64,000 bases of DNA from Burkholderiales bacterium. Lineage in GTDB: Bacteria > Pseudomonadota > Gammaproteobacteria > Burkholderiales > Casimicrobiaceae. The notes beneath the pieces were generated by a model that was not told the origin of the DNA, searched no databases, and worked only from the letters and a program-made list of their open reading frames with translations. The stretch lies in assembly GCA_016790165.1 (NCBI GenBank), contig JAEUPL010000005.1, forward strand, positions 1-64,000, written 5' to 3'. Below, piece by piece: positions 1 to 64,000 of the stretch. A program made the translations under genes and the position numbers. Positions within the stretch are counted from its first letter, which is position 1. Each line of letters starts with the position of its first letter.

Positions 1-2
1 GC

Positions 3-113
3 TTGAAGGGCCAGCACGAGCGCGGGGCCATGGATAACCCTGCGCCGATAGACACCGAAGTGTCCGATAACATCATCGACACCTCGCTACCACTGGAGTT
101 TCTCCAGCCTTAA
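3..113 (+). CDS. possible 3' end of an unidentified gene (cut by window start)
   Basis: An open frame enters from the left edge and runs 36 codons to a TAA at 111-113, ending in ...SLPLEFLQP. No start is visible and I do not recognise the product. It would converge on the TPR gene to its right. The last codons include a small perfect hairpin (CTGGAG-TTT-CTCCAG, 94-108). A 36-codon open frame can occur by chance at this GC, so this is a weak call. Confidence 0.25.
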   Translation: MKGQHERGAMDNPAPIDTEVSDNIIDTSLPLEFLQP

Positions 114-132
114 ACTGTCCGTTGATACGGGG

Positions 133-1044
133 TTAGTCCACATCGGGTAGTTCGCTACTGGCTGCTTGCAGCGCTTTTTCTACGAACGCGATCGCCTGAT
201 CAGGTTGTCTATCTTGGAGAATAAGCCTTCGAATTGCGCTTGAAACAACTAGCGAGTACCTCAGTAGAAAACTGTCGGCCTCGTCTCCGTCGCCAACTAG
301 CGAGATGACCTGCTTTCTAAGAGCCAACAACTCCATCATTGCGTCCTGAGACTTGGTCAGGGTACTGGTGTCGTTTGTGGCCGCAAAACGGCGCTTCCGT
401 AGATCCTTCAACGTTGGCCAAGCTTGCTCAAACCACCGCTTGGCAGTCGGGACAGCGGCCATGGCCCATCCGTTCCTGCTGAAGAGGTTGAAGTCCTCCA
501 GCGGCCCCTGCTGAATCTCCTCGTCCTTCTGAATATGCTGGAGAGTCTTTCGATACCACTCCTGCGCGCGCCCCAAATCTCCAACGAGAAGCCAGGTATG
601 GCCAAGATTTACTAGTGCCGCCCAGTTGTTGGCTTTGAGAGAGACGGCGCGGTCACATGCCGGTCGTGCATCGACTGGCCGGTTGCGTTCGATTTGATAC
701 CAGCAGATGGCGTTGAAGTCTTCGCTGATTGCACCTGGTCGACCCACAAGTTCTGTCCGCACGGCAAAGGCATCATCAGCCTTCTTCTGTATGCTCAGGA
801 CTCTCGCTAAGCTGCGCCAGTCATCGGTGGTGCTTTGTGGAAGGGCTGTGATTCTGCGGGCGATGGCTTCGGTTGCTGGCCAATCTTTGACGTTCCAATT
901 CTCTTTGAGTTGTCCGCGCAACTCCTCTATGGTCTGCGCCGAGGCTGTTAGTGCAAGCATCATGGCTGTGAGAACTGCCAGTTGTCGCGGCGAGCGCATT
1001 GCTCGCGATGTTGCGGAGGCGAGAGTTGCTGACTTTAGTGGCAT
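133..1044 (-). CDS. secreted TPR-like protein of unknown function
   Basis: A 303-residue protein with an N-terminal signal peptide ending near ALTASA-QT, so probably periplasmic. The body is helical with TPR-like repeats around residues 105-175 (the segment with WAALVNLGHTWLLVGDLGRA is the clearest). No catalytic motif is visible. The second Met (codon 16, position 999) gives a tidier signal peptide (MRSPRQLAVL...), so the true start may be there; neither start has a strong ribosome site. Base composition looks lower in GC than neighbouring genes, and it lies divergent from intI in the orientation expected of an integron cassette gene. I found no attC site behind its stop codon, so cassette status is not supported. 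Function unknown. Confidence 0.7.
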   Translation of the reverse strand: MPLKSATLASATSRAMRSPRQLAVLTAMMLALTASAQTIEELRGQLKENWNVKDWPATEAIARRITALPQSTTDDWRSLARVLSIQKKADDAFAVRTELVGRPGAISEDFNAICWYQIERNRPVDARPACDRAVSLKANNWAALVNLGHTWLLVGDLGRAQEWYRKTLQHIQKDEEIQQGPLEDFNLFSRNGWAMAAVPTAKRWFEQAWPTLKDLRKRRFAATNDTSTLTKSQDAMMELLALRKQVISLVGDGDEADSFLLRYSLVVSSAIRRLILQDRQPDQAIAFVEKALQAASSELPDVD

Positions 1045-1113
1045 CTTTTTTGCCTGCTTGCTGGCTCAGTGGCTTAGTGACTGGGGAAGGCCAAACGGCT
1101 GACAATCTCTGAC

Positions 1114-1154
1114 GTATAACTAGATTTATTCATTTCATGCCAGTATAACTAGAT
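1114..1154. repeat. two direct repeats in the AT-rich intI upstream region
   Basis: The 12-mer GTATAACTAGAT occurs at 1114-1125 and again at 1143-1154, 29 bp apart, in a distinctly AT-rich gap between the TPR gene and intI. Read on the minus strand each contains GTTATAC, one mismatch from the GTTRRRY integron core. Paired direct repeats beside an integron integrase recall the DR1/DR2 integrase-binding sites of attI1, but this is analogy only; they could be operators. Confidence 0.5.
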
Positions 1155-1196
1155 ATATACACACCAGTCACAAGTGCCGCTGACACCAAGAGCGAA

Positions 1197-1226
1197 TTGA
1201 TTTACTGTTGATATTTTGGCTATACT
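1197..1226 (+). promoter_or_regulatory. sigma-70-type promoter of intI
   Basis: TTGATT at 1197-1202 and TATACT at 1221-1226 with an 18-bp spacer. The -10 ends only 6 bp before the ATG at 1233, so the transcript would begin at or very near the start codon; no Shine-Dalgarno sequence is present, consistent with a leaderless mRNA. Inferred from sequence only. Confidence 0.5.
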
Positions 1227-1240
1227 GTTTTCATGCACAG
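1225..1240 (+). promoter_or_regulatory. LexA-like SOS box overlapping the intI start
   Basis: CTGT-TTTCATGC-ACAG matches the proteobacterial LexA consensus skeleton CTGT-N8-ACAG exactly. It overlaps the last two bases of the -10 hexamer and the ATG of intI, where a bound repressor would block transcription. SOS control of integron integrases through such boxes is established for intI1 and Vibrio intIA. Confidence 0.75.
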
Positions 1241-2288
1241 TTTAACTGCGCCCACCGAAGCCGCTCGCCCGCCGAAGCTCCTGGCGCAGGTGCGTGAGCG
1301 GATTCGTTACCGTCATTACGCGCTTTCGACGGAAAAGGCGTATCTGCACTGGATTCGCTTTTTCATCCGTTTTCACGGGGTGCGTCACCCGCGCGAGATG
1401 GGGGTGGTGGAGGTTGAGGCGTTCTTGATGTTTTTGGCCAACGAGCGCAAGGTCTCGGCGTCAACGCACAAGCAGGCGCTGTCGGCGATCCTGTTTTTGT
1501 ACAAAGACGTCCTGAAAATGGACTTGCCGTGGATGCAGGAGATTGGTCGCCCGCGCACCGCGCGGCGGTTGCCCGAGGTGTTGACCGTGGCCGAGATCAC
1601 GAGAACGCTTTCGCTCCTGAAGGGCGAGTCGGCCACGCTCGCGAAATTGCTCTACGGCACCGGCATGCGCATTCTTGAGGGCCTGCGTTTGCGCACGAAG
1701 GATATTGACTTCGAACGCGGGGCCATCTTCGTGCGTGAGTCCAAGGGGAATAAAGATCGCGTGGTGATGTTGCCGCACGCGTTGCGTGATGATTTGAAGC
1801 AGCAGCTGCGGCTGAGCCATGCGCTGTGGGAGGCGGATCGCGCCGCCGGCGTGCCGGGCGTGGAGCTGCCGCACGCGGTGGCCGTGAAATATCCGCGGGC
1901 GCCCGAGGCATGGGCCTGGCATTGGGTGTTTCCGCAGGCCACGCTTTCGGTTGACCCGCGATCCGGGCTGCGGCGACGGCATCACGCGTATCCGGAGACG
2001 TTTCGCCGCACCCTCACGCGCGCACTGCGTGCCGCGGGCGTGACGAAACCGGCGACAGTGCACACGCTACGGCATTCGTTTGCCACGCATTTGCTGCAAA
2101 GCGGCGCGGACATTCGTACCGTGCAAACCTTGCTCGGCCATGCCGATGTATCGACGACGATGATCTATACGCACGTCCTGAAGATCGCAGGCGGCGTAAA
2201 GAGCCCGCTCGATGCGATCGATCTCAGCGCCCCGCCGCGCCGGCGCGATGATGCGGCGCTGGCGGCGATGGCGGAGATGGCGCTCTGA
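1233..2288 (+). CDS. intI: integron integrase (tyrosine recombinase, IntI family)
   Basis: A 351-residue site-specific recombinase that in integrons inserts and excises gene cassettes at attI/attC. The N-terminal SAM-like DNA-binding domain spans about residues 15-105, the catalytic domain about 115-320. All catalytic residues are visible: R146 (YGTGMR), K171, H277 and R280 (HTLRHSF), H303 (LLGHADV) and Y312 (MIYTHV). The insert at about 206-240, with [15 protein letters not shown] and WAWHWVFPQ, is the extra domain that separates IntI from other XerC-like recombinases. The start aligns with IntI1 and has no ribosome site, consistent with a leaderless message. A LexA box covers the start. No cassette array or attC could be found, so this may be an orphan integrase. 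It sits where the usual order rplY-pth would continue. Confidence 0.93.
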
Positions 2289-2342
2289 TTGATTTGGCCC
2301 GGCGCAGCGCGCGGGGCGCGAGGCGCGGCAACGGATGCGTTT

Positions 2343-2462
2343 ACAGCTTTTTGGCTGCTTTGGCCGCTGACTGGTCGATACAGCGCGATTTTCCTTGTTG
2401 TTGACTTAACCAAAAATTGCCCTGAAACGACCTGCTGGCCGTGCGTAGCGTGAAAAAGCCGT
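2343..2462. repeat. 120-bp two-fold symmetric intergenic element, copy 1
   Basis: Starts ACAGCTTTTT and ends in the complement (AAAAAGCCGT), with the centre GTTGAC at 2400-2405, exactly 60 bp from each end. Both halves carry GGTCG at half-position 31-35. Lies between intI and the aldo-keto reductase gene, both on the plus strand. The rest of the 2289-2573 gap shows no gene. Confidence 0.8.
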
Positions 2463-2573
2463 ATCGCGCGCATTGACGAGCAACTGCATCCCGATCTCAA
2501 TCGCTGCTACCTCCCGCCCGCGATGAAGTATCCGGGCTAGACTTTCATCCCCACGTCTTGACCCAGCCCACTC

Positions 2574-3617
2574 ATGGAACGTCGTCCCCTGTTTCACGCC
2601 AACCTCAATGTGTCCGTCCTGAGCCTTGGCACCATGACCTGGGGCGAGCAGAACACCGAGGCCGAGGCGCATGACCAGCTTGACTGGGCGGTGGCCAACG
2701 ACATCAATTTCGTCGATACCGCCGAGATGTACCCGGTGCCGCCGTGCGCCGAAACGGGCCTGCGCACCGAGATCATCCTTGGCAAGTGGCTGGCCAAACC
2801 GGGCAACCGGCAAAAGGTGGTGCTCGCCTCAAAGATTGCCGGCCCCGGCCGTCGCGACTGGATTCGCAACGGCGCGACCTCGTTGACCAAGGCCAACATC
2901 ATCGATGCCTGCGAAGGATCGCTGCGGCGCCTGCAAACCGATCACATCGACCTCTATCAAATCCATTGGCCGGACCGCAACGTGGCGGCCTTTGGCACCT
3001 GGCGCTTCGACAGCGGCAAGGAGCGCCCCACGGTGCCGATTGAGGAGCAGGTGGAGGCGATGCAAACGCTGATCCAGCAAGGCAAGATCAGCGGCTACGG
3101 CCTGTCGAATGAAACCGCATGGGGCACCACGATGTTCTGCCGCGCGGCGGAGGCGATGGGTGCGCCGAAGCCGGCCTCGATTCAGAATCCGTATTGCCTG
3201 CTCAATCGCAGCTTTGAGGGCGATCTGGCCGAGGTGAGCTATCGCGAGCAGGTGCCGCTGCTCGCCTACAGCCCGCTCGGCATGGGCGTGCTCACCGGCA
3301 AATACCTGGGCGGCGCGTCGCCCGCTGGTGCGCGCTTCACGAAATTTGGCAAGAAGATGGGTGGGCGTTACACGCGGCCGCTGGCGATGGTGGCCACCGA
3401 GGAGTACGCCACGCTGGCGCGCAAGTACGGCATGAGTGTGCTGCAACTGGCCATCTCGTTCGCCGTGACGCGCTGGTTCAGCGCCAGCGCCATCATCGGC
3501 GGCACCTCGGTGGCGCAGTTGCAGCAAATCGTCGAGGCGTACCAGACGCCACTGTCGGCGGAGTTGCTCGCCGAGGTCGACGCCATCGGGGACCGCTACC
3601 TGCACCCGTCGGCATGA
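2574..3617 (+). CDS. tas: NADP(H)-dependent aldo-keto reductase, Tas-like
   Basis: A 347-residue cytoplasmic oxidoreductase with a TIM-barrel fold expected to reduce aldehydes or ketones with NADPH. The catalytic tetrad of the family is visible as D48, Y53, K87 and H131 (DTAEMY, ASK, QIHWPD). Its full length, the MYPVPPCAETGLRTE stretch and the QNPYCLLNR segment match the E. coli Tas (YgdS-type) branch rather than the short monomeric aldose reductases. The physiological substrate cannot be deduced. No good ribosome site precedes the ATG. It converges on rplY with a shared terminator between them. Confidence 0.88.
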   Translation: MERRPLFHANLNVSVLSLGTMTWGEQNTEAEAHDQLDWAVANDINFVDTAEMYPVPPCAETGLRTEIILGKWLAKPGNRQKVVLASKIAGPGRRDWIRNGATSLTKANIIDACEGSLRRLQTDHIDLYQIHWPDRNVAAFGTWRFDSGKERPTVPIEEQVEAMQTLIQQGKISGYGLSNETAWGTTMFCRAAEAMGAPKPASIQNPYCLLNRSFEGDLAEVSYREQVPLLAYSPLGMGVLTGKYLGGASPAGARFTKFGKKMGGRYTRPLAMVATEEYATLARKYGMSVLQLAISFAVTRWFSASAIIGGTSVAQLQQIVEAYQTPLSAELLAEVDAIGDRYLHPSA

Positions 3618-3638
3618 TGATTGCCAAACGCTGAAATG

Positions 3639-3666
3639 AAAAAAGCCCGCTGTCGCGGGCTTTTTT
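3639..3666. terminator. bidirectional Rho-independent terminator
   Basis: GCCCGC-TGTC-GCGGGC stem flanked by six A on the left and six T on the right, so it can end transcripts from both the aldo-keto reductase gene (plus) and rplY (minus). Confidence 0.92.
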
Positions 3667-3684
3667 GTGACGCGCAAGAAGCAA

Positions 3685-4368
3685 TTACTTCTTCTTGGCG
3701 TCCTTGGCAGGGGCCGCTGCAGCAGCGGCGGGTGCCTTTTGCTTCGAAGCGGCAACTTCGGCGGCAGCGACCGGAGCGGCGCCGTCCGTTGCGGCTTCTT
3801 CCGCAACCACGGACGCGGTGGCGAACACGGCGTCCTTGTTGCGGCCATGGAACACCAGGCTCACACCGGCCGGCAGCTTGACGTCAGCCGCGTGCACGGA
3901 GTCGCCGGATTTCAGATCCTTCAGGTCCACATCGATGAAGCGCGGCAGATCCTTCGGCAGGCAGGCGACTTCGACTTCGTTCAACACGTGGTTGACGATG
4001 GCGGCCGACAGTTTCACCGCAGGCGAGATTTCCTGATTGACGAAGTGCACCGGCACTTTCATGTGCAGTTTCTTGTTGGCGTCCACGCGCTGGAAGTCGA
4101 TGTGCTGGATCAGCTGCTTGAACGGGTGATATTGCACGTCGCGCAGCAGCACCTGGCTCTTGGCGCTACCGAGCGTCATGGTCAGGATTGAGCTGTGGAA
4201 GTCTTCCTTCTTGAGGGCATGCCACAGGGCGTTGTGATCGAGCTCGATCAGTTCGGGTTTGGCCTCGCCGCCATAGACGATGCCCGGCACTTTGGCCGTG
4301 TTGCGCAGGCGGCGGCTCGCACTACTGCCTTGCGCGGTCCGCGCGAACGCGGTGAATTCGGTTGCCAT
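3685..4368 (-). CDS. rplY: 50S ribosomal protein L25 (CTC family)
   Basis: A 227-residue 5S-rRNA-binding protein of the large ribosomal subunit, in the long CTC form with an extra beta domain after the L25 core. The N-terminus MATEFTAFAR and the motif VPGIVYGG are typical. The C-terminus is an alanine/lysine-rich tail ending KDAKKK. The start at 4368 is chosen because GGAG lies 9 bp upstream; an in-frame extension to 4443 is not conserved in the family. It follows prs on the same strand, a standard betaproteobacterial order. The peptidyl-tRNA hydrolase gene (pth) that normally comes next is absent here. Confidence 0.95.
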   Translation of the reverse strand: MATEFTAFARTAQGSSASRRLRNTAKVPGIVYGGEAKPELIELDHNALWHALKKEDFHSSILTMTLGSAKSQVLLRDVQYHPFKQLIQHIDFQRVDANKKLHMKVPVHFVNQEISPAVKLSAAIVNHVLNEVEVACLPKDLPRFIDVDLKDLKSGDSVHAADVKLPAGVSLVFHGRNKDAVFATASVVAEEAATDGAAPVAAAEVAASKQKAPAAAAAAPAKDAKKK

Positions 4369-4470
4369 TTCTGTAACTCCAGTTAGGTTGTGGTTTTGTC
4401 GTGACCCCGCGACCAGGGTGACGCAAAAGCCCGCCTGCGTCATGCCGGCAGGAAAAATCGGGATACCTTG

Positions 4471-5433
4471 CTACTCGGTGAACAGCGACGACACGCTGTC
4501 TTCGTTGCTGATGCGCTGCATCGTCTCGGCGATGAGTTGGGCGCTGGAAATCTGGCGAATCTTGCCAGTGGCGGCGGCGAGCTCCTCGGCGGCCTTCGAC
4601 AGCGGAATGGTGTCGGTCACCACCAGCGAATCAAGCGATGGCCCGGCAATGCGGTTCACCGCTTCGCCCGAAAGCACCGCATGCGTGCAGTAGGCGATGA
4701 CTTTCACCGCACCGTTGTCCTTGAGTGCCTGCGCCGCTTTGCACAAAGTGTTGGCGGTGTCGACGATGTCGTCCATGATCAGGCAGGTGCGACCGCGCAC
4801 ATCGCCGATGATGTTCATCACTTCCGATACGTTCGCCTTCGGGCGACGCTTGTCGATGATCGCCAGATCGGTGTCGAGCCGTTTCGCCACGGCGCGGGCG
4901 CGCACCACGCCACCGACGTCAGGCGACACCACGAGCAGGTTGTCGTATTTCTGCTTCCAGATGTCGGCCAGCAAAATCGGCGTGGCGTAAATGTTGTCGA
5001 CGGGAATGTTGAAGAAGCCCTGAATTTGGTCGGCATGCAGATCCATCGTCAGCACGCGATCGACGCCCACGGCGATCAGCATGTCGGCCACCACCTTCGC
5101 CGAGATGGCGACCCGGGCCGAGCGCGGACGGCGATCCTGCCGAGCGTAGCCGAAATACGGCATGGCGGCGGTGATACGGCCAGCGGAGGCGCGCTTGAGC
5201 GCATCCACCATGATCACCAGTTCCATCAGGTTGTCGTTGGTCGGGGCGCACGTGGATTGCAGCACGAACACGTCGCGACCGCGGACGTTTTCGAGAATTT
5301 CGACGTTGACTTCGCCGTCAGAGAAGCGCGCCACCTGCGCCTTGCCCAGCCGCATGCCGAGATGCTCAACCACCGAATGCGCCAGCCTGGCATTGGCGTT
5401 TCCGGTGAAGACCATCATGTCGTGAAAACTCAT
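4471..5433 (-). CDS. prs: ribose-phosphate pyrophosphokinase (PRPP synthase)
   Basis: A 320-residue enzyme that makes PRPP from ribose-5-phosphate and ATP, feeding purine, pyrimidine, histidine, tryptophan and NAD synthesis. Visible hallmarks: [10 protein letters not shown], the [16 protein letters not shown] flexible-loop region, the [11 protein letters not shown] motif and the PRPP-binding loop [12 protein letters not shown]. Full length for the bacterial class I enzyme. It lies between tRNA-Gln and rplY on the same strand with a terminator separating it from the tRNA. Only a weak ribosome site (AGGC) precedes the ATG. Confidence 0.97.
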
Positions 5434-5513
5434 GGCGGGCCTGTCTGCGATTCGTTGATGAGTGGTCGATGGGCTGGCGGGCTCTTCAGCAGCGCTTGTG
5501 GCGCGCGCTACTG

Positions 5514-5553
5514 AAAAAAAAGCGGCCTTGGAGGTGTGCTCTAAGACCGCTTT
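5514..5553 (-). terminator. Rho-independent terminator between tRNA-Gln and prs
   Basis: On the minus strand AAGCGGTCTT pairs with AAGGCCGCTT around a 13-nt loop, followed directly by a run of eight T. It would end the transcript carrying tRNA-Gln, so prs should have its own promoter in the roughly 80-bp gap. Confidence 0.85.
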
Positions 5554-5562
5554 GGCTGTTGG

Positions 5563-5639
5563 TGGCAGGGGAGGAAGGAATCGAACCCTCGAATGTCGGA
5601 ATCAAAATCCGATGCCTTAACCGACTTGGCGACTCCCCT
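5563..5639 (-). tRNA. tRNA-Gln (anticodon TTG)
   Basis: A complete cloverleaf on the minus strand: acceptor AGGGGAG/CTCCCCT, D-arm with AAGTCGGTTAAGGC, anticodon loop GATTTTGATTC giving TTG, T-arm GGGTTCGATTCC, discriminator G and an encoded CCA. Location between ispE and prs is standard for the group. Confidence 0.96.
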
Positions 5640-5710
5640 ACACATCCGGCGTGCAAAGCACGTCAGGAAGCCTGAAATTATAGCATCAAGACGGAGTCGC
5701 TGTCATTGCG

Positions 5711-5742
5711 CCGACGTGCCGACGTGCCGACGTGCCGACGCG
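5711..5742. repeat. 8-bp tandem repeat, four units
   Basis: CCGACGTG repeated three times followed by CCGACGCG, directly downstream of the ispE stop codon at 5752 on the minus strand. A candidate variable-number repeat. Confidence 0.85.
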
Positions 5743-5751
5743 CCGCGGCGC

Positions 5752-6621
5752 TCACGTCGCCAAGCCCACAAGCGGGTGCACGCCGAGCGTGCGCACCACC
5801 CACGCCTGCCAGCCACCATCACTCAGCGCCCGCTGGACAGGGCGCGCCCCGCTGTCGCTCGTGCACAGCGCGAAAACGCAGGCGCCCGAGCCGGTCATGC
5901 GAGCCCCCGTCGCGCCCGCAGCGACGAATGCCGCGCGCAGCGCAGCCACGCGGGGCTCGATGCGTTCAGCCACAGGTTGCAAATCGTTGTGTCCATGATT
6001 CAGGGCAAGCGCGGCGTGGTCAAGCGGCGGTGTGTCGCGGCGCAAGTCGACGGCCGAAAAGACCGGGCCGGTCGCGACCCCCGTGCCCGGGAAGGCGACG
6101 ACCGCCCAACACGACGGCACGGTGACAGTAAGCAAGTGCTCACCGATTCCGCGTGCCAAGGCCGCCCGACCGTGGATGAAAAACGGCACATCGGCCCCGA
6201 GAGGCAGCGCGAGCGCGAGCAGCTCTGCGCGAGACAGACCCAGCTGCCACAGCCGGTTCAGGCCGAACAGTGTCGTCGCGGCGTCGCTGCTGCCGCCGCC
6301 GAGGCCGCCGCCCTGCGGAATCCGTTTTTGCAGGCGAATGTCAACGCCAAGCCGGCAATGGGTGGCGGATTGCAGCGCGCGGGCTGCCCGACAAGCGAGA
6401 TCGTTCTCAGCCGTCAGGCCGTCGGGCGCGTCCAGCAAAGCCACCACGCCATCATCTCGTCGCGTCAGGCTGACCGTATCGAACAGCGTGATGGGTACGA
6501 ACACGCTTTCAAGCAGGTGATAGCCGTCGGCGCGGCGGCCGGTGACGTGCAGGAATAGATTGAGCTTGGCGGGCGCCGGCAAAACCAGCCGCTCCGGCAA
6601 CGTCGGTGCTGTCGCAGTCAC
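5752..6621 (-). CDS. ispE: 4-diphosphocytidyl-2-C-methyl-D-erythritol kinase
   Basis: A 289-residue GHMP-family kinase that phosphorylates CDP-methylerythritol, the fourth step of the MEP route to isoprenoids. Visible: the PAKLNLFLHVTGRR substrate motif near residue 16, the glycine-rich ATP loop PQGGGLGGGSSDAA at 102-115 and the C-terminal GARMTGSGACVF segment. It starts with GTG at 6621, overlapping the lolB stop by 4 bases, so the two are translationally coupled. Downstream comes an 8-bp tandem repeat and tRNA-Gln. Together with dxs and ispA, three isoprenoid-pathway genes lie in this window, in separate loci. Confidence 0.96.
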   Translation of the reverse strand: MTATAPTLPERLVLPAPAKLNLFLHVTGRRADGYHLLESVFVPITLFDTVSLTRRDDGVVALLDAPDGLTAENDLACRAARALQSATHCRLGVDIRLQKRIPQGGGLGGGSSDAATTLFGLNRLWQLGLSRAELLALALPLGADVPFFIHGRAALARGIGEHLLTVTVPSCWAVVAFPGTGVATGPVFSAVDLRRDTPPLDHAALALNHGHNDLQPVAERIEPRVAALRAAFVAAGATGARMTGSGACVFALCTSDSGARPVQRALSDGGWQAWVVRTLGVHPLVGLAT

Positions 6622-7316
6622 TGCGCCGTCCAGCGGTCAAGCGCCCAGCGAAGCTCGGCGCTCTCGCCACTGACCATGGCGCTCCAGCGCATGCGGCGCG
6701 GCAAGCCGTCCTCGGGCCAGCGTTCGGAAATCACAACCTCCCAGCCCGCTTGCGTGAAAGCCTGCACGGCGCCGCGGTCGCCTTCGCGGATGACATTGAC
6801 GGGCCCGGGTGGCGCGTCAGCGGTTGCGGGCTGGCCCTGCAGCCACGCCAGCAGTACCGCGTCAGGCACGTCAATCGGCAGCACATCAGCCAACAGCGCT
6901 GTGAGCCGCGGGGCGGTCACTTCGCGGCCATCACTGAAGCGCGCTGTAGCGAGACCGGCTTGCGCGGCGTTGTTGTTGGCCGGACGGGCGGTGATCTCCG
7001 CCAGCGGCGTGCCCAACGGTGAAAACAATGAGAGCGATATCGCTCCGCGCGCAGCGATGAGTTGAAATTGGCCGCTTGCCTTGCCCTGCGCACTGCTTGC
7101 GCTGAACCGGCCGCTGGTGTTGATGCTGTCCCGCAATGCCGACGACGCCGCCGACGGCACGGTCGTGTGCAAAGGCCCGGGGATCGGCGTCGAAAGCGAA
7201 GCGCAGCCCGTCAGACCGATCGCCACCGCGACCGCCACGCTGAAGCACGTGAGCGCGCGGGAAGGCAAACGAAACAGCAAGTGCGTCGAACGTCCCGAAA
7301 TGCGAAACATCAGCAT
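6618..7316 (-). CDS. lolB: outer membrane lipoprotein LolB
   Basis: A 232-residue lipoprotein that receives lipoproteins from LolA and inserts them into the outer membrane. The signal sequence ends in the lipobox GLTGC (Cys about residue 37), followed by SGRFSASSAQGKASGQFQL, matching the LolB beta-sheet start, and a C-terminal half with GWEVVISERW and LPRRMRW. The start at 7316 is chosen because it gives a normal signal peptide; ATG at 7310 is equally possible. It lies 41 bp behind the TPR lipoprotein gene and overlaps ispE by 4 bases. Confidence 0.9.
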   Translation of the reverse strand: MLMFRISGRSTHLLFRLPSRALTCFSVAVAVAIGLTGCASLSTPIPGPLHTTVPSAASSALRDSINTSGRFSASSAQGKASGQFQLIAARGAISLSLFSPLGTPLAEITARPANNNAAQAGLATARFSDGREVTAPRLTALLADVLPIDVPDAVLLAWLQGQPATADAPPGPVNVIREGDRGAVQAFTQAGWEVVISERWPEDGLPRRMRWSAMVSGESAELRWALDRWTAQ

Positions 7317-7357
7317 GTGTGACAAACAGCGCTGGCGCCGGGCCGCGTTAACACGCC

Positions 7358-9115
7358 CTAGCGATCCAGACGCGACATCGTCTTCTTGAGGATGTCGCTG
7401 TCGGGTTGCGCCTTGAGTTGGGTCTGCCACACGCTGCGCGCCTCGTCGCGGCGACCCGCGACCCACAGCACTTCGCCGAGGTGCGCGGCAATTTCACCAT
7501 CCTTGAATTTCTCAAACGCTTGTCGCAGAAAGTGCAGCGCGTCGTCGATTCGGCCCTGCCGAAATGCAATCCAGCCCATGCTGTCGAGAATCGCGGGGTC
7601 GTCGGCGGCAAGGCCGTGTGCGCGCTCAATCAGTGTGCGCGCTTCGTCGAGGTGGATATTGCGATCAGCAAAGCTGTATCCCAGCGCGTTGTAGGCGTGT
7701 GCGCGTGCTGGCTGCAACACGATCACACGGCGAAGGCGCTTTTCGGCATCGTCGAATCGCTCCATCCGCTCGGCGATCATGGCGCCTTCGTAGAGCAGGT
7801 CGGGATCATCCTGATCGGTGGCCAGAGCACGGTCGAGCACAGCCAGCGCCTTGTCAAGCTCTCCGGCATCGCGCCACAAGCCCGCTTCCGCCTGTGCGAG
7901 GCTGATCCGCTCGCCCACCGTGCCTGGCTTCAGGCCCTGCAGATGCGACACCGCCTGCAACAGGCGCTTGTCCTGCGCCAACGCATTGGCGAGCCGGAGT
8001 TGTGCTTCCCAGACGCGCTCACCGGAAGTCACCTGCGCGAACCGTGCCGCTGCATCGGACCAACGCTTTTGTGCCTCGGCGACCCGGGCGAGGTAGAAGC
8101 GGATTGCCGACGGATCGCCGCGCCCCGCGGCAAGCGCGTCCTGAAACTCGCGCTCTGCGGTGGGCCAATCCTGTGCGTAGTACGCGGCGACCGACGCCGC
8201 AAGGCGCGACTCATTCGCGTCATCCGCATGGCTTTCGGCGAGCGTCAAGAACAGCGCACGCGCCTCCGCGAAGCGTTCGAGGTCAAACAAGGTGCGTGCG
8301 AGCAGCACGCGCAGCTCACGCGTCTCGGGCGAGGCCCGGGACGCCTCGGTCAGCAATTCAACGGCGGCGGCCTTGTCTTTCGCCGTGTTGCGCGCGAGCA
8401 GGATGCGCGACTTGACGGCAATCGCCTGCGGCCAGCGTGGACGCAAAACCAGTGCGCGGTCGATGGCCAGCAGCGCTTCGTTGAGGCGTGCGTTCTGGGT
8501 GCCCGTGGTGGCAGCAGCGAGTGCATAGAACGCCTCCGGCTCGTTGTTGCGCGCTTCAGTCCATCGGGTGGCGAGGGCCACGGCGAGATCGCGGTCGCGC
8601 AATTGCGCGAACTGTCGGGCGGCGTCCATGATCGCGGTGCGGCGCAGGTCGTCCGGTAGCCCCGAAATACGGTCAAGAGCGCGCTCTGCGGCGGCGCGGT
8701 CGGGTTGCTCCCCGTTGAGTGACAGCGCGAGTGCGACCAGATGCGCGCGTGGCGTCGCGTCCTCGCTGGCCTGCCACAGCGACGCGATTTCCCGGGCGTC
8801 GTCCATACGCCGTGCACGCAGCAGCAGCTCGACCGCGCGTTCCGCCACCTTGGCGTCACGGCTGCGCTTGGCCACTTCGTAGTAGGTCGCTGCTGCGGTT
8901 GCAATGTCGCCGTTTTGCAGAGAGAACTCGGCCGCGAGAATGCCCATCACGATGAGCCGATCGTCGTTGCGAGCCACCATGCGAGCCGGCCGCGAAGCCT
9001 CGGCGGCGGGGGCGGTAGCGGGTGCTGGCCCCTGTGCAGCCGTGGGCACAGCGCATCCGGCGACGACGGCGAGCGGGACCAACAGCCGCGCAACGCGCTT
9101 GTGGGCAGTGTTCAT
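7358..9115 (-). CDS. TPR-repeat outer membrane lipoprotein
   Basis: A 585-residue lipoprotein built almost wholly of tetratricopeptide helices. The signal peptide ends in the lipobox VVAGC, so the mature protein should be lipid-anchored. Clear repeat segments include ARAHAYNALGYSFADRNIHL and DDPAILDSMGWIAFRQGRID near the C-terminus. Proteins of this type sit before lolB in many betaproteobacteria; their role is not settled. Start 9115 is preferred; an in-frame ATG at 9127 is possible, leaving only 11 bp to the divergent mutM start, so the two promoters must overlap the coding regions. Confidence 0.85.
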   Translation of the reverse strand: MNTAHKRVARLLVPLAVVAGCAVPTAAQGPAPATAPAAEASRPARMVARNDDRLIVMGILAAEFSLQNGDIATAAATYYEVAKRSRDAKVAERAVELLLRARRMDDAREIASLWQASEDATPRAHLVALALSLNGEQPDRAAAERALDRISGLPDDLRRTAIMDAARQFAQLRDRDLAVALATRWTEARNNEPEAFYALAAATTGTQNARLNEALLAIDRALVLRPRWPQAIAVKSRILLARNTAKDKAAAVELLTEASRASPETRELRVLLARTLFDLERFAEARALFLTLAESHADDANESRLAASVAAYYAQDWPTAEREFQDALAAGRGDPSAIRFYLARVAEAQKRWSDAAARFAQVTSGERVWEAQLRLANALAQDKRLLQAVSHLQGLKPGTVGERISLAQAEAGLWRDAGELDKALAVLDRALATDQDDPDLLYEGAMIAERMERFDDAEKRLRRVIVLQPARAHAYNALGYSFADRNIHLDEARTLIERAHGLAADDPAILDSMGWIAFRQGRIDDALHFLRQAFEKFKDGEIAAHLGEVLWVAGRRDEARSVWQTQLKAQPDSDILKKTMSRLDR

Positions 9116-9138
9116 GAGGGCGAGCATACACTGCGCGG

Positions 9139-9972
9139 ATGCCGGAACTACCCGAAGTCGAAACCGTTCGTCGAGGCCTGCAGCACGGCGTTCAGGGCGC
9201 ACGGATTGCGGCGGTATCGGTCTACGACCGACGGCTGCGTTGGCCCGTCGCGGCGGACTTTGAAGCCGCATTGATCGGCGCCACGGTGCAGGATATCGAG
9301 CGACGCAGCAAGTATTTGCTGTTTCGTCTCGACAGCGGGCGCACGTGGCTTGCACACCTCGGCATGACCGGCAGCTTTGTGTTGCATCGAGGCCCTGCCC
9401 GCCCGGCCCGACGCACCCACGACCATGTGGACGTGACGCTGCACACGCCGGAGGGCCTGGCGTTGCTGCGCTACAACGACCCCCGGCGATTCGGCTCCAT
9501 GCATGTATTCGACGGGCGAGACGACGCGCAGCCTCTGCTCGCTGCGCTCGGGCCGGAGCCGTTGACGGATGCATTCAACGCGGACTACTTGCACGCCGCT
9601 ACACGCCGCCGCAGCGGGCCGATCAAACAGGCGCTGATGGACAACCGTTTGGTGGTCGGCGTGGGCAACATTTACGCCAATGAGTCACTGTTTCGCGCGG
9701 GCATTCATCCGGATCGCGCCGTGAACCGCGTGAGCCGTGAGCGCCTCGCGCGGCTCGTGCTCGAGGTCAAGGCGGTACTGCACGAAGCCATCGCCGCCGG
9801 TGGTTCAACGCTGCGCGATTTTGTCAACAGTGCAGGCGAGCCGGGGTACTTTCAGCTGGACTACAACGTGTACGGACGCGATGGGCAACCCTGCCGCCGC
9901 TGCGGGCGCCCGCTCAAACCGATGCGGCACGGCGGGCGAGCTACGGTCTACTGCGCCCATTGCCAGCGCTAA
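9139..9972 (+). CDS. mutM: formamidopyrimidine-DNA glycosylase
   Basis: A 277-residue bifunctional base-excision repair enzyme that removes 8-oxoguanine and ring-opened purines and cleaves the AP site. The N-terminus PELPEVETVRRGL gives the catalytic Pro2 and Glu3; the KQALMDNRLVVGVGNIYANE helix-two-turn-helix is intact; the C-terminal zinc finger has C252, C255, C272 and C275. Divergent from the TPR lipoprotein gene. A repeat element begins immediately after the stop codon. Confidence 0.97.
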   Translation: MPELPEVETVRRGLQHGVQGARIAAVSVYDRRLRWPVAADFEAALIGATVQDIERRSKYLLFRLDSGRTWLAHLGMTGSFVLHRGPARPARRTHDHVDVTLHTPEGLALLRYNDPRRFGSMHVFDGRDDAQPLLAALGPEPLTDAFNADYLHAATRRRSGPIKQALMDNRLVVGVGNIYANESLFRAGIHPDRAVNRVSRERLARLVLEVKAVLHEAIAAGGSTLRDFVNSAGEPGYFQLDYNVYGRDGQPCRRCGRPLKPMRHGGRATVYCAHCQR

Positions 9973-10134
9973 GGAAACGCTGAATAAGCCCGCGCCGAGC
10001 TGCGCGCGACGGATCGGGATGGGTGGCGAGGCGCAAAACGCAGTCGTAGCGGGGCTACGACGAGGCTTTGCAACGAAGCCAACCGCACGAGCCCGGCGAT
10101 GCGCGGCTCGCGTGGGACTTGTTCAGCGTTTCCC
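9973..10134. repeat. 162-bp inverted-repeat element (GGAAACGCTGAA family)
   Basis: Ends are inverted copies: GGAAACGCTGAATAAG on the left and the complement of GGAAACGCTGAACAAG on the right, with similarity continuing inward for about 28 bp. The middle holds the 15-bp palindrome CGTAGCGGGGCTACG (10045-10059), which recurs in the element at 40467-40648. Sits between the mutM and xth stop codons (convergent). Too small to code for a transposase; a non-autonomous or REP-like element. Confidence 0.85.
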
Positions 10135-10166
10135 TAAGGCCTTGACCTTTCGCCGATTTGATCCGC

Positions 10167-10943
10167 TTACAGTGGATAGGCGTAGTCGATGATCAGCGGT
10201 GCGTGATCGGAGAATTTTTCGTCGAGATAAATTTGCGCCTTTTTCGCGGTGCCAGCGATGCCCGGTGTAGCAATCTGGTAGTCGAGACGCCAGCCAACGT
10301 TGTTGGCGTACGCGTTGCCGCGATTGCTCCACCACGTGTACTGCTCCGGTCGCGGGTCGAGCGTGCGGAACACGTCGACAAAGCCAATGTCGTCGAACAC
10401 CTGGGTCAGCCATTCGCGCTCGTGCGGCAGAAAGCCGGAATTCTTCTGGTTGCTGCGCCAGTTCTTGAGGTCAATCTGCTTGTGCGCGATGTTGAAATCG
10501 CCGCAGATGACGATCTCCTTGCCGCGCTGACGCAGCGCCTTTAGATGATCGGGGAACGCGGCGAGGAAACGATCCTTGCTGGCCTGCCGCTCCGGGCCGG
10601 CCGCACCCGACGGCAGATACAGCGACACCACCGCCAGCGACCCGAAATCGGCCTCCAGATAGCGCCCCTCCCCGTCGAACTCCGCGACGCCGAAGCCCTT
10701 TCGCACCTGGATCGGCTTCTGCCTCGACCACAGTGCGGTGCCAGAGTAGCCCTTGCGCTCGGCCGGATTGAATTGGCCGTGCGTCTTTTTGGGGCGCAGC
10801 ATTTCCTCAGGAACATCTGATTCCAGCGCTTTCATTTCCTGCAGACAGAACACATCCCATCCGCGCAGACGGCGCATCCAGTCGGCGAGACCCTTGTTGT
10901 TGGCCGAGCGAATGCCGTTGGCATTGAGTGTGACGATGCGCAT
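10167..10943 (-). CDS. xth: exodeoxyribonuclease III / AP endonuclease
   Basis: A 258-residue member of the exonuclease III family, acting on AP sites and 3'-blocked DNA ends. Motifs: LNANGIRSA (Asn7 region), LQEMKA (metal-binding Glu), GYSGTALWSR, CGDFNIAHKQID (Asp and Asn), WRLDYQ and the catalytic SDHAPL at the C-terminus. The ATG at 10943 is preferred over an upstream TTG because the family begins MRIVTLNANG. Divergent from pyrE. It lies near mutM, another base-excision gene, but on the opposite strand. Confidence 0.95.
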   Translation of the reverse strand: MRIVTLNANGIRSANNKGLADWMRRLRGWDVFCLQEMKALESDVPEEMLRPKKTHGQFNPAERKGYSGTALWSRQKPIQVRKGFGVAEFDGEGRYLEADFGSLAVVSLYLPSGAAGPERQASKDRFLAAFPDHLKALRQRGKEIVICGDFNIAHKQIDLKNWRSNQKNSGFLPHEREWLTQVFDDIGFVDVFRTLDPRPEQYTWWSNRGNAYANNVGWRLDYQIATPGIAGTAKKAQIYLDEKFSDHAPLIIDYAYPL

Positions 10944-11029
10944 GGGGTGAGCGACGCGGGCGTGCAATCGCGGGAAAATTCAGTTAACTTCATTTTCCAC
11001 GACGCGGCTGCACGCCGAAAGCCCCACCG

Positions 11030-11674
11030 ATGAGCGATTTTCGTATCGATTTCCTGCGCTTCGCGCTGTCCTGCGACGTCCTGCGCTTCGGCGAATTCAA
11101 GACCAAGTCCGGGCGCCTCTCGCCGTACTTTTTCAACAGCGGACTGTTCAACACCGGTGAGTCGCTGCTCAAGCTCGGCCGCTACTACGCCGACGCCGCG
11201 TTGACGTCGGGTGTGGCGTTCGACACGTTGTTCGGCCCGGCGTACAAGGGCATCCCACTGGTCGCGGCGCTTGCCATCGGGCTTGCCGAAAAAGGTCACA
11301 ATGTGCCGTATTCCTTCAACCGCAAGGAGGCCAAGGATCACGGCGAAGGCGGCACGATTGTTGGCGCGCCGCTCAAAGGGCGCGTGTTGATCGTTGATGA
11401 CGTCATCACTGCGGGAACCAGCGTGCGCGAATCGGTGGAGATCATTCGCGCACACGGCGCCGAACCGGCGGGCGTGCTGATCATGCTGGATCGCATGGAG
11501 CGTGGCACTGGCACGCTTTCTGCGGTGCAGGAAGTGGAAAGCAGCATCGGCATTCCCGTGCGGGCCATCGCAGCACTTCCGGACGTGCTGCAACTGGTGT
11601 CGGGTGACGCGGCCCTCGGGTCGTACAAAGAGAAAATTGAAGCGTATCGTGGGCAGTACGGCGTACAGGGGTAA
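11030..11674 (+). CDS. pyrE: orotate phosphoribosyltransferase
   Basis: A 214-residue enzyme that joins orotate to PRPP to give OMP in pyrimidine synthesis. The substrate segments [16 protein letters not shown] and [10 protein letters not shown] and the PRPP-binding loop [14 protein letters not shown] (119-132) are intact. Length is typical. An 86-bp gap separates it from divergent xth. The next gene begins 34 bp after its stop. Confidence 0.97.
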
Positions 11675-11708
11675 GGCAATTCGTTACGGGCGCGAGCCGG
11701 CGTGCGGT

Positions 11709-12401
11709 GTGCGCTTGCGTGCGACGCGGCAAACGGCGTCTGCACTGCTTGCCGCGGCACTCGCGGCGCTGCCACTCGCCGTTGACGCGCAGCTCTACAA
11801 GTGGACCGACGAGAACGGCAAGGTGCAGTACAGCGACACCGTGCCGCCCAGCGCCAACGACCGCGCACGCAAGGAGCTGCGTTCCGACGGCACCGTGATT
11901 CGCGACACGGGTCGGGCGATGACGGCCGAGGAGAAGCGGATTGCCGCGCAAAAGGCAGCCGAAGCGGCCAAGGCGCAGGAGCTGCAGACTGAGCGGGAAC
12001 GCAAGGACAAAGCCCTGCTCGGCACGTATACCGATCTGCGCGATTTCGATCGCGTGCGAGATCGTTCACTCGGGGTGCTGGATGCCGAAATTTCCGCGCT
12101 GGTGGCGCGCGAAACTTCCCTGAATTCACTATTGACGGCGAACGCGCCCGCGCCCGCCGGCGCGCCCGGCAGCAAGGCCAGCGAAGCGGCCAAATCCGCC
12201 AACGCACAGACACAGGCAGCGCGCGCGGACTTGCCGGTGTTGCGCGAGCACCTCGCCGCCAAGCGCCGCGATCGCGCGGACATCGCCGCAATGTACGCCA
12301 GCGAGCGCGCCCGACTCGCCACGCTGCTGGACGCTGAACGCAAGACGATGCCGCCCGGTGCAACTGCGCCAACGCAGGTTTCGCCCGCCACGCGGCGTTA
12401 A
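11709..12401 (+). CDS. secreted DUF4124-domain protein
   Basis: A 230-residue protein with a signal peptide ending LAVDA-Q and, directly behind it, the DUF4124 signature LYKWTDENGKVQYSDTVPP. The remainder is a long charged helix, rich in Ala, Lys, Glu and Arg, likely coiled coil. DUF4124 proteins are periplasmic and of unknown role. The start is uncertain: GTG at 11709 gives a clean signal peptide and clears pyrE, but no strong ribosome site is seen. The TAA stop is joined directly to a GGAAACGCTGAA repeat arm and then a 120-bp element. Confidence 0.75.
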   Translation: MRLRATRQTASALLAAALAALPLAVDAQLYKWTDENGKVQYSDTVPPSANDRARKELRSDGTVIRDTGRAMTAEEKRIAAQKAAEAAKAQELQTERERKDKALLGTYTDLRDFDRVRDRSLGVLDAEISALVARETSLNSLLTANAPAPAGAPGSKASEAAKSANAQTQAARADLPVLREHLAAKRRDRADIAAMYASERARLATLLDAERKTMPPGATAPTQVSPATRR

Positions 12402-12416
12402 GGAAACGCTGAACAG
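12402..12416. repeat. single arm of the GGAAACGCTGAA repeat
   Basis: GGAAACGCTGAACAG matches the left end of the element at 9973-10134. It is fused to copy 2 of the 120-bp family, sharing its last bases. An inverted partner arm lies at 14501-14517, beyond ptsH. Confidence 0.7.
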
Positions 12417-12532
12417 CTTTTTATGTCTGTGCACTAACGAACGGTGCTTTGGGCGTGATTTGTTGCAAGGTCGACTTAGGCACTTTTCTGCCTTGAAGCC
12501 GCACTAGATCGTGGATGGAGTCGAAAAGCCGT
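12413..12532. repeat. 120-bp two-fold symmetric intergenic element, copy 2
   Basis: Begins ACAGCTTTTT, ends AAAAGCCGT, centre GTCGAC at 12470-12475, 60 bp from each end. The halves are among the more diverged, lacking the CGACC/GGTCG mini-hairpin in recognisable form. Lies between the DUF4124 gene and gshB, both on the plus strand, and fills nearly the whole gap. Confidence 0.75.
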
Positions 12533-12565
12533 TGACCGACCGATGCCCGGTCTATTCTTCGCGTC

Positions 12566-13510
12566 ATGAAGATTGCATTTCACGTTGACCCGATCGCCAA
12601 ACTCAAGGCGTATAAGGATTCCTCGGTCGCGATGATGCGCGCTGCGCAGGCGCGCGGGCACCAGCTGTTCGCCATTGAACCGGGCAATGTGTTTTCGGCG
12701 CGCGACCGCGTGCAGGCCGTCGCCCAGCCCATCGCGGTGAGCGATGATGACCACGACTGGTACGAACTCTACGCCCGGCAAACCACAGCGCTCAATGAAT
12801 TCGACGCCGTCATCGAACGCAAGGACCCGCCGTTCGACATGGAATACGTGTACCACACGTATCTCTTCGAACGTGCCTGCGATCAGGGCGCTCGCGTGTT
12901 CAACCGCCCCGGCGCGATCCGCGACAACAACGAAAAGATGGCGATCCTGAAGCACCCCGACATGATCGCGGCGACGACGGTCACGCGATCACCGGCCATC
13001 CTGCGTGAATTCGTGGCCGAGTACAAGGACGTGATCTTCAAGCCGCTGGATGGCATGGGCGGCGCAGGAATCTTTCACGTACGCGAGGGCGACAAGAATC
13101 TTTCCGTCATCATCGAAACCCTCACCGAGCACGGCACGCGCAGCATCATGGCACAACGCTATCTGCCCGAGATCGTCGATGGCGACAAACGCATCCTGCT
13201 GATCGCCGGGGACGTGGTGCCGTTTGCGCTGGCGCGCATCCCGATGATCGGCGAAACGCGCGGCAATATGGCCGCCGGCGGGCGGCCCGAAGCGCGTCCG
13301 CTCTCCGCGAGCGATCGCCAGATTGCCGAAACGATGGCGAAACGCCTCTGGGCCGACGGCCTGTTTCTGGTGGGGCTCGATGTGATTGGCAGCAAGGTCA
13401 CTGAAATCAACGTCACCAGTCCCACGGGCTTTGTTGAAATCAAGGCGCAGACGGGTTTTGATGTGGCCGGGATGTTTGTGCAACATCTGGAGCGAGTACT
13501 CCAGCCCTAA
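12566..13510 (+). CDS. gshB: glutathione synthetase
   Basis: A 314-residue ATP-grasp ligase joining gamma-glutamylcysteine and glycine. The N-terminus MKIAFHVDPI, the RKDPPFDMEYVY segment, KPLDGMGGAGIF (ATP-binding loop) and the C-terminal EINVTSPTGF are diagnostic of the bacterial enzyme. In this group it usually precedes EIIA-ptsH-ptsI, as here except that ptsI is missing. The 159-bp gap to the next gene shows a short GCCC/GGGC hairpin near 13590 and no gene. Confidence 0.96.
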   Translation: MKIAFHVDPIAKLKAYKDSSVAMMRAAQARGHQLFAIEPGNVFSARDRVQAVAQPIAVSDDDHDWYELYARQTTALNEFDAVIERKDPPFDMEYVYHTYLFERACDQGARVFNRPGAIRDNNEKMAILKHPDMIAATTVTRSPAILREFVAEYKDVIFKPLDGMGGAGIFHVREGDKNLSVIIETLTEHGTRSIMAQRYLPEIVDGDKRILLIAGDVVPFALARIPMIGETRGNMAAGGRPEARPLSASDRQIAETMAKRLWADGLFLVGLDVIGSKVTEINVTSPTGFVEIKAQTGFDVAGMFVQHLERVLQP

Positions 13511-13669
13511 TCGCCTGCAAATTGCTGCAATGCAGCAAAAAGCCTGCTAGCATCAACCAACAATAGAGCAAGAATTAGACGAACCGCCCGTTTTGCGGGC
13601 ATCATTCGCAATTGGAACTGCTCATCGGCGCAGGGTGCGCGGGGTGGTGCGAAACGACTGGGGCGAGGC

Positions 13670-14125
13670 ATGATCGGTATTCTCATCATCGCGCACGGCA
13701 ATCTGGGCGACTCGTTGATCGGCTGCATGACCCATGTGCTCGGCAAGCGTCCGGACGGCATCGCCGCCATGCAGGTCGCAGGCACCGATTCCCCGCGAGA
13801 ACTGGTCCCGTCGGCTCAGCGCATGGTCGCCGCGCTCGACGAAGGCGACGGCGTACTGATCATCACCGACATCTTTGGCGCCAGCCCGTCCAACCTCGCC
13901 TGCAAGCTGCTCATTGCTGGCAAGGTGGAGGCCGTCGCAGGCGCGAATGTGCCCATGCTGATCCGCGCCATCACGTACCGCAGTCGCGGCATGGATATGC
14001 TGCTCAAACGCGTCGTCTCCGGCGGCTGCGAAGGCGTATTCCACATTGCCGCCGACCCGATTCTCGGCCCGCAAATCGCCCACTCCGCTGCCAACGAAGG
14101 CGTGCCCGCACTCAATCCTCATTGA
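13670..14125 (+). CDS. PTS mannose-family EIIA domain protein
   Basis: A 151-residue stand-alone EIIA of the mannose class (ManX/PtsA-like). The phosphorylatable His is H9 in LIIAHGNLGDS; ITDIFGASPSN is the second conserved loop. No EIIB, EIIC or EIID is nearby, which fits the incomplete, regulatory PTS of many betaproteobacteria rather than sugar transport. It is followed by HPr after 57 bp. The extended C-terminal tail (HIAADPILGPQIAHS) is less typical. Confidence 0.88.
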   Translation: MIGILIIAHGNLGDSLIGCMTHVLGKRPDGIAAMQVAGTDSPRELVPSAQRMVAALDEGDGVLIITDIFGASPSNLACKLLIAGKVEAVAGANVPMLIRAITYRSRGMDMLLKRVVSGGCEGVFHIAADPILGPQIAHSAANEGVPALNPH

Positions 14126-14182
14126 CGCCGACCCGATCGGGCCGCACCACGTGGATGTCAGGCGCCTGATATAACTCACTGA

Positions 14183-14452
14183 ATGCAAAAGCGCGACATC
14201 GAGATCATCAACAAGCTCGGCCTGCACGCCCGTGCCTCGGCCAAACTCACGCAAACGGCCACGCGCTTCAAGTGCGAGGTCAACCTCGAGCGCAACGGCC
14301 GCCGCGTGAACGCGAAAAGCATCATGGGCGTGATGATGCTCGCCGCCGGCAAGGGCACCACGATCCAGATCGAAACCGATGGCGAGGACGAAGCCAACGC
14401 CATGAACGACCTCGTTGCGCTCATTAACGACAAGTTTGGCGAGGGCGAGTAG
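14183..14452 (+). CDS. ptsH: phosphocarrier protein HPr
   Basis: An 89-residue HPr that passes phosphate from enzyme I to EIIA. The active-site H15 (LGLHARAS) and the regulatory S46 (KSIMGVMMLAAGKG) are both present, so control by an HPr kinase is possible. Enzyme I (ptsI), the usual next gene, is not present within the window. Confidence 0.96.
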   Translation: MQKRDIEIINKLGLHARASAKLTQTATRFKCEVNLERNGRRVNAKSIMGVMMLAAGKGTTIQIETDGEDEANAMNDLVALINDKFGEGE

Positions 14453-14500
14453 GCGACCACGCCCGATCGCGGCGATCACGGGCGCGACGTATCGCGCAGA

Positions 14501-14517
14501 CCTATTCAGCGTTTCCC
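14501..14517. repeat. single inverted arm of the GGAAACGCTGAA repeat
   Basis: CCTATTCAGCGTTTCCC is the inverse of the GGGAAACGCTGAA arm. With the arm at 12402 it brackets gshB, EIIA and ptsH as an inverted pair about 2.1 kb apart. It falls immediately after ptsH, where ptsI would be expected. Confidence 0.7.
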
Positions 14518-14630
14518 TGACAAAGTGCTCTTTGCAGCGTTGGTTTGTCTGCCACCGGACCGCAGGAACCCGGATGCGAGCAATCGGCTGACGCTGCTAC
14601 CATCTGCTGGCCCAATCAACAGGAGTGCCC

Positions 14631-15170
14631 ATGTCAGGCAAACACGCCCGATTCCCCCACGCGCTCATTCTTGCGATGCCGCTCGTATTTGCCGCGGCTC
14701 ATGCGACTGCGCAAGATTCGAGTTGCACGCGCTATATCGAGCTCACCGCCAGGATGTCCGATCGCCCGTATCGCGCGCTTCAGACGATCACGATGGGCAG
14801 CCAGAAGATGCAGAGCGAAGCGATCCATGTCGACGGAACCCTCTACACCCGACAGGGCGATGCCAAGACCGGCAAATGGATGGCCACGCCTGTTCCCGAT
14901 CTGAAAGCCAGTATCGAACTGGCACGCAAGACCACGTCGAAGTGCGCCGTGAGCGGAACGGAGATGATTGACGGTGTGACCACGCAGGTGTGGATCTCCT
15001 ACGCGACAACGCCCTTCGAGCCAAAGCCCGTGCAATGGAAAACCTGGATCGGCACCGGCGACGGTCGCATCTATCGCCAGGCGTCCGAGGGATTCGATCA
15101 GCGCTACGTCTACAGCAACGTCACGGCCCCACCCGCGAGCGAGATCGTGCAGCCGCGGAAAAAGAAGTAG
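14631..15170 (+). CDS. secreted protein of unknown function
   Basis: A 179-residue protein with a signal peptide ending ATAQ, then CTRYIELTARMSDRPYRA and a run of short beta-strand-like segments ending in a lysine tail (PRKKK). I do not recognise the family; the repeated small strands suggest a LolA-like or barrel-like periplasmic fold, but this is a guess. ATG at 14631 is chosen because AGGAG lies 5 bases upstream. Confidence 0.7.
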   Translation: MSGKHARFPHALILAMPLVFAAAHATAQDSSCTRYIELTARMSDRPYRALQTITMGSQKMQSEAIHVDGTLYTRQGDAKTGKWMATPVPDLKASIELARKTTSKCAVSGTEMIDGVTTQVWISYATTPFEPKPVQWKTWIGTGDGRIYRQASEGFDQRYVYSNVTAPPASEIVQPRKKK

Positions 15171-15527
15171 CAGCGTGACCCGGAGGTTCGCATCCGGGCA
15201 TTTCTGGAATCCGCCGCGACGAGGTCAAGCCCCACGGTTGGAGTATCAGGCGTGTGTCGCAATTCGGGCTGGCCCGCGACGCAATCGCCTGATGACAGCC
15301 GTCGGTGGCGGTCTGCTCAAACACCCCCTCGGCGAAACTAGGGCGCGTTGACACTATTTTCTCGAGGGGCGCTCATACTCTCGATGCACGGTTAGGCGCG
15401 AAGGTCGCCGTGGTGCAGGCACGGAGCGTAGCGACAAGCAGGTCGCAAGGTGTTCGCAACCACACCGGGCGCCGCGATCGGGTCGATCGTACGACAGGCC
15501 CTGCGGGGTTGCATCGATGCAGCGCGC
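15171..15527. other. 357-bp gap without a convincing gene
   Basis: Lies between a secreted-protein gene (plus) and a hydrolase gene (minus), so it is convergent. It has a small hairpin near 15180-15200 (CCGG...CCGG) that might help end transcription. Frames open here are antisense extensions of the neighbouring hydrolase. No repeat of the families described elsewhere was found. Confidence 0.5.
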
Positions 15528-16433
15528 CTACGTGCCACGCCCATTCACCTGCCGCAAAAACGGCAACAGTTTGTCGATGATGGGTACGATGGCACCGAAA
15601 TCGTGGCCCATACCGGGGATAACTTCGAGTCGAGCACCGCGAATTTTCCGGGCGGTATCCTCGCCGTTCTCCAACGGCACCAAGGGGTCGTCGGCGCCAT
15701 GTATCACCAGCGTCGGCACAGTGATGCTGCGCACCTCGGCGCTGCGGTCGCCCGAGGCGATGATCGCGGCGAGTTGCTTCGACGTGCCGCGCGGCTCGTA
15801 ACAACGGTCGTACGCCGTGCCAACCCGTTCACGCAGTTCGCTCAGTGGCGTGGGAAATCTCGGACTGCCGATCACGGCGAGAAACCTGGCGAAATGCTCA
15901 ATCACGTCGTCGCGGCGGTGGCTGCGTGGTCGTGCGATGAAGGCCATGGAGGCGCGTGGCGTGGCCTTGGGCAGACGTCGCGCGCCGGTGGTGCTCATGA
16001 TGCTGGTGAGCGAACGCACGCGGTCGGGATGGGACGCGGCGAGCCCCTGCGCAATCATGCCACCCATCGAAGCACCCACGACATGGCAGCGCGCGACGCC
16101 GAGCGCGTCGAGCACCCCGCGGGCGTCCTCCACCATGTCGCGCAGCGTGTAGTCGGCATGGGTCGTCATGCCGAGGCGGTAGCGGATGGTGAGCAGCGCC
16201 AGATTCGGCACGCGTGCATTGGTCTTTTGCGAAAGGCCGATGTCGCGATTGTCGAAGCGGATCACACGGTAGCCGGCGCCAGTCAATGCCCGCACCAGCA
16301 CGTCCGGCCACGCGATCAGTTGCATGCCCAGTCCCATCACCAAAAGCACCGTCGGCGCGGTTGCCGCGTCGGCGCCGTTGGCGGGTTCGTCCACGACGAC
16401 CTCAATGTCGAGGCCATTGGCCTGCACTTTCAT
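15528..16433 (-). CDS. alpha/beta-fold hydrolase
   Basis: A 301-residue serine hydrolase. The nucleophile elbow is GASMGG, the acid is probably in HGADDPL and the histidine in GMGHDFG; the oxyanion strand is LLVMGLGMQL. The closest general type is the aclacinomycin-methylesterase/esterase group; the substrate is unknown. The start at 16433 overlaps the previous gene's stop by 4 bases (ATGA), so it is co-translated with it. Last gene of a four-gene minus-strand operon with an SDR and a wax ester synthase, suggesting a role in storage-lipid turnover (inference). Confidence 0.85.
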   Translation of the reverse strand: MKVQANGLDIEVVVDEPANGADAATAPTVLLVMGLGMQLIAWPDVLVRALTGAGYRVIRFDNRDIGLSQKTNARVPNLALLTIRYRLGMTTHADYTLRDMVEDARGVLDALGVARCHVVGASMGGMIAQGLAASHPDRVRSLTSIMSTTGARRLPKATPRASMAFIARPRSHRRDDVIEHFARFLAVIGSPRFPTPLSELRERVGTAYDRCYEPRGTSKQLAAIIASGDRSAEVRSITVPTLVIHGADDPLVPLENGEDTARKIRGARLEVIPGMGHDFGAIVPIIDKLLPFLRQVNGRGT

Positions 16434-17230
16434 GGGTCGTGCTTGACGGTGCCGTAGAGGAAGCGTGTGCCCGCTGGCGGCGCAAATGGGCGCCACTCGC
16501 GGCGCCGCTGCGCGAGGCGGTCAGCAATCACGTACCACGCCGCAGGGTTCACGCCGATGCCGAGGTGACTGGCAAACACTTCGATGTTTTCAAACGGCTC
16601 GTGATGCCCCGCGCGATGCCGCTGCACGCTCGCTTGCCAGGCCACCACGCCGTCGGTTCTCGAATAGAGGCTGGTGTAGGGCACGGGGGGCGCCTCAGAG
16701 AGTTTGTGCAACGTGAGTTCATCGGGCAGCGTCTCGCCGGAGAGTACCGCGTAAACACGCCAGGCATTGGTTGCACGCGGGCTGTGGGAGAACGGCGTGC
16801 CGAGGGTGATGACGCTGCGCACCGCTTGCGGGATCTCTTTCGCCATTTCGCGTGCGTACACGCCACCGAGACTCCAGCCGATCAGCGACACGGGCTCACC
16901 GGAGTCGCGATGCACTGCTGCGATTTGCTCGCGCATCCGATCCAGGACGCCAGCGCGCGGGCCGCGGTTCATGCCCTGGTACCAGCCGTGAACGGTGTAG
17001 CCAAGGTCGGTCAGGAAGCCGCGCAGCGGCTGCGTGGAGGCGTCACCCGCAGCCAACCCTGGGTAAACGATCACATGATGTGGCGAGTCCTCACGCGGTC
17101 GGGGCCACACGCCCGCTAGCCGCAGCATGGGCCACGCGGCCAGCGCACTGCCCCATTCCCACGGCGCACGGGCTTCGAGGGCCATCAAAAACGGATTGGG
17201 TGCCCGAATGCGGGCGCTACGGTCGGTCAC
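16430..17230 (-). CDS. alpha/beta-fold hydrolase, lipase-like
   Basis: A 266-residue hydrolase with nucleophile elbow GWSLGG, probable acid in SRTDGVV and histidine in ASHLGIG. The HHVIVYPGLAAGD strand precedes the elbow. It resembles triacylglycerol lipase-type proteins encoded beside WS/DGAT genes. Starts with GTG at 17230, 51 bp after the WS/DGAT stop, and overlaps the next hydrolase by 4 bases. Hydrolysis of a neutral lipid or wax ester is likely from context but not shown. Confidence 0.82.
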   Translation of the reverse strand: MTDRSARIRAPNPFLMALEARAPWEWGSALAAWPMLRLAGVWPRPREDSPHHVIVYPGLAAGDASTQPLRGFLTDLGYTVHGWYQGMNRGPRAGVLDRMREQIAAVHRDSGEPVSLIGWSLGGVYAREMAKEIPQAVRSVITLGTPFSHSPRATNAWRVYAVLSGETLPDELTLHKLSEAPPVPYTSLYSRTDGVVAWQASVQRHRAGHHEPFENIEVFASHLGIGVNPAAWYVIADRLAQRRREWRPFAPPAGTRFLYGTVKHDP

Positions 17231-17281
17231 TCTTTACCTCGACTACGGCATGGCCAGCGCCAGTGCGACGTTGTACTCATC

Positions 17282-18814
17282 TTATCGGCGTGCAGTGGAG
17301 CGTTTGCTCGACGGTTTGCGGACTGGCACCGCTGGGCGCGCCGCACGCGCAGCCGGAGCAGGCATTGAGGCTGCCTCGGTCTCGTGCAGCAAGGCCTCCC
17401 TCGCCTCGGCCAGCGCGACCAGTTCGTCGAACCCGCCCTGCAGCGCCGCCGCGAAGTCCGGCAAATCGGGCACCGCTTCCTTGCCCGCCACCATGCCAAA
17501 ATCGATGCGACCACAGTAGGATTGCACCGTGATGTTGAGTGCGATGCCATGCACCACGATCGACACCGGGAAGAAGGTCTTCATCTGTGCCCCGGCCAGA
17601 AACAGCGGCACCTGCGGGCCGGGCACATTGCTGATCACCACGTTCGCCACGGGCGGCAGCCGCTCCATGAGCCGCGTACTCGCCGCCGCCGCGTTCAGCC
17701 GCGATACCAGCAGCGGCGCCAGCAACCCCGGATAGTCCGTCGGCAGCACGCTTTTGAGGCTCTGCAGCGACTGCTTGATTTTTCCCGTCGACGTCAGGAT
17801 GGCTTGCCAGCGTTTCTCCGCGTCGCCGTGGTGCGTTCCCAGCTCGGCGAGCACCATCGACGCCTGATTGTTCAAGTCCTTGTTGTTCTCTTCACGCAGG
17901 CTCACCGGCATCGCGGCGACCAGCGTACGGCGCGGCAGCGCGTCGTGCTGCTTGAGGTAAGTGCGCAGTGCTGAAGCACAGACGAACAGCACGCCGTCAT
18001 TGAGCGATCCGCCCAGCACTCGGGCGGCCTGACGCACCCCCGCAAAGGGTAGCGACGCTGTGGCAAATGCCCGGCGGGCGCCAATGCTCACATTGAATGG
18101 TGTGCGTGGCGCGAAGTGAAATGGCGCCGTCCGCGTCGCAGCCGTCTTGCGCACGGCAGGCGCAGCCACCTCAATCACGGCCTCGGCCACGCTGGGCAGC
18201 GACTTGACGATCTTGGCGTACTGCGCGAGCGAGTTGGAAAATGCGGCGCCGATCATCTCGCCGATCTTGGTATCGGCCTTGGGCGGTTTGTGCGTACGAC
18301 GGGCCGGCGGCGCCGGCACGTCACGTGGCGTTGACGACAAATCAAGGATCGAATTGGCAAGCACCGTGCCGCCCTGCCCGTCAAGCGCAGCGTGATGTAC
18401 TTTGGCATACACACCCACCTCGCCCGTCTTGAAGCCAGTGAACAGCGTGAACTGCCAGAGCGGCCGCTTGCGGTCCAACAGCGTGGCGTGCACCTTGGCC
18501 ACTGCAGCTTCAAGTTGCCGCATGCTGCCCGGCTTCGGCAGCATGATTTCCTGCACGTGGTAGTCGAAGTCGACTGCGTCGCCATGCTCCCAATGCGGGT
18601 GTCCGAGCCCAAATGGTGCGAACGCCAACACGTTGGTGAACAATGGCGCCAGATGCAGGCGACGTTTCAGGTGTTCAACGACGGCCTTGCGAAACGACCG
18701 CGAAAGCGCAGACGGCATCTCGTAGAGGCACAGACTGGCCACGTGCATCGGCTGTTCCGGCGTTTCCAGATACAGAAACGACGCGTCCAGCCCGGACAGG
18801 GAATGCTTGCTCAT
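17282..18814 (-). CDS. wax ester synthase / acyl-CoA:diacylglycerol acyltransferase (WS/DGAT)
   Basis: A 510-residue acyltransferase that esterifies fatty alcohols or diacylglycerol with acyl-CoA to make wax ester or triacylglycerol inclusions. The catalytic HHxxxDG motif is HHAALDG at residues 140-146; the N-terminus LSGLDASFLYLET and the later ANVVISNVPGPQ segment are standard. GGAGGAG lies a few bases before the ATG. The C-terminus has an Ala/Pro/Lys-rich tail of about 40 residues. It follows an SDR gene and precedes two hydrolases on the same strand. Together these suggest a neutral-lipid storage and mobilisation operon. Confidence 0.93.
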   Translation of the reverse strand: MSKHSLSGLDASFLYLETPEQPMHVASLCLYEMPSALSRSFRKAVVEHLKRRLHLAPLFTNVLAFAPFGLGHPHWEHGDAVDFDYHVQEIMLPKPGSMRQLEAAVAKVHATLLDRKRPLWQFTLFTGFKTGEVGVYAKVHHAALDGQGGTVLANSILDLSSTPRDVPAPPARRTHKPPKADTKIGEMIGAAFSNSLAQYAKIVKSLPSVAEAVIEVAAPAVRKTAATRTAPFHFAPRTPFNVSIGARRAFATASLPFAGVRQAARVLGGSLNDGVLFVCASALRTYLKQHDALPRRTLVAAMPVSLREENNKDLNNQASMVLAELGTHHGDAEKRWQAILTSTGKIKQSLQSLKSVLPTDYPGLLAPLLVSRLNAAAASTRLMERLPPVANVVISNVPGPQVPLFLAGAQMKTFFPVSIVVHGIALNITVQSYCGRIDFGMVAGKEAVPDLPDFAAALQGGFDELVALAEAREALLHETEAASMPAPAARAARPAVPVRKPSSKRSTARR

Positions 18815-18870
18815 GCGCTACTCCTCCGCAGGAGAGCATAGCGCGAACGAGCTGTCAGCCGATGCGGCGC

Positions 18871-19614
18871 CTACACGCAACGCCCACCGTCGACTTCGAG
18901 GCACGCGCCAGTGATGAATTCCGCTTCGTCGCTTGACAGAAACAGGGCCGCATTGGCGATGTCGCGCGGCGTGGAGAGCCGTCCCATCGGGATCGACGCA
19001 CGAAACAGCGCGCGCTTCTCGGGCGTATCCTCGCCCATGAAGGTAGCCAGCAACGGCGTTTCGCCGGCCACGGGGTTGATGCAGTTGACGCGAATGTTGT
19101 CCTTCGCCAGCTCCACTGCCATCGATTTGCTGGTGAGAATCACCGCGCCCTTTGACCCGTTGTACCAGGTCAGGCCGGGTCGAGGTCTCACACCGGCAGT
19201 CGAGGCGATCTGCACGAAACAGCCGCCGCCTTGTTGGCGAAACACCGGCACGCAGTGCCGCGCCGAAAGGTAGATCGATTTGACATTGACACCGTAGACG
19301 CGATCAAACTCTGCTTCGTCAACCTCAAGCATCGGCTGATTGCGGTGCGACACCCCCGCGTTGTTGACGACGATGTCGATGCGGCCGAACGCTTCGGTCG
19401 TCGCCTGCACCAGTGCGGCCCAGTCTGCGCCTTTCGAAACGTCGGCACGCATCGCATGCGCACCGGGGATCTTTGCGGCGACCGCAGCGGCGACGTCACC
19501 CTGGATATCGACAATCATCAGCGTCGCGCCCTCTTCGGCGAAGCGCTCCACGATGCCGAGGCCGAAGCCCTGAGCGCCACCGGTGACGATGGCCACTTTG
19601 TCCTTTAATCTCAT
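18871..19614 (-). CDS. short-chain dehydrogenase/reductase
   Basis: A 247-residue NAD(P)-dependent oxidoreductase. The cofactor motif is TGGAQGFG (11-18, with Phe in place of the usual Ile), NNAG is at 84-87, and the catalytic S138, Y151 and K155 (YNGSK) are intact. FabG/3-ketoacyl or secondary-alcohol dehydrogenases look like this. D36 after the second strand (IVDIQG) suggests NAD preference. It heads the operon with the wax ester synthase, so action on a lipid or keto-acyl substrate is plausible. The next 214 bp (19615-19828) hold no convincing gene. Confidence 0.9.
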   Translation of the reverse strand: MRLKDKVAIVTGGAQGFGLGIVERFAEEGATLMIVDIQGDVAAAVAAKIPGAHAMRADVSKGADWAALVQATTEAFGRIDIVVNNAGVSHRNQPMLEVDEAEFDRVYGVNVKSIYLSARHCVPVFRQQGGGCFVQIASTAGVRPRPGLTWYNGSKGAVILTSKSMAVELAKDNIRVNCINPVAGETPLLATFMGEDTPEKRALFRASIPMGRLSTPRDIANAALFLSSDEAEFITGACLEVDGGRCV

Positions 19615-19828
19615 CGCACTGCTCCTCGCGCAGATTGTCCAGTGCGCGGAAGGTGTCGTTGGCGCGCTTCATCATGGCGCGAAACGCGTCTGCGTCGGCC
19701 CGGACAGATCGCTGATCGCATCGTTACCCCACTAGATTGCTGGAGCCCTGATCATATCGGGACGCTGCACGTTGATCCGCGACGAATCTCGATCCAGTGG
19801 CGGCAACACGTCGAGGCGTGGTGATGTG

Positions 19829-20689
19829 TCAGCGAGCGGCATCGAGTATCCGCAGCAAGCCCTCACCCGCATTCCAGTCGGGGCCGAACACAAAACGTGG
19901 CAAGTACCAGCGGTCCGAATCGCGCGAGATAAAGTCACTCTGCCCGCCGAACGCGGCAATCGTGCCGTGCGCCTCCGCCAGGGCGGGCATGTAATCGTGA
20001 CGCAGGTAGTCCGATGCCTGCGTCCACGGATACGCAAACAAACGCGGCCGGCGGCCAGCGCGCGAAGCGATGAAGTGGGCGGCGGCGCGGACATGCATAT
20101 CGCATTCAGCGAAGGTGTCAATGACGAAAAAATCGCCCGTGCGCTGCTCGCGCTGCACGACGGGGGATACGGTCGGATGGTTGTGATCCCAGCCGTGGCT
20201 TTCGATGGCGAGCAAGCCGCTTTCGTTGGCCTCCACCCACCAGTCATCATTCAGTGCGCCCTGCCCGTTCATTGCACCGGCATCAATCTGACGTCGCGCG
20301 CTGGGGCTCGCGATCACAAAACTCGCCAGCGACAGGTGCGACTGCCGGCCCGGGTGGTCGCGCTGAAACGTCCGCATCGTGGTCGCAAAGCTGGATTGCG
20401 GGCCGTGCACCGGGTGCGCGAGGTCGCGCCAATCGTAGTCGGTCCCGTCGTCGCACGAGAGCGCCAGCACGGGCCGACCGTCAGGCACGAGGTCCGCAAA
20501 GTCGTGACGCTCACCGCGCACCCATCGGGCGACCTCGAGGAGAGGAACGACTGCGAAACCTGCATCATCAATCGCTTGCAAATCGGCGGCAAATGCGATG
20601 AGATCGTTGTTCGCGTAGCTATCGCCAAATACGTTGTAGCCGTGCCAGGTGAGCACTGGGATGCGCTGTTGCGGGCGGGAGCGGGGCAT
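19829..20689 (-). CDS. polysaccharide deacetylase-like protein
   Basis: A 286-residue protein with a NodB-type deacetylase fold: LTWHGYNV at the N-terminus, the metal-binding LALSCDDGTDYDW (paired Asp), the ESHGWDHNHP histidine motif and a late RPRLFAYPW. No signal peptide is seen. It is divergent from the MBOAT gene with a 26-bp gap, suggesting shared regulation and a joint role in modifying a surface glycan (inference). The exact substrate is unknown. Confidence 0.85.
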   Translation of the reverse strand: MPRSRPQQRIPVLTWHGYNVFGDSYANNDLIAFAADLQAIDDAGFAVVPLLEVARWVRGERHDFADLVPDGRPVLALSCDDGTDYDWRDLAHPVHGPQSSFATTMRTFQRDHPGRQSHLSLASFVIASPSARRQIDAGAMNGQGALNDDWWVEANESGLLAIESHGWDHNHPTVSPVVQREQRTGDFFVIDTFAECDMHVRAAAHFIASRAGRRPRLFAYPWTQASDYLRHDYMPALAEAHGTIAAFGGQSDFISRDSDRWYLPRFVFGPDWNAGEGLLRILDAAR

Positions 20690-20715
20690 GCGCTCTACAT
20701 TAGCATTGAGTCGCC

Positions 20716-22140
20716 ATGACTTTCGACTCGCTCACTTTCGCCGTTTTTTTGGCGATGGTCTTTCCCGCGTATCTGCTACTGCGCTCCTGGCCCGCGCGGA
20801 AAAACCTGTTGCTGGTCGCGAGCTGCGTGTTCTATGGTTCATGGAACCCGTTCTTTCTGATCCTGCTGGCGTTCACCACCGTGTTCGACTGGTGGGCGGC
20901 GCAGCGCATCCACGGTGCCACGACTGAGGCCGCACGGCGTCGGTGGTTCTGGGCGTCGGTTCTTGCCAGCCTGTCGCTGCTCGGTTACTTCAAATACGCA
21001 CAGTTCTTTGCCAACACCGCCATCGAGTGGCTCGCGCTGGTGGGCGTCGCCTACAAGCCGATTGATCTCGGCATTGTGCTGCCGCTGGGCATTTCGTTCT
21101 ATACATTTGAGTCCATCTCCTACATCGTCGACGTCTACAAGAAGCGCATCACGCCAACGAAGAGCCTGCGCGACTACGGCCTGTTCATGACGTTCTTCCC
21201 GCATCTGGTGGCCGGGCCGATCATGCGCTTTGGCGACTTCAACGCCCAGGCGACGACACCGAGAACCGTCACCGCCGACGCCGTTGCGCTGGGTGCCTTC
21301 ATGCTAGTGGGTGGCTTGTTCCTGAAGATCGTTGGCGCCGATCAGGTGTTCGCGCCCATCGCCGACATCGTTTTCGCGCCAGACTACAAGGCGGGGTTCG
21401 TGGCGGCGTGGGCCGGCGCGTTCTCGTTCTCGATGCAGGTGTACTGCGACTTCGCGGGCTACTCGCTCGCGGCCCTTGGCATCGCCAAAATGTTCGGCTT
21501 TCACCTGCCACCAAACTTTGAAGCGCCGTTTGCCTCGGTGGGCATCGCAGAGCTGTGGACGCGCTGGCACATCTCGCTCTCGAACTGGCTGCGCGACTAC
21601 GTGTTCAACCCGCTGGGGCACTACCGCAAGGGCCGACTGCGTGGCTACCTGAACGTGATGATCACCTTTACCGCCTGCGGGTTCTGGCACGGTGCAGCGT
21701 GGCATTTTGTCGTGTGGGGCGCGATGCATGGCGCTTTCCTCGTTGGCGAACGGCTGCTGAAAGATTTCGTGGGTGAGTGGAAAGTCTGGGACGCGAAACC
21801 GGTGCGCTGGCTGCTCGCACTGCTCACGTTCGCTCTGTTCTCGTGGGCCGTGGTGTATTTCCGCGCTCCGACAATCCCCGTCGCCTGGGATCGCACGCTG
21901 GCCATGTTCGGCTTTGCCGCGAAGGACGCCGCGACGCTGGCATGGAACGGGGATGCGAAAGTCTTCGTGATTGCGCTTCTCACCGGACTCGCTGTCCAGG
22001 GCTGGCTCAAGTCGCGCAAGGGATGGGACTGGGTACCTCAGATGGCATGGCCACTGCGTGTGCTGCTGTTGGCACTGATGATGCTCGCGATCATCCTCGC
22101 GCCGGGCAAGAGCAATGCGTTTATCTACTTCCAGTTTTAG
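20716..22140 (+). CDS. MBOAT-family O-acyltransferase (AlgI-like)
   Basis: A 474-residue integral membrane protein with about ten hydrophobic segments. The AlgI signatures are present: LPLGISFYTFESISYIVDVY, FFPHLVAGPIMR, WHISLSNWLRDYVFNPLG and the conserved catalytic His in FWHGAAWHFVVWG. Such proteins move acyl (usually acetyl) groups across the membrane to exopolysaccharide or other envelope polymers, with an AlgJ/AlgX-type partner. That partner type is the next gene. No glycosyltransferase or polymerase genes are nearby, so the acceptor is unknown. Confidence 0.93.
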   Translation: MTFDSLTFAVFLAMVFPAYLLLRSWPARKNLLLVASCVFYGSWNPFFLILLAFTTVFDWWAAQRIHGATTEAARRRWFWASVLASLSLLGYFKYAQFFANTAIEWLALVGVAYKPIDLGIVLPLGISFYTFESISYIVDVYKKRITPTKSLRDYGLFMTFFPHLVAGPIMRFGDFNAQATTPRTVTADAVALGAFMLVGGLFLKIVGADQVFAPIADIVFAPDYKAGFVAAWAGAFSFSMQVYCDFAGYSLAALGIAKMFGFHLPPNFEAPFASVGIAELWTRWHISLSNWLRDYVFNPLGHYRKGRLRGYLNVMITFTACGFWHGAAWHFVVWGAMHGAFLVGERLLKDFVGEWKVWDAKPVRWLLALLTFALFSWAVVYFRAPTIPVAWDRTLAMFGFAAKDAATLAWNGDAKVFVIALLTGLAVQGWLKSRKGWDWVPQMAWPLRVLLLALMMLAIILAPGKSNAFIYFQF

Positions 22141-22149
22141 GAGCCTGCG

Positions 22150-23148
22150 TTGAACTCGGCACGTTGGCTACTGGTCTGGATCGCCGCTGCAGTGATCACG
22201 CTGGCGGGCTGGGGGGCATTTGAAGCGATCTGGCGCGGCCAGGGCTACAAACCCACGGTGATGGACAGTTTCGATCTGTGGTCTCAGCATCGGGCGCGCG
22301 CCGTCAAACCGGCCCCACCGCTGCGTATTGCGCTACTGGGCGCGTCGCGCATCCAGTATGGTCTCTCGCCTGCGGTGTTCCGCGACGAAGCGCACAAGCT
22401 GGGCCTGAGCGTGGACCCGATCATGCTGGCAGTCAACGGGCACTATCCGCTCGCAGCGCTGCGTGATTTGGCGAATGACCCGAAGTTCACCGGCCTCGCG
22501 GTGATCGGCATTGACTCACGCGGCATGGATCCCAAGGTGTGGGAGATGCAGGCGAAGCACATCGCGCATTACCACCACGACTGGAGTCCGTCACGCGAAG
22601 TGCACCGGCGCCTGCTGACGCGCGTGCAGGAATACGCGATCGCGGCGCGACCTGACTTCGCGGCTGCCACGCTGGTCAAGCGCTGGTTTGACGATCAGGG
22701 GCCGCCGTACAAGGAATACGTCACCTTCGAGCGTGATCGGTCTGGTGGCACCGACTACGTGAAGAGCGACCTCGCCGCGATTCGTGGCGCGCGCGTGGCG
22801 GACCTGAAAAAGTACTACCCGCTCTACACACCGCCGACGCCAGACACCTGGCTCGACGGCATGCGCGAGGTGGTGCGCTGGGTGGAAAAGATCAACGCTC
22901 GCGGTGGCAAAGTGGTGTTCTACCGCGAGCCGGTGTCCGACGAGCACTACCATCTTGATGAAGCCAATTTCCCGCGCGCCAGCTATTGGGACCGGCTCGC
23001 TGCCATCATGCCGGCGCGCATGGTGGATTTTCAGGACTATCCGGAACTCAATATCCCGACGCCGGACACCTCACACATCGACATCAAGGACATCGACCGG
23101 CACACACGCGGCTTTGTACACGTGCTGCGCAAGCAGGGGGCGCTTTAG
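22150..23148 (+). CDS. AlgJ/AlgX-like (SGNH-type) partner of the MBOAT protein
   Basis: A 332-residue protein with one N-terminal membrane anchor (about 7-27) and a periplasmic domain. The GDS-like serine motif is LLGASRIQYG, and near the C-terminus DTSHIDIKD supplies the Asp-x-x-His pair of an SGNH esterase/acetyltransferase. It starts with TTG; its ribosome site AGGAG overlaps the stop of the MBOAT gene, so the two are coupled. Expected to transfer the acetyl group delivered by the MBOAT protein. Confidence 0.75.
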   Translation: MNSARWLLVWIAAAVITLAGWGAFEAIWRGQGYKPTVMDSFDLWSQHRARAVKPAPPLRIALLGASRIQYGLSPAVFRDEAHKLGLSVDPIMLAVNGHYPLAALRDLANDPKFTGLAVIGIDSRGMDPKVWEMQAKHIAHYHHDWSPSREVHRRLLTRVQEYAIAARPDFAAATLVKRWFDDQGPPYKEYVTFERDRSGGTDYVKSDLAAIRGARVADLKKYYPLYTPPTPDTWLDGMREVVRWVEKINARGGKVVFYREPVSDEHYHLDEANFPRASYWDRLAAIMPARMVDFQDYPELNIPTPDTSHIDIKDIDRHTRGFVHVLRKQGAL

Positions 23149-23168
23149 CCACGCCGCCGAAGGTTCAA

Positions 23169-23921
23169 TTACTGGAGCGTCGCGGCGAGTAGCGCGGTGC
23201 CAGCCGCGAGCGCAGCTTGCGCAGCAATTCGGCCACTGACCAGCGCGAACTGCCCGTCATCGATCGCGGTGAGCACTACGTCGGTCACCGGGTTCGCTGC
23301 CGTGGCAGATGAGCCGCCCGTCGCAGGAAGCTCGATCAGCCGCTTCGGGCACATCCAGACTCGAGCATACGGTTGCAATGCGATGCGTGCGTGCAAACCC
23401 GCTTCAATGACTGCCGCGACCTGTTCGGGGGCGGCGAACGATGTGTCTACGACGAGATCGTAGTTGGAGTATTGTCGCAACACGATGCCGTACAACGCCT
23501 GAAAACGCGTCGCCTCCAGCTGCCGCCGCGCCCGGTTGTTGTCGATCGTGTGCTGGAGCGATTGATTTTTTTCCTCCTCGCGCGACGCCTCAAACACGCG
23601 CCGTGCGCCAACCTCGGGGTCAACCGTCAGGAACACCTTGAACGCCGAAGGAATGAAATGCCAGGCCAGCCGGGAATCGACGATGATGCGATCGCGCGTC
23701 TCGCCGAGCATCTTGGTGTAAGCATCGATGCGGTCGTCCACACTTCGGTCCTTGGCGGACTGCTCGTTGAGTTGCAACGTGGTGAGGCCCATGCTGGCCG
23801 CGATCTCGCGCTGCATGCCGCCGGCCGAAATGATCGGGTAACCCAGCGAAGCGGAGAGGATCCGCGCCACCGACGACTTGCCGCCGCCGATGTCCCCCGA
23901 CAATGTGACGATTTCCTTCAC
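23169..23921 (-). CDS. cytidylate-kinase-like P-loop protein with a C-terminal extension
   Basis: A roughly 250-residue protein. The N-terminal 170 or so residues look like a CMP/shikimate-type kinase: P-loop SGDIGGGKSS, an ISAGGMQREIA segment, VDSRLAWHF and a basic lid region (DNNRARRQLEATRFQ). The last 75 residues (from YARVWMCPKRLIELP) are not part of the usual kinase and end in an alanine-rich stretch. The start is uncertain: GTG at 23921 begins VKEIVTLSGD; a TTG at 23954 is also in frame. The gene lies alone, converging on the AlgJ-like gene. Nucleotide substrate unproven. Confidence 0.65.
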   Translation of the reverse strand: MKEIVTLSGDIGGGKSSVARILSASLGYPIISAGGMQREIAASMGLTTLQLNEQSAKDRSVDDRIDAYTKMLGETRDRIIVDSRLAWHFIPSAFKVFLTVDPEVGARRVFEASREEEKNQSLQHTIDNNRARRQLEATRFQALYGIVLRQYSNYDLVVDTSFAAPEQVAAVIEAGLHARIALQPYARVWMCPKRLIELPATGGSSATAANPVTDVVLTAIDDGQFALVSGRIAAQAALAAGTALLAATLQ

Positions 23922-24332
23922 GTAAGCAAGCGCGTTCCGGCGCGAGAAAGGCAAAGGCGAATTTTAGGGGGTGTCGGTTTGGGCGAGGCAATGGCGGCGC
24001 TCAATTGGGGTTGGGTGAGGATCACTGCCGCCGGCGCGCGGAGTCTCGCGGTGCGGAGCGCGCTGCGGTCCCGCCAGCGCGTCTCACCTGCGTTAACATT
24101 CGCGCCGGGTCTGCAGTTCACCCAGACGTTCCCGGCCGCAGTTTCTTGCACGGCTTTGCTAAACCTGCTGATCGTTCAATGGCTGTTGGCTGCGCCGGGC
24201 GCGGGAACGGCACCGATCGTTTTTCTGCACCGACTGTTTGACGCTTTGCTTGCGCCGGGTCGTGCTGGAAGGGGAGCTCCCAGCGTTCATTTCGTCCTGG
24301 CCGATTTCAATTCCTGAAAGGCAGGCTCACAC
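23922..24332. other. gap of about 410 bp without a gene
   Basis: Between the kinase (minus) and the DUF2087 gene (plus), so both promoters should be here. No member of the described repeat families and no convincing coding frame was found. Confidence 0.5.
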
Positions 24333-25031
24333 ATGTCCACTCTCAACGCTGCGGCGGATGCCGCGCTTCCTCCTGCCGCTGGTCAAGCGGCGAGCACCCC
24401 GGCCCGTACCCACGCCCGCGCGAAGGCGGACGAACGTGCGGTGCCGTTCTACGTCGAGAATCTGAGCGCGCTGGCCAAGACACTGCGTGAACAGTTCGAG
24501 CCGTTTGCGAAGGCATCGACGATGCCATCGCATGTGCAGCTGCTGAACTGGCTGGCGCGCGCGGCCGGCCATCGCAACTACCAGACGCTGCGCGCCACCG
24601 CTGCGTTGCGACCGCCGACGCCGCCGGCGTGCGTGGTGCCGACGGTTGCGTTCGACGCCACACTCACGGCGCACGCGACGAAGGCAATCACCCAGTTCGA
24701 CGAACGCGGGCGACTCACGCGCTGGCCGCACAAATTCGCCGTGCAACGCGTGGCGATGTGGGCGCTGTGGCAGCGCTTTGACGCGCGCCGCACTTACACC
24801 GAGCGCGAGGTGAACGCGCTGATCAACACCTGGGCGACCTTCGGCGACCACGCCACACTGCGCCGGGAGCTCATCAATATGCAACTGCTCGCACGTAAAC
24901 CCGATTGCAGCGAATACTGGAAGGAGCCGCAGCGCGCCAACGACGAAGTGCGCGCCTTCCTGCGTGCGCTGCGCGAGCGGACGCAGGAGGCGCTGCCGCC
25001 GGGAACGGCGCGGCGCAAGGCGCAGACGTAG
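24333..25031 (+). CDS. DUF2087-domain protein
   Basis: A 232-residue cytoplasmic protein with two parts. Residues about 40-90 (LAKTLREQF...LLNWLARAAGHRNYQTLRA) resemble the small N-terminal helical domain attached to some glyoxalase-superfamily proteins. Residues about 130-205 (RWPHKFAVQRVAMWALWQRF ... YTEREVN ... LLARKPDCSEYW) match DUF2087, which looks like a winged-helix DNA-binding fold. A regulatory role is plausible but unproven. The ribosome site is weak. Copy 3 of the 120-bp element follows 56 bp after the stop. Confidence 0.8.
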   Translation: MSTLNAAADAALPPAAGQAASTPARTHARAKADERAVPFYVENLSALAKTLREQFEPFAKASTMPSHVQLLNWLARAAGHRNYQTLRATAALRPPTPPACVVPTVAFDATLTAHATKAITQFDERGRLTRWPHKFAVQRVAMWALWQRFDARRTYTEREVNALINTWATFGDHATLRRELINMQLLARKPDCSEYWKEPQRANDEVRAFLRALRERTQEALPPGTARRKAQT

Positions 25032-25087
25032 GCCCATGCGCGGCGGAACGGGCGTGCCGGCGCCCGCCGCGCAAGACGCGGGCGAAT

Positions 25088-25207
25088 ACAGCTTTTGCGT
25101 CGTATCGACCGCTCCGTGCTGACTACGGGCCGTTTCTCTATGAAGTCGACTTGACAAAAAATTAGCGCCAGCGCGCCGCCGGGCAGCCGTTGCAAGCGAA
25201 AAGCCAA
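25088..25207. repeat. 120-bp two-fold symmetric intergenic element, copy 3
   Basis: Starts ACAGCTTTTG, ends GAAAAGCCAA, centre GTCGAC at 25145-25150, 60 bp from each end, followed by a six-A run. The left half has CGACC at half-positions 19-23. Lies between the DUF2087 gene and argS, both on the plus strand, ending 53 bp before the argS start. Confidence 0.8.
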
Positions 25208-25260
25208 TCGGCGACCCACCGTAGACGTTGCGCCCGCCGCCGCTTGGGATAATTGCGGCT

Positions 25261-26892
25261 ATGCAAAAAGAACAACTCATCGACTGGCTGACGGCGGGCA
25301 TCCGCCGCGCCGGGCTCTCCGACACCGCCGTACCCGCTCTGGAGCGCCCGAAGCAGGCCGAACACGGCGACTGGGCCACCAATATTGCGCTGCAGATGGC
25401 GAAGCCACTGGGCAAAAATCCGCGCGAAGTCGCGACCCTGCTGAAAGCCGCGCTTGACGCGCAACCGAACACGATGGTGAGCGAAATCGCCATTGCCGGC
25501 CCCGGTTTCATCAATATTCGCCTGAATCCGGCGGCGAAATTCTCGGTCGTCGCCGATGCGCTGCGGCAGGGCGACGCCTTTGGCTGCGGCACCGGGCGCG
25601 CTGGCGAAAAGGTCCTGGTGGAATTCGTCTCCGCCAACCCGACCGGGCCGCTGCACACCGGCCACGCGCGCCAGGCCGCGCTGGGCGACACGCTGTGCAA
25701 CCTGCTCGAGACGCAGGGCTGCACGGTGCACCGGGAGTTCTATTACAACGATGCGGGCAATCAGATCGACAACCTCGCGCGCTCAGTGCAGCTGCGCGCC
25801 AAGGGCGTGGAGCCGGGAAGCGCCGACTGGCCGGACGATGGCTATCGCGGCGACTACATCGTTGAAATTGGCAAGCAATTCGTTGCGTCCGGTGGCGACG
25901 TGGATGACACCGACGCCGTGCGTGCCTTCGCCGTCAATGTGCTGCGCGGCGAGCAGGATCGCGACCTCACGGCCTTCGGCGTCAAAAAGTTCGATTGCTA
26001 CTACCTCGAAAGCTCGCTTTACACCGACGGCCGTGTCGACAGGACCGTCGCTGGCCTGAAGGCGTCGGGCCACACCTTTGAGCAGGATGGCGCGCTCTGG
26101 CTGAAGACCACCGACTTTGGCGACGACAAGGACCGCGTGATGAAGAAGGCGGCGGGTGGCTACACGTATTTCGTGCCCGACGTGGCCTACCACGTCACCA
26201 AGTGGGAACGCGGTTTCACGCAGGTGGTGAACATTCAGGGCACCGATCACCACGGCACCATCGCCCGCGTACGCGCGGGCCTGCAGGCGCTCAACGCCGG
26301 CATCCCCAAGGGCTACCCGGACTACCTGCTGCACAGCATGGTGCGCGTGATGCGTGGCGGTGAAGAGGTGAAGATCAGCAAGCGCGCCGGCAGCTACATC
26401 ACACTCGGTGAACTGATCGAATGGGTCGGCCGCGACGCCGTGCGCTTCTTCCTGGTCTCGCGCAAGGCGGACAGCGAATTCACCTTTGATATCGATCTGG
26501 CGCTGTCGCAAAGCGAAGAAAACCCGGTGTACTACGTGCAGTACGCGCACGCCCGCATCTGCTCAGTGCTGCGCGAAGCGGCCGTGAGCGACGACGCCTT
26601 GCGCGCGGCTGACCTCGGTTTGCTGACGCACGAAAAGGCCGAGGCACTGGCGACCAAACTGGCCGACTATCCCGGTTTGCTGGTCACCGCAGCGCGCGAT
26701 CTGGCACCGCATCTGTTGCCCTACTACCTGCGCGACATCGCGGCCGCGTTCCATGCTTATTACGCCGCCGAGCGTATCCGCGTGGATGATCCGGCGCTAC
26801 GTGCCGCGCGCACCGCGCTGGCTGCGGCGACGGCACGGGTGCTGAGAAACGGACTGCGACTGATGGGCGTCTCCGCGCCCGAGAAAATGTAA
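25261..26892 (+). CDS. argS: arginine--tRNA ligase
   Basis: A 543-residue class I aminoacyl-tRNA synthetase charging tRNA-Arg. The HIGH-type signature is [11 protein letters not shown], the KMSKS-type loop is [13 protein letters not shown], and the C-terminal anticodon-binding domain ends [16 protein letters not shown]. The start at 25261 ([10 protein letters not shown]) fits the family; GGGATAAT 11-18 bases upstream could be a -10 region, which would leave a very short leader. The SPOR gene starts 11 bp after the stop. Confidence 0.97.
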
Positions 26893-26903
26893 GAATCTGC
26901 GCC

Positions 26904-27539
26904 GTGGATCTCTCTTCGCAATCTCGCGCTTCGGTGCTGGTCTTTGGCGGACTGGTAGGTTTTGTCGCCGGTCTGGTGGTGGCAGGCGTCATCGCCATCT
27001 GGATCTATAACGCCGCGCCATTTCGCGCCGACTCGACGCCGCAGAAGCTCGAAAAGCTGGAACCGTTCAAGCCGAAGGCTGACAAGGTCGAGGCCAAACC
27101 CACGGGCCAATCCGGGGCATTGGCCAAGGACGAGAACAAGCCCGACGCTGAGCGTATCGTGCAACCCGGAACGTCCACCAAATCCTCAACCGATCCGGCA
27201 CCGGGCACCGGCAATCCTGCTCCCATGCCGGTTCCCAAGGGAGACGGCAAGGCAGACGGCAAGTCGGGCAAGTCGAGCGACACGGAACCTTCGCCCAGCG
27301 CGGAGCCCCGTGGGCGGATCTGGCTGCAAGTGGGCGCTTACGCCAACAGACAGGATGCGGAAAATCAGCGGGCGCGCTTCGCGATGCTCGGCTACGAGGC
27401 GAAACTCGAAACCACCGACGTGCCCCACAAGGGGACCGTGCATCGCGTACGTGTTGGCCCCTACCGCGATCCGGATGAAGCGGGCAAGGTGCGCGGCGAA
27501 CTGGCGCGGCAGGGGATTGAGGTTTCGGTCGTCAAGTAG
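26904..27539 (+). CDS. SPOR-domain inner membrane protein (FtsN-like)
   Basis: A 211-residue bitopic protein. A membrane segment at about 13-35 is followed by a long Pro/Lys/Ser linker and a C-terminal SPOR domain (about 137-210; RIWLQVGAYANRQDAE, VHRVRVGPYRD) that binds denuded septal peptidoglycan. The architecture is that of FtsN, and argS-SPOR-dsbA is a common order in this group. It starts with GTG. Likely a divisome or cell-wall factor, but identity with FtsN is not proven. Confidence 0.88.
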   Translation: MDLSSQSRASVLVFGGLVGFVAGLVVAGVIAIWIYNAAPFRADSTPQKLEKLEPFKPKADKVEAKPTGQSGALAKDENKPDAERIVQPGTSTKSSTDPAPGTGNPAPMPVPKGDGKADGKSGKSSDTEPSPSAEPRGRIWLQVGAYANRQDAENQRARFAMLGYEAKLETTDVPHKGTVHRVRVGPYRDPDEAGKVRGELARQGIEVSVVK

Positions 27540-27540
27540 C

Positions 27541-27820
27541 GCGGCGCGTGCGCGCCGCGCAGGACGACGGCCCGCTGCGCGGGCCTAAGACGACGGTCGG
27601 CGGGCGTCGCCCTTGACCTAGGACGACGCGCCTCTCGCGCCAGGACGCAAAGCCTGGCGAACGGGTCGCCTCCAAAGCACGTTGGCGGCGTGCCGCACGT
27701 GAAACGCGTATTGGTTGCATTGCACGCATTACTAGGCAAGCCAGGCGAGTCATCATCGCCCCATCTTGCGTCCTAGCGACGCAGGCCGTCGTCCTAGCTC
27801 GCGCAGCGAGCGTCGTTCTC
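27541..27820. repeat. cluster of AGGACGACG units with GC hairpins, in opposed arrays
   Basis: Left array: AGGACGACG at 27561, AAGACGACG at 27587, AGGACGACG at 27620 and AGGACGCAAAG at 27642, the first three each followed by a short GC palindrome (for example GGCCCGCTGCGCGGGCC). Right array, inverted: CTTGCGTCCT near 27765, CGTCGTCCT at 27787 and CGTCGTTCT at 27811, again with a hairpin (GCTCGCGCAGCGAGC). The arrays face each other across about 120 bp. It fills the gap between the SPOR gene and dsbA; no gene is present. Confidence 0.75.
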
Positions 27821-27892
27821 CCTCGTCAGCGAACCAATGTGCTCATGCGTTAGTCTTACCGCTTGCAACAGCAAAAACAACACGGAGACAAC

Positions 27893-28549
27893 ATGGTTCG
27901 CTGGGTTAAATCCCTCCAATGGCTGGCAATGGGCTTGATGGCCGCCTCGTTCAGCGCCGGTGCGCAGGAACAGTTCGCAGAAGGCAAAGACTTCCTGCGC
28001 CTTAAAAACCCCGTCGCGGTTGAATCCGGCGCCAAGATTGAGGTGATTGAATTTTTCAGTTACGGCTGCCCGCATTGCAAGGATCTTGAGGAATACCTCG
28101 GGCCGTGGCTGAAGAAAGTGCCAGCCGATGTGTCGTTCAAACGGGTTCCGGTGTCATTTCAGCCGGCGTGGACCAATCTCGGCAAGATCTACTACACGCT
28201 CGACGCACTCGGACGGGAAGACCTGTCGGTCAAGGTCTTTCAGGCATACCACAGCGCCAACGTGCGTCTGAGCGAAGAAAAGACGTTCTTCGATTGGGCG
28301 GCGGGCAATGGCCTCGATGCGACCAAGGTCAAGGAAATGTGGGCGTCGTTCGCTGTCAACAGCAAGATGAATCGCGCCAAGACGCTGGCCAGCAACTACA
28401 GTGTTGACTCCGTGCCCGTGATCTTTGTCGACGGCAAGTTCAAGGTGCAGGCCACCACGGCGGGCGGGCAAGGCACAATCGCCCACAAGAACATTCCGGC
28501 CGCGATCGAGTTCCTCGTCGCCAAGGCGCGCAGCGAACGCAAGAAATAG
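27893..28549 (+). CDS. dsbA: thiol:disulfide interchange protein DsbA
   Basis: A 218-residue periplasmic oxidase that introduces disulfides into exported proteins. The signal peptide ends at about SAGAQ; the active site is C59-P-H-C62 in FFSYGCPHC, the standard DsbA motif, and the cis-Pro loop is SVPVIFV. GGAG lies 6 bases before the ATG at 27893. A second DsbA-like gene follows after 26 bp. Transcription must cross or start within the repeat cluster upstream. Confidence 0.95.
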   Translation: MVRWVKSLQWLAMGLMAASFSAGAQEQFAEGKDFLRLKNPVAVESGAKIEVIEFFSYGCPHCKDLEEYLGPWLKKVPADVSFKRVPVSFQPAWTNLGKIYYTLDALGREDLSVKVFQAYHSANVRLSEEKTFFDWAAGNGLDATKVKEMWASFAVNSKMNRAKTLASNYSVDSVPVIFVDGKFKVQATTAGGQGTIAHKNIPAAIEFLVAKARSERKK

Positions 28550-28575
28550 GACTGTCACGCGTCGGGGAGCGGCTC

Positions 28576-29223
28576 ATGCAAACACGTCGGCGGTGGCTGA
28601 GCGTGGTCGCGGTGCAAACCGCGTTGGTCGCGCTCGCGTTCATCGCGCCCGCAGCCCATGCGCAGCGGCAGTTCAACGAAGGTGCGGCCTGGGTCAAGCT
28701 GGCCCATCCGCAAGCACCCGAGTCGGGCAGCAAGATCGAGGTGATCGAATTTTTCAGCTACGGCTGCATTCACTGCTATCACCTCGAAGAACACATTGCA
28801 GCGTGGGCCGCGAAGCTGCCGGCCGACGTCGTGTTCAAGCGCGTGCCGGTGTTCTCGGCGCCATATGCGCGCCTGTACTACACCCTGGAATTACTCGGCC
28901 GCGACGAGCTGAACGCGAAGGTGTTCCGCGCGATCCATGATGAGCGCATCAATCTGCAGGACGAAGCGGTCGCGCTCGCGTGGCTGGAGCGCCAGGGTAT
29001 TGATCGCGCGCGCTTGCGTGACGCCTGGAACGCGTTCTCGCTCAACGCCAAAATCAGCCGCACCCGCACGCTCGCCGGCCTCTATGCGCTTGAGGCGACG
29101 CCGTCGGTGATCGTCGACGGCAAGTATCGCGTGGTTTATGCGCCGGGCCGACTGGAGATGAACCAGACCGCCGACGTGCTGGCCTTCCTCATTGCGAAGG
29201 CACGCAGCGAGCGGGGCAAGTAG
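28576..29223 (+). CDS. second DsbA-like thiol:disulfide protein (CIHC active site)
   Basis: A 215-residue periplasmic protein clearly paralogous to its neighbour (EVIEFFSYGC..HC.LEE and VPADV/LPADVVFKRVPV are shared) but with active site C64-I-H-C67 in place of CPHC. The dipeptide between the cysteines sets the redox potential, so its activity probably differs. The cis-Pro loop is ATPSVIV. Signal peptide ends AAHAQ. GGGGAG precedes the ATG. Probably arose by tandem duplication and is likely co-transcribed with dsbA. Confidence 0.92.
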   Translation: MQTRRRWLSVVAVQTALVALAFIAPAAHAQRQFNEGAAWVKLAHPQAPESGSKIEVIEFFSYGCIHCYHLEEHIAAWAAKLPADVVFKRVPVFSAPYARLYYTLELLGRDELNAKVFRAIHDERINLQDEAVALAWLERQGIDRARLRDAWNAFSLNAKISRTRTLAGLYALEATPSVIVDGKYRVVYAPGRLEMNQTADVLAFLIAKARSERGK

Positions 29224-29229
29224 GTCGTT

Positions 29230-30066
29230 TTGACCAGCGCTGCGGTCGGGGTCGACGCGATTGGCCTGCGGCACGCACGTTTCCATTCGCCGGCGCGGCT
29301 GCGCATCGCCTGCCTGGTGCCGTCGATCACTGAAACGCTCTTCGCACTCGGACTCGGTGATCGAGTCGTTGCGCGCACCGGCTTTTGCATTCATCCCGAA
29401 CCGGCCGTCCGCGAGGTGCCCAAAGTGGGCGGCACCAAGGACGTCAACCTCGCGCGGCTGCTCGCGACGGAACCGACGCATGTGATCGTCAACATCGACG
29501 AAAACCGCAAGGACGCCGTCGATCAGATCCGCCGCGCCGTCCCGAATGTGATCGTCACCCACCCGGTACGCCCCGAGGACAATGTGGCGCTGTTTGCGCT
29601 ATTCGGCTACGTGTTCAGCGCCGATGCGGCGGCAGCGGCGCTCACGCGCGACTTCGCCGATGCGCTCGACACCGCGCGGGCCGTGGGCGCGCAGGCTGAC
29701 CGCGAGCCGGTGCTGTATCTCATCTGGAAGCAGCCGTGGATGACCGTGTCGCGCGACACCTACGTGAGCGCCATGCTTGCCACGGTCGGTTGGAGCACGC
29801 TCCCCGCGCAGGCCGAGCGCCGCTACCCCGAACTCGACGCGGACGACGCGGCATGGCGCGACGCCGCGCGCATCCTGCTTTCAAGCGAGCCCTATCCGTT
29901 TGCCGAGGATCACGTTCAGGCGTTGCGCGAGGCGGCACCCAACGCGCCGCCCGTGGCGCTGGTCGACGGCGAGATGACGAGCTGGTACGGCGTGCGGGCC
30001 ATCGCCGGATTGCGCTATCTTGCGCGGCTGCGACAGGCGGAGGCTCTGACGCTCAGTGGCTTTTAG
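29230..30066 (+). CDS. BtuF-like helical-backbone metal/cobalamin receptor
   Basis: A 278-residue protein of the periplasmic-binding type III fold used for vitamin B12 and siderophores: RIACLVPSITETLFALGLGDRVV, FCIHPEPAV, VGGTKDVNLARLLATEPTHVI and a late GEMTSWYG. No export signal is visible, and no permease or ATPase is near, so it may be a stand-alone cytoplasmic member. It starts with TTG at 29230, 6 bp after the dsbA-like gene. Its last codons and TAG stop lie inside copy 4 of the 120-bp element. Confidence 0.82.
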   Translation: MTSAAVGVDAIGLRHARFHSPARLRIACLVPSITETLFALGLGDRVVARTGFCIHPEPAVREVPKVGGTKDVNLARLLATEPTHVIVNIDENRKDAVDQIRRAVPNVIVTHPVRPEDNVALFALFGYVFSADAAAAALTRDFADALDTARAVGAQADREPVLYLIWKQPWMTVSRDTYVSAMLATVGWSTLPAQAERRYPELDADDAAWRDAARILLSSEPYPFAEDHVQALREAAPNAPPVALVDGEMTSWYGVRAIAGLRYLARLRQAEALTLSGF

Positions 30067-30175
30067 CGTCGAACGACCATTCAACGGTCGTTAGCGCCTG
30101 CTTCTGCATCAAGTCGACTTAACAGAAAAACTGTCGAAAACGACCAATCAGCCGTCGATAGCGGCCCAAAGCTGA
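30056..30175. repeat. 120-bp two-fold symmetric intergenic element, copy 4
   Basis: Left end GTGGCTTTTA, right end CCCAAAGCTGA, centre AAGTCGACTT (GTCGAC 30113-30118), 60 bp from each end. The left half has a perfect mini-hairpin AACGACC-N7-GGTCGTT at half-positions 17-37; the right half has the matching CGAC/GGTCG pair. The left end overlaps the last codons and TAG of the BtuF-like gene; the right end stops 9 bp before the dxs stop. Convergent gene pair. Confidence 0.85.
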
Positions 30176-30184
30176 TTAGCGCGG

Positions 30185-32077
30185 TCAACCCACCGGACTG
30201 AAGGCAACGCAGCGTTCGCGAATGCTGCGCTCGATGCCGGCGGCATCGAGCCCTGCGGAGGCAAGCATGAGGGCCGGGTCGCCCTGATCGATAAAGCGAT
30301 CCGGCAGCCCAAGCGTGAGCAGCGCGCAGGCGAGGCCGGCCTGCGCCAGACACTCGGCCACCGCGCTGCCCGCGCTGCCTTCGACTGAGGCCTCTTCCAC
30401 CGTCACCAGCAGATCATGCGTGGCCGCCAGCTCGCGGATTAGCGCGCCGTCGAGCGGTTTGACGAAGCGCATATTGACCAGCGTCGCGTCGAGCGCGTCG
30501 GCGGCGACGCGTGCCGGGTGCAGCATTGCCCCCCAGCCAAGAATGGCCACGCGACGCCCGGCCGTCGCGGTGCTCGGTACCCCCGAGCGCTCGCGCACCC
30601 GCACGCCTTTGCCATGAGCCAGCGGCGCGAAGCCCGCTTCCGGCGCGCCGTGCGCCGCGCCGCGCGGATAGCGCACGGCCACCGGTGAGGCCAGCGCCAC
30701 GGCGTGCGAGAGCATGGCACGACACTCCGCCGCGTCACTCGCGCTCATGATGGTCATGTTCGGCAGACAACGTAGATAGGCCACGTCGAAACTGCCGGCG
30801 TGCGTGGGGCCGTCGGCACCGACCAAACCCGCGCGGTCAATCGCAAACACGACGGGGAGATTCTGCAGTACGACGTCGTGCACCAGTTGATCGTAGGCGC
30901 GTTGCAGGAACGTCGAATAAATCGCCACCACGGGTTTCATGCCTTCGCAGGCGAGGCCCGCTGCAAAGGTCACGCTGTGCTGCTCCGCGATGCCGACGTC
31001 GAAGTAGTTATCCGGATGCTCCTTCGAGAAGCGCACCATGCCTGAGCCTTCGCGCATCGCGGGCGTAATGCCGACGATGGTCCTGTCTGCCGCAACCGCA
31101 TCGCACAGCCAGTCACCAAAAATGTCCGAGTAGGTCTTCTTTGGCGACTTCCCCGGGTCTGCCGGGGGGATGCCGACGACGTGATCAAATTTGCCGACAC
31201 CGTGATAGAGGATCGGATCATCCTCGGCCCGCTCGTAACCGGCTCCTTTGCGTGTGAGCACATGCAGAAACTGCGGGCCTGGCCGGTCCTTCACCTTGTT
31301 CAGCGTGTCGACCAGCAGATTCACATCATGCCCGTCGATCGGGCCGATGTAGTTGAAGCCGAACTCTTCCCACATGGTGCCAGGCAGAACCATGCCCTTC
31401 ATGTGCTCTTCCCAGCGCCGCGCGAAGCGCGACACGGGCGGCAATGCCGACAGCACGCTCTTGCCCACACTGCGCACCTTGCCATAGGTCTTTGAAGCGA
31501 GCAGCCGGGAGAGGTAGTTATTGAGCGCGCCGACCGGTTCGCTGATCGACATCTCGTTGTCGTTGAGGATCACCAGCACGTTGGCGTCCATCGCACCCGC
31601 GTTGTTCAGCGCTTCAAACGCCATGCCCGCCGTCATCGAACCATCACCAATGATCGCCACCACACGCCGCGCTTCTCCCTTGGCCTTGGCGGCGACCGCC
31701 ATGCCCAGTGCCGCCGAGATGCTGGTGGACGAATGCGCGACACCAAAGGTGTCGTACGGGCTTTCGTCGCGCTTGGGGAATCCCGCAAGGCCACCCCATT
31801 GCCGCAGCGTGTGCATGCGTTCGCGGCGACCGGTCAGCACCTTGTGCGGATAGCACTGATGGCCCACGTCCCAGACCAGCCGATCATGCGGCGTGTCAAA
31901 GCAGTAGTGCAGGGCAACCGTGAGCTCAATCACGCCGAGGTTTGACGACAGATGCCCGCCGGTTTTCGACACGGAGTCGAGCACATAGGCACGCAGTTCG
32001 TCACAAACGGCGGGCAACGCCGTGCTGGGTTGGGTGCGCAGTTGAGAGGGTTCGATGATCGAATCGAGCAGTGACAT
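30185..32077 (-). CDS. dxs: 1-deoxy-D-xylulose-5-phosphate synthase
   Basis: A 630-residue ThDP enzyme condensing pyruvate and glyceraldehyde-3-phosphate, the entry step of the MEP isoprenoid pathway. Visible: [33 protein letters not shown], the ThDP motif [18 protein letters not shown] and the transketolase pyrimidine domain with [15 protein letters not shown]. Full length. It follows ispA on the same strand after a short gap (26 bp), so ispA and dxs are an isoprenoid operon with xseB at its head. Confidence 0.97.
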
Positions 32078-32103
32078 CGGAGGGAGTCAGTCGGAAAGTG
32101 GTC

Positions 32104-32994
32104 TCAGGCGCTGCGCGCCAGCATGCTGCGTGCGAGCTCCAATAAGCGCTGCGTGGGCCGGGCGACGGGTAGCGCGGCAATGGCTTCCTGCGTCAGGCGC
32201 TCGGCATAGACGCGCGCGGCCTCAATGCCCATCAGCGAAACAAAAGTCGGCTTGTCATTGGCGGCGTCTTTGCCGGCCGTTTTGCCGAGCGTGGCGCTGT
32301 CGGCCGTGGCGTCCAGCACGTCGTCGACGACCTGAAAACAAAGCCCGAGTTTTTGCGCGTACGCCGTGAGCGCCGTGATCGTTTCGTCATCCTCGCCCGT
32401 GAGCAGCGCGGGCAGGATGACCGAGGCTTCGAACATGGCCCCCGTTTTCAGGGCGTGCATTTCTTCGAGCGCGTCCTGCGTCATGCGTTGGCCGACATTG
32501 GCGAGATCAATCGCCTGCCCGCCGGCCATGCCGTAGGCGCCGGAGGCTTCCGCCAGCGAACGGCACGCAGCCACGATCCCCGTGTTGCTTGCCGGTGCGG
32601 CCAGCAACACGGCAAAAGCGAGCGGTTGCAGCGCGTCACCTGCAAGCATCGCGGTGGCCTCGCCGAACACCATGTGATTGGTGGGTTTACCACGCCGCAT
32701 CGCGTCGTCGTCCATGCAAGGCAAATCGTCATGAATCAGGGAATACGCGTGAATCATTTCGACAGCCGCCGCGGCGTGGTCGGCGAGCGAGACGCTCGCG
32801 CCAACGGCTTCGGCCGCCGCATAGGCAAGCAGCGCGCGTAAACGCTTCCCCCCGCCCGCCGCGCTGTAGCGCATGGCCGCGAGCAGGCGCCCGGACGCCA
32901 GTTCGCCCGCGGGCAACCAGCGCAACAGCGCCGCTTCGGCCCGCGCGCGGTGATGTGCGGACCATTCCGCCAGCGGTTCGGTGGAATGCGTCAC
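32104..32994 (-). CDS. ispA: (2E,6E)-farnesyl diphosphate synthase
   Basis: A 296-residue polyprenyl synthase elongating DMAPP with IPP to farnesyl diphosphate. The first aspartate-rich motif is DDLPCMDDD (89-97), the second DDVLD in VVDDVLDATADS, and GGKRLRALL is the IPP-binding basic segment. It starts with GTG at 32994, 3 bp after the xseB stop. Order xseB-ispA-dxs is typical of betaproteobacteria. Confidence 0.96.
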   Translation of the reverse strand: MTHSTEPLAEWSAHHRARAEAALLRWLPAGELASGRLLAAMRYSAAGGGKRLRALLAYAAAEAVGASVSLADHAAAAVEMIHAYSLIHDDLPCMDDDAMRRGKPTNHMVFGEATAMLAGDALQPLAFAVLLAAPASNTGIVAACRSLAEASGAYGMAGGQAIDLANVGQRMTQDALEEMHALKTGAMFEASVILPALLTGEDDETITALTAYAQKLGLCFQVVDDVLDATADSATLGKTAGKDAANDKPTFVSLMGIEAARVYAERLTQEAIAALPVARPTQRLLELARSMLARSA

Positions 32995-32997
32995 GCG

Positions 32998-33216
32998 CTA
33001 CTCGGGCTGATACGGTTTCAGGAGATCGCCCTCGAGCACCTTAACTTGCTGCTCCACTTGCGCCAGTTCGCCTTGGGCGTACTTGAGCAGTTCGGCTCCA
33101 CGTTTGTAGGCTGCGAGCGAGTCCGCGAGCGGCAAATTGCCGCTTTCGAGGTCGGCGACCAGCTTTTCCAGCTCGTCGAGTGCCGATTCGAAGGTTTTGG
33201 GAGCGGACTTGGCCAT
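32998..33216 (-). CDS. xseB: exodeoxyribonuclease VII small subunit
   Basis: A 72-residue subunit that with XseA forms the single-strand-specific exonuclease VII. The whole protein fits the family: FESALDELEKLVADLESGNL, then LADSLAAYKRGAELL and a coiled-coil C-terminus. ATG at 33216. A longer in-frame open reading to 33744 is not conserved and is antisense noise. First gene of the xseB-ispA-dxs operon. xseA is not in the window. Confidence 0.95.
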   Translation of the reverse strand: MAKSAPKTFESALDELEKLVADLESGNLPLADSLAAYKRGAELLKYAQGELAQVEQQVKVLEGDLLKPYQPE

Positions 33217-33287
33217 GACAATCCGGCGTGCGCCTGATAAAGCACGCCATTTTACGGTGCGCCGCGAGGGCGTGGACGGCGCAGGGA

Positions 33288-33797
33288 CTACTGCCAGGGG
33301 CGAAAGAACGGCATGCCCTGGGGGCACTTGCCGTCCGCCCCGCTCCGTCGCTCGCCGCGCAGCGGAATCGTCGCTTGCTGGTCGCCGCTGATGACGGTCA
33401 GAAAGTCGAACTGTTCCCGACTTTTTGCGATGCGCAAACTGACGCGGTAGGTCACGTCGAGCACGCGACCGACGCCAGGCTGACTGCACCGCCCCAGCCA
33501 ACTCGAGGCCCACCCCGTCGGCGTGGCCGCCGCCTGCACGTCGCTCAAGCGGCAAATGATGCCCTGCGCCGCCATCACGCCCTGCCAATCGCGCGCCGTG
33601 AGATCGTCGTTGCTGTAGGTGTCGACGCAGAGGTCGCGCACTTTGCGGTTCCAGTCGATGTGCCACACCCCCTCCTTGAGCGTCGCGGCCGCGTCGACGG
33701 CCGTCCCAGGCGTGCTGGCACACACCGATAGCCCGATCAACCACGCCACGGCGAAGCGACGCGGACGCCAGCGGGAGGATCGCGATGAAATCTGCAT
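33288..33797 (-). CDS. periplasmic protein, probably DUF3617 family
   Basis: A 169-residue protein with an Arg-rich N-terminus, hydrophobic signal segment (FAVAWLIGLSVCAS) and a mature part starting LKEGVWHIDW, like DUF3617 (usually L.PG.W). Several cysteines (CVDTYS, CRLSDV, CSQPGV, CPQGMP) could form disulfides. Function unknown. ATG at 33797 is used; no strong ribosome site. It lies in the gap between xseB and the divergent Rieske gene. Confidence 0.65.
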   Translation of the reverse strand: MQISSRSSRWRPRRFAVAWLIGLSVCASTPGTAVDAAATLKEGVWHIDWNRKVRDLCVDTYSNDDLTARDWQGVMAAQGIICRLSDVQAAATPTGWASSWLGRCSQPGVGRVLDVTYRVSLRIAKSREQFDFLTVISGDQQATIPLRGERRSGADGKCPQGMPFFRPWQ

Positions 33798-33982
33798 CAA
33801 GTGGCGGCCGGATCGGGGTTGATATTCATGGGATAATACGCATGTTTGACGATGCAGCCTCCGGCCCCCAGGGCAGAGGTTGACTTAGCAAGGGTTGGGT
33901 GCGGTCCCACGGTCAGAGTAGCTGTCCATCATTGCACCTGGTTTTGTGTTGGGTTAACTCCTGTGTACTGGAAAGGGTTGCG

Positions 33983-35104
33983 ATGAGCCGCCTTCTCTCC
34001 GCCGCAGATTTGTCTGCGCCGGTGTCACAACTCCCCCCCTCGGCATACTTCGATGAAGCGCTGCTCGCCCGTGAGCGTGAGTTGCTGTTTGCGCACGGGC
34101 CAAACTACGTCGGGCACACGCTCATGGTGCCCGAAGTGAACGACTACGCCGTGCTGGCGTCGCGTCACAACGCCTATGCCCTGACGCACACCCCCGAGGG
34201 CATCAACCTGATCTCCAACGTTTGCCGACACCGGCAGGCACTGATGCTGACCGACCGCGGCTCGCTGTCCAGCAACGGTGGCAATGTGGTGTGCCCGCTG
34301 CATCGCTGGACCTATTCCGGCGCTGGTGAGTTGATCGGGGCGCCGCACTTCCCGTGCAACCCGGCGCTGCATTTGCGCAACAACGCGTTGAAGTCGTGGA
34401 ACGGGCTGCTGTTTGATGGTCCGCGCGATCCGGTGGTGGACCTCTCCGCGCTCTCGGCACAAACCCGCCAGCGGCTCGACTTTTCCGGCTACGTGTTCAA
34501 CCGCGCTGTCGTGCACGACTGTGCCTACAACTGGAAGACCTTCGTTGAGGTTTACCTCGAGGACTACCACGTCGGTCCGTTTCATCCGGGGCTGGGGCAT
34601 TTTGTCACCTGCGATGATCTGGCCTGGGAATGGGGAGACGAGTTCTCCGTGCAGACCGTGGGCGTCTCGAGTGCCTTCGGCAAGCCGGGCTCTCCGGTCT
34701 ACCAGCGCTGGCACGATCAAGTGCTCCAGTTCCGGCAAGGCGCCAAGCCCGAGCACGGCGCGATCTGGCTGACTTACTATCCCAACATCACCGTGGAGTG
34801 GTATCCGCACACGCTCGTTGTTTCGTCGCTGTGGCCGCAGAGCGTCGACCGCACGATGAACGTCGTCGAGTTCTATTACGCCGAGGAAGTGTCGCTGTTT
34901 GAGCCCGAATTCATCGCCGCACAACAGGCTGCCTACATGGAAACCTGTATTGAGGACGACGAGATCGGCGTGCGCATGGATGCGGGACGCCGCGCGCTGC
35001 ATGCGGAAGGTCGCGTTGAAGTTGGCCCGTACCAGAGCCCGATGGAAGACGGCATGCAGCACTTCCATGAGTGGTATCGCCAGCGCATGGCGTACGGCGA
35101 TTAA
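33983..35104 (+). CDS. Rieske-type aromatic-ring-hydroxylating oxygenase, large subunit
   Basis: A 373-residue oxygenase component. The Rieske [2Fe-2S] ligands are C81-x-H83 and C104-x2-H107 (CRHRQ and CPLHRW); the mononuclear iron site is in VYLEDYHVGPFHPG (Asp and two His) of the C-terminal catalytic domain. Substrate unknown; no reductase or small subunit is nearby. A gene of this type commonly sits divergent from xseB in Burkholderiales. Start at 33983 (MSRLLSAADL) follows GGAAAGGG. Confidence 0.9.
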   Translation: MSRLLSAADLSAPVSQLPPSAYFDEALLARERELLFAHGPNYVGHTLMVPEVNDYAVLASRHNAYALTHTPEGINLISNVCRHRQALMLTDRGSLSSNGGNVVCPLHRWTYSGAGELIGAPHFPCNPALHLRNNALKSWNGLLFDGPRDPVVDLSALSAQTRQRLDFSGYVFNRAVVHDCAYNWKTFVEVYLEDYHVGPFHPGLGHFVTCDDLAWEWGDEFSVQTVGVSSAFGKPGSPVYQRWHDQVLQFRQGAKPEHGAIWLTYYPNITVEWYPHTLVVSSLWPQSVDRTMNVVEFYYAEEVSLFEPEFIAAQQAAYMETCIEDDEIGVRMDAGRRALHAEGRVEVGPYQSPMEDGMQHFHEWYRQRMAYGD

Positions 35105-35149
35105 AGCAGGACATGGGGTGCCGCCGCGTGTTTGCCACAATGTGCGGGC

Positions 35150-38100
35150 ATGAATTCAGCCGTTGACACTGCGGTGGCCGGGGCCCCGGCGCGGCGGCGG
35201 CTGCGTTTTCTGCGCTGGAGTCTCGTTGCCTTTGGCACGCTGGCGGTGCTGGCCGGAGCGATTTCGATCGCGGTGCCCCATGTGCTGCAAACGACGTTGC
35301 CTGACTGGGTCAAGGACAAGACTGGGCGCGTATTGCAGGTGGGGCGCGCAGCCTTCAACCCGTTGACGCTGCGGTTGACGGTGGGCGAGTTGAGCCTCAA
35401 GGACGGCACAACGACGTTGGCCAGCCTGGACGCAATTGAATTCAAGGGCGCTTGGTCGTCACTGGTCAATCTGGCGTGGACTGCAGATCGGCTCAGTCTC
35501 AGCAAACCGGAAATCAACGCCCGCATCAACAAGGACGGTTCGCTCGACTGGCAACGCCTCATCGACGCCCTGCCGAAATCGGAGGACACGACGCCGAGCG
35601 AGCGCATGCCGCGCATTTTGTTGCGCAATGTGGAGATCAAGGACGCAGCATTCCGGTTGTTCGATGAACGAGCAGGCGCCACGGAGAACCGGTTAACGCT
35701 GGCGCCGCTGTCGTTCTCACTCGAAAAGCTTTCCACGTTGCCTCGCGATCGCGGCGACTATGCGCTCGAGGCGCGACTGAACGACCAGACGCGGATCCGT
35801 TGGCAGGGCCGTGTCGGCCTCAATCCGATCGATAGCAGCGGCGATCTGGTCGTGAGTAATCTGCCCGTTGCTCGCGCACTCGCGCTGGCAAATGTCAAAG
35901 TGCCGCTGACGCTCGAAGGCAGCGCCGCGTTCAAGGCCACCTACAGCGTTGCCTTCGGCACCAACATGGCGGCCGTCGGCATGGGTGGTGGTTCGCTTGA
36001 GGTGAGCGGGTTGCGCGCGAGCCGCGCAGCGCTGGGCGGCGATGATGCGGTATCGGTGAAAAGCATCACCCTCGCGCCGCTATCGGCATCGTGGGCGAAA
36101 ACGCGAATTGACGGACGTGAGCAGCAGGTGGTGACGGTGCTGCCGCTCGGCGCCAGCGTGAACGGCGTCACCGCGCTGGCCGCCGCGCAGAAGGAGCCGG
36201 TCGTTACCGTCGACCGCATTGCCACGCCGGTACCGGTTGAGGTTGATCTGGCGGCGCGCCGATTCACGTTGCCACAGATTCGCATTGACGCGGTGCATGC
36301 TTCGTTGCAACGCGATCGTACGGGGACGTTGCTGCTCCCTTGGGTCTCACCCGCCGGGGCGCCAACCACCGCCACGCCCGCCGGCGTCGTTCTGGCAGCG
36401 CCAAACGCCACGCCCTCGGTTGCCACGCCCGCCCCGCCTGCCGCGCCGACGGCGCCCGCCGAGGCCGCACCCTGGCGCATCGAACTGGGCGAAGTGAGTA
36501 CCGAGGGCGCCCGAGTGGCGCTCTCCGATGATTCGTTCGCGGTACCGCAGCGTGCCGCGCTCGGACTCTCTGTCGCGATCGGTGCGTCGGTCACCCTCGG
36601 CCCGGCGACAGACGCGAACCTCAGCGCCCGAAAGTTTTCCGTGACCGGGCTGAGTGTGCGAGACGAAGGCGCCCGCGAGCCGTGGCTGACGGCTCGGGAA
36701 CTTCGCGCCGCATCCTTCGCGACGCCGCTCACGGGTGCGCGCATCGATTTGCCGAAGTTCGACCTCCTGGCCCCTGCGGTAACGCTGGCACTTGGCGAGA
36801 ACGGTGCCGATATCGCGCGTCGCTTTCAATCGGCGGCAAGCGCGGCCACGGCCACGCCGGCAAGGGCGGACCCGACGCCGTCGCCGGTAGCGGTTGGGCG
36901 AAAGCCACCGACCGTGTCGATCGCTGGCATCGCTGTCAGCGACGGACGCATCAGTATGACCGACGCCACGCTGTCGCAACCTCTGACGCATGTGCTGCAA
37001 GGCGTCGAGGTGGCGAGTGGTCGCATCGCACTGGACGGGAGTCAGCCTGTCGCTGCCACCTTGCGGGCGGCACTGCAAAGCGGCGGTGCGTTGCAGGGTA
37101 GCGTGCGCTACGACCTCCGCCAGCAGCGCGGTGAGACGGAGCTGATGCTCGAGGGTTTGACGCTGGCCCCGTTCGCACCCTACTTGAGCCGAAGCACGCG
37201 CTTGACGCTGGATCGTGGGACCGCAGCACTGGGGGGCAAGATCACTTTCGTTGCCAACGCACCCGGCGATGACACGCTGCGATTTGCAGGCAAGGCGGCC
37301 GTCCGCGATCTGAGCGTGACCGATGTCACGACAAGGCAACCCTTCGCGCAATGGGCCGAGTTGTCTTCGCAGGATCTGCGGCTGGGGCTCGGCGCACGAG
37401 GCGCCCGCGTGGAACTCGCCGACCTGCTGCTTGACCAACCGCGCGGCGATATCGTGATTGGTGAAGATGGATCGCTCAATCTCACGCAGATCGGCAAGAC
37501 GGTGACGCCGGCAGCGCTACCCGCCGCGACCGCTGGGTCCGGCGGTGCCGCTCCGGTCGGCGCGGTGCCGCCGGCGCCAGCCACGATGACTCCTCCCACT
37601 ACGAACGAACCGACGACGTCAGCAAGCGGCGGCACCTCCGTCAAGATCGATCGCCTGCAAATCACCGGCGGCGACGTCCACTTCGCCGATCTGTCGCTGC
37701 GCCCGCAGTTCGGCACGCGTGTGTCGGACCTCTCCGGACTGGTGGTTGGTATTTCCAGCGAACCCTCGTCGCGGGCAGAAGTGTCACTCGAAGGCAAGGT
37801 TGACGAGTTCGGTTTGGCACGGCTTGCAGGCACGATCGCGCCGTCAAGCGCGGCGCAATACACGGACTTGAAAGCCAGTTTCCGCAATCTGGAAATGCGG
37901 AATCTCACGCCTTACTCAGGGAAATTCGCTGGGCGCACCATCGAATCAGGCAAGTTGACGCTGGAGCTCGAGTACAAGGTGCTTGACCGCAAACTCAAAG
38001 GCGAAAACCAGATCATCGTCGACAACCTGAAGCTGGGTGATCGCGTGGAGAGCAAGGACGCCACCAATCTGCCGCTCGACCTCGCCATCGCACTGCTGTC

Positions 38101-38902
38101 GGACAGCAAGGGCGTGATTGACCTCGGCCTGCCGGTGCAGGGTTCGCTGGACGACCCGCAGTTTTCGATGAGTGGCCTGGTGTGGAAGGCGATCACCAAT
38201 GTGCTGGCCAAGCTCGTCACGGCGCCGTTCCGCGCGCTGGGCGCACTGCTGGGCGGCAGCGGTGAGGAGTTCGAAGCCGTACTCTTTGAGCCGGGCGAGG
38301 CGCGACTGTTGCCACCGGAACGCGAAAAGCTCGGCAAACTGGCCGGCGCGCTGCAGAAGCGGCCTCAGTTGAAGCTCGCGATCGAGGGGCGCTACGACCT
38401 TGAGCGTGACCGCGAGGCGCTCGCCGACAACATCCTGAAACTCGAAATCAGCAAACGGGCAGGCATGAAACCGCCGGGCGCCAATGAGCCGCTGGTGATC
38501 TCGCTGACTGACAGCAAGGTACAAACGGCGCTCGACGAACTGGCAACGGCAGCAGGCGACGAGGCCGCCCAGTTGCGCGCGAAATACTTCCCGGCGGCGG
38601 GCAACGCACTGACCGGGTTACTGCAGGGGGCCCGCGAGCGGATGACAGAAAAGGGCCGCACCGACGCCGCCGAGGCGCGAGCGAAGTATTACCCCGAACT
38701 GTTCAAGCTGCTGCGCAGCAAACAGGGCGTGCCAGATATTGCGTTTGGCACGCTCGCCACCTTCCGCGCCGAGGCGATTCGCGCCACACTCACGGCTGTC
38801 AACAGCTTCGACCCGGCGCGCGTTAGTGTCGCCGCGGCGCAGCCGGTCAAGACCAGCGCGCCGGATCGTGTCGCCGCCACGTTGGCGTTGTCGGTGAAGT
38901 AG
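35150..38902 (+). CDS. giant AsmA-like DUF748 protein
   Basis: A roughly 1250-residue inner-membrane-anchored protein. An N-terminal membrane helix (about 24-46) leads into AsmA/DUF748 repeats of beta-strand bundle. Two Ala/Pro/Thr-rich linkers occur near residues 400-440 and 805-840. The C-terminal third carries the recognisable DUF748 end, with VLFEPGEARLLPPEREKL and later GLVWKAITNVL. AsmA-type proteins bridge the periplasm and are implicated in phospholipid transport or outer membrane homeostasis; that role here is inference. The start at 35150 (MNSAVDTAV) is preferred over 35132. Monocistronic or with the small DUF1232 gene. Confidence 0.88.
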   Translation: MNSAVDTAVAGAPARRRLRFLRWSLVAFGTLAVLAGAISIAVPHVLQTTLPDWVKDKTGRVLQVGRAAFNPLTLRLTVGELSLKDGTTTLASLDAIEFKGAWSSLVNLAWTADRLSLSKPEINARINKDGSLDWQRLIDALPKSEDTTPSERMPRILLRNVEIKDAAFRLFDERAGATENRLTLAPLSFSLEKLSTLPRDRGDYALEARLNDQTRIRWQGRVGLNPIDSSGDLVVSNLPVARALALANVKVPLTLEGSAAFKATYSVAFGTNMAAVGMGGGSLEVSGLRASRAALGGDDAVSVKSITLAPLSASWAKTRIDGREQQVVTVLPLGASVNGVTALAAAQKEPVVTVDRIATPVPVEVDLAARRFTLPQIRIDAVHASLQRDRTGTLLLPWVSPAGAPTTATPAGVVLAAPNATPSVATPAPPAAPTAPAEAAPWRIELGEVSTEGARVALSDDSFAVPQRAALGLSVAIGASVTLGPATDANLSARKFSVTGLSVRDEGAREPWLTARELRAASFATPLTGARIDLPKFDLLAPAVTLALGENGADIARRFQSAASAATATPARADPTPSPVAVGRKPPTVSIAGIAVSDGRISMTDATLSQPLTHVLQGVEVASGRIALDGSQPVAATLRAALQSGGALQGSVRYDLRQQRGETELMLEGLTLAPFAPYLSRSTRLTLDRGTAALGGKITFVANAPGDDTLRFAGKAAVRDLSVTDVTTRQPFAQWAELSSQDLRLGLGARGARVELADLLLDQPRGDIVIGEDGSLNLTQIGKTVTPAALPAATAGSGGAAPVGAVPPAPATMTPPTTNEPTTSASGGTSVKIDRLQITGGDVHFADLSLRPQFGTRVSDLSGLVVGISSEPSSRAEVSLEGKVDEFGLARLAGTIAPSSAAQYTDLKASFRNLEMRNLTPYSGKFAGRTIESGKLTLELEYKVLDRKLKGENQIIVDNLKLGDRVESKDATNLPLDLAIALLSDSKGVIDLGLPVQGSLDDPQFSMSGLVWKAITNVLAKLVTAPFRALGALLGGSGEEFEAVLFEPGEARLLPPEREKLGKLAGALQKRPQLKLAIEGRYDLERDREALADNILKLEISKRAGMKPPGANEPLVISLTDSKVQTALDELATAAGDEAAQLRAKYFPAAGNALTGLLQGARERMTEKGRTDAAEARAKYYPELFKLLRSKQGVPDIAFGTLATFRAEAIRATLTAVNSFDPARVSVAAAQPVKTSAPDRVAATLALSVK

Positions 38903-38980
38903 CCTTCGCGCTCGCTTTGCGGCAAGCCCCGCGTGGTTCCACGTTGTCTGTCCGCCGTTGTACTTCGAGAGGAATCTGTC

Positions 38981-39202
38981 ATGCCCGCTTCGACCAATCA
39001 TTCGATCCCAGAGGTCATTCCTGCCGGGCAACAACCGCTGAAATCGCAAGCGAAGTGGAAGCGCGTTGTCGTCGTGCTGCTGGCGTTTCTGTACGTGATT
39101 TCCCCGCTCGACCTGCTGCCGGACGCCGTCCCGGTGATCGGCTGGCTGGACGACCTCGGCGTGCTCGCCTGGGCCGCGCGGCAGGTGTTTTTCAAGAAGT
39201 AG
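38981..39202 (+). CDS. small membrane protein, DUF1232 (YkvA-like)
   Basis: A 73-residue protein with the DUF1232 signature DLLPDAVPVIGWLDDL preceded by a hydrophobic segment (VVVVLLAFLYVISPL). Function unknown; members are small integral membrane proteins. GAGAGGA lies 7 bases before the ATG. Its last 11 bases overlap the convergent esterase gene. Confidence 0.88.
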   Translation: MPASTNHSIPEVIPAGQQPLKSQAKWKRVVVVLLAFLYVISPLDLLPDAVPVIGWLDDLGVLAWAARQVFFKK

Positions 39203-40331
39203 TCGGGCGCCGCTGGGCGCGGAAGAACGCCCAGATCGCCTCGGATGCACTCGGGCCGAGCGCGTCGTTAAACGGCAGCGACGCGTCGCCACCACTCCAC
39301 GCGTGGCCGAGGCCGTGCACGCTCAGACGGCGAACGACGGTGTGGCCGGCGCACTGGTAATCGCTTTGCGCCACGCCCCGCACCGTGTCGGTGGCGGGCG
39401 CAGTGCGATCGTCACGCACGAGTGACGTCGCCTGCGGCGCGCATTCGTAGAGTCTTGCCCAGAGCGACACCAGTGCCTGCGCGTTGCGCTCGGTCACGGT
39501 GGCGTCGGCGTCGCCATGCAACACAATCAGTGGCGGTGGTGTGACTTCATGCGTGTTCCAGTAGGCGTCGGCCAGCGCGTCGGGATCGACACGCACGCCT
39601 TTCTCCATCGCGGCGATTGCGGCGGCGGGCGACGCCGGCATCATCGGCGGCAGGCCAGAATGCACCGCCACGCCGGCGAAAACATCCGGGTGGTGATACC
39701 CCAGTAGCGCCGCGAGCGCGCCGCCCGAGGAGATGCCCGCCACATACACCCGCGACTTCGACAGTTTGGCGTGTCGCGCCGCTTCATAGATCATGGCCAG
39801 AATGATGGCGCACTCGCCGTTGCCGGCAGCGGTGTTCGGTTCGAACCAGTTCCAGCAGCGCCGAATGTTGGCGAAGTTGGCCTGATCGGGATAGAGCACC
39901 GCAAAGCCTTCGCGATCAGCAAGCGCGCTCATGCGGGTGCCTTGCTCGAATTCCTCGGCCGTTTCGCGGCAGCCGTGAATCATGATGACCAGCGGCAATG
40001 GATCATCGCTGCTCGCGTGCGGCGGCAAATGCAGGCGGTAACGGCGCTCGGGTCGCAGCAGCAACCACGGCGCGGTGGCGCGATCGCGGCTGCGCGCATT
40101 GCCCTCAACCGTCCGCGCGACGCCGCTGGACGGCGCGACCGCCGATGCGCCCGCCTGCGGCGTTGGGGCGGCTGCGGGTGGCGGCGTGGTGGCCGTGACC
40201 GCTGCGGGGCCCGCGGCCGGTGCTGCGGCGGCGTTCACATCGGCGTGGGCTTCGCCGCGTCGCCGTGCAAACAGCGCACGCAAGCGCGCCTGAAAGTTTT
40301 TCCATCGGTGCGATGCAGGGGGCTTGCTCAT
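39192..40331 (-). CDS. PHB-depolymerase-family esterase
   Basis: About 379 residues. After a low-complexity Ala/Pro segment (about 30-75) comes the hydrolase domain: PLVIMIHGCRETAEEF (oxyanion region), nucleophile GISSGG, VLHGDADATV (Asp) and HGLGHAWSGG (His). This matches the extracellular PHB depolymerase/feruloyl esterase (LpqC-like) group. No clear signal peptide follows from the ATG at 40331; an ATG at 40379 adds 16 residues without helping. Substrate could be a polyester or acyl ester; unresolved. Confidence 0.85.
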   Translation of the reverse strand: MSKPPASHRWKNFQARLRALFARRRGEAHADVNAAAAPAAGPAAVTATTPPPAAAPTPQAGASAVAPSSGVARTVEGNARSRDRATAPWLLLRPERRYRLHLPPHASSDDPLPLVIMIHGCRETAEEFEQGTRMSALADREGFAVLYPDQANFANIRRCWNWFEPNTAAGNGECAIILAMIYEAARHAKLSKSRVYVAGISSGGALAALLGYHHPDVFAGVAVHSGLPPMMPASPAAAIAAMEKGVRVDPDALADAYWNTHEVTPPPLIVLHGDADATVTERNAQALVSLWARLYECAPQATSLVRDDRTAPATDTVRGVAQSDYQCAGHTVVRRLSVHGLGHAWSGGDASLPFNDALGPSASEAIWAFFRAQRRPTTS

Positions 40332-40466
40332 GAGCCGTGCAGAGTGAGTACGCAGAGGCTCAGTGTAGCGATGATTCATGAAGCATCCGCGCACCGAAAC
40401 GGCGCGTCGGCAGGCACCGATAGTGCGCATTGCGCGGCGTGATACCGAAGCAGCCAGACGCCGAAT

Positions 40467-40648
40467 ATCATCCCAAATTTCCCATCAGGCGGCCTGTGGC
40501 CTACGCGAACGCTGTCGGCGCATTCGGGCGCATCTTGAGCGCACTTTGTTTTCGCCGTAGCCCCGCTACGACTCAAGAAACTGCGCCCACCCTGCGTCCC
40601 GACTGCATCCGACAGCGCCTCGCGTCCTGACGGGAAATTTGGGATCAT
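40467..40648. repeat. 182-bp MITE-like element with 23-bp terminal inverted repeats
   Basis: Left end ATCATCCCAAATTTCCC (40467 on) and right end GGGAAATTTGGGATCAT (to 40648) are perfect inverse copies for 17 bp, extending to 23 bp (CATCAGG/CCTGACG) with one mismatch. The interior includes the 15-bp palindrome CGTAGCCCCGCTACG (40556-40570), identical to that in the 9973-10134 element. Ends 6 bp before the guaD start codon. Rest of the 40332-40654 gap has no gene. Confidence 0.88.
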
Positions 40649-40654
40649 CGCACC

Positions 40655-41992
40655 ATGCTTGCTTCAACCTCGAACGCCGACCGGCACGCCATTCGCGCCT
40701 CACTTCTGCATTGCCTGCGCGACCCCGGGCTAGCGGGCGATGCGTCCTGCGTCGAGTTCCTCCCCGACGCGCTGGTGCTCTGCCGCGGCGGCCGCATTGA
40801 ACACGTCGGCCCCACCGCCGCGCTGCTGCCCACGCTCGCTGACGACGTGCGAATTGATGATCAACGGGGCAAACTGCTGGTGCCGGGCTTTATTGACACG
40901 CATGTGCACTACCCGCAAGTCGACGTGATCGCGAGCTACGGCACGCAACTGCTCGATTGGCTCAACCGCTACACCTTTCCGGCGGAGCTGGCATTCGCCG
41001 ACGCGGCACATGCCGCGGCAACGGCCGATTTTTTTCTTGATCGTCTGCTGGAAAACGGCACCACCACCGCTGCCGTGTTCTGCACCGTGCACCCGCAGTC
41101 GGTCGATGCGTTTTTCACTGCGAGCGAGGCGCGCGGTCTGGCGATGATCGCCGGCAAGTGCCTGATGGATCGTCATGCCCCGGCAGGCCTCACCGACAGC
41201 GCCGACACCGGCTATCGCGACAGCAAGACGCTGATCGAGCGCTGGCACGGCCACGCTCGCTCGCACTATGCGATCACACCGCGTTTTGCACCAACCTCGA
41301 CGCAAGCGCAGATGGCGGCGATGCAGCGGCTGGCCGAGGAGCATCCTGATGTCTACATCCAGTCACACGTGGCGGAGAATCGCGCCGAGATCGCCTGGGT
41401 GCGCGAACTGTTCCCTGGGCACCGCAGCTATTTCGACGTCTACGATCACTACGGACTGCTGCGAGAACGCGCGATCTACGCGCACTGCATTCACCTTGAC
41501 GATGCCGACCGCGCGCGCATGACGGCTGCCGGCGCGACACCGTCGTTTTGTCCGACGTCGAATCTGTTTATCGGCAGCGGCCTCTATGATCTGCCGCAGG
41601 CGCTGGCGGCAGGTAATCGCGTGAGCCTCGGCAGCGACGTCGGCGGCGGCACGAGTTACAGCCTGCTGCGCACGCTCGGCGAGGCCTACAAGGTGCAGCA
41701 ATTGCTCGGCCATTCGCTGTCGCCTGCGTATGCGCTTTATCTGGCGACGCTCGGCGGCGCACGGGCGCTTTCGCTGGAGCACGCGCTGGGCAGCATCACC
41801 CCCGGCAAGGCGGCCGACTTTGCGCTCCTCGACCCGTGCGCGACGCCGCTGCTCGCCCGTCGCACCCAAATGCGTGACGACCCGCTCGACACCTTTTTCG
41901 CGCTAATGACGTTGGGCGACGATCGCGCGGTGGCCGCAACCTATGCCAACGGCCGCTGCGTACATCGGCGCAGCGCGCAGCCCACCCCGTAG
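40655..41992 (+). CDS. guaD: guanine deaminase
   Basis: A 445-residue amidohydrolase converting guanine to xanthine. Metal ligands and signatures: PGFIDTHVHYPQ (H83, H85), SHVAENRAEI, HCIHLDD and SDVGGGTSYS (late Asp). The HVHYPQ motif, rather than HTH.P, is characteristic of guanine deaminases. No ribosome site is visible and the MITE right end lies 6 bp upstream, so its natural promoter may be provided or disrupted by the element. No xanthine dehydrogenase gene is in the window. Confidence 0.92.
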   Translation: MLASTSNADRHAIRASLLHCLRDPGLAGDASCVEFLPDALVLCRGGRIEHVGPTAALLPTLADDVRIDDQRGKLLVPGFIDTHVHYPQVDVIASYGTQLLDWLNRYTFPAELAFADAAHAAATADFFLDRLLENGTTTAAVFCTVHPQSVDAFFTASEARGLAMIAGKCLMDRHAPAGLTDSADTGYRDSKTLIERWHGHARSHYAITPRFAPTSTQAQMAAMQRLAEEHPDVYIQSHVAENRAEIAWVRELFPGHRSYFDVYDHYGLLRERAIYAHCIHLDDADRARMTAAGATPSFCPTSNLFIGSGLYDLPQALAAGNRVSLGSDVGGGTSYSLLRTLGEAYKVQQLLGHSLSPAYALYLATLGGARALSLEHALGSITPGKAADFALLDPCATPLLARRTQMRDDPLDTFFALMTLGDDRAVAATYANGRCVHRRSAQPTP

Positions 41993-41994
41993 TT

Positions 41995-42114
41995 ACAGCT
42001 TATTCAGTCTGGCGACCGCCGGCCGGTCGTCATAGACCATTTTTCCACTTAGTCGACTTAAAAAAAAACAGCCCAAAGCGGCCAACGGGCTGTCGTTCAA
42101 GGCAAAAAGCTATA
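41995..42114. repeat. 120-bp two-fold symmetric intergenic element, copy 5
   Basis: Left end ACAGCTTATT, right end CAAAAAGCTAT, centre TTAGTCGACTTA (GTCGAC 42052-42057) with a T-run before and a nine-A run after. The right arm is one base shorter (to 42113). The left half holds the mini-hairpin CGACC-N7-GGTCG at half-positions 19-35. The guaD stop is 2 bp outside the left end; the stop of the convergent MBL gene (42110-42112) lies inside the right end. Confidence 0.85.
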
Positions 42115-43207
42115 AGCGCCTCGTTTCGCCGTTCTTGAACACATGAAACTGCGCGGCAGGAACGCCGTGACGCTGCAACGCGATGGCAAGATCTTTCGGC
42201 GGCTGGTCAAGGGGTTCGTCGGTCAGCACGAAGGTGCCCCAATGCACCGCAAGCGCCTGTCGCGCGCCAACGTCCTTCATGATCTGCACTGATTCGTCCG
42301 GATTGACATGCTGCGCCTTCATGATCCAGCGCGGTTCGTACGCGCCAATCGGCACGGCCAGCCAGTCAAAACCGCCGGCGAAGCGTGCGCCGATATCGCG
42401 AAAATCCTGCGAGTAGCCGGTGTCGCCGGTGTAGAGAAAGCGCCACGGCACGGGTGTGCCACCCCGCGCGCGGTCTTCAATGGCAACGCCGCCCCACAAC
42501 ATCTGGTTGGTGTCGGTCAGCGTGCGTTTGCTCCAGTGCTGTGCGGGCACCAGCGTGAAATCGAGCCCGCGCACATTCACACGATCCCACCAATCCAGCT
42601 CGCGCACCTGCGTCGCCGGCACGCCATGACTGGAGAGCCACGCCTTGAAGCCCAGCGGCACCACATACACCGCGCCGGGGAAGCGCGCACTGAATGCGCG
42701 CACGGTGTCGGCGTCGAGATGGTCGTAGTGGTTGTGCGAGATGAACACCACGTCAATCACCGGCAGCTCGTCGACGCGCAGCGCGAGCGGGACCTGCCGC
42801 TTCGGTCCGGCGAATGACACGGGTGACGCGCGATCCGAAAACATCGGATCGGTGATGACATTGACGCCGCTGGTTTGCAGCAGCACGGTGGCGTGACCGA
42901 GCCAGGTCAGCGTCCGCTCGCCGCGATTCTGGCGCAGAAATTCCGCTTCCGGCGTCACGCCCGGCAGCACGCTCGCCCAGCCGCCTGGCGGTGGTGCGGC
43001 TGGCACGTTGGCCATCAACCGCTCGTACTGCCACTTCCAGAAGTTCTGGTCGGTCGCGTGCGGGTAGTTGTTGCGAAAGCCACTGGCGGTGTGGTGCCGC
43101 TTCGCTGCGTCGAAATACGGATTGCTGCCCGGCGCAAGCAGCGTCGCGCAGCCCACCACGCCCGCCAGCGTGGCCGCGCCGAGCAGCCATTTGACGATTG
43201 CTTTCAT
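42110..43207 (-). CDS. MBL-fold hydrolase lipoprotein (NAPE-PLD-like)
   Basis: A 365-residue metallo-beta-lactamase-fold enzyme. The N-terminus has a lipobox (GVVGC, Cys about 20), so it is probably a lipoprotein. Metal motifs: ISHNHYDHLD, then VPAQHW and GDTGYSQDF, and AVHWGTF near the end. WLGHATVLL and DPMFSDRASP are the family hallmarks of N-acylphosphatidylethanolamine phospholipase D-like hydrolases. Substrate in bacteria unknown. Its stop codon is within the 120-bp element copy 5. Confidence 0.88.
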   Translation of the reverse strand: MKAIVKWLLGAATLAGVVGCATLLAPGSNPYFDAAKRHHTASGFRNNYPHATDQNFWKWQYERLMANVPAAPPPGGWASVLPGVTPEAEFLRQNRGERTLTWLGHATVLLQTSGVNVITDPMFSDRASPVSFAGPKRQVPLALRVDELPVIDVVFISHNHYDHLDADTVRAFSARFPGAVYVVPLGFKAWLSSHGVPATQVRELDWWDRVNVRGLDFTLVPAQHWSKRTLTDTNQMLWGGVAIEDRARGGTPVPWRFLYTGDTGYSQDFRDIGARFAGGFDWLAVPIGAYEPRWIMKAQHVNPDESVQIMKDVGARQALAVHWGTFVLTDEPLDQPPKDLAIALQRHGVPAAQFHVFKNGETRRL

Positions 43208-43256
43208 GCGCCTAAGATACAGCCGTCTGGGGCCAAATCAACGCAGGAACAACCCG

Positions 43257-43574
43257 ATGCACTGGGCTGACATCATCGCCGAACAGCGAGTGAACGAAGC
43301 CGCCCGTAAAGGCGAACTCAGTGGCCTCGCCGGCGAAGGCGCGCCGCTGGACCTGAGCGAGGATCCGCTGGTGCCGCCCGAACTGCGCGCCATCCACCGC
43401 GTGCTCAAAAACGCCGGCTACACACCGCCCGAGATGGCCGCCCTGCGCGCCCTGGCCGACCTCGAAAGGGAGCTTGCCAGCCTGCCCGACGGCGAACAGC
43501 TCGTGCGGGTGAAAGTGCTACTGACAAAGATTGCGATGCTGCGGGAGGCACGGCAACTTGCAAATACCGCCTAA
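43257..43574 (+). CDS. DUF1992 (DnaJ-homologue subfamily C28-like) protein
   Basis: A 105-residue protein beginning MHWADIIAEQRVNEAARKGE, with the DUF1992 core GELSGLAGEGAPLDLSEDPL and VLKNAGYTPPEM. Function unknown. AGGA lies 8 bases before the ATG. Ends overlap the convergent YqeY gene by 4 bases. Divergent from the MBL gene with a 49-bp gap. Confidence 0.88.
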   Translation: MHWADIIAEQRVNEAARKGELSGLAGEGAPLDLSEDPLVPPELRAIHRVLKNAGYTPPEMAALRALADLERELASLPDGEQLVRVKVLLTKIAMLREARQLANTA

Positions 43575-44023
43575 CCCAGCTTCGCCTTCACCTTACCCGA
43601 CACCGCGCTCATGTCGGCTTTGCCCGCGAGCTTGGGTTTGACGATGGCCATCACTTTGCCCATCGCTGCGTTGCCGGTGACGCCGGTTGCAGCCACTTCG
43701 GCCACGGCTGCGGCGAGCACCGCGTCCACCTCGGCGTCACTCATCTGTGCCGGCAGGTAGGGGGTGAGCACGGCGATCTCGGCGGTTTCCTTCTCCACCA
43801 AGTCGTTGCGGCCACCGGCGGTGAACTGGGCAATGGCCTCCTTGCGCTGCTTGATGGCCTTTTCGGTCAGCGCAACGATGTCGGCATCGGTCAACACAAT
43901 GCGCTCGTCGACTTCACGCTGCTTCATGGCCGCCAGCAGCATGCGGATGGTGCCGAGCTTGTGGCTGTCGCCCGCCTTCATGGCGGCTTTCATGTCGTTG
44001 GTGATGGTTTCTTTGAGAGACAT
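43571..44023 (-). CDS. GatB/YqeY-domain protein
   Basis: A 150-residue protein with the YqeY helical domain that resembles the tail domain of GatB: MSLKETITNDMKAAMKAGD, LGTIRMLLAAMKQREVD, and LTPYLPAQMSDAEV. Role thought to relate to tRNA-dependent amidation or translation but unproven. Start at 44023 is chosen by family alignment. It lies just downstream of rpsU on the same strand, as in most proteobacteria. Confidence 0.93.
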   Translation of the reverse strand: MSLKETITNDMKAAMKAGDSHKLGTIRMLLAAMKQREVDERIVLTDADIVALTEKAIKQRKEAIAQFTAGGRNDLVEKETAEIAVLTPYLPAQMSDAEVDAVLAAAVAEVAATGVTGNAAMGKVMAIVKPKLAGKADMSAVSGKVKAKLG

Positions 44024-44113
44024 CTTGAATCCTTGGTCGGTGCGACGCGCGCGGGGCAGACAAACGAAAACGGCCCCGAAGGGCCGCATCCAGAACTCAG
44101 CAAAACGAGCTTC

Positions 44114-44323
44114 TTAGTAGAGCTTCGGGGGCAGTTGCATGCTGCGGATGCGCTTGAAGTGGCGCTTGCAGGCAGCAGCGTGTTTGCGCTTGCGCTCGGT
44201 GGTCGGCTTCTCGTAGAACTCGCGGGCGCGGAGTTCGGTCAGGAGACCGGTTTTTTCGATAGCGCGCTTGAAGCGGCGCATTGCCACTTCAAAGGGTTCG
44301 TTTTCGCGGACTTTGATGATCAT
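44114..44323 (-). CDS. rpsU: 30S ribosomal protein S21
   Basis: A 69-residue, highly basic protein needed for initiation on the small subunit. [20 protein letters not shown] and [14 protein letters not shown] are diagnostic. An upstream in-frame extension to 44398 is not part of it. Divergent from tsaD; the classic order rpsU-yqeY beside tsaD is kept. The leader has a weak ribosome site. Confidence 0.97.
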
Positions 44324-44379
44324 GCTGGTGATTGCCGAAGGCGGTGTTTTCGCTGAGTAGCCCGATAATATATCCCGAA

Positions 44380-45498
44380 ATGGCTGAACTTTCAACACAG
44401 GGCGGGGCCGCGCCGCGCGGTCTCGTGCTCGGGATCGAGTCGTCGTGCGACGAAACCGGCGTGGCGCTGTTCGATCCCGCTAGCGGTCGGGTGGTGGCCG
44501 AGGCGCTGCATTCGCAGATCGCGCTGCACGCGCCCTACGGCGGTGTGGTGCCGGAACTCGCCAGTCGCGACCACATCCGCTACGGCCTCCGTCTCACCGA
44601 CGAGGTACTGCGTCGAGCCGGCGCCACGGCGCATTCAGTGCAAGCGATCGCTTACACACAAGGTCCTGGGCTGGCGGGCGCCCTGCTTGTGGGTGCGCAG
44701 TTGGCGGCGAGTCTCGCGTTCGCCTGGGGCAAGCCGGTGATTGCGGTGCATCACATGGAAGGTCATCTGCTGTCGCCACTGCTGGCCGACCCGGCGCCGA
44801 AGTTTCCGTTCGTCGCGCTGCTGGTGTCGGGCGGGCATACCCAGCTGATGCGCGTCGACGGGGTGGGACACTACGAGTTGCTCGGCGACACCATCGACGA
44901 CGCGGCCGGCGAGGCCTTCGACAAGTCAGCGAAATTGCTCGGCCTGGCCTATCCGGGCGGGCCGCTGCTGGCCAAACTTGCGGAGAGCGGTGATGCGACG
45001 GCGTTCGCCATCCCGCGCCCACTCCTGCATTCAGGCGATCTGAATTTCAGCTTTGCCGGACTGAAAACCGCCGTTGCCAATGAGGTGCGTCGCCTGACAG
45101 GTACTGAGCTGCCCGCACGCGGTGCCGTCTCTGCGCCGCAACCGGTATTGCCGGATACGCACCCGCGTCGCGCCGATCTCGCCGCAAGCGTGCAAGCCGC
45201 GATCGTTGAATCTCTGGTCAGCAAGTCAATCGCGGCGTTGAAGCAAACCGGCCTCAGGCAGATCGTGGTGGCCGGGGGTGTGGGCGCCAACGCGCGCCTG
45301 CGTGAAGCGTTGACTGCCGGCGCGGCGCGTGGGGGCGCCCGGGTGTTCTACCCGCCGGTCGCGCTGTGCACCGACAACGGCGCGATGATTGCGCACATCG
45401 GGGCGCTGCGCCTGGCTGAGGCGCGCTGCGACTACGCGGTGAACGCCCGACCGCGCTGGCCCTTGACTGAACTGGCGGCGGCTACGAGCGCTTTCTGA
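44380..45498 (+). CDS. tsaD: tRNA N6-adenosine threonylcarbamoyltransferase TsaD
   Basis: A 372-residue ASKHA-fold enzyme that transfers the threonylcarbamoyl group to A37 of ANN-decoding tRNAs with TsaB and Tsa[16 protein letters not shown], metal-binding HHMEGH, GGHTQLM, and [10 protein letters not shown] are present. Start at 44380 (MAELSTQGG). Overlaps the convergent plsY gene by 17 bases. Confidence 0.97.
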
Positions 45499-46093
45499 AC
45501 GCTGCTTCTTCGCCGGAGAGCAGGCGCCGGATGTTTTCCTTGTGCCGCCAGAACAGCAGCGCCGCCATGAGCAGCGTGACATAAAACACGGCACCGTTGC
45601 CAAAGAAAACATAGCCCAACACAGGCGTCGCCGCACTGCCCACCAGCGCTGAGAGCGACGATACGCGCGTGACCGCGAACACGACGCCCCAGATCGCCGT
45701 CAGGCCGAGGCCGACGCGCCAGTCGAGCGCCCACAGTACGCCCGCCGCCGTCGCGACACCCTTGCCACCGTTGAAGCCAAAAAAAATGGGGAAGAGGTGG
45801 CCGAGGAACACACTAACCGCGACCAGTGCGATGCCGACAGGGCTGATGCCAAGCTGCGCGGCAAAGGCCTTTGCCAGCAGCACCGCGACAACGCCTTTCA
45901 GGGTGTCGCCGAGCAACGTAAGGATCGCGGCCTTCTTGCTGCCACTGCGCAGCACATTGGTGGCGCCGGGGTTGCCACTGCCGTAGCTGTGCGGATCGGG
46001 CAGCCCCATCGCACGGCTGACGATGACCGCGAACGACAGTGATCCGATGAGATAGGCGAGCAACGCGGCGACGAGATCGGCAGTGGTCAGCAT
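45482..46093 (-). CDS. plsY: glycerol-3-phosphate acyltransferase PlsY
   Basis: A 203-residue membrane enzyme that acylates glycerol-3-phosphate with acyl-phosphate to make lysophosphatidic acid. About five hydrophobic segments; motif [18 protein letters not shown] (motif 1), [19 protein letters not shown] (motif 2), and a C-terminal [15 protein letters not shown] link to glycerol-3-phosphate uptake by the ugp locus is only thematic. Divergent from folB. Confidence 0.96.
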
Positions 46094-46237
46094 GCAGTTC
46101 GGTGGATGAACAGGGTTTGGGCAACGCCGCTCGCTTCAATGGCGTCCGACTGCGGCGTGAATTGCCGCAGCAGCGCGCGATAGGGCGAGGCATTTCATGC
46201 GCTGCCTACAATGGCGAGCAGTGTAGCCCGGACCATC

Positions 46238-46615
46238 ATGGACATCATTTTCATTCGCGGACTGAAGTGCGAGACGACGCTCGGCGTGTACGACTGGGAG
46301 CGCGTGACCCTGCGCCCCGTGGTCGTTGATCTGGACATTGGCGCCGCATCGGGGGATGCGTTCCAGAACGACAGCACCAAAGGCCTGATGAACTACGACA
46401 GCATTTCGCGACGACTCAGCGAGACGCTACCGACGCTGACCTATCACACCGTTGAGCGGCTGGCCGAACACGTCGCACAAACGGTGCTCGGCGAATTCCA
46501 TGCGCCCTGGGTCAAGGTGACGATTGGCAAGCCCGGTGCGGTGCGCAACGCCGCGCTCGTGGGGGTGACCATCGAGCGGGGGGCGCGCCCGAGGAAGGGC
46601 TATTCACCTGACTGA
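46238..46615 (+). CDS. folB: dihydroneopterin aldolase
   Basis: A 125-residue enzyme of folate synthesis that cleaves or epimerises dihydroneopterin. MDIIFIRGLKCETTLGVYDWER, the ..YDSISRRL... helix and HTVERLAEHVAQ match. The catalytic lysine is in WVKVTIGKPGAV. Start chosen at 46238. Its last 16 bases overlap the convergent TerC gene. Confidence 0.95.
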   Translation: MDIIFIRGLKCETTLGVYDWERVTLRPVVVDLDIGAASGDAFQNDSTKGLMNYDSISRRLSETLPTLTYHTVERLAEHVAQTVLGEFHAPWVKVTIGKPGAVRNAALVGVTIERGARPRKGYSPD

Positions 46616-47319
46616 TTCGCCGCGCTACGGCTTGCTGCGCGGCGCGCGAGCAGCGTTCCGAGCCCGGCAACAAAAATGGCCCCGATCACTTCGGCCGTGA
46701 TCTTGAGCGTCGTGCTTGCAGCGCCGAAGTGCTCCGTCCACGCGACGTCCGTCACGATCATGCCGCCGGCGATCCAGCCAAGCAGCGCGGCGCCCGCTGT
46801 CACCACGAGCGGGAAGCGGTCGATCAACTTCAATACGAGGGTTGAGCCCCAGACGATGAGCGGAATGCTGACCAGCAGGCCAAAGATGACATAGCCCATC
46901 TGGTGGTGACCCGGTGTGTTCTGTGCCGCACCAGCGATGGCAATCACGTTGTCGAGGCTCATCACGAAGTCCGCGATGATGATGGTCTTGACCGCAGCCC
47001 AGAGCGTGTCTGCGCCCCCGACGTTGTGTCCCGTGTCCTCTTCGCCGCCAAGCAATTTCACGCCAATCCAGAGCAGCAACACGCCGCCGACGACCTTGAG
47101 ATACGGAATCTTGAGCATGGTGACCGCGAACGCGATCAACGCGACCCGCAGAACGATGGCGCCCAGTGTGCCCCACAAAATACCCTTCTTGCGCTGATGC
47201 GCGGGCAAGTTGCGACAGGCGAGCGCAATAACCACCGCGTTGTCACCCCCGAGCAGGATGTCAATCAGGATGATTTGGCCGACGGCGGCCCAATTGATCG
47301 TGGTCAGAAATTCCAGCAT
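46600..47319 (-). CDS. TerC-family integral membrane protein
   Basis: A 239-residue multi-span membrane protein. The TerC signature acidic pairs within helices are ILLGGDNAVVIALACRNL and VMSLDNVIAIAGAA, thought to bind metal. Members handle manganese or other divalent ions or exported metalloproteins; tellurite resistance is historical and not implied here. Start at 47319. Divergent from ugpB, separated by copy 6 of the 120-bp element and about 200 further bases. Confidence 0.92.
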   Translation of the reverse strand: MLEFLTTINWAAVGQIILIDILLGGDNAVVIALACRNLPAHQRKKGILWGTLGAIVLRVALIAFAVTMLKIPYLKVVGGVLLLWIGVKLLGGEEDTGHNVGGADTLWAAVKTIIIADFVMSLDNVIAIAGAAQNTPGHHQMGYVIFGLLVSIPLIVWGSTLVLKLIDRFPLVVTAGAALLGWIAGGMIVTDVAWTEHFGAASTTLKITAEVIGAIFVAGLGTLLARRAASRSAANQSGE

Positions 47320-47428
47320 CGATGCTCTCGCAGAAAATGAATTGGCCGCCCGCACATGCGCGGCGGGCCAGCGGCGTTGCAACACATTCTAGGAAGGCAG
47401 CCTGTCAGTTTGCGCCATCGTCTCGTCA

Positions 47429-47548
47429 GCAACTTATTGCAACCAACGACTGTCCAATAACGGTTTCAGCCATTTTTTCCTTAATGTCGACTTGTGTAAT
47501 TTTCTGCCTACTGTTCCCGTCGGACGGTCGCTCGGCACATAAAGTTGT
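47429..47548. repeat. 120-bp two-fold symmetric intergenic element, copy 6
   Basis: Left end GCAACTTATT, right end AAAGTTGT, centre AATGTCGACTT (GTCGAC 47486-47491), 60 bp from each end; CGAC sits at half-positions 19-22 in both halves. The compensating change at both ends (AACTT/AAGTT instead of AGCTT/AAGCT) preserves pairing. It lies in the divergent gap between TerC and ugpB. The rest of the gap (47549-47765) holds the ugpB leader, a possible -10 TACATAAT near 47670 and an AGGAG ribosome site. Confidence 0.82.
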
Positions 47549-47765
47549 TACCATGGGACAGCGACGGCAGCAAGCAGCATCAAACGCCGTTGTCCGGTGC
47601 GGCGTCCCGGGCGCCTCGTTTGAAACCGGGCGCGACCACTGACCTACTTTCGCAAGCGGTGCTGTGGGGTACATAATCGTCCGCACGATCGAGGCACGTG
47701 TCATCACACCGAAACGAGGGTGATCGAACATCGAGCTTCATTGCAAAACCAAAGGAGAAACGTCC

Positions 47766-49097
47766 ATGACCCGACTCAACCCGTCGCGATTCTCGCCGGT
47801 CGCGATCGGCATCGCCACGATCGCGCTGTTCACCGCGCTGCCCGCCGCCGCTCAAACAGAAATTCAATGGTGGCACGCCATGACCGGCGCGCTGGGAGAT
47901 CGCGTCAACGATTTCGCGAAGGATTTCAACGCCTCGCAGTCACAGTACAAAGTGGTGCCGGTATTCAAGGGCTCGTACGCGGAGACGATGACCGCCGCCA
48001 TCGCCGCCACGCGCGCCGGCAACCCGCCGCACATTGTGCAAGTGTTCGAAGTCGGCACCGCGACCATGATGTCCGCAAAGAAGTCGGTCAAACCGGTGCA
48101 CGAACTGATGCGCGAAGCGGGCGAAAAATTTGATCCGAAAGCGTATGTGTCTGCCGTGACAGGCTACTTCAGCGACGCCAAGGGCAACTTGGTGAGCTTC
48201 CCGTTCAACAGCTCCACCACAGTCTTTTATTACAACAAGGACGCCTTCAAGCGCGCGGGCCTTGACCCGAACAAATCCCCCGCCACGTGGCCTGAGGTGA
48301 TGGCCGCAGCGGCGAAAATCAAAGTGGCTGGTGACAAGTGCGCGTTCTCCAGCGGCTGGCAAAGCTGGGTACATCTGGAGAACTTCTCGGCATGGCACAA
48401 CGTGCCGTTCGCGAGCAAGAACAACGGTTTCGGCGGCACCGACGCACGTCTGATGTTCAACAGCCCGCTGCACGAAAAGCACATCGCCAACATGGCCGAT
48501 TGGATGAAGAAGGGCTACTTCACCTACGGCGGTCGCACCAACGAAGCGGAATCGAAATTCTTCAGCGGTGAATGCGCCATGCTCACCTCGTCGTCTGCGG
48601 CGTACGCCAACATCAAGCGCAACGCCAAGTTCGACTGGGCTGTCGGCCCGCTGCCGTACTACCGCGATGTGCCGGGTGCGCCGCAGAACACCATTATCGG
48701 CGGTGCCAGCCTGTGGGTGATGAACGGCAAACCGGCCGGCGACTACAAGGGCGTGGCCAAGTTCTTCACGTTCCTGTCTGATCCGCAACGCCAGGCCACG
48801 TGGCATCAGGTGACCGGTTACCTGCCCATCACGCATGCGGCCTACGAAGTCACCAAGAAGGCCGGTTTCTACGACAAAAACCCCGGCACCGACGTATCGG
48901 TCAAACAGATGATCGAAAAGGACGTGACCTTGTCCTCGCGTGGCTTGCGCCTCGGTAACTTTGTGCAGATTCGCGCCGTCATTGACGAAGAACTCGAAGG
49001 TGTCTGGTCGGGCAAGCAGACCGCGAAGGCCGCGCTCGACAACGCCGTCAAACGCGGCAACGAGCAACTGGAGAAGTTCCAGTCCGCGAACAAGTAG
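47766..49097 (+). CDS. ugpB: sn-glycerol-3-phosphate ABC transporter, substrate-binding protein
   Basis: A 443-residue periplasmic protein binding glycerol-3-phosphate (and often glycerophosphocholine). Signal peptide ends PAAAQ. The mature start TEIQWWHAMTG, GSYAETMTAAIAA, HIVQVFEVGTATM and QNTIIGGASLWVM are typical of UgpB. AAGGAG lies just before the ATG. First gene of ugpBAEC. A strong hairpin after its stop probably raises its expression over the membrane subunits. Confidence 0.96.
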   Translation: MTRLNPSRFSPVAIGIATIALFTALPAAAQTEIQWWHAMTGALGDRVNDFAKDFNASQSQYKVVPVFKGSYAETMTAAIAATRAGNPPHIVQVFEVGTATMMSAKKSVKPVHELMREAGEKFDPKAYVSAVTGYFSDAKGNLVSFPFNSSTTVFYYNKDAFKRAGLDPNKSPATWPEVMAAAAKIKVAGDKCAFSSGWQSWVHLENFSAWHNVPFASKNNGFGGTDARLMFNSPLHEKHIANMADWMKKGYFTYGGRTNEAESKFFSGECAMLTSSSAAYANIKRNAKFDWAVGPLPYYRDVPGAPQNTIIGGASLWVMNGKPAGDYKGVAKFFTFLSDPQRQATWHQVTGYLPITHAAYEVTKKAGFYDKNPGTDVSVKQMIEKDVTLSSRGLRLGNFVQIRAVIDEELEGVWSGKQTAKAALDNAVKRGNEQLEKFQSANK

Positions 49098-49105
49098 CAA
49101 AGCGC

Positions 49106-49125
49106 CCCCTCCCGGCCGGGAGGGG
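49106..49125 (+). promoter_or_regulatory. 20-bp perfect palindrome between ugpB and ugpA
   Basis: CCCCTCCCGGCCGGGAGGGG reads identically on both strands, lies 8 bp after the ugpB stop and 13 bp before the ugpA ribosome site. No T-run follows, so it is better read as an RNA-stabilising or partial-attenuation hairpin than a terminator. Confidence 0.75.
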
Positions 49126-49145
49126 CAACATGGCGACGGAGGCTG

Positions 49146-50030
49146 GTGTTGGAAAAACGCGTCGTATTCGATTCAAAGTTGCTGCCGTATCTCTTGATCG
49201 CGCCGCAGCTTGTCATCACCGGCGTGTTTTTCTTTTGGCCTGCCGGTCAGGCGCTGTACCAATCCTTCCTGGAACAGGATGCGTTCGGCAACAGCGTCAC
49301 GTTCGTGGGGCTCAAGAATTTCATCGCGCTGTTGCACGACGAAACGTATCTGGAGTCATTCAAAACGACGGCCATCTTTTCGGTGGCCGTCGCCGTGCTG
49401 GGCCTGTCGCTCTCGCTCTTTCTGGCCACTCAGGCCGACCGCGTGATCAAGGGGTCGCGCTGGTATCGCACGGTCCTCATCGCGCCGTATGCCGTCGCGC
49501 CCGCCATCGTGGGTGTGTTGTGGATGTTTCTGCTCTCGCCGTCGCTCGGGCTGCTGACGCACGCGCTGGCAGCTGTCGGCATCGAGTGGGATCACAACAT
49601 GAACCAGACGCAGGGTTTGCTGCTGGTGATCGTTGCGGCGGTGTGGAAGCAAATTTCCTACAACTTCATTTTCTTTCTTGCTGGCTTGCAGTCGATCCCG
49701 AAATCGCTGATCGAGGCTGCGTCGATTGACGGCGCGGGCCGCACGCGACGCTTCTGGGACATTATTTTTCCGCTGCTTACGCCGACGACATTCTTCTTGT
49801 TCGTCGTGAACATGGTGTACGCATTTTTCGACACCTTCGCCATCATCGACGCGTCAACTAAAGGCGGTCCGGGCCGCGCGACAGAGATCCTCGTCTACAA
49901 GGTGTATCACGATGGTTTCAAGGGGCTTGATCTTGGGGCAAGCGCGGCGCAGAGCGTGGTGTTGATGGTCATTGTGATCGCGTTGACTTTCCTGCAGTTC
50001 CGTTACGTCGAGCGCAAGGTGCAGTACTGA
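49146..50030 (+). CDS. ugpA: sn-glycerol-3-phosphate ABC transporter permease UgpA
   Basis: A 294-residue inner membrane permease with six hydrophobic segments. The EAA loop that contacts the ATPase is [22 protein letters not shown]. Starts with GTG at 49146 (or the adjacent TTG), preceded by GGAGG. Overlaps ugpE by one base at TGATG, so the two are coupled. Confidence 0.95.
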
Positions 50031-50875
50031 TGATCGAGAACCGCCCGCTTTCCACGTTCTTCGCGCACCTGATTCTGTGCGTCGGCGCGGCGATGGTCGC
50101 GCTGCCGCTGTACGTCACCTTCGTCGCGTCCACGCTTACGCCCGAGCAGGTGCTGCAATCGCCGATGCCAATGCTTCCCGGCAGCGAAATGGTTGAGAAC
50201 TACAAGAAAGTGTTGTTCGAAGGCGGCGCGGGACAAACCGCGCAAGTCGGCAAGATGATGGTCAATAGCCTCATCACGGCGCTGGTGATCGCCATCGGCA
50301 AGATCGTCATCTCCATGCTCTCGGCGTTTGCGATTGTGTACTTCCGCTTTCCGGGCCGCACGCTTGCTTTTTGGCTGATTTTTGTGACCCTGATGCTGCC
50401 GGTTGAGGTGCGCATTCTCCCGACCTATCAGGTCATTTCCGACCTCAAGCTGCTCGACAGTTACTACGGTCTGACCGTGCCTTTGATCGCGTCGGCCACC
50501 GCCACATTCCTGTTCCGTCAATTTTTTCTGACGGTGCCCGACGAACTCGTTGAGGCCGCGAAGATTGACGGCGCGGGCCCGATGCGGTTCTTCAAGGACG
50601 TGCTGCTGCCGCTCTCGAAAACCAACATCGCGGCGCTGTTCGTGATTCTCTTCATCTACGGCTGGAATCAATACCTGTGGCCCCTGTTGATTACGACGCA
50701 GGAGAGCATGTACACGGTCGTGATCGGCATCAAGCGCATGATTTCCGGCGGTGACGCCGGTACCGAGTGGAATCTGGTCATGGCCACCGCAATGCTGGCA
50801 TTGATGCCGCCAGTGCTGGTCGTCGTGCTCATGCAAAAGTGGTTCGTCAAGGGCCTGGTTGACAGCGAAAAGTAG
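50030..50875 (+). CDS. ugpE: sn-glycerol-3-phosphate ABC transporter permease UgpE
   Basis: A 281-residue permease partner of UgpA with about six spans; the EAA loop is [41 protein letters not shown] at the periplasmic loop is UgpE-like. ATG overlaps the ugpA stop. ugpC starts 13 bp downstream of its stop. Confidence 0.95.
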
Positions 50876-50888
50876 GCGCCGCATAGCG

Positions 50889-51953
50889 ATGGCACAACTC
50901 GAGTTCAGGAACGTCAAGAAATCGTACGGCACCGTGGACGTGATCCACGGTGTCAACCTCAACATCGTCGACGGCGAATTCGTCGTTATCGTCGGGCCTT
51001 CGGGCTGCGGCAAGTCCACTCTGCTGCGCATGGTGGCCGGTCTGGAGCCAATCACCGGCGGTGAAATCTGCATCGACAGCAAGGTGGTCAACGAACTGGA
51101 GCCCAAAGATCGCGACATCGCGATGGTGTTCCAGAACTACGCCTTGTATCCGCACATGAGTGTGCGCGAAAACATGGCGTATGGCCTGAAAATCCGCAAG
51201 ATGGCGCCGGCCGACATCGAGGCGCGCATCGGCAAGGCCGCGAAAATTCTGGAGCTGTCGCACCTGCTCGACCGCAAGCCAAAACAACTCTCCGGTGGCC
51301 AGCGCCAGCGCGTGGCGATGGGTCGCGCGATCGTGCGTGAGCCGAAAGTGTTTTTGTTCGACGAGCCCCTGTCGAATCTCGACGCCAAACTGCGTGTCGA
51401 CATGCGTCTGGAAATCCAGAAGCTGCATCAGGAGTTGCGCGTCACGAGCCTTTACGTCACGCACGACCAGATTGAGGCGATGACGCTATCCGACCGCATG
51501 CTGGTGATGAACAGCGGCATCATCGAACAAGTGGGCACGCCCAAAGAGGTCTACGAGCGTCCGGCGTCGCTGTTCGTGGCCAACTTCATCGGCACCCCCG
51601 CGATGAACCAGCTCTGGGGCGGACGCGCCGGGCAATCGCTGAAAACCGACCAGGGCGACATGTTCCACGTGGGTGAATTTCCCACGACGGTCGGCAATGG
51701 CGAGCGCGTCGCGATGGGCATTCGGCCGGAGCATTTGCAGGTCGTGCCCGAGCCGCAGGCGCGCTTCTCCATCGCAGTGCAGATGATCGAATGGGTCGGC
51801 GCCGATGCCTACGCCTACGGCCAGTTTGCGAGCTATCGCATCATCTGCCGGCTTGACAACGCGACCGACGTCAAGGTGGGCGACCGCTTACCGCTGTCGT
51901 TTGATCCGGCGCGCGTGCACTGGTTTAGCGCCGAGACCGGCAAACGGATTTAG
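50889..51953 (+). CDS. ugpC: sn-glycerol-3-phosphate ABC transporter ATP-binding protein UgpC
   Basis: A 354-residue ATPase of the MalK/UgpC type. Walker [11 protein letters not shown]-loop QNYALYPH, signature LSGGQRQRV, Walker [14 protein letters not shown] and the C-terminal TOBE-like regulatory domain ([11 protein letters not shown]). Start at 50889 ([14 protein letters not shown]). Last gene of the transporter operon. Confidence 0.96.
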
Positions 51954-51979
51954 CGCTCCATCAGAAGCAGTAGCGAATG

Positions 51980-52000
51980 CGCACGCCTTCCGGGCGTGCG
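51980..52000. terminator. hairpin between ugpC and the convergent Lrp gene
   Basis: CGCACGCC pairs with GGCGTGCG across a short loop in the 64-bp convergent gap. There is no T-run on either side, so intrinsic termination would be weak. Confidence 0.45.
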
Positions 52001-52017
52001 ACGCGTTGGGCGTTGCC

Positions 52018-52506
52018 CTAGCCACGGTTGATGCGCTCACCGAGCACGATGGACGTCGTGGTCTTGCTCACCCCCTCGGTCTCGCCAATCTCGTCGAGTA
52101 GGCGATCAAGCGCATTGGCGGATTCGGCACGAATCCACGCCACGTAGTCAAACTCGCCGCTGACGCTGCACACCAGCTTGATCTCGGGCATCTTCGCCAG
52201 CCGCTTCAGCACGTTGCGCCCGGCACGCGGCTCGACCGAGAGCCCGACATACGCCTGCAACGACTGCTCCAGTGCAGCCTGATTGAGCCGCACGCTGTAG
52301 CCCGTGATCACGCCGCGTGCCTGCAGGCGCTCCATGCGGGCGATCACGGTAGTCCGCGCAACACCAAGCGTTTTGCCAAGCGTGGTCACGCTCTCGCGGG
52401 CGTTGGTCTGCAGCAGTGCCAGAAGTTCGCGATCCGTGGCGTCGAGCGACGCGAGCGACGGGGCGTCGACGGCGGTGCCCTGCGCGGGGTGGCGGTTTAG
52501 GGTCAT
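52018..52506 (-). CDS. Lrp/AsnC-family transcription regulator
   Basis: A 162-residue regulator. The N-terminal helix-turn-helix is LDATDRELLALLQTNARESVTTLGKTLGVARTTVIARMERL (described 20-60), the C-terminal RAM ligand domain has YVGLSVEPRA and VSGEFDYVAWI. Divergent from the saccharopine-dehydrogenase-like gene with a 161-bp gap, so it probably controls that gene in response to an amino acid, lysine being the natural guess. Confidence 0.92.
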   Translation of the reverse strand: MTLNRHPAQGTAVDAPSLASLDATDRELLALLQTNARESVTTLGKTLGVARTTVIARMERLQARGVITGYSVRLNQAALEQSLQAYVGLSVEPRAGRNVLKRLAKMPEIKLVCSVSGEFDYVAWIRAESANALDRLLDEIGETEGVSKTTTSIVLGERINRG

Positions 52507-52667
52507 CGATTTTCAGATGCATCAATTTGTCGTGTATGCACTGCATATTGTCTTGCCTTTAGTAGCCTTTCGTCAATACGGCTGTTCTATTCGTCATCGC
52601 CGGTTTCTAGAATTCCTCATCGCCCACCCTTCATCACACGCTGCGGCTCCGGTGATGACCACGTGCC

Positions 52668-53774
52668 ATGAACGTTCTTCTGCTCGGCGCTGGCCACATT
52701 GGCCATACCATCGCCCGTCTGCTCGCGCAAAGCGAGGACTACCGCGTCACAGTGGCCGATCAAGCCAGCGCGGCGCTCGCCACGCTGGCCGCACTGCCGT
52801 TGCGTACGGCGCGGCTCGACACCGGCGATACGAGCGCACTCGCGGCGCTTCTGGACGCGCACGATGCGGTGATCAACGCGCTGCCCTATCACCTCGCGGT
52901 CCAGGTGGCGACCGCCGCCCGGGCCGCGCATTGCCACTATTTCGATCTCACGGAGGACGTGGCCGCCACGCGCGCCATCATGGCGCTCGCGGCAAACGCC
53001 GACACCGCTTTCATGCCGCAGTGCGGACTGGCACCGGGTTTCATCGGGATCGTTGCACATCATCTGGCGCAGTCGTTTGACCGGCTCGACGAAATCAAGA
53101 TGCGCGTGGGCGCACTGCCGGTTTTTCCAACCAACGCGCTCAAGTACAACTTGACCTGGAGTGTGGATGGACTGATCAACGAATACTGCCACTCCTGCGA
53201 GGCCATTCACGAAGGCGCGCTTACCGCAATGTTGCCGCTTGAAGGGTTGGAGCATTTTTCACTCGATGGCGTGGAGTACGAGGCCTTCAACACCTCGGGT
53301 GGCCTCGGCACGCTGTGCGAAACGCTCGCCGGCAAGGTGCGCACGCTCGACTACAAGAGCGTCCGCTATCCCGGTCATCGTGTGCTCATGCAGTTCCTGC
53401 TGTCGGAACTTCGGCTCGCCGGGGACCAAGGCAATCTCAAGGCGATTTTGCGCCGGGCCGTGCCCACCACGATGCAGGATGTGGTGCTGGTGTTCGTCAC
53501 AGTCAGCGGCGAACGCGGTGGCAGCTTTGTGCAGGAGGTGTTCGCGCGAAAAATCTTTGCGCAGCGCGCATGCGAAGACACCGGGGCCGAGGCCGTGTCC
53601 GCCATCCAGATCACCACCGCCGCTGGCGTCTGCGCCGCAGTCGACCTGTTCCGCGAACGCAAACTGCCGCAGCGCGGCTTCGTACGGCAGGAACAGATCG
53701 CGCTGCCCGACCTGCTCGCCAACCGCTTCGGTCGCGCGTACGAACAGTCGCGGCGGATTGAGTCGATTTCGTGA
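52668..53774 (+). CDS. saccharopine-dehydrogenase-family protein (possible lysine dehydrogenase)
   Basis: A 368-residue NAD(P)-dependent enzyme. Rossmann motif LLGAGHIGHTIARLL at the N-terminus; CHYFDLTED and MPQCGLAPGFIGI are hallmarks of the saccharopine dehydrogenase/lysine 6-dehydrogenase group. The reaction (oxidation of lysine or saccharopine) is inferred. Divergent from an Lrp-type regulator, which supports an amino-acid catabolic role. ugpQ begins 78 bp downstream. Confidence 0.85.
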   Translation: MNVLLLGAGHIGHTIARLLAQSEDYRVTVADQASAALATLAALPLRTARLDTGDTSALAALLDAHDAVINALPYHLAVQVATAARAAHCHYFDLTEDVAATRAIMALAANADTAFMPQCGLAPGFIGIVAHHLAQSFDRLDEIKMRVGALPVFPTNALKYNLTWSVDGLINEYCHSCEAIHEGALTAMLPLEGLEHFSLDGVEYEAFNTSGGLGTLCETLAGKVRTLDYKSVRYPGHRVLMQFLLSELRLAGDQGNLKAILRRAVPTTMQDVVLVFVTVSGERGGSFVQEVFARKIFAQRACEDTGAEAVSAIQITTAAGVCAAVDLFRERKLPQRGFVRQEQIALPDLLANRFGRAYEQSRRIESIS

Positions 53775-53852
53775 ACCGAACCCCGGGTGCGGCGGGGAGT
53801 CGTCGCCCGCAGCCTGGCGGTGGTCAACCGCGCCGCGGACTACACTCGCGTG

Positions 53853-54608
53853 ATGACTCTCCCCGCCTGGCCTTACCCCAAAACCATTGCCCACCGTGGC
53901 GCCGGCAAGCTCGCGCCTGAAAACACGCTAGCCGCCATCCGGCACGGCGTGAGTCTGGGCTACCGCGCCACCGAGATTGACGTCAAGCTCTCGGGTGACG
54001 GCACGCTGCTCCTGATGCACGACGACACGACCAACCGCTGCTCCGACGGCCGCGGGCGCGTCGCGGCCAAGACCTGGCATCAGCTCGCGCTCCTGGATGC
54101 GGGATCGTGGCACTCGGCAGCCTATGCCGGCGAGCCGATTCCCACCTACTGGCGAGTCGCGAAGTACTGCATTGCGAATGGCGTGCAACTCAACACCGAG
54201 ATCAAACCCTGCGTCGGCCGCGAGCGTGAAACGGGTGCCGCAGTCGCACTCGAAACGCAGGCGCTGTTCAGCGCCCCCGAGCACGCGCACTTGAAGCCGT
54301 TGCTGTCGTCGTTCTCCACCGACGCGCTGATCGCCGCGCGCGACGCCGCCCCAGAGTTCGACCGAGCGCACCTTTTCGAGAACCCGCTGCCGGCCGACTG
54401 GCTGGCCCGCTGCCAAGCCGTCGGGGCCGTCGCACTGGATGCCAACTGGCGTACGTTGACCCAGGAAATCGTGTCAGAAGCCCACGCCAATGGACTGCGC
54501 GTCGCCTGCTATACCTGCAATGACCCCGAACAGGCAGAACGGCTATGGGCCTTTGGGGTGGATACCATCATCACCGACGCCGTTGACACCATCGCCTTCC
54601 GGCGCTGA
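53853..54608 (+). CDS. ugpQ: glycerophosphodiester phosphodiesterase
   Basis: A 251-residue cytoplasmic enzyme releasing glycerol-3-phosphate from glycerophosphodiesters. Motifs: IAHRGAGKLAPENTLAA, the metal-binding EIDVKLSGDG, MHDDTTNR, and NTEIKPC. TIM-barrel, no signal peptide, which fits UgpQ. Start at 53853. Its 3' end overlaps an antisense secreted-protein frame by 100 bases. In E. coli ugpQ directly follows ugpC; here two unrelated genes intervene. Confidence 0.94.
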   Translation: MTLPAWPYPKTIAHRGAGKLAPENTLAAIRHGVSLGYRATEIDVKLSGDGTLLLMHDDTTNRCSDGRGRVAAKTWHQLALLDAGSWHSAAYAGEPIPTYWRVAKYCIANGVQLNTEIKPCVGRERETGAAVALETQALFSAPEHAHLKPLLSSFSTDALIAARDAAPEFDRAHLFENPLPADWLARCQAVGAVALDANWRTLTQEIVSEAHANGLRVACYTCNDPEQAERLWAFGVDTIITDAVDTIAFRR

Positions 54609-55099
54609 CCTGAACGCACCGTCTGCGTCCAGAGAGGGCACGCAGCGACTGCAAGGAGTAATTTGCCCAGCGTCGGCACGACGGGGGGCGGGATCACGAG
54701 GGCGTAGCAGAACGTGACGCTGCCGTCGCCCGAATTGCCACTGTCCTCGACCGTACCGCTCGTCAGGCCATCGATGTAGAAGTTCCCGCCACCACCACTA
54801 CCGCAACGACCAGCGCCGACAGCCTCATTGGCCGCACTGATACCACCGTGCCCGACCGCGGTGCGGTTCGCACAATTCCCCTGCGAGCCGGCACACCTGC
54901 CGTCGCCGACCTGTGCACCACGGGCAATGATTTGCAGCGACGTGACACCCGTAGGCGTCGTCGATGCGTGCGCCGCCCCGGTGAACGCAAAGTGCCGCTG
55001 ATTCGGCAGATTGCACAGTGACTGCGCGAACGCGGCCGATGCCCAGGCACACACGGTCAGTGTGACGGCAAGCATTCGTTGCTGGAATTTCGCGGTCAC
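54509..55099 (-). CDS. secreted protein with degenerate VPTL-CTERM-like tail
   Basis: A 196-residue frame with a signal peptide ending SAAFAQ, a glycine-rich middle (CGSGGGGNFYIDGL) and PPPVVPTLGKLLLAVAA, which resembles the IPTL/VPTL-CTERM sorting signal (Pro-Thr-Leu, hydrophobic stretch, then basic SGQRRK). Normal CTERM proteins end just after the basic cluster; this one runs on for about 30 residues into antisense ugpQ. So the original stop may have been lost, or the gene is decaying. Probably anchored or sorted at the outer surface if intact. Confidence 0.55.
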   Translation of the reverse strand: MTAKFQQRMLAVTLTVCAWASAAFAQSLCNLPNQRHFAFTGAAHASTTPTGVTSLQIIARGAQVGDGRCAGSQGNCANRTAVGHGGISAANEAVGAGRCGSGGGGNFYIDGLTSGTVEDSGNSGDGSVTFCYALVIPPPVVPTLGKLLLAVAACPLWTQTVRSGQRRKAMVSTASVMMVSTPKAHSRSACSGSLQV

Positions 55100-55342
55100 T
55101 CAGCGCTTGCCTAGGCAGCGGTTGCCGTGGCACTTGCGCATCTCCCGAAAGCGCCGTCGCACTGGGTGCCAACTCGCGTACGCTGAACGAGAACATCCTG
55201 ACAGTGGCGCCGGGGCGTCGACATCGCGACTACCGATACGATGGAAAAGATCGCGTTGCGCGGGCGCCGCGTCAGCACCGCCGTTCGATGCCAATGCGGC
55301 CAGTGTTGCCGCCGTCGACACAGCCGCCGCTTCTTTTGTGTC
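55100..55342. other. gap that may hold degenerate coding sequence
   Basis: Between two minus-strand secreted-protein genes. Minus-strand frames of 60-75 codons are open here with runs such as SVRELAPSATALSGD, but no start with a ribosome site or recognisable domain was found. Possibly a decayed upstream part of the CTERM protein region. Confidence 0.3.
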
Positions 55343-56380
55343 CTATTGCGCGAAGTTGAGGCCGCAGTTCGTGCTGAGGTGAGCTCGAATGAGGGGCCAC
55401 GAGTTTCGCGGCGCCCCGACCGCGACGGCGTTGTCAGTGACGGCGGTGCCCGTCATGCCCAGCAACGCGCGAACGAGCATCAGCGCATCGGTCATCGCGC
55501 CTACCAAACCGTTGCCGTCAATGTCGAGGCAGGGACTCGGCTCGGCAGCGACGGCAAGCCCGTCAATGACAGTCGCGGTACCAATGCCACCCACGCTCGA
55601 CGCGGCTCCGGTAGCGAGATTGACAGTGTGCAAAATGGAGGCGCTGCCGACACGCAGGACGGCGTAAGCAACGCCACCGGCCGGATCAATGGCCATGCCG
55701 CCAAACCCTGTCACGGCGACCCCGAGCGGTCCGATCGTGCTCAACTGACCACCGTTGGCGGAGGGCGTGCCGTTGACGCCACCGATCCGCACCAGCGCGA
55801 GCGTTGCCGTGTCGATGCCAAACAGCGTGGAGCCGCTCACCCCGCGCTGGTGAGCAATGTGCACGACTTGCGGCGTGACCGCCGCGTTGGAGTCACCGGA
55901 CGCATACGCCAACGCTGTGTCGGTGGCGACAATTGAGCCATCGATCGGACTCAGCCGTCGGTTACTGCGAAGATTGGAGAGCAGGCGCAGTTGATCCGTC
56001 TGCGGGTCGAAGCCCAACCCAAAGAACAACGCAACCGGGTCCGTGATCGCAATGGGAGCGCCGACGTTTGACAAGCTTCCGTTGAACGAATTGACGCGAA
56101 CCAGGCGATATGTCGTGTTGTTGGTGGCCACTGCGAAAATCTCGCCAGTCGCCGGCCGCACGTCGATGCCTACCAGATACTCGTCTGCGGCGAGACCGGC
56201 GAGCGGCAAATCAAGCACCAGCGTGCCTGGCGTCGCTGAATCAAAGGCAACCAAATGGTGGTTGTCAAAGTTGTACGCATAAAGTCGCACCGCTTCGGCG
56301 CGACCGATGCAGAGCGCGAAAATCAACCAGACAAGACTGGTCATGATCGACGGCATGTTGCGAGCAGGATAGGGTTTCAT
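55343..56380 (-). CDS. secreted DUF4394 protein with a C-terminal dockerin-like EF-hand
   Basis: A 345-residue exported protein. The signal peptide ends GRAEA; the mature start LYAYNFDNHHLVAFDSATPG and EYLVGIDVRPATGEIFAV are DUF4394 (propeller-like). Near the C-terminus CLDIDGNGLVGAMTDALMLV gives an EF-hand calcium loop (DIDGNGLV) with the ALMLVRALLGMTG helix, of the dockerin type I half. Function unknown. GGAG precedes the ATG at 56380. The 255 bp upstream (56381-56635) hold only a diverged GGAAACGCTCAA repeat arm near 56622-56636. Confidence 0.82.
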   Translation of the reverse strand: MKPYPARNMPSIMTSLVWLIFALCIGRAEAVRLYAYNFDNHHLVAFDSATPGTLVLDLPLAGLAADEYLVGIDVRPATGEIFAVATNNTTYRLVRVNSFNGSLSNVGAPIAITDPVALFFGLGFDPQTDQLRLLSNLRSNRRLSPIDGSIVATDTALAYASGDSNAAVTPQVVHIAHQRGVSGSTLFGIDTATLALVRIGGVNGTPSANGGQLSTIGPLGVAVTGFGGMAIDPAGGVAYAVLRVGSASILHTVNLATGAASSVGGIGTATVIDGLAVAAEPSPCLDIDGNGLVGAMTDALMLVRALLGMTGTAVTDNAVAVGAPRNSWPLIRAHLSTNCGLNFAQ

Positions 56381-56635
56381 ACAGTGTCTCCGTGAGCTGC
56401 CGTCTTGCGGCCAGCATTCCGGCATTATCCCCGCAGGCGGCGGGTGTGGGATACATCACGCACAGCCGCCTGCGCGGCCACTGGCGACCGGGTCGGCTTG
56501 CCCGTCAGGGAAGCGCGAACAAGTGCCAGGCGAGCCACGCATCAACCGACTCGGGCGGCGGGCCGGGTTGAATCGCCTCGCCACCCGTCCGGATCCGTCG
56601 CCGGCCACCCTGCGGGAACTCATTGAGCGTTTCCG

Positions 56636-58201
56636 CTAGACGATCAATTCGATCAAAAACGGCGTGTCCCGCTGAAAACTCTGCCGCATCAGATCAGCGC
56701 AGGATTCGAGTGTGGTGGCGCGGGCGGCTTCGACGCCCATGCCGCCGGCGAGTTTGACCCAGTCGAGGTCGGGATTGCCGAGGTCGAGCATGCTCATGGC
56801 GGTGGAGCCGGGCGTGGCGCCGACATTTTTGTATTCGCCGATCAGGATGCCGTATTTGCGATTGCTGAGAAGCAGGGTAGTGACCGGCAACCGTTCGCGC
56901 GCCTGCGTCCACAAGGCCTGCAGGGTGTACATCGCCGAGCCATCGGCCTGCAAGGCGATCACGCGCCGCCCGTTGCCTGCCAGCGCCGCACCGGTCGCCA
57001 TCGGCAAGCCCGCGCCAATCGCGCCGCCGACCAGATGCAACCAGTCATGCGGCGCGGCCGCCACGGTATGCGGGTAAAAACCGCGGCCGTAGGACACGCT
57101 TTCGTCAATCACGATGGCCTGCTCGGGTAGCACGGCAGCGAGCGTTTGCGCGAGACCCTCGGGAGTCGGCGCGCCGTTGACGACGTCAGGCGCGGGGCCG
57201 ACATCCGGAAACGCAGCGGGTGGCGCTCCGATCTCACTCGCCAGCGCTTCGAGCGACGCCAACGCATCCTGATCCTCTCGCGCGAGCACATGCAGTTGCG
57301 CCGTGTCGGAATACTGCTTGGACGGCTTGCCTGGGTAGGCGAAGAAGCCCACCGGCGCCTTGGCACTCACCAGCACAATGTGCTCGAAGTCGCGCAGCGC
57401 CTGCACGGCCGCGTCGGTCACGTAGGGCACTCGGGCGAGCGGCAGCCGCCCGCGTCCGCGTGCGACCTGCGCGGTGACGTAGTCCGCCATCAGCGCGGCA
57501 CCGGTCGCCTGCGCGATGCGCCACGCAAGCGTTTGCCCGACGACGCTGGTACCGTTCCCGGCGAGCAGCAACAATGCTTTGCCACCACTTCGCAATGCAC
57601 GCGCCGCCTGCTGCACGGCGCTCGGATCAATTGCCGGCGCGGGCAGTTCCGGCAGCGCCTCGGCCACCACACCGCCTTCGTCCCACGAAGCGTCGGATGG
57701 CAGGATCAACGTGGCGACTTTCGCCGGAAAGCTGCGTGCCGCCTGTATCGCAGCGGCGGCGGCGCCCCCAACGTTGGCCGCGTGCTCGCAGGTGCGCACC
57801 CAGGCGGACACGCTGCGGGCGAGGCTTTCGGTGTCTGCTGTGAGCGGCGCGTCGAGCGGACGGTGATAGGTCGCCTGATCACCGACGATGTTGACGATGC
57901 CGCTGCGGGCACGGCGCGCATTGTGCAGGTTGGCGAGACCATTGGCGAGACCCGGCCCGCAATGCAGCAGCGTGACCGCGGGCTTACTCGCAATGCGGTA
58001 ATACCCGTCGGCCATTCCCGTCACCACGTTCTCCTGCAGACCCAGCACGCAACGCATTCCTGGGCTCTGGTCCAGCGCGGCCACGAAATGCATCTCGCTT
58101 GTGCCCGGGTTGGCGAAGCAGGTGTCGATGCCGGATTGAAGCAGTGTCTCGACGAGGCTCTGAGCGCCATTCATGGCGCGTCTCTGTTGGACGCCGTTCA
58201 T
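56636..58201 (-). CDS. thiamine-diphosphate-dependent enzyme (acetolactate synthase large-subunit-like)
   Basis: A 521-residue ThDP enzyme of the benzoylformate decarboxylase/acetolactate synthase superfamily. N-terminal domain with FANPGTSEMHFVAALD and the catalytic Glu in LGLQENVVTGMADGY; the C-terminal ThDP motif is ALQADGSAMYTLQAL...NRKYGI, with ADGS in place of GDGS. No small subunit follows, and the sequence lacks clear FAD-binding marks, so the substrate (a 2-oxo acid) is uncertain. Start 58201 has AGGAG 6 bases upstream. Monocistronic. Confidence 0.85.
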   Translation of the reverse strand: MNGVQQRRAMNGAQSLVETLLQSGIDTCFANPGTSEMHFVAALDQSPGMRCVLGLQENVVTGMADGYYRIASKPAVTLLHCGPGLANGLANLHNARRARSGIVNIVGDQATYHRPLDAPLTADTESLARSVSAWVRTCEHAANVGGAAAAAIQAARSFPAKVATLILPSDASWDEGGVVAEALPELPAPAIDPSAVQQAARALRSGGKALLLLAGNGTSVVGQTLAWRIAQATGAALMADYVTAQVARGRGRLPLARVPYVTDAAVQALRDFEHIVLVSAKAPVGFFAYPGKPSKQYSDTAQLHVLAREDQDALASLEALASEIGAPPAAFPDVGPAPDVVNGAPTPEGLAQTLAAVLPEQAIVIDESVSYGRGFYPHTVAAAPHDWLHLVGGAIGAGLPMATGAALAGNGRRVIALQADGSAMYTLQALWTQARERLPVTTLLLSNRKYGILIGEYKNVGATPGSTAMSMLDLGNPDLDWVKLAGGMGVEAARATTLESCADLMRQSFQRDTPFLIELIV

Positions 58202-58289
58202 CGCGTGCTCCTTTTTCTGGCGCCGTTCATGGAGTTCCGTTCCGGAAAGCAATTGCTCCGTGTAGCCCGACGGCTCTGTCGTGCGCCGC

Positions 58290-58886
58290 CTAAAAGGGAC
58301 CAATGCACTTTGCTGCGGCGATTCGCTCGGCCTTCTGCACATCGCTGAGCGGCGAGCGCCAGATCGCGAACAGGAAGGGCTCGGCAACGGGCACGAAACC
58401 CACGCGCCGATCCACGGCTTCAGCCTGTTTGTCACCAATGTAGCCCCAGATCGTGGCGTGTGCGTCGAGCACCGCATGCGCGCCGCGCATCATGATTTCT
58501 GCAATGCCGCCGCGCTCACGAATCCACGCACGATCAGCGGAAGGCAGCTCGCGATAGACGCGGTCATCGATGCACAATCCGCCGCACAGAAAATCGCCTT
58601 GCCAGGGCGTGTAGTGCACATAGCCCGCGCACCTCTCGCCAACCATGGCGACGAAGTGCCGCGGAAAATCGGGAATGTGCTGACCGAACTTGCGCTGGAA
58701 GAGCGCACCAGCGACGGCCAAGGCACGCGCGTCGTCGACTTCCGCCACGCGGACTACGGACGCAGTCATGGTGGCGGACGCATCTGCTGCGCCAAGCATC
58801 GACTCCGCCGATGCTCCCGGCGATTGTGGCGAGTGCGTTGGGCGCGACGGCCGTCGCCACCAGTCGAGCAGCGGGCGCAGCATCAT
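58290..58886 (-). CDS. uncharacterised GNAT-like protein
   Basis: Up to 198 residues; the core from about residue 41 (TASVVRVAEVDDARALAVAGAL) to EPFLFAIWR suggests an acetyltransferase-like alpha/beta fold with GYVHYTPWQGDFLCGGLCIDD as the central strands, but no firm acetyl-CoA motif is seen. The start is uncertain: ATG at 58886 lies at the edge of the 120-bp element copy 7, while ATG 58796 has GCGGAG 3 bases upstream. Function unknown. Confidence 0.6.
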   Translation of the reverse strand: MMLRPLLDWWRRPSRPTHSPQSPGASAESMLGAADASATMTASVVRVAEVDDARALAVAGALFQRKFGQHIPDFPRHFVAMVGERCAGYVHYTPWQGDFLCGGLCIDDRVYRELPSADRAWIRERGGIAEIMMRGAHAVLDAHATIWGYIGDKQAEAVDRRVGFVPVAEPFLFAIWRSPLSDVQKAERIAAAKCIGPF

Positions 58887-59005
58887 CAGCTTATTGCCGC
58901 CAACGACGGCGCGGCGACCGTTACCGACCTGAAATCGCCAAAGTCAACTTCACGATAAATCATCGTCCAGCGACCATCCAGTCGTCGTTTGGCTCAAAAA
59001 GCTGT
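58886..59005. repeat. 120-bp two-fold symmetric intergenic element, copy 7
   Basis: Left end TCAGCTTATT, right end CAAAAAGCTGT, centre AAGTCAACTT (GTCAAC 58943-58948), 60 bp from each end. CGAC is at half-positions 19-22 in both halves and GGTCG at 31-35 in the right one. Between two minus-strand genes; the right end continues into the TAA stop (59005-59007) of the DUF2147 gene. Confidence 0.85.
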
Positions 59006-59442
59006 TACTCCAGCCGCAGCCACGTTTGCGTACGACCGAGAATCGGTGCGCCGATGTAGCCCTTGACATCGAGTTTCTTGTTGTCGCTGCTTGGCGTGAT
59101 GCGCACGCTGTAGACCTTGCCGTTGTTCGGGTCAAGGATGTCGCCACCGCCCCAGTTGCCGTCCTGCTTTTTCACGTTGCGGATGATCGTCATGCCAACC
59201 ACGGGCTTGCCCTTGCGATCATCGCTGCATTCGTCGCACTTCTGGTCGGCCTTGCTGGGATCGAGAATTTTCTCGACTTTGCCCGTCACCACGCCGTTAC
59301 TCTCCGTGATGCGAACGTATGACTTCTCTTTTCCGGTGCTGTCGTCGATCGTCTTCCACAAACCGACGGGGGTTTGCGCGGCCGCGCCGCCGCTGACGGC
59401 GAGGGCGGCCAGTGCCGCCGAGAGAGCAAATGCGAGTTTCAT
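59005..59442 (-). CDS. secreted DUF2147 protein
   Basis: A 145-residue exported protein with the DUF2147 signature: GLWKTIDDSTGKEKSYVRI, GKVEKIL, CDECSDDRKGKPVVGMTII and a C-terminal GYIGAPILGRTQTWLRLE. Signal peptide ends GAAAQ. The fold is a small beta-barrel of unknown role. GGAGGA precedes the ATG. Stop codon touches the 120-bp element copy 7. Confidence 0.9.
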   Translation of the reverse strand: MKLAFALSAALAALAVSGGAAAQTPVGLWKTIDDSTGKEKSYVRITESNGVVTGKVEKILDPSKADQKCDECSDDRKGKPVVGMTIIRNVKKQDGNWGGGDILDPNNGKVYSVRITPSSDNKKLDVKGYIGAPILGRTQTWLRLE

Positions 59443-59493
59443 GGGGTCCTCCTTGGTGTGAAAGTGGTGTAACGCCTGAGTGCGCGTGCGCGC

Positions 59494-60000
59494 CTACCAG
59501 CCGCCGACGAAATCAGATTTACCCAGCGGCACACCCGCCTGCCGCAGCAGCGCATACGCCGTGGTCATGTGGAAAAAGAAGTTAGGCAACGCAAAGCCGG
59601 TCAGATACGGCAGCCCGACGAATTCGACGGGCTCACCGCGCAGCGTGAGCTTCACGGCGCGCGTTTCGCTGCCCGTGAATTGCTCCGGCTTCAACGTGGC
59701 GAGAAAGTCACGCGTTTTCTGGCAGCGCGCATTGAGTTCGGCGAGCGTCTTTTCGTTGTCGTCGTACTTCGGCACCTCCACGCCCGCGAGCCGCGCACAG
59801 GCGCCCTTCGCGAAGTCGGCGGCCACCTGAACCTGACGCGACATCGGAAACATATCGGGGTAAATCCGCATGCCAGTCAGCACGGTGTCGTCTATCTTGC
59901 GATCAGCAGCAGACGCTGCGGCCTTGTCGAGCACATTCATCAGGTTGCCGAGGTAGCGGTCAAACACCGGCACCGACAGGGCATACATCGAAATAGTCAC
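59494..60000 (-). CDS. DUF1993 protein (DinB-like fold)
   Basis: A 168-residue protein beginning MTISMYALSVPVFDRYLGNL, with KYDDNEKTLAELNARCQKTRD and FFFHMTTAYALLRQAGVPLGK at the C-terminus, matching DUF1993. The histidine near the end (FHMTTAY) recalls the metal-binding fold of DinB-like proteins. Function unknown. GTG at 60000 with AGGA upstream; an ATG four codons on is the alternative. Confidence 0.88.
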   Translation of the reverse strand: MTISMYALSVPVFDRYLGNLMNVLDKAAASAADRKIDDTVLTGMRIYPDMFPMSRQVQVAADFAKGACARLAGVEVPKYDDNEKTLAELNARCQKTRDFLATLKPEQFTGSETRAVKLTLRGEPVEFVGLPYLTGFALPNFFFHMTTAYALLRQAGVPLGKSDFVGGW

Positions 60001-60108
60001 CACACATCCTTTGCGCAACGAGGGGGAGCTGTGCCGTTGATTGTAGGTGCGCTCTCGCACTTCACAAGCCACGGCCGCGTGGGCGCTTGGGGAACAAGGA
60101 GCAGTATC

Positions 60109-61203
60109 TTGGAACGTCGAGAATTTTTGTCCGGCGGCGTCAGCGCTGCGGGCGCGCTGGCCGGACTGGCATCGGTTTCGGCGGCGGCGCAGACGCTGCC
60201 TGCGGTGAGCTGGCGGCTGGCGTCGAGCTTTCCAAGATCGCTCGACACCATCTATGGCGGCGCGGAGCAGTTCGCACGCGTGCTCGACGCGATCACCGCT
60301 GGAAAGTTCAAGGTGTCGATCGTGGAGAACGCGACGATTGCGCCCGCAAAAAACGTGTTCGAAGCCGTACAAAAAGGCGGCGTCGAGTGCGCGCACACGG
60401 CAGGCTATTACTTCGTCAACGTCAACAAGGCGCTCGCCTTCGACACCACCCTGCCCTTTGGCCTCAACCAGCGACAGCACAACGCCTGGGTGTATCAGGG
60501 CGGCGGCCTGGAGCTGCTGCGCGAACTCTTTGCCCAGTACAACATGGTTAACTTCCCGATGGGCAACACCGGCGCCCAGATGGGTGGCTGGTACAACAAG
60601 GAAATTCGCACGCTGGATGACGTGAAGGGGCTGAAGATTCGCATCCCCGGCTTTGGCGCCGAGATCTGGAAGCGGCTCGGAGCCGAGCCTGCCAGCCTGC
60701 CCGGCGGTGAAATTGCGGCTGCGTTAAAGGACAAGAAGATCGACGCGGGCGAGTGGGTCGGGCCGTATGACGACGACAAACTGGGCCTGCCCGCGGTAGC
60801 ACGCTTTTATTACTACCCAGCGTGGTGGGAGCCTTCGGCCGCGCTGAGCCTGTACGTGAACAAAGCGGCCTACGACGGCCTGCCTGCCGCCTACAAGGAG
60901 GCCATCAACATCGCCAGCGGCTGGGTGAACCAGTGGATGATGGCAGCCTACGACACGCGCAACCCTGCTGCCTACAAACGCATGATCGGCAGCGGCACAC
61001 GGGTGCAGCTGTTCCCCAATAACTTCATGATTGCAGCTTACCGCGCCGCCTTCGCCATCTATGACGCCGAGGCAGCAGGCAACCCCGCGTTCAAACGGAT
61101 TTACGATCCGTGGAAGCGCTTCCGCAGCGAGATCAACGAGTGGCACAAGACGGCAGAAGCCGCGATGACGAATTTCCTCGGCAACTGGCGCGCGGAAGGC
61201 TAG
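60109..61203 (+). CDS. TRAP-transporter substrate-binding protein (DctP-type), Tat-exported
   Basis: A 364-residue periplasmic solute receptor. A TTG start at 60109, 6 bases behind AAGGAG, gives the Tat-like leader ERREFLSGGVSAAGALAG ending SAAAQ. The mature protein has VSWRLASSFPRSLDTIYGG, the arginine-containing IRIPGFGAEIWKRLG loop and an MMAAYDTRNPAAYKR tail, like the alpha-keto acid/lactate subgroup that includes TakP. The DctQ and DctM membrane subunits are not adjacent, so partners must be elsewhere. Divergent from the DUF1993 gene. Confidence 0.88.
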   Translation: MERREFLSGGVSAAGALAGLASVSAAAQTLPAVSWRLASSFPRSLDTIYGGAEQFARVLDAITAGKFKVSIVENATIAPAKNVFEAVQKGGVECAHTAGYYFVNVNKALAFDTTLPFGLNQRQHNAWVYQGGGLELLRELFAQYNMVNFPMGNTGAQMGGWYNKEIRTLDDVKGLKIRIPGFGAEIWKRLGAEPASLPGGEIAAALKDKKIDAGEWVGPYDDDKLGLPAVARFYYYPAWWEPSAALSLYVNKAAYDGLPAAYKEAINIASGWVNQWMMAAYDTRNPAAYKRMIGSGTRVQLFPNNFMIAAYRAAFAIYDAEAAGNPAFKRIYDPWKRFRSEINEWHKTAEAAMTNFLGNWRAEG

Positions 61204-61234
61204 GAGCCTGCCGGCTGCTAAACTTCGCGCTGAG

Positions 61235-61320
61235 TCAGGAGAAGCGCGCGGACTATCCGTTCTCGCGCTACCGTAGGCGTAATCCCCGGAAGATCGCTCA
61301 GGTACCGTACTGATTCACGG
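61235..61320 (+). ncRNA. glycine riboswitch, degenerate first aptamer
   Basis: Reads GGAGAAG near the start, then GCGCTACCGTAGGCGTAA, TCCCCGGAAGATCGCTCAGG and TACC...ACGG. These follow the order of the conserved blocks of a glycine aptamer (GGAGAG, CCGAAGGNGCAA, CTCTCAGG) but with several changes (CCGTAGGCG for CCGAAGGAG; ATCGCTCAGG for ACTCTCAGG). It lies about 30 nt ahead of the canonical aptamer, the usual tandem spacing. Confidence 0.6.
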
Positions 61321-61349
61321 CTTGGTTTCGCGAGGAACCCCGTTGCACA

Positions 61350-61452
61350 TCTGGAGAGCGAGGCAGCCACCACACTGGCACGAGCCTCCGCCGAAGGGGC
61401 AAAACCGCCATCATCCGCGGTTGAAACTCTCAGGCTAAAGGACAGATCCGGG
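61350..61452 (+). ncRNA. glycine riboswitch, canonical aptamer upstream of gcvT
   Basis: Carries all conserved blocks: TCTGGAGAGCG, CGCCGAAGGGGCAA, GAAACTCTCAGG, and AAAGGACAGA. Glycine-binding control of gcvT is well known in bacteria. Ends about 30 nt before the gcvT start. Confidence 0.93.
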
Positions 61453-61483
61453 ACGTCACCTTCCACCCTGGAGCCGCGTCCCG
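61449..61483 (+). promoter_or_regulatory. putative expression platform of the glycine riboswitch
   Basis: CGGGACG (61449-61455) pairs with CGTCCCG (61477-61483), which touches the gcvT ATG. The 21-nt loop contains the only ribosome-site candidate (CTGGAG). Formation of this stem would hide or reshape the initiation region, suggesting translational control; its 5' arm overlaps the end of the aptamer. Confidence 0.6.
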
Positions 61484-62614
61484 ATGTCTGAGCCCGTGTC
61501 AGAAACCCTTCTCCGCACCCCGCTGTACGATCTGCATGTGAGCCTCGGCGCGCGCATGGTGCCGTTCGCTGGCTACGACATGCCGGTGCAGTATCCCCTA
61601 GGCGTGCTCAAGGAACATCTACACACGCGCGCCCATGCCGGGCTGTTCGATGTCTCGCACATGGGGCAGCTGGAGTTGCACGGACCCGATGCCGCGAATG
61701 CGCTTGAGTCGCTGGTGCCGGTGGACGTGATCGGCATCCCGGCCGGCAAACAACGCTACGCGCTGTTCACCAACGACGCCGGCGGCATCCTTGATGATCT
61801 GATGATCTTCAACACCGGCAGCTACCTCCATGTGGTGGTGAACGCGGCCTGCAAGACGCAGGACATCGCGCATCTGAAAAAGCATATTGGTAACCGCTGC
61901 GAGATCAAGGTGCGTGACGATCTCGCGCTCCTTGCCTTGCAGGGGCCGGGCGCCGAAGCCGCGCTCAAGGGCATCGCCACGGGCGAGGTGCCCGCGACAT
62001 TCATGGCCGGCGGGCGCTTGCTGATCGCAGGGGTTGATTGCCTCATTACGCGCTCGGGCTACACCGGCGAGGACGGCTTCGAGATCAGTGTGCCGGCGTC
62101 GCAAAGTGAAGCGCTGGCGAAGGCGCTGCTTGCGCAACCAAACGTGCAACCGATTGGCTTGGGCGCACGCGACTCGCTGCGACTCGAAGCGGGCCTGTGT
62201 CTGTACGGCCATGATCTTGATACGACCACCACGCCGGTCGAGGCATCACTCACCTGGGCGATGCAGAAGGTACGTCGCACCGGCGGCGAGCGCGCGGGTG
62301 GCTTCCCTGGCGCGGGCGTCATCCTTGGCCAGCTTGACAACCCGTCAACCGTCAAACGCAAGCGCGTCGGCCTCAAGCCCGAAGGCCGCGCACCGATTCG
62401 TGAAGGCGTGGAGCTGCAGGATGGCGCGCGCAACAAGATCGGTGTAGTCACCAGCGGCGGCTTCGGCCCTACGGTGAACGGCCCGGTGATCATGGCTTAC
62501 GTCGATGCAGCGCACGCTGCTGTCGGCACGCAAATTAGCGCGATGCTGCGCGGTACGCCGACGCCGGTGACCGTGGTTGGCATGCCGTTTGCGCCGCATG
62601 GATACAAGCGCTGA
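61484..62614 (+). CDS. gcvT: glycine cleavage system aminomethyltransferase (T-protein)
   Basis: A 376-residue enzyme transferring the aminomethyl carbon from lipoyl-H-protein to tetrahydrofolate. Visible: TPLYDLHVSLGARMVPFAGYDMPVQY at the N-terminus (described 12-37), FDVSHMGQLELHG, GYTGEDGFEI and LEAGLCLYGHDLD, then the C-terminal barrel with KRVGLKPEGRAPIREG. First gene after the glycine riboswitch; a 138-bp gap with a large inverted repeat separates it from gcvH. Confidence 0.97.
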   Translation: MSEPVSETLLRTPLYDLHVSLGARMVPFAGYDMPVQYPLGVLKEHLHTRAHAGLFDVSHMGQLELHGPDAANALESLVPVDVIGIPAGKQRYALFTNDAGGILDDLMIFNTGSYLHVVVNAACKTQDIAHLKKHIGNRCEIKVRDDLALLALQGPGAEAALKGIATGEVPATFMAGGRLLIAGVDCLITRSGYTGEDGFEISVPASQSEALAKALLAQPNVQPIGLGARDSLRLEAGLCLYGHDLDTTTTPVEASLTWAMQKVRRTGGERAGGFPGAGVILGQLDNPSTVKRKRVGLKPEGRAPIREGVELQDGARNKIGVVTSGGFGPTVNGPVIMAYVDAAHAAVGTQISAMLRGTPTPVTVVGMPFAPHGYKR

Positions 62615-62622
62615 CGCGCTTG

Positions 62623-62735
62623 AGGACGAATGACCAATGACGAATGACGATAACCTGAGATAACCCAGCGACGATTCGAAGGTATTCGGGAGGCGTGCGT
62701 TCGCGTTTCGTCACTCGCCCTTCGTCTTTCGTCCT
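62623..62735. repeat. large inverted repeat between gcvT and gcvH
   Basis: Left arm AGGACGAATGACCAATGACG... (62623-62652) and right arm ending ...CTTTCGTCCT (62704-62735) are inverse copies with about four in five bases matching over 32. The left arm is itself made of AATGACG-type repeats. The arms flank about 50 bp. A transcribed copy would form a long stem-loop within the gcv message. Confidence 0.82.
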
Positions 62736-62752
62736 TTTTCCAAAGGAAAACC

Positions 62753-63118
62753 ATGACCACCCGCTACACCGAAGACCACGAATACATCAAGATGGACGGC
62801 GACATTGGCACCGTCGGCATCACCCACTTCGCGCAGGACAAACTGGGCGATCTCGTTTATGTTGAGCAGCCGAAAGTAGGCCGCAAGCTCGCGGCGAAAG
62901 AAGACGCTGCGATCATTGAATCGGTCAAGGCCGCTGCCGAAGTGAAGTCCCCTGTTGACGGCGAAGTGGTCGAAGTGAACGAAGCGGTGGTCGCCGATCC
63001 GTCGCTGGTGAACACTGATCCCGAAGGCGCTGGCTGGTTCTTCAAGATCAAGGTCAGCGATGCCGGCGCGGTGGCAAAGCTGCATGACGAAACGGCGTAC
63101 AAGGCGATGATTGCGTAG
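62753..63118 (+). CDS. gcvH: glycine cleavage system H-protein
   Basis: A 121-residue lipoyl carrier that shuttles intermediates between P-, T- and L-proteins. The lipoylated lysine is in IIESVKAAAEV; YTEDHEYIKMDGDIGTVGIT is the usual N-terminus. AAAGGA precedes the ATG. Followed by a short REP-containing gap and a GNAT gene before gcvP. Confidence 0.97.
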   Translation: MTTRYTEDHEYIKMDGDIGTVGITHFAQDKLGDLVYVEQPKVGRKLAAKEDAAIIESVKAAAEVKSPVDGEVVEVNEAVVADPSLVNTDPEGAGWFFKIKVSDAGAVAKLHDETAYKAMIA

Positions 63119-63128
63119 CGATCTCGTC

Positions 63129-63212
63129 GCCCCTGCGTCGGCAGGGGCCGAGCGACTTTGGGTCAGTACACCGCCGCCACGCGAGACACTGGATTCCTGC
63201 CTGCGCAGGAAT
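63129..63212. repeat. paired REP-like hairpins between gcvH and the GNAT gene
   Basis: Hairpin one, GCCCCTGC-GTCG-GCAGGGGC type (63129-63148); hairpin two, ATTCCTGC-CTGC-GCAGGAAT (63193-63212), in the context CACTGGATTCCTGCC...GGAATGACG that recurs widely in beta- and gammaproteobacteria. Confidence 0.8.
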
Positions 63213-63230
63213 GACGGAAGGAAAAACCTA

Positions 63231-63674
63231 GTGACCATTACCGTTCGCCCCCTTACAACCACCGACCGCACGGCCTGGCAGGCGCTCTGGAAGGACTATC
63301 TCGACTTCTACAAGACGTCGCTGCCGCCGGAGCAGTTTGACCTGACGTGGGCGCGCTTTCACGATCCGGCGGAACCGATGTTTGCGCTCGGCGCGTTCGA
63401 GAATGAGGCCATGCTTGGCATCGTGCACTACATCTTTCACCGCTCGTGCTGGACGCCGGGGCCATACGTGTACTTGCAGGACCTCTTCACCGCTGCCGAC
63501 GCCCGCGGCAAAGGCGTGGGACGTGCACTGATCGCGGCGGTGTATGCCGCGGCGAAGGCTGAGGGCGCTTCACGCGTGCATTGGTTGACGCACGAAACGA
63601 ATGCCAAAGCCATGGTGCTTTACAACGACGTCGCCGACCGCAGCGGCTTCCTGCAGTACCGCAAAGTCCTCTGA
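63231..63674 (+). CDS. GNAT-family N-acetyltransferase
   Basis: A 147-residue acetyltransferase. Core motif A is VYLQDLFTAADARGKGVGRALI (acetyl-CoA loop ARGKGVGRALI), followed by HWLTHETNAKAMVLYNDVA, like the diamine acetyltransferase/RimI-like group. It begins with GTG at 63231, 7 bases after GGAAGGA; an upstream in-frame extension passes through the REP hairpins and is not coding. It sits inside the gcv cluster, between gcvH and gcvP, with no obvious link to glycine metabolism. Confidence 0.88.
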   Translation: MTITVRPLTTTDRTAWQALWKDYLDFYKTSLPPEQFDLTWARFHDPAEPMFALGAFENEAMLGIVHYIFHRSCWTPGPYVYLQDLFTAADARGKGVGRALIAAVYAAAKAEGASRVHWLTHETNAKAMVLYNDVADRSGFLQYRKVL

Positions 63675-63728
63675 ATATCGAACGGCCCGCAGGTGCGGGC
63701 GATGCCAGTCAACGCCAAGAGAAAAAAC

Positions 63729-64000
63729 ATGTCCGATTTCCTCCCCCGCCACATCGGCCCCAATCGTGAAGAGCAGATGGACATGCTCGCGCAGGTGGAT
63801 GCCACGTCGCTCGAAGACCTCGTCGGCCAGGTGGTGCCGCCGAACCTCATCGGCGGCAAACGTCTCGCACTGCCACAGGCGCAAACTGAGGTTGAGGCAC
63901 TCGTCGAGCTGCGCGGCATTGCCCAGAAGAACCAGATCTTCAAGAGCTTCATCGGGCAGGGCTATGTGGGCACGGTGACGCCCGGGGTCATCCTTCGCAA
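63729..64000 (+). CDS. gcvP: glycine dehydrogenase (decarboxylating), P-protein, 5' part
   Basis: The first 90 codons are in the window; the gene runs off the right edge. Starts MSDFLPRHIGPNREEQMDML, the standard GcvP opening (RHIGP), and continues QNQIFKSFIGQGYVGT-like sequence (KNQIFKSFIGQGY) of the N-terminal domain. The PLP-binding part is beyond the window. GcvP decarboxylates glycine and loads the aminomethyl group on H-protein. Confidence 0.96.
   Translation, partial: MSDFLPRHIGPNREEQMDMLAQVDATSLEDLVGQVVPPNLIGGKRLALPQAQTEVEALVELRGIAQKNQIFKSFIGQGYVGTVTPGVILR

Follow-up and report, generated by a model that had tools for sequence, protein, structure and literature searches.

A family of ~120-bp symmetric intergenic elements that may serve as docking sites for a chromosome-organising protein

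The window, a stretch of 64,000 nucleotides from a Burkholderiales bacterium (Casimicrobiaceae), carries seven copies of an intergenic element with the centre GTCGAC, GTTGAC or GTCAAC, none of them assigned to a strand. Copies 1 (positions 2343–2462, centre GTTGAC), 2 (12413–12532), 3 (25088–25207) and 7 (58886–59005, centre GTCAAC) lie between tandem genes, copies 4 (30056–30175) and 5 (41995–42113) between convergent genes, and copy 6 (47429–47548) between divergent genes; one of the convergent genes beside copy 4 is dxs-like (30185–32077, minus strand). A first-pass annotation of the sequence had located all seven, and they are present where it placed them; the common length of 120 bp that it gave holds for six, whereas copy 5 measures 119 bp and ends at 42113. 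The window also contains two further repeats, whose copies are ~90% identical to each other.

The host and its relatives do contain the many further copies anticipated by the annotation. A profile search of an 864-kb host sample returns 65 copies, 58 of them outside the model-building set, against no match at E<1 in the reversed-sequence control. After extension to the model ends, 61 of the 65 are 120 bp long, and length is indeed better conserved than sequence. Half-units of different copies are on average 48–51% identical, whereas pairs of windows drawn at random reach 27% (sd 6%), and those of one copy are 45–58% identical, with copy 5 at only 37% because of its missing base. Of the 122 bases adjoining the ends of 61 copies, 120 are A or T, and the site therefore spans ~122 bp. 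The information content of the 65 copies amounts to 88.7 bits, and extrapolation gives ~285 sites per genome; by an arithmetic estimate, ~14 bits would suffice to single out 285 positions within 3.76 Mb.

The exact two-fold symmetry first ascribed to each element is a property of the family consensus, but the halves of a single copy are no more alike than the halves of different elements (52.8% identity within, 52.5% between). When every centre in the window is scanned, only copies 1–4 rank among the 25 best (31–35 of 60 matches), and non-element places score equally high (33 of 60). The symmetry of one copy is thus unremarkable, and it is the family that is remarkable. Its modules may be illustrated on copy 4, again with no strand assigned. 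The end module (30056–30064, mirrored at 30167–30175; family consensus ACAGCTTTT) is preceded by A/T, and the inner module (30072–30092, mirrored at 30139–30159) has the form AACGACC..GGTCGTT, which we term dialect 1. The A-tract position (30102–30105, mirrored at 30126–30129) reads TTCT in this copy, and the central module (30111–30120) is AAGTCGACTT. In most copies AAA or TTT occupies columns 47–49, and the tracts at 47–49 and 72–74 switch polarity as blocks, with no joint flipping across the dyad among the 65 copies. Columns are nearly independent, as the top pairwise identity of 0.683 falls within the maxima of column shuffles (0.642–0.717, mean 0.664), and the copies vary slightly more than the shuffles do (sd 0.0465 versus 0.0406).

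The A/T content of the half-site is periodic, with a peak at 9.75–10 bp (P 0.001 over periods of 6–20 by column shuffling; P 0.0004–0.003 within the 9.5–11 band, and 0.003 with 3-column blocks), and over the full 120 bp the period peaks at 9.5. In the five spacing variants accepted by inspection all eight large offsets are +10 or +11 bp, in agreement with a helical-phase constraint between modules, these few cases having been judged by eye after the offsets were seen. Three other matches with a large offset were rejected by eye, namely an alternative centre of a normal element (0,8), a match inside a called gene (12,16; contig C15, 32720–33262) and the ambiguous end of a normal element (9,0).

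Selection on a base-paired structure, which the annotation had proposed, is not supported. The CGAC/GGTCG motif that it described stands as a conserved gapped inverted repeat, but its arms show no covariation (z 1.6 for the left arm and −0.6 for the right; 1.9 when the left arm is slid by one column). The compensating changes remarked on in copy 6 reflect no trend in the family (dyad pairing z 0.5), and none of the 60 strongest covarying pairs among the 65 copies is an arm or dyad pair. Two non-neighbour column pairs, 12–106 (60% standard pairs, displaced by three columns from the dyad, score 26.6) and 52–76 (score 21.9), reach the range of shuffle maxima (18.6–30.4) and count against the docking-site reading developed below; we do not interpret them as part of a stem. 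A structured RNA, bidirectional terminator or cruciform acting through base pairing would fit the gapped inverted repeats of the consensus inner modules and the folding of single copies to −27.5 to −40 kcal/mol, energies that carry no shuffle control. Against this, arm and dyad pairing do not differ from shuffles, the compensatory base changes expected of such a structure do not appear among the 65 copies, and no Rfam family reaches its gathering threshold on the elements, so that we regard an action through base pairing as highly improbable.

The positions of the elements are shared among relatives. Orthologs of copy 3 occur in G012, of copy 5 in G001, of copy 6 in G012 and, when the dialect-2 model is used, G054, and of copy 4 in G012 together with a degenerate one in G005; copy 4 is absent from the matching gap of G062, and copy 5 from G054, where the neighbouring gene is missing too. 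The copy 2 gap, read in 13 relatives, holds an element in six (G001, G004, G005, G008, G012 and G062) and no recognisable one in G002, G007, G009, G010 and G043; in G011 and G064 it shows pieces that resemble an element, with an end reading ACAGCTT and a GGCTT-like module but no GTCGAC. In a comparison covering five different gaps of the host and six relatives, each of them a carrier of the family, 12 of 13 shared gaps retain the element and 0 of 47 element-free gaps have gained one. In the search for empty sites suggested by the annotation, G062 lacks copy 4 and, outside this comparison, five relatives have no recognisable copy 2.

The recent mobile family that had been offered as an alternative is not supported. 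No closely related copies exist among the 65, as the maximum identity of 0.683 lies inside the range of shuffled maxima, and orthologous copies are no more similar than non-orthologous ones. Nor do the flanks of 61 copies reveal a target-site duplication, their matches at k=2–10 staying within ~2 sd of shuffles (0.352 versus 0.287, sd 0.036, at k=2). An ancient non-autonomous family of MITE or REPIN type, which a transposase and not a host function still maintains, would suit the inverted terminal sequences and the many scattered intergenic copies, and the 89-bit motif does need some copying process to be seeded. RAYT-type genes (PF01797), which could supply the transposase, are found in 15 of the 17 genomes that represent the genus, the host having two matches, but are similarly frequent in genomes with the exact pattern (10 of 11) and without it (5 of 6). 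Together with the lack of close pairs and target duplications, the positions common to relatives and the ~90% identity that the two other window repeats do show between copies, this makes maintenance by a transposase unlikely. On the sequence evidence, the constraint appears better explained by protein recognition of double-stranded DNA than by pairing or mobility.

All 64 placeable elements are intergenic, at a median distance of 18.5 bp from stops versus 117.5 bp from starts, and typical intervals between sites are ~11–13 kb. Spacing is significantly even on two of three host contigs, C15 (CV 0.42; 0 of 5000 simulations as even) and C6 (CV 0.44, P 0.010), and in G012 (CV 0.55, P 0.001). On contig C18 evenness does not reach significance (CV 0.74, P 0.15), and two of its sites lie 843 bp apart. 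In G005 the sites are spread along the chromosome.

These features would also suit strong sites for DNA gyrase, alone or with a partner: the enzyme would wrap ~130 bp in which A/T is phased, and the sites would even out supercoiling along the chromosome, as BIME-2 does in E. coli. The elements have the 120–150 bp and ~10-bp phased composition of a gyrase site, as well as its location near 3′ ends, and their spacing is even. To our knowledge, however, the TCGA centre is not the preferred overhang of E. coli gyrase, and the exact pattern was found in one genus only among the genomes searched, whereas gyrase is general. PMC6379681 moreover describes the gyrase motif as degenerate and read indirectly, as opposed to the ~89 bits and lineage dialects seen here. 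A gyrase site, which would be a special case of the docking site proposed below, is by our estimate improbable, slightly more so than maintenance by a transposase.

Of the 17 genomes of the genus, 11 contain the exact pattern and six lack it, and no other genome searched with it gives a match; at the 5.8-kb locus of the nearest dxs relative (82%, a Burkholderiales MAG), no element is found at E≤1. The inner module comes in two dialects, whose distribution among lineages disagrees with the species tree. Dialect 2 is looser in length (n=57: 27 of 120 bp, 20 of 119, 9 of 118 and 1 of 129). Stretches from G002, G007, G010, G011, G043 and G064, searched for a third dialect, gave weak or partial matches only, with inner-module scores against the reversed control of 11 versus 6 in G002, 9 versus 5 in G007 and 9 versus 8 in G011. 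Among 778 crude host-sample proteins of at least 50 residues, 215 have a match and 48 are comparable between the dialect groups; no convincing candidate factor emerged from these 48.

We propose, with a probability of roughly 0.6, that the element is a docking site for a large symmetric DNA-binding protein with a role in chromosome organisation. A two-fold symmetric, sequence-specific assembly would contact ~120 bp of double-stranded DNA, probably wrapping it, and would read from one helical face a pair of end modules, a pair of inner modules, the A-tracts and the central module. The ~285 intergenic sites, mostly beside gene 3′ ends and spaced every ~11–13 kb, would organise the chromosome, for example as anchors or limits of supercoiled domains, instead of regulating single genes. 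The sites probably first spread as copies of an ancient element, since mutation alone would hardly generate an 89-bit motif hundreds of times over. Against the docking site count the ~89 bits, which far exceed the need of one protein, the lack of significant evenness and the one close pair on C18, the six genomes without the pattern, the looser length of dialect 2, the variation among copies slightly above that of shuffles, the narrow base of the shared-gap comparison together with the five relatives in which copy 2 is not recognised, and the lack of a convincing factor among the 48 proteins compared. If the proposal is true, information-rich, even 120-bp sites would form a natural ruler along the chromosome, in a lineage where they can be counted, compared across species and removed, and ~10-kb chromosomal domains would become testable at known positions. 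The dialects may also reveal the protein, as a gene whose tree matches the dialect and not the species, setting G000, G003 and G008 apart from G005, G012 and G062.

More tentatively, and at odds of about one in three, the sites may constitute a new type of array: ~300 even, wrapped 120-bp sites of ~89 bits in one genus, with positions kept, free bases fully turned over and a reader that switched dialect genome-wide at least twice in parallel. Literature searches, within the text available for each source, returned no report of such elements. The architectural sites that we know of in bacteria are short and mostly regional. The annotation had likened the architecture to that of ERIC (also named RU-1) and IRU; the likeness holds in outline only, as here there are no close copies, covarying stem or target duplication, and positions are common to several species, a comparison made by description and not by sequence. 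RU-1 appears in PMC2759123 as an intergenic repeat of 127 bp, close to the present elements in size. REPIN/RAYT systems (PMC3116915, PMC8049555) have paired inverted units, many copies and long persistence. The present elements are likewise persistent paired inverted units in many copies, but lack close copies and covarying or paired-stem hairpins, arm pairing being equal to shuffles, and RAYT presence shows no clear link to theirs. For E. coli gyrase, PMC6379681 gives a motif of 130 bp whose G/C content is phased at 10 bp, enriched downstream of highly transcribed operons, with BIME-2 as strong sites; intergenic location, many copies, a ~130-bp phased motif and a proposed part in genome organisation are shared with the elements. 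Unlike gyrase sites and BIME-2, the elements have no covarying hairpins, hold far more information and are evenly spaced, and their pattern was found in one genus only. The sites of matS/MatP, parS/ParB and SlmA are also dispersed, palindromic and chromosomal, each with a dedicated protein, but they are ~13–20 bp long and regional, whereas the elements described here extend over ~120 bp and are spread along the chromosome of G005.

The seven intergenic elements called in the first-pass annotation lie in the window at 2343–2462, 12413–12532, 25088–25207, 30056–30175, 41995–42113, 47429–47548 and 58886–59005 (copies 1–7, respectively), with centres that read GTCGAC, GTTGAC or GTCAAC and a length of 120 bp in six copies (copy 5, at 119 bp, is one base short). 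From the centre outwards, the element is made up of AAGTCGACTT, an A-tract, an inner module, the end module ACAGCTTTT and A/T. Half-units are ∼50% identical both within and between copies, whereas random pairs of 60-base stretches from the window are 27% identical (sd 6%). The two-fold symmetry ascribed to every copy is not exceptional for a single copy: when all centres of the window are scanned, copies 1–4 fall inside the 25 best and copies 5–7 outside, and non-element places score as high as the elements. Halves of the same element are 0.528 identical, versus 0.525 for halves of different elements. It is the family as a whole, rather than the symmetry of any one copy, that is beyond chance.

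Searches of the host assembly (3.76 Mb, 41 contigs), which its dxs relatives place in the Burkholderiales, bear out the expectation of many further copies of the same length. A model of sequence alone, built from the seven window copies, gives at least 150 scored matches (150 of 1823 candidates scored, all at E ≤ 3.4e-13), or at least 75 places, since a palindrome is matched on both strands. In 864 kb of host sequence (the window plus 800 kb of further stretches), an HMM built from the seven copies in both orientations detects 65 elements at E < 1e-3, of which 58 had no part in building it, and gives no match at E < 1 in the same 864 kb reversed. Extended to the model ends, 61 elements are 120 bp, three are 119 bp and one is 121 bp, where the ends are assumed for the five matches spanning <115 model positions; one of these five, the element at C23:2312, tallied as 119 bp, is actually a +10 spacing variant. 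Contiguous stretches of three host contigs contain 12 (C6:1–124000), 25 (C15:1–300000) and 21 (C18:1–340000) elements. These 58 elements in 764 kb correspond to a density of one per 13 kb, which extrapolates to ∼285 for the whole genome; pieces of contigs C12 and C23 were left out of this density because they had been picked for having matches.

Copies also occur in related genomes. Of the 17 genomes belonging to the genus, 11 contain the exact pattern GCTTTT-N46..50-GTCGAC-N46..50-AAAAGC (at 73 places in the host and 89 in G012). The pattern is missing from all 47 family genomes outside the genus, and its reversed form is absent from all 64 family genomes. In an order-wide draw it is found in 3 of 399 genomes, all from this genus (which supplies 7 of the 399), the reversed pattern occurring once each in three. 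At E ≤ 1e-6 the host model matches 9 of 60 family genomes, again all of this genus, and a model of a second sequence form (dialect 2) gives at least 150 matches each in G001, G005, G006, G012, G054 and G062, 142 in G004, 17 in G009 and 0–10 in the other nine genomes. On the complete chromosome of G005 (4.47 Mb), the 150 best matches (∼75 places) span 81 kb to 4.39 Mb. All such searches are blind to anything more diverged than the queries permit.

The proposal of a recent mobile family does not agree with the relatedness of the copies. Pairwise identity among 65 copies has a mean of 0.525 and a maximum of 0.683, within the maxima of column-shuffled sets (0.642–0.717, mean 0.664), and its spread is slightly above the shuffles (sd 0.0465 versus 0.0406). 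Orthologous copies are not more alike than non-orthologous ones (0.629 versus 0.639 in G008, two pairs; 0.574 versus 0.569 in G012, six pairs; 0.604 versus 0.586 in G062, two pairs), and no clear target duplication is seen in the flanks of 61 copies. Because identities stay within the shuffle range, neither orthologues nor halves are more alike, and clear target duplications are lacking, the set of copies comes close to what independent sampling of a single 88.7-bit motif would give. Unlike these elements, two further repeat families of the window include copies that are ∼90% identical. One, of ∼162 bp (9973–10134; inverted ends GGAAACGCTGAA..TTCAGCGTTTCC), has a 91% identical copy at host C6:91874–92035 and several ∼90% copies in G005, and looks like a recent MITE; the other, of ∼172 bp (40472–40643; inverted ends ATCCCAAATTTCCC..GGGAAATTTGGGAT), has a 90% copy at host C12:57649–57819.

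The comparison of orthologous gaps, suggested as a test for empty sites, gives a divided answer. With the host model, 18 element-gap comparisons in six relatives gave 12 filled and 6 empty gaps on a first pass; gap reading and a second model recovered an element in four of these six gaps (at 12413 and, in degenerate form, at 30056 in G005; at 41995 in G001; at 47429 in G054), leaving G062 without copy 4 (30056) and G054 empty at 41995, where the neighbouring gene is also missing. A gene-based table, covering five distinct host gaps and the same six relatives, all of which bear the family, has elements in both genomes in 12 cases, in the host only in 1, in the relative only in 0 and in neither in 47. 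Among eight further genomes, the copy-2 gap holds an element in G004 and no recognisable element in G002, G007, G009, G010 and G043; in G011 and G064 (L233, L240) it holds fragments that lack the GTCGAC centre but show an ACAGCTT end together with a GGCTT-like module, a third dialect or decaying elements.

Selection on a base-paired structure, the other early proposal, finds no support in directed pairing tests (left arm z 1.6, or 1.9 when shifted one column; right arm z −0.6; whole dyad z 0.5). In a covariation scan of the 65 copies against column shuffles (maxima 18.6–30.4 in 20 shuffles), neither arm pairs (17–24 with 30–37) nor dyad pairs (i with 121−i) occur within the 60 strongest. The strongest pairs are neighbours (AAA or TTT blocks at 47–49 and 72–74, CA/TG at 2–3, 96–97), and the non-neighbour pairs 12–106 and 52–76 score 26.6 and 21.9. 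A-tract polarity is not predictive across the dyad (columns 44–52: 0.405 versus 0.411). Such results are as expected for duplex DNA that is recognised by a protein.

Two lineage forms of the element share ends and centre and differ in the inner module: AACGACC..GGTCGTT in dialect 1 (the host and G008) and AAAGCC-CATT..GGGCT-like in dialect 2 (G012, G062; also G005, G001 and G054). Among 57 dialect-2 elements, 27 are 120 bp, 20 are 119 bp, 9 are 118 bp and one is 129 bp. An unrooted species tree based on at most 19 proteins of the window (alignment of 6609 columns; three proteins for G064, five each for G003 and G010, none for G006; IQ-TREE run without G003, G010 and G064) groups the host with G062, G005 and G012; G003 and G008 fall together with G004, G001 and G054. 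Dialect 1 occurs in the host, G003 and G008 and dialect 2 in the rest of these two groups; with the remaining genomes set aside, at least two shifts are needed. We infer that a putative common reader altered, after which its sites adapted. One G009 element (L221, G009:C9:49323) combines a GGTCGTT arm with a GCCCCAT module on the opposite side, possibly a mixture of the two dialects.

The A/T content of half-sites has its strongest period at 9.75–10 bp (column shuffle, periods 6–20, P 0.001; 3-column-block shuffle, 9.5–11 band, P 0.003), and over the full 120 bp it peaks at 9.5. In a scan with variable module spacing, the spacing is standard in 93 of 98 host half-elements, 16 of 20 in G008 and 59 of 86 from the dialect-2 set (a further 25 deviate by no more than one base per interval), with no matches in reversed controls. 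Eight matches had large offsets; three were rejected by eye and five accepted. The accepted variants are one (+10,−1) case from the host, two (+10,+11) cases from G008, and (+10,0) and (+10,+10) from G012. All their large offsets equal one helical turn. The G008 pair, being adjacent, may not represent independent events. These lie 1.4 kb apart (L185:8255–9788), both with left halves longer by 10 and 11 bp, and the ORF between them may, by eye, encode an ABC-type substrate-binding protein.

With a crude gene caller, all 64 placeable elements (of 65) are intergenic, overlapping gene calls by ≤13 bp. They occupy 17 convergent, 36 tandem and 11 divergent gaps, where 44, 188 and 86 gaps of ≥120 bp, respectively, are available. 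The median distance to a stop codon is 18.5 bp (70 sides), that to a start 117.5 bp (58 sides). When compared with random picks among gaps ≥60 bp, the elements are evenly spaced on C15 (CV 0.42, 0 of 5000 simulations as even) and C6 (CV 0.44, P 0.010), and evenness is not significant on C18 (CV 0.74, P 0.15), where one pair is 843 bp apart. The 30 spacings pooled for G012 have a mean of 10.9 kb and a CV of 0.55, versus 0.93 for a uniform placement that ignores genes (P 0.001), and two are <4 kb where 9.5 are expected (P 0.0002). Other features of the window are two tandem glycine riboswitch matches (Rfam RF00504, 61226–61455) directly upstream of a 376-aa ORF (61484–62614), a COG3860 RNA motif (Rfam RF02940, 24107–24170; 48.1 bits, threshold 42.5) and tRNA-Gln (anticodon ttg, 5563–5639, minus strand).

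These properties of the elements are in keeping with a large, symmetric assembly of protein, which would read 120 bp of duplex DNA, probably wrapping it, and would mark the chromosome at fairly even intervals. Chromosomal domains in Escherichia coli are ∼10 kb. An Lrp-like wrapping regulator is one possibility for the putative reader. By analogy, the best specific guess would be DNA gyrase, for which one E. coli study reports a motif of 130 bp, phased in composition at 10 bp, and a location downstream of highly transcribed operons (PMC6379681). The information content of the element, its dialects and its restriction to one genus argue for a dedicated protein as the reader.
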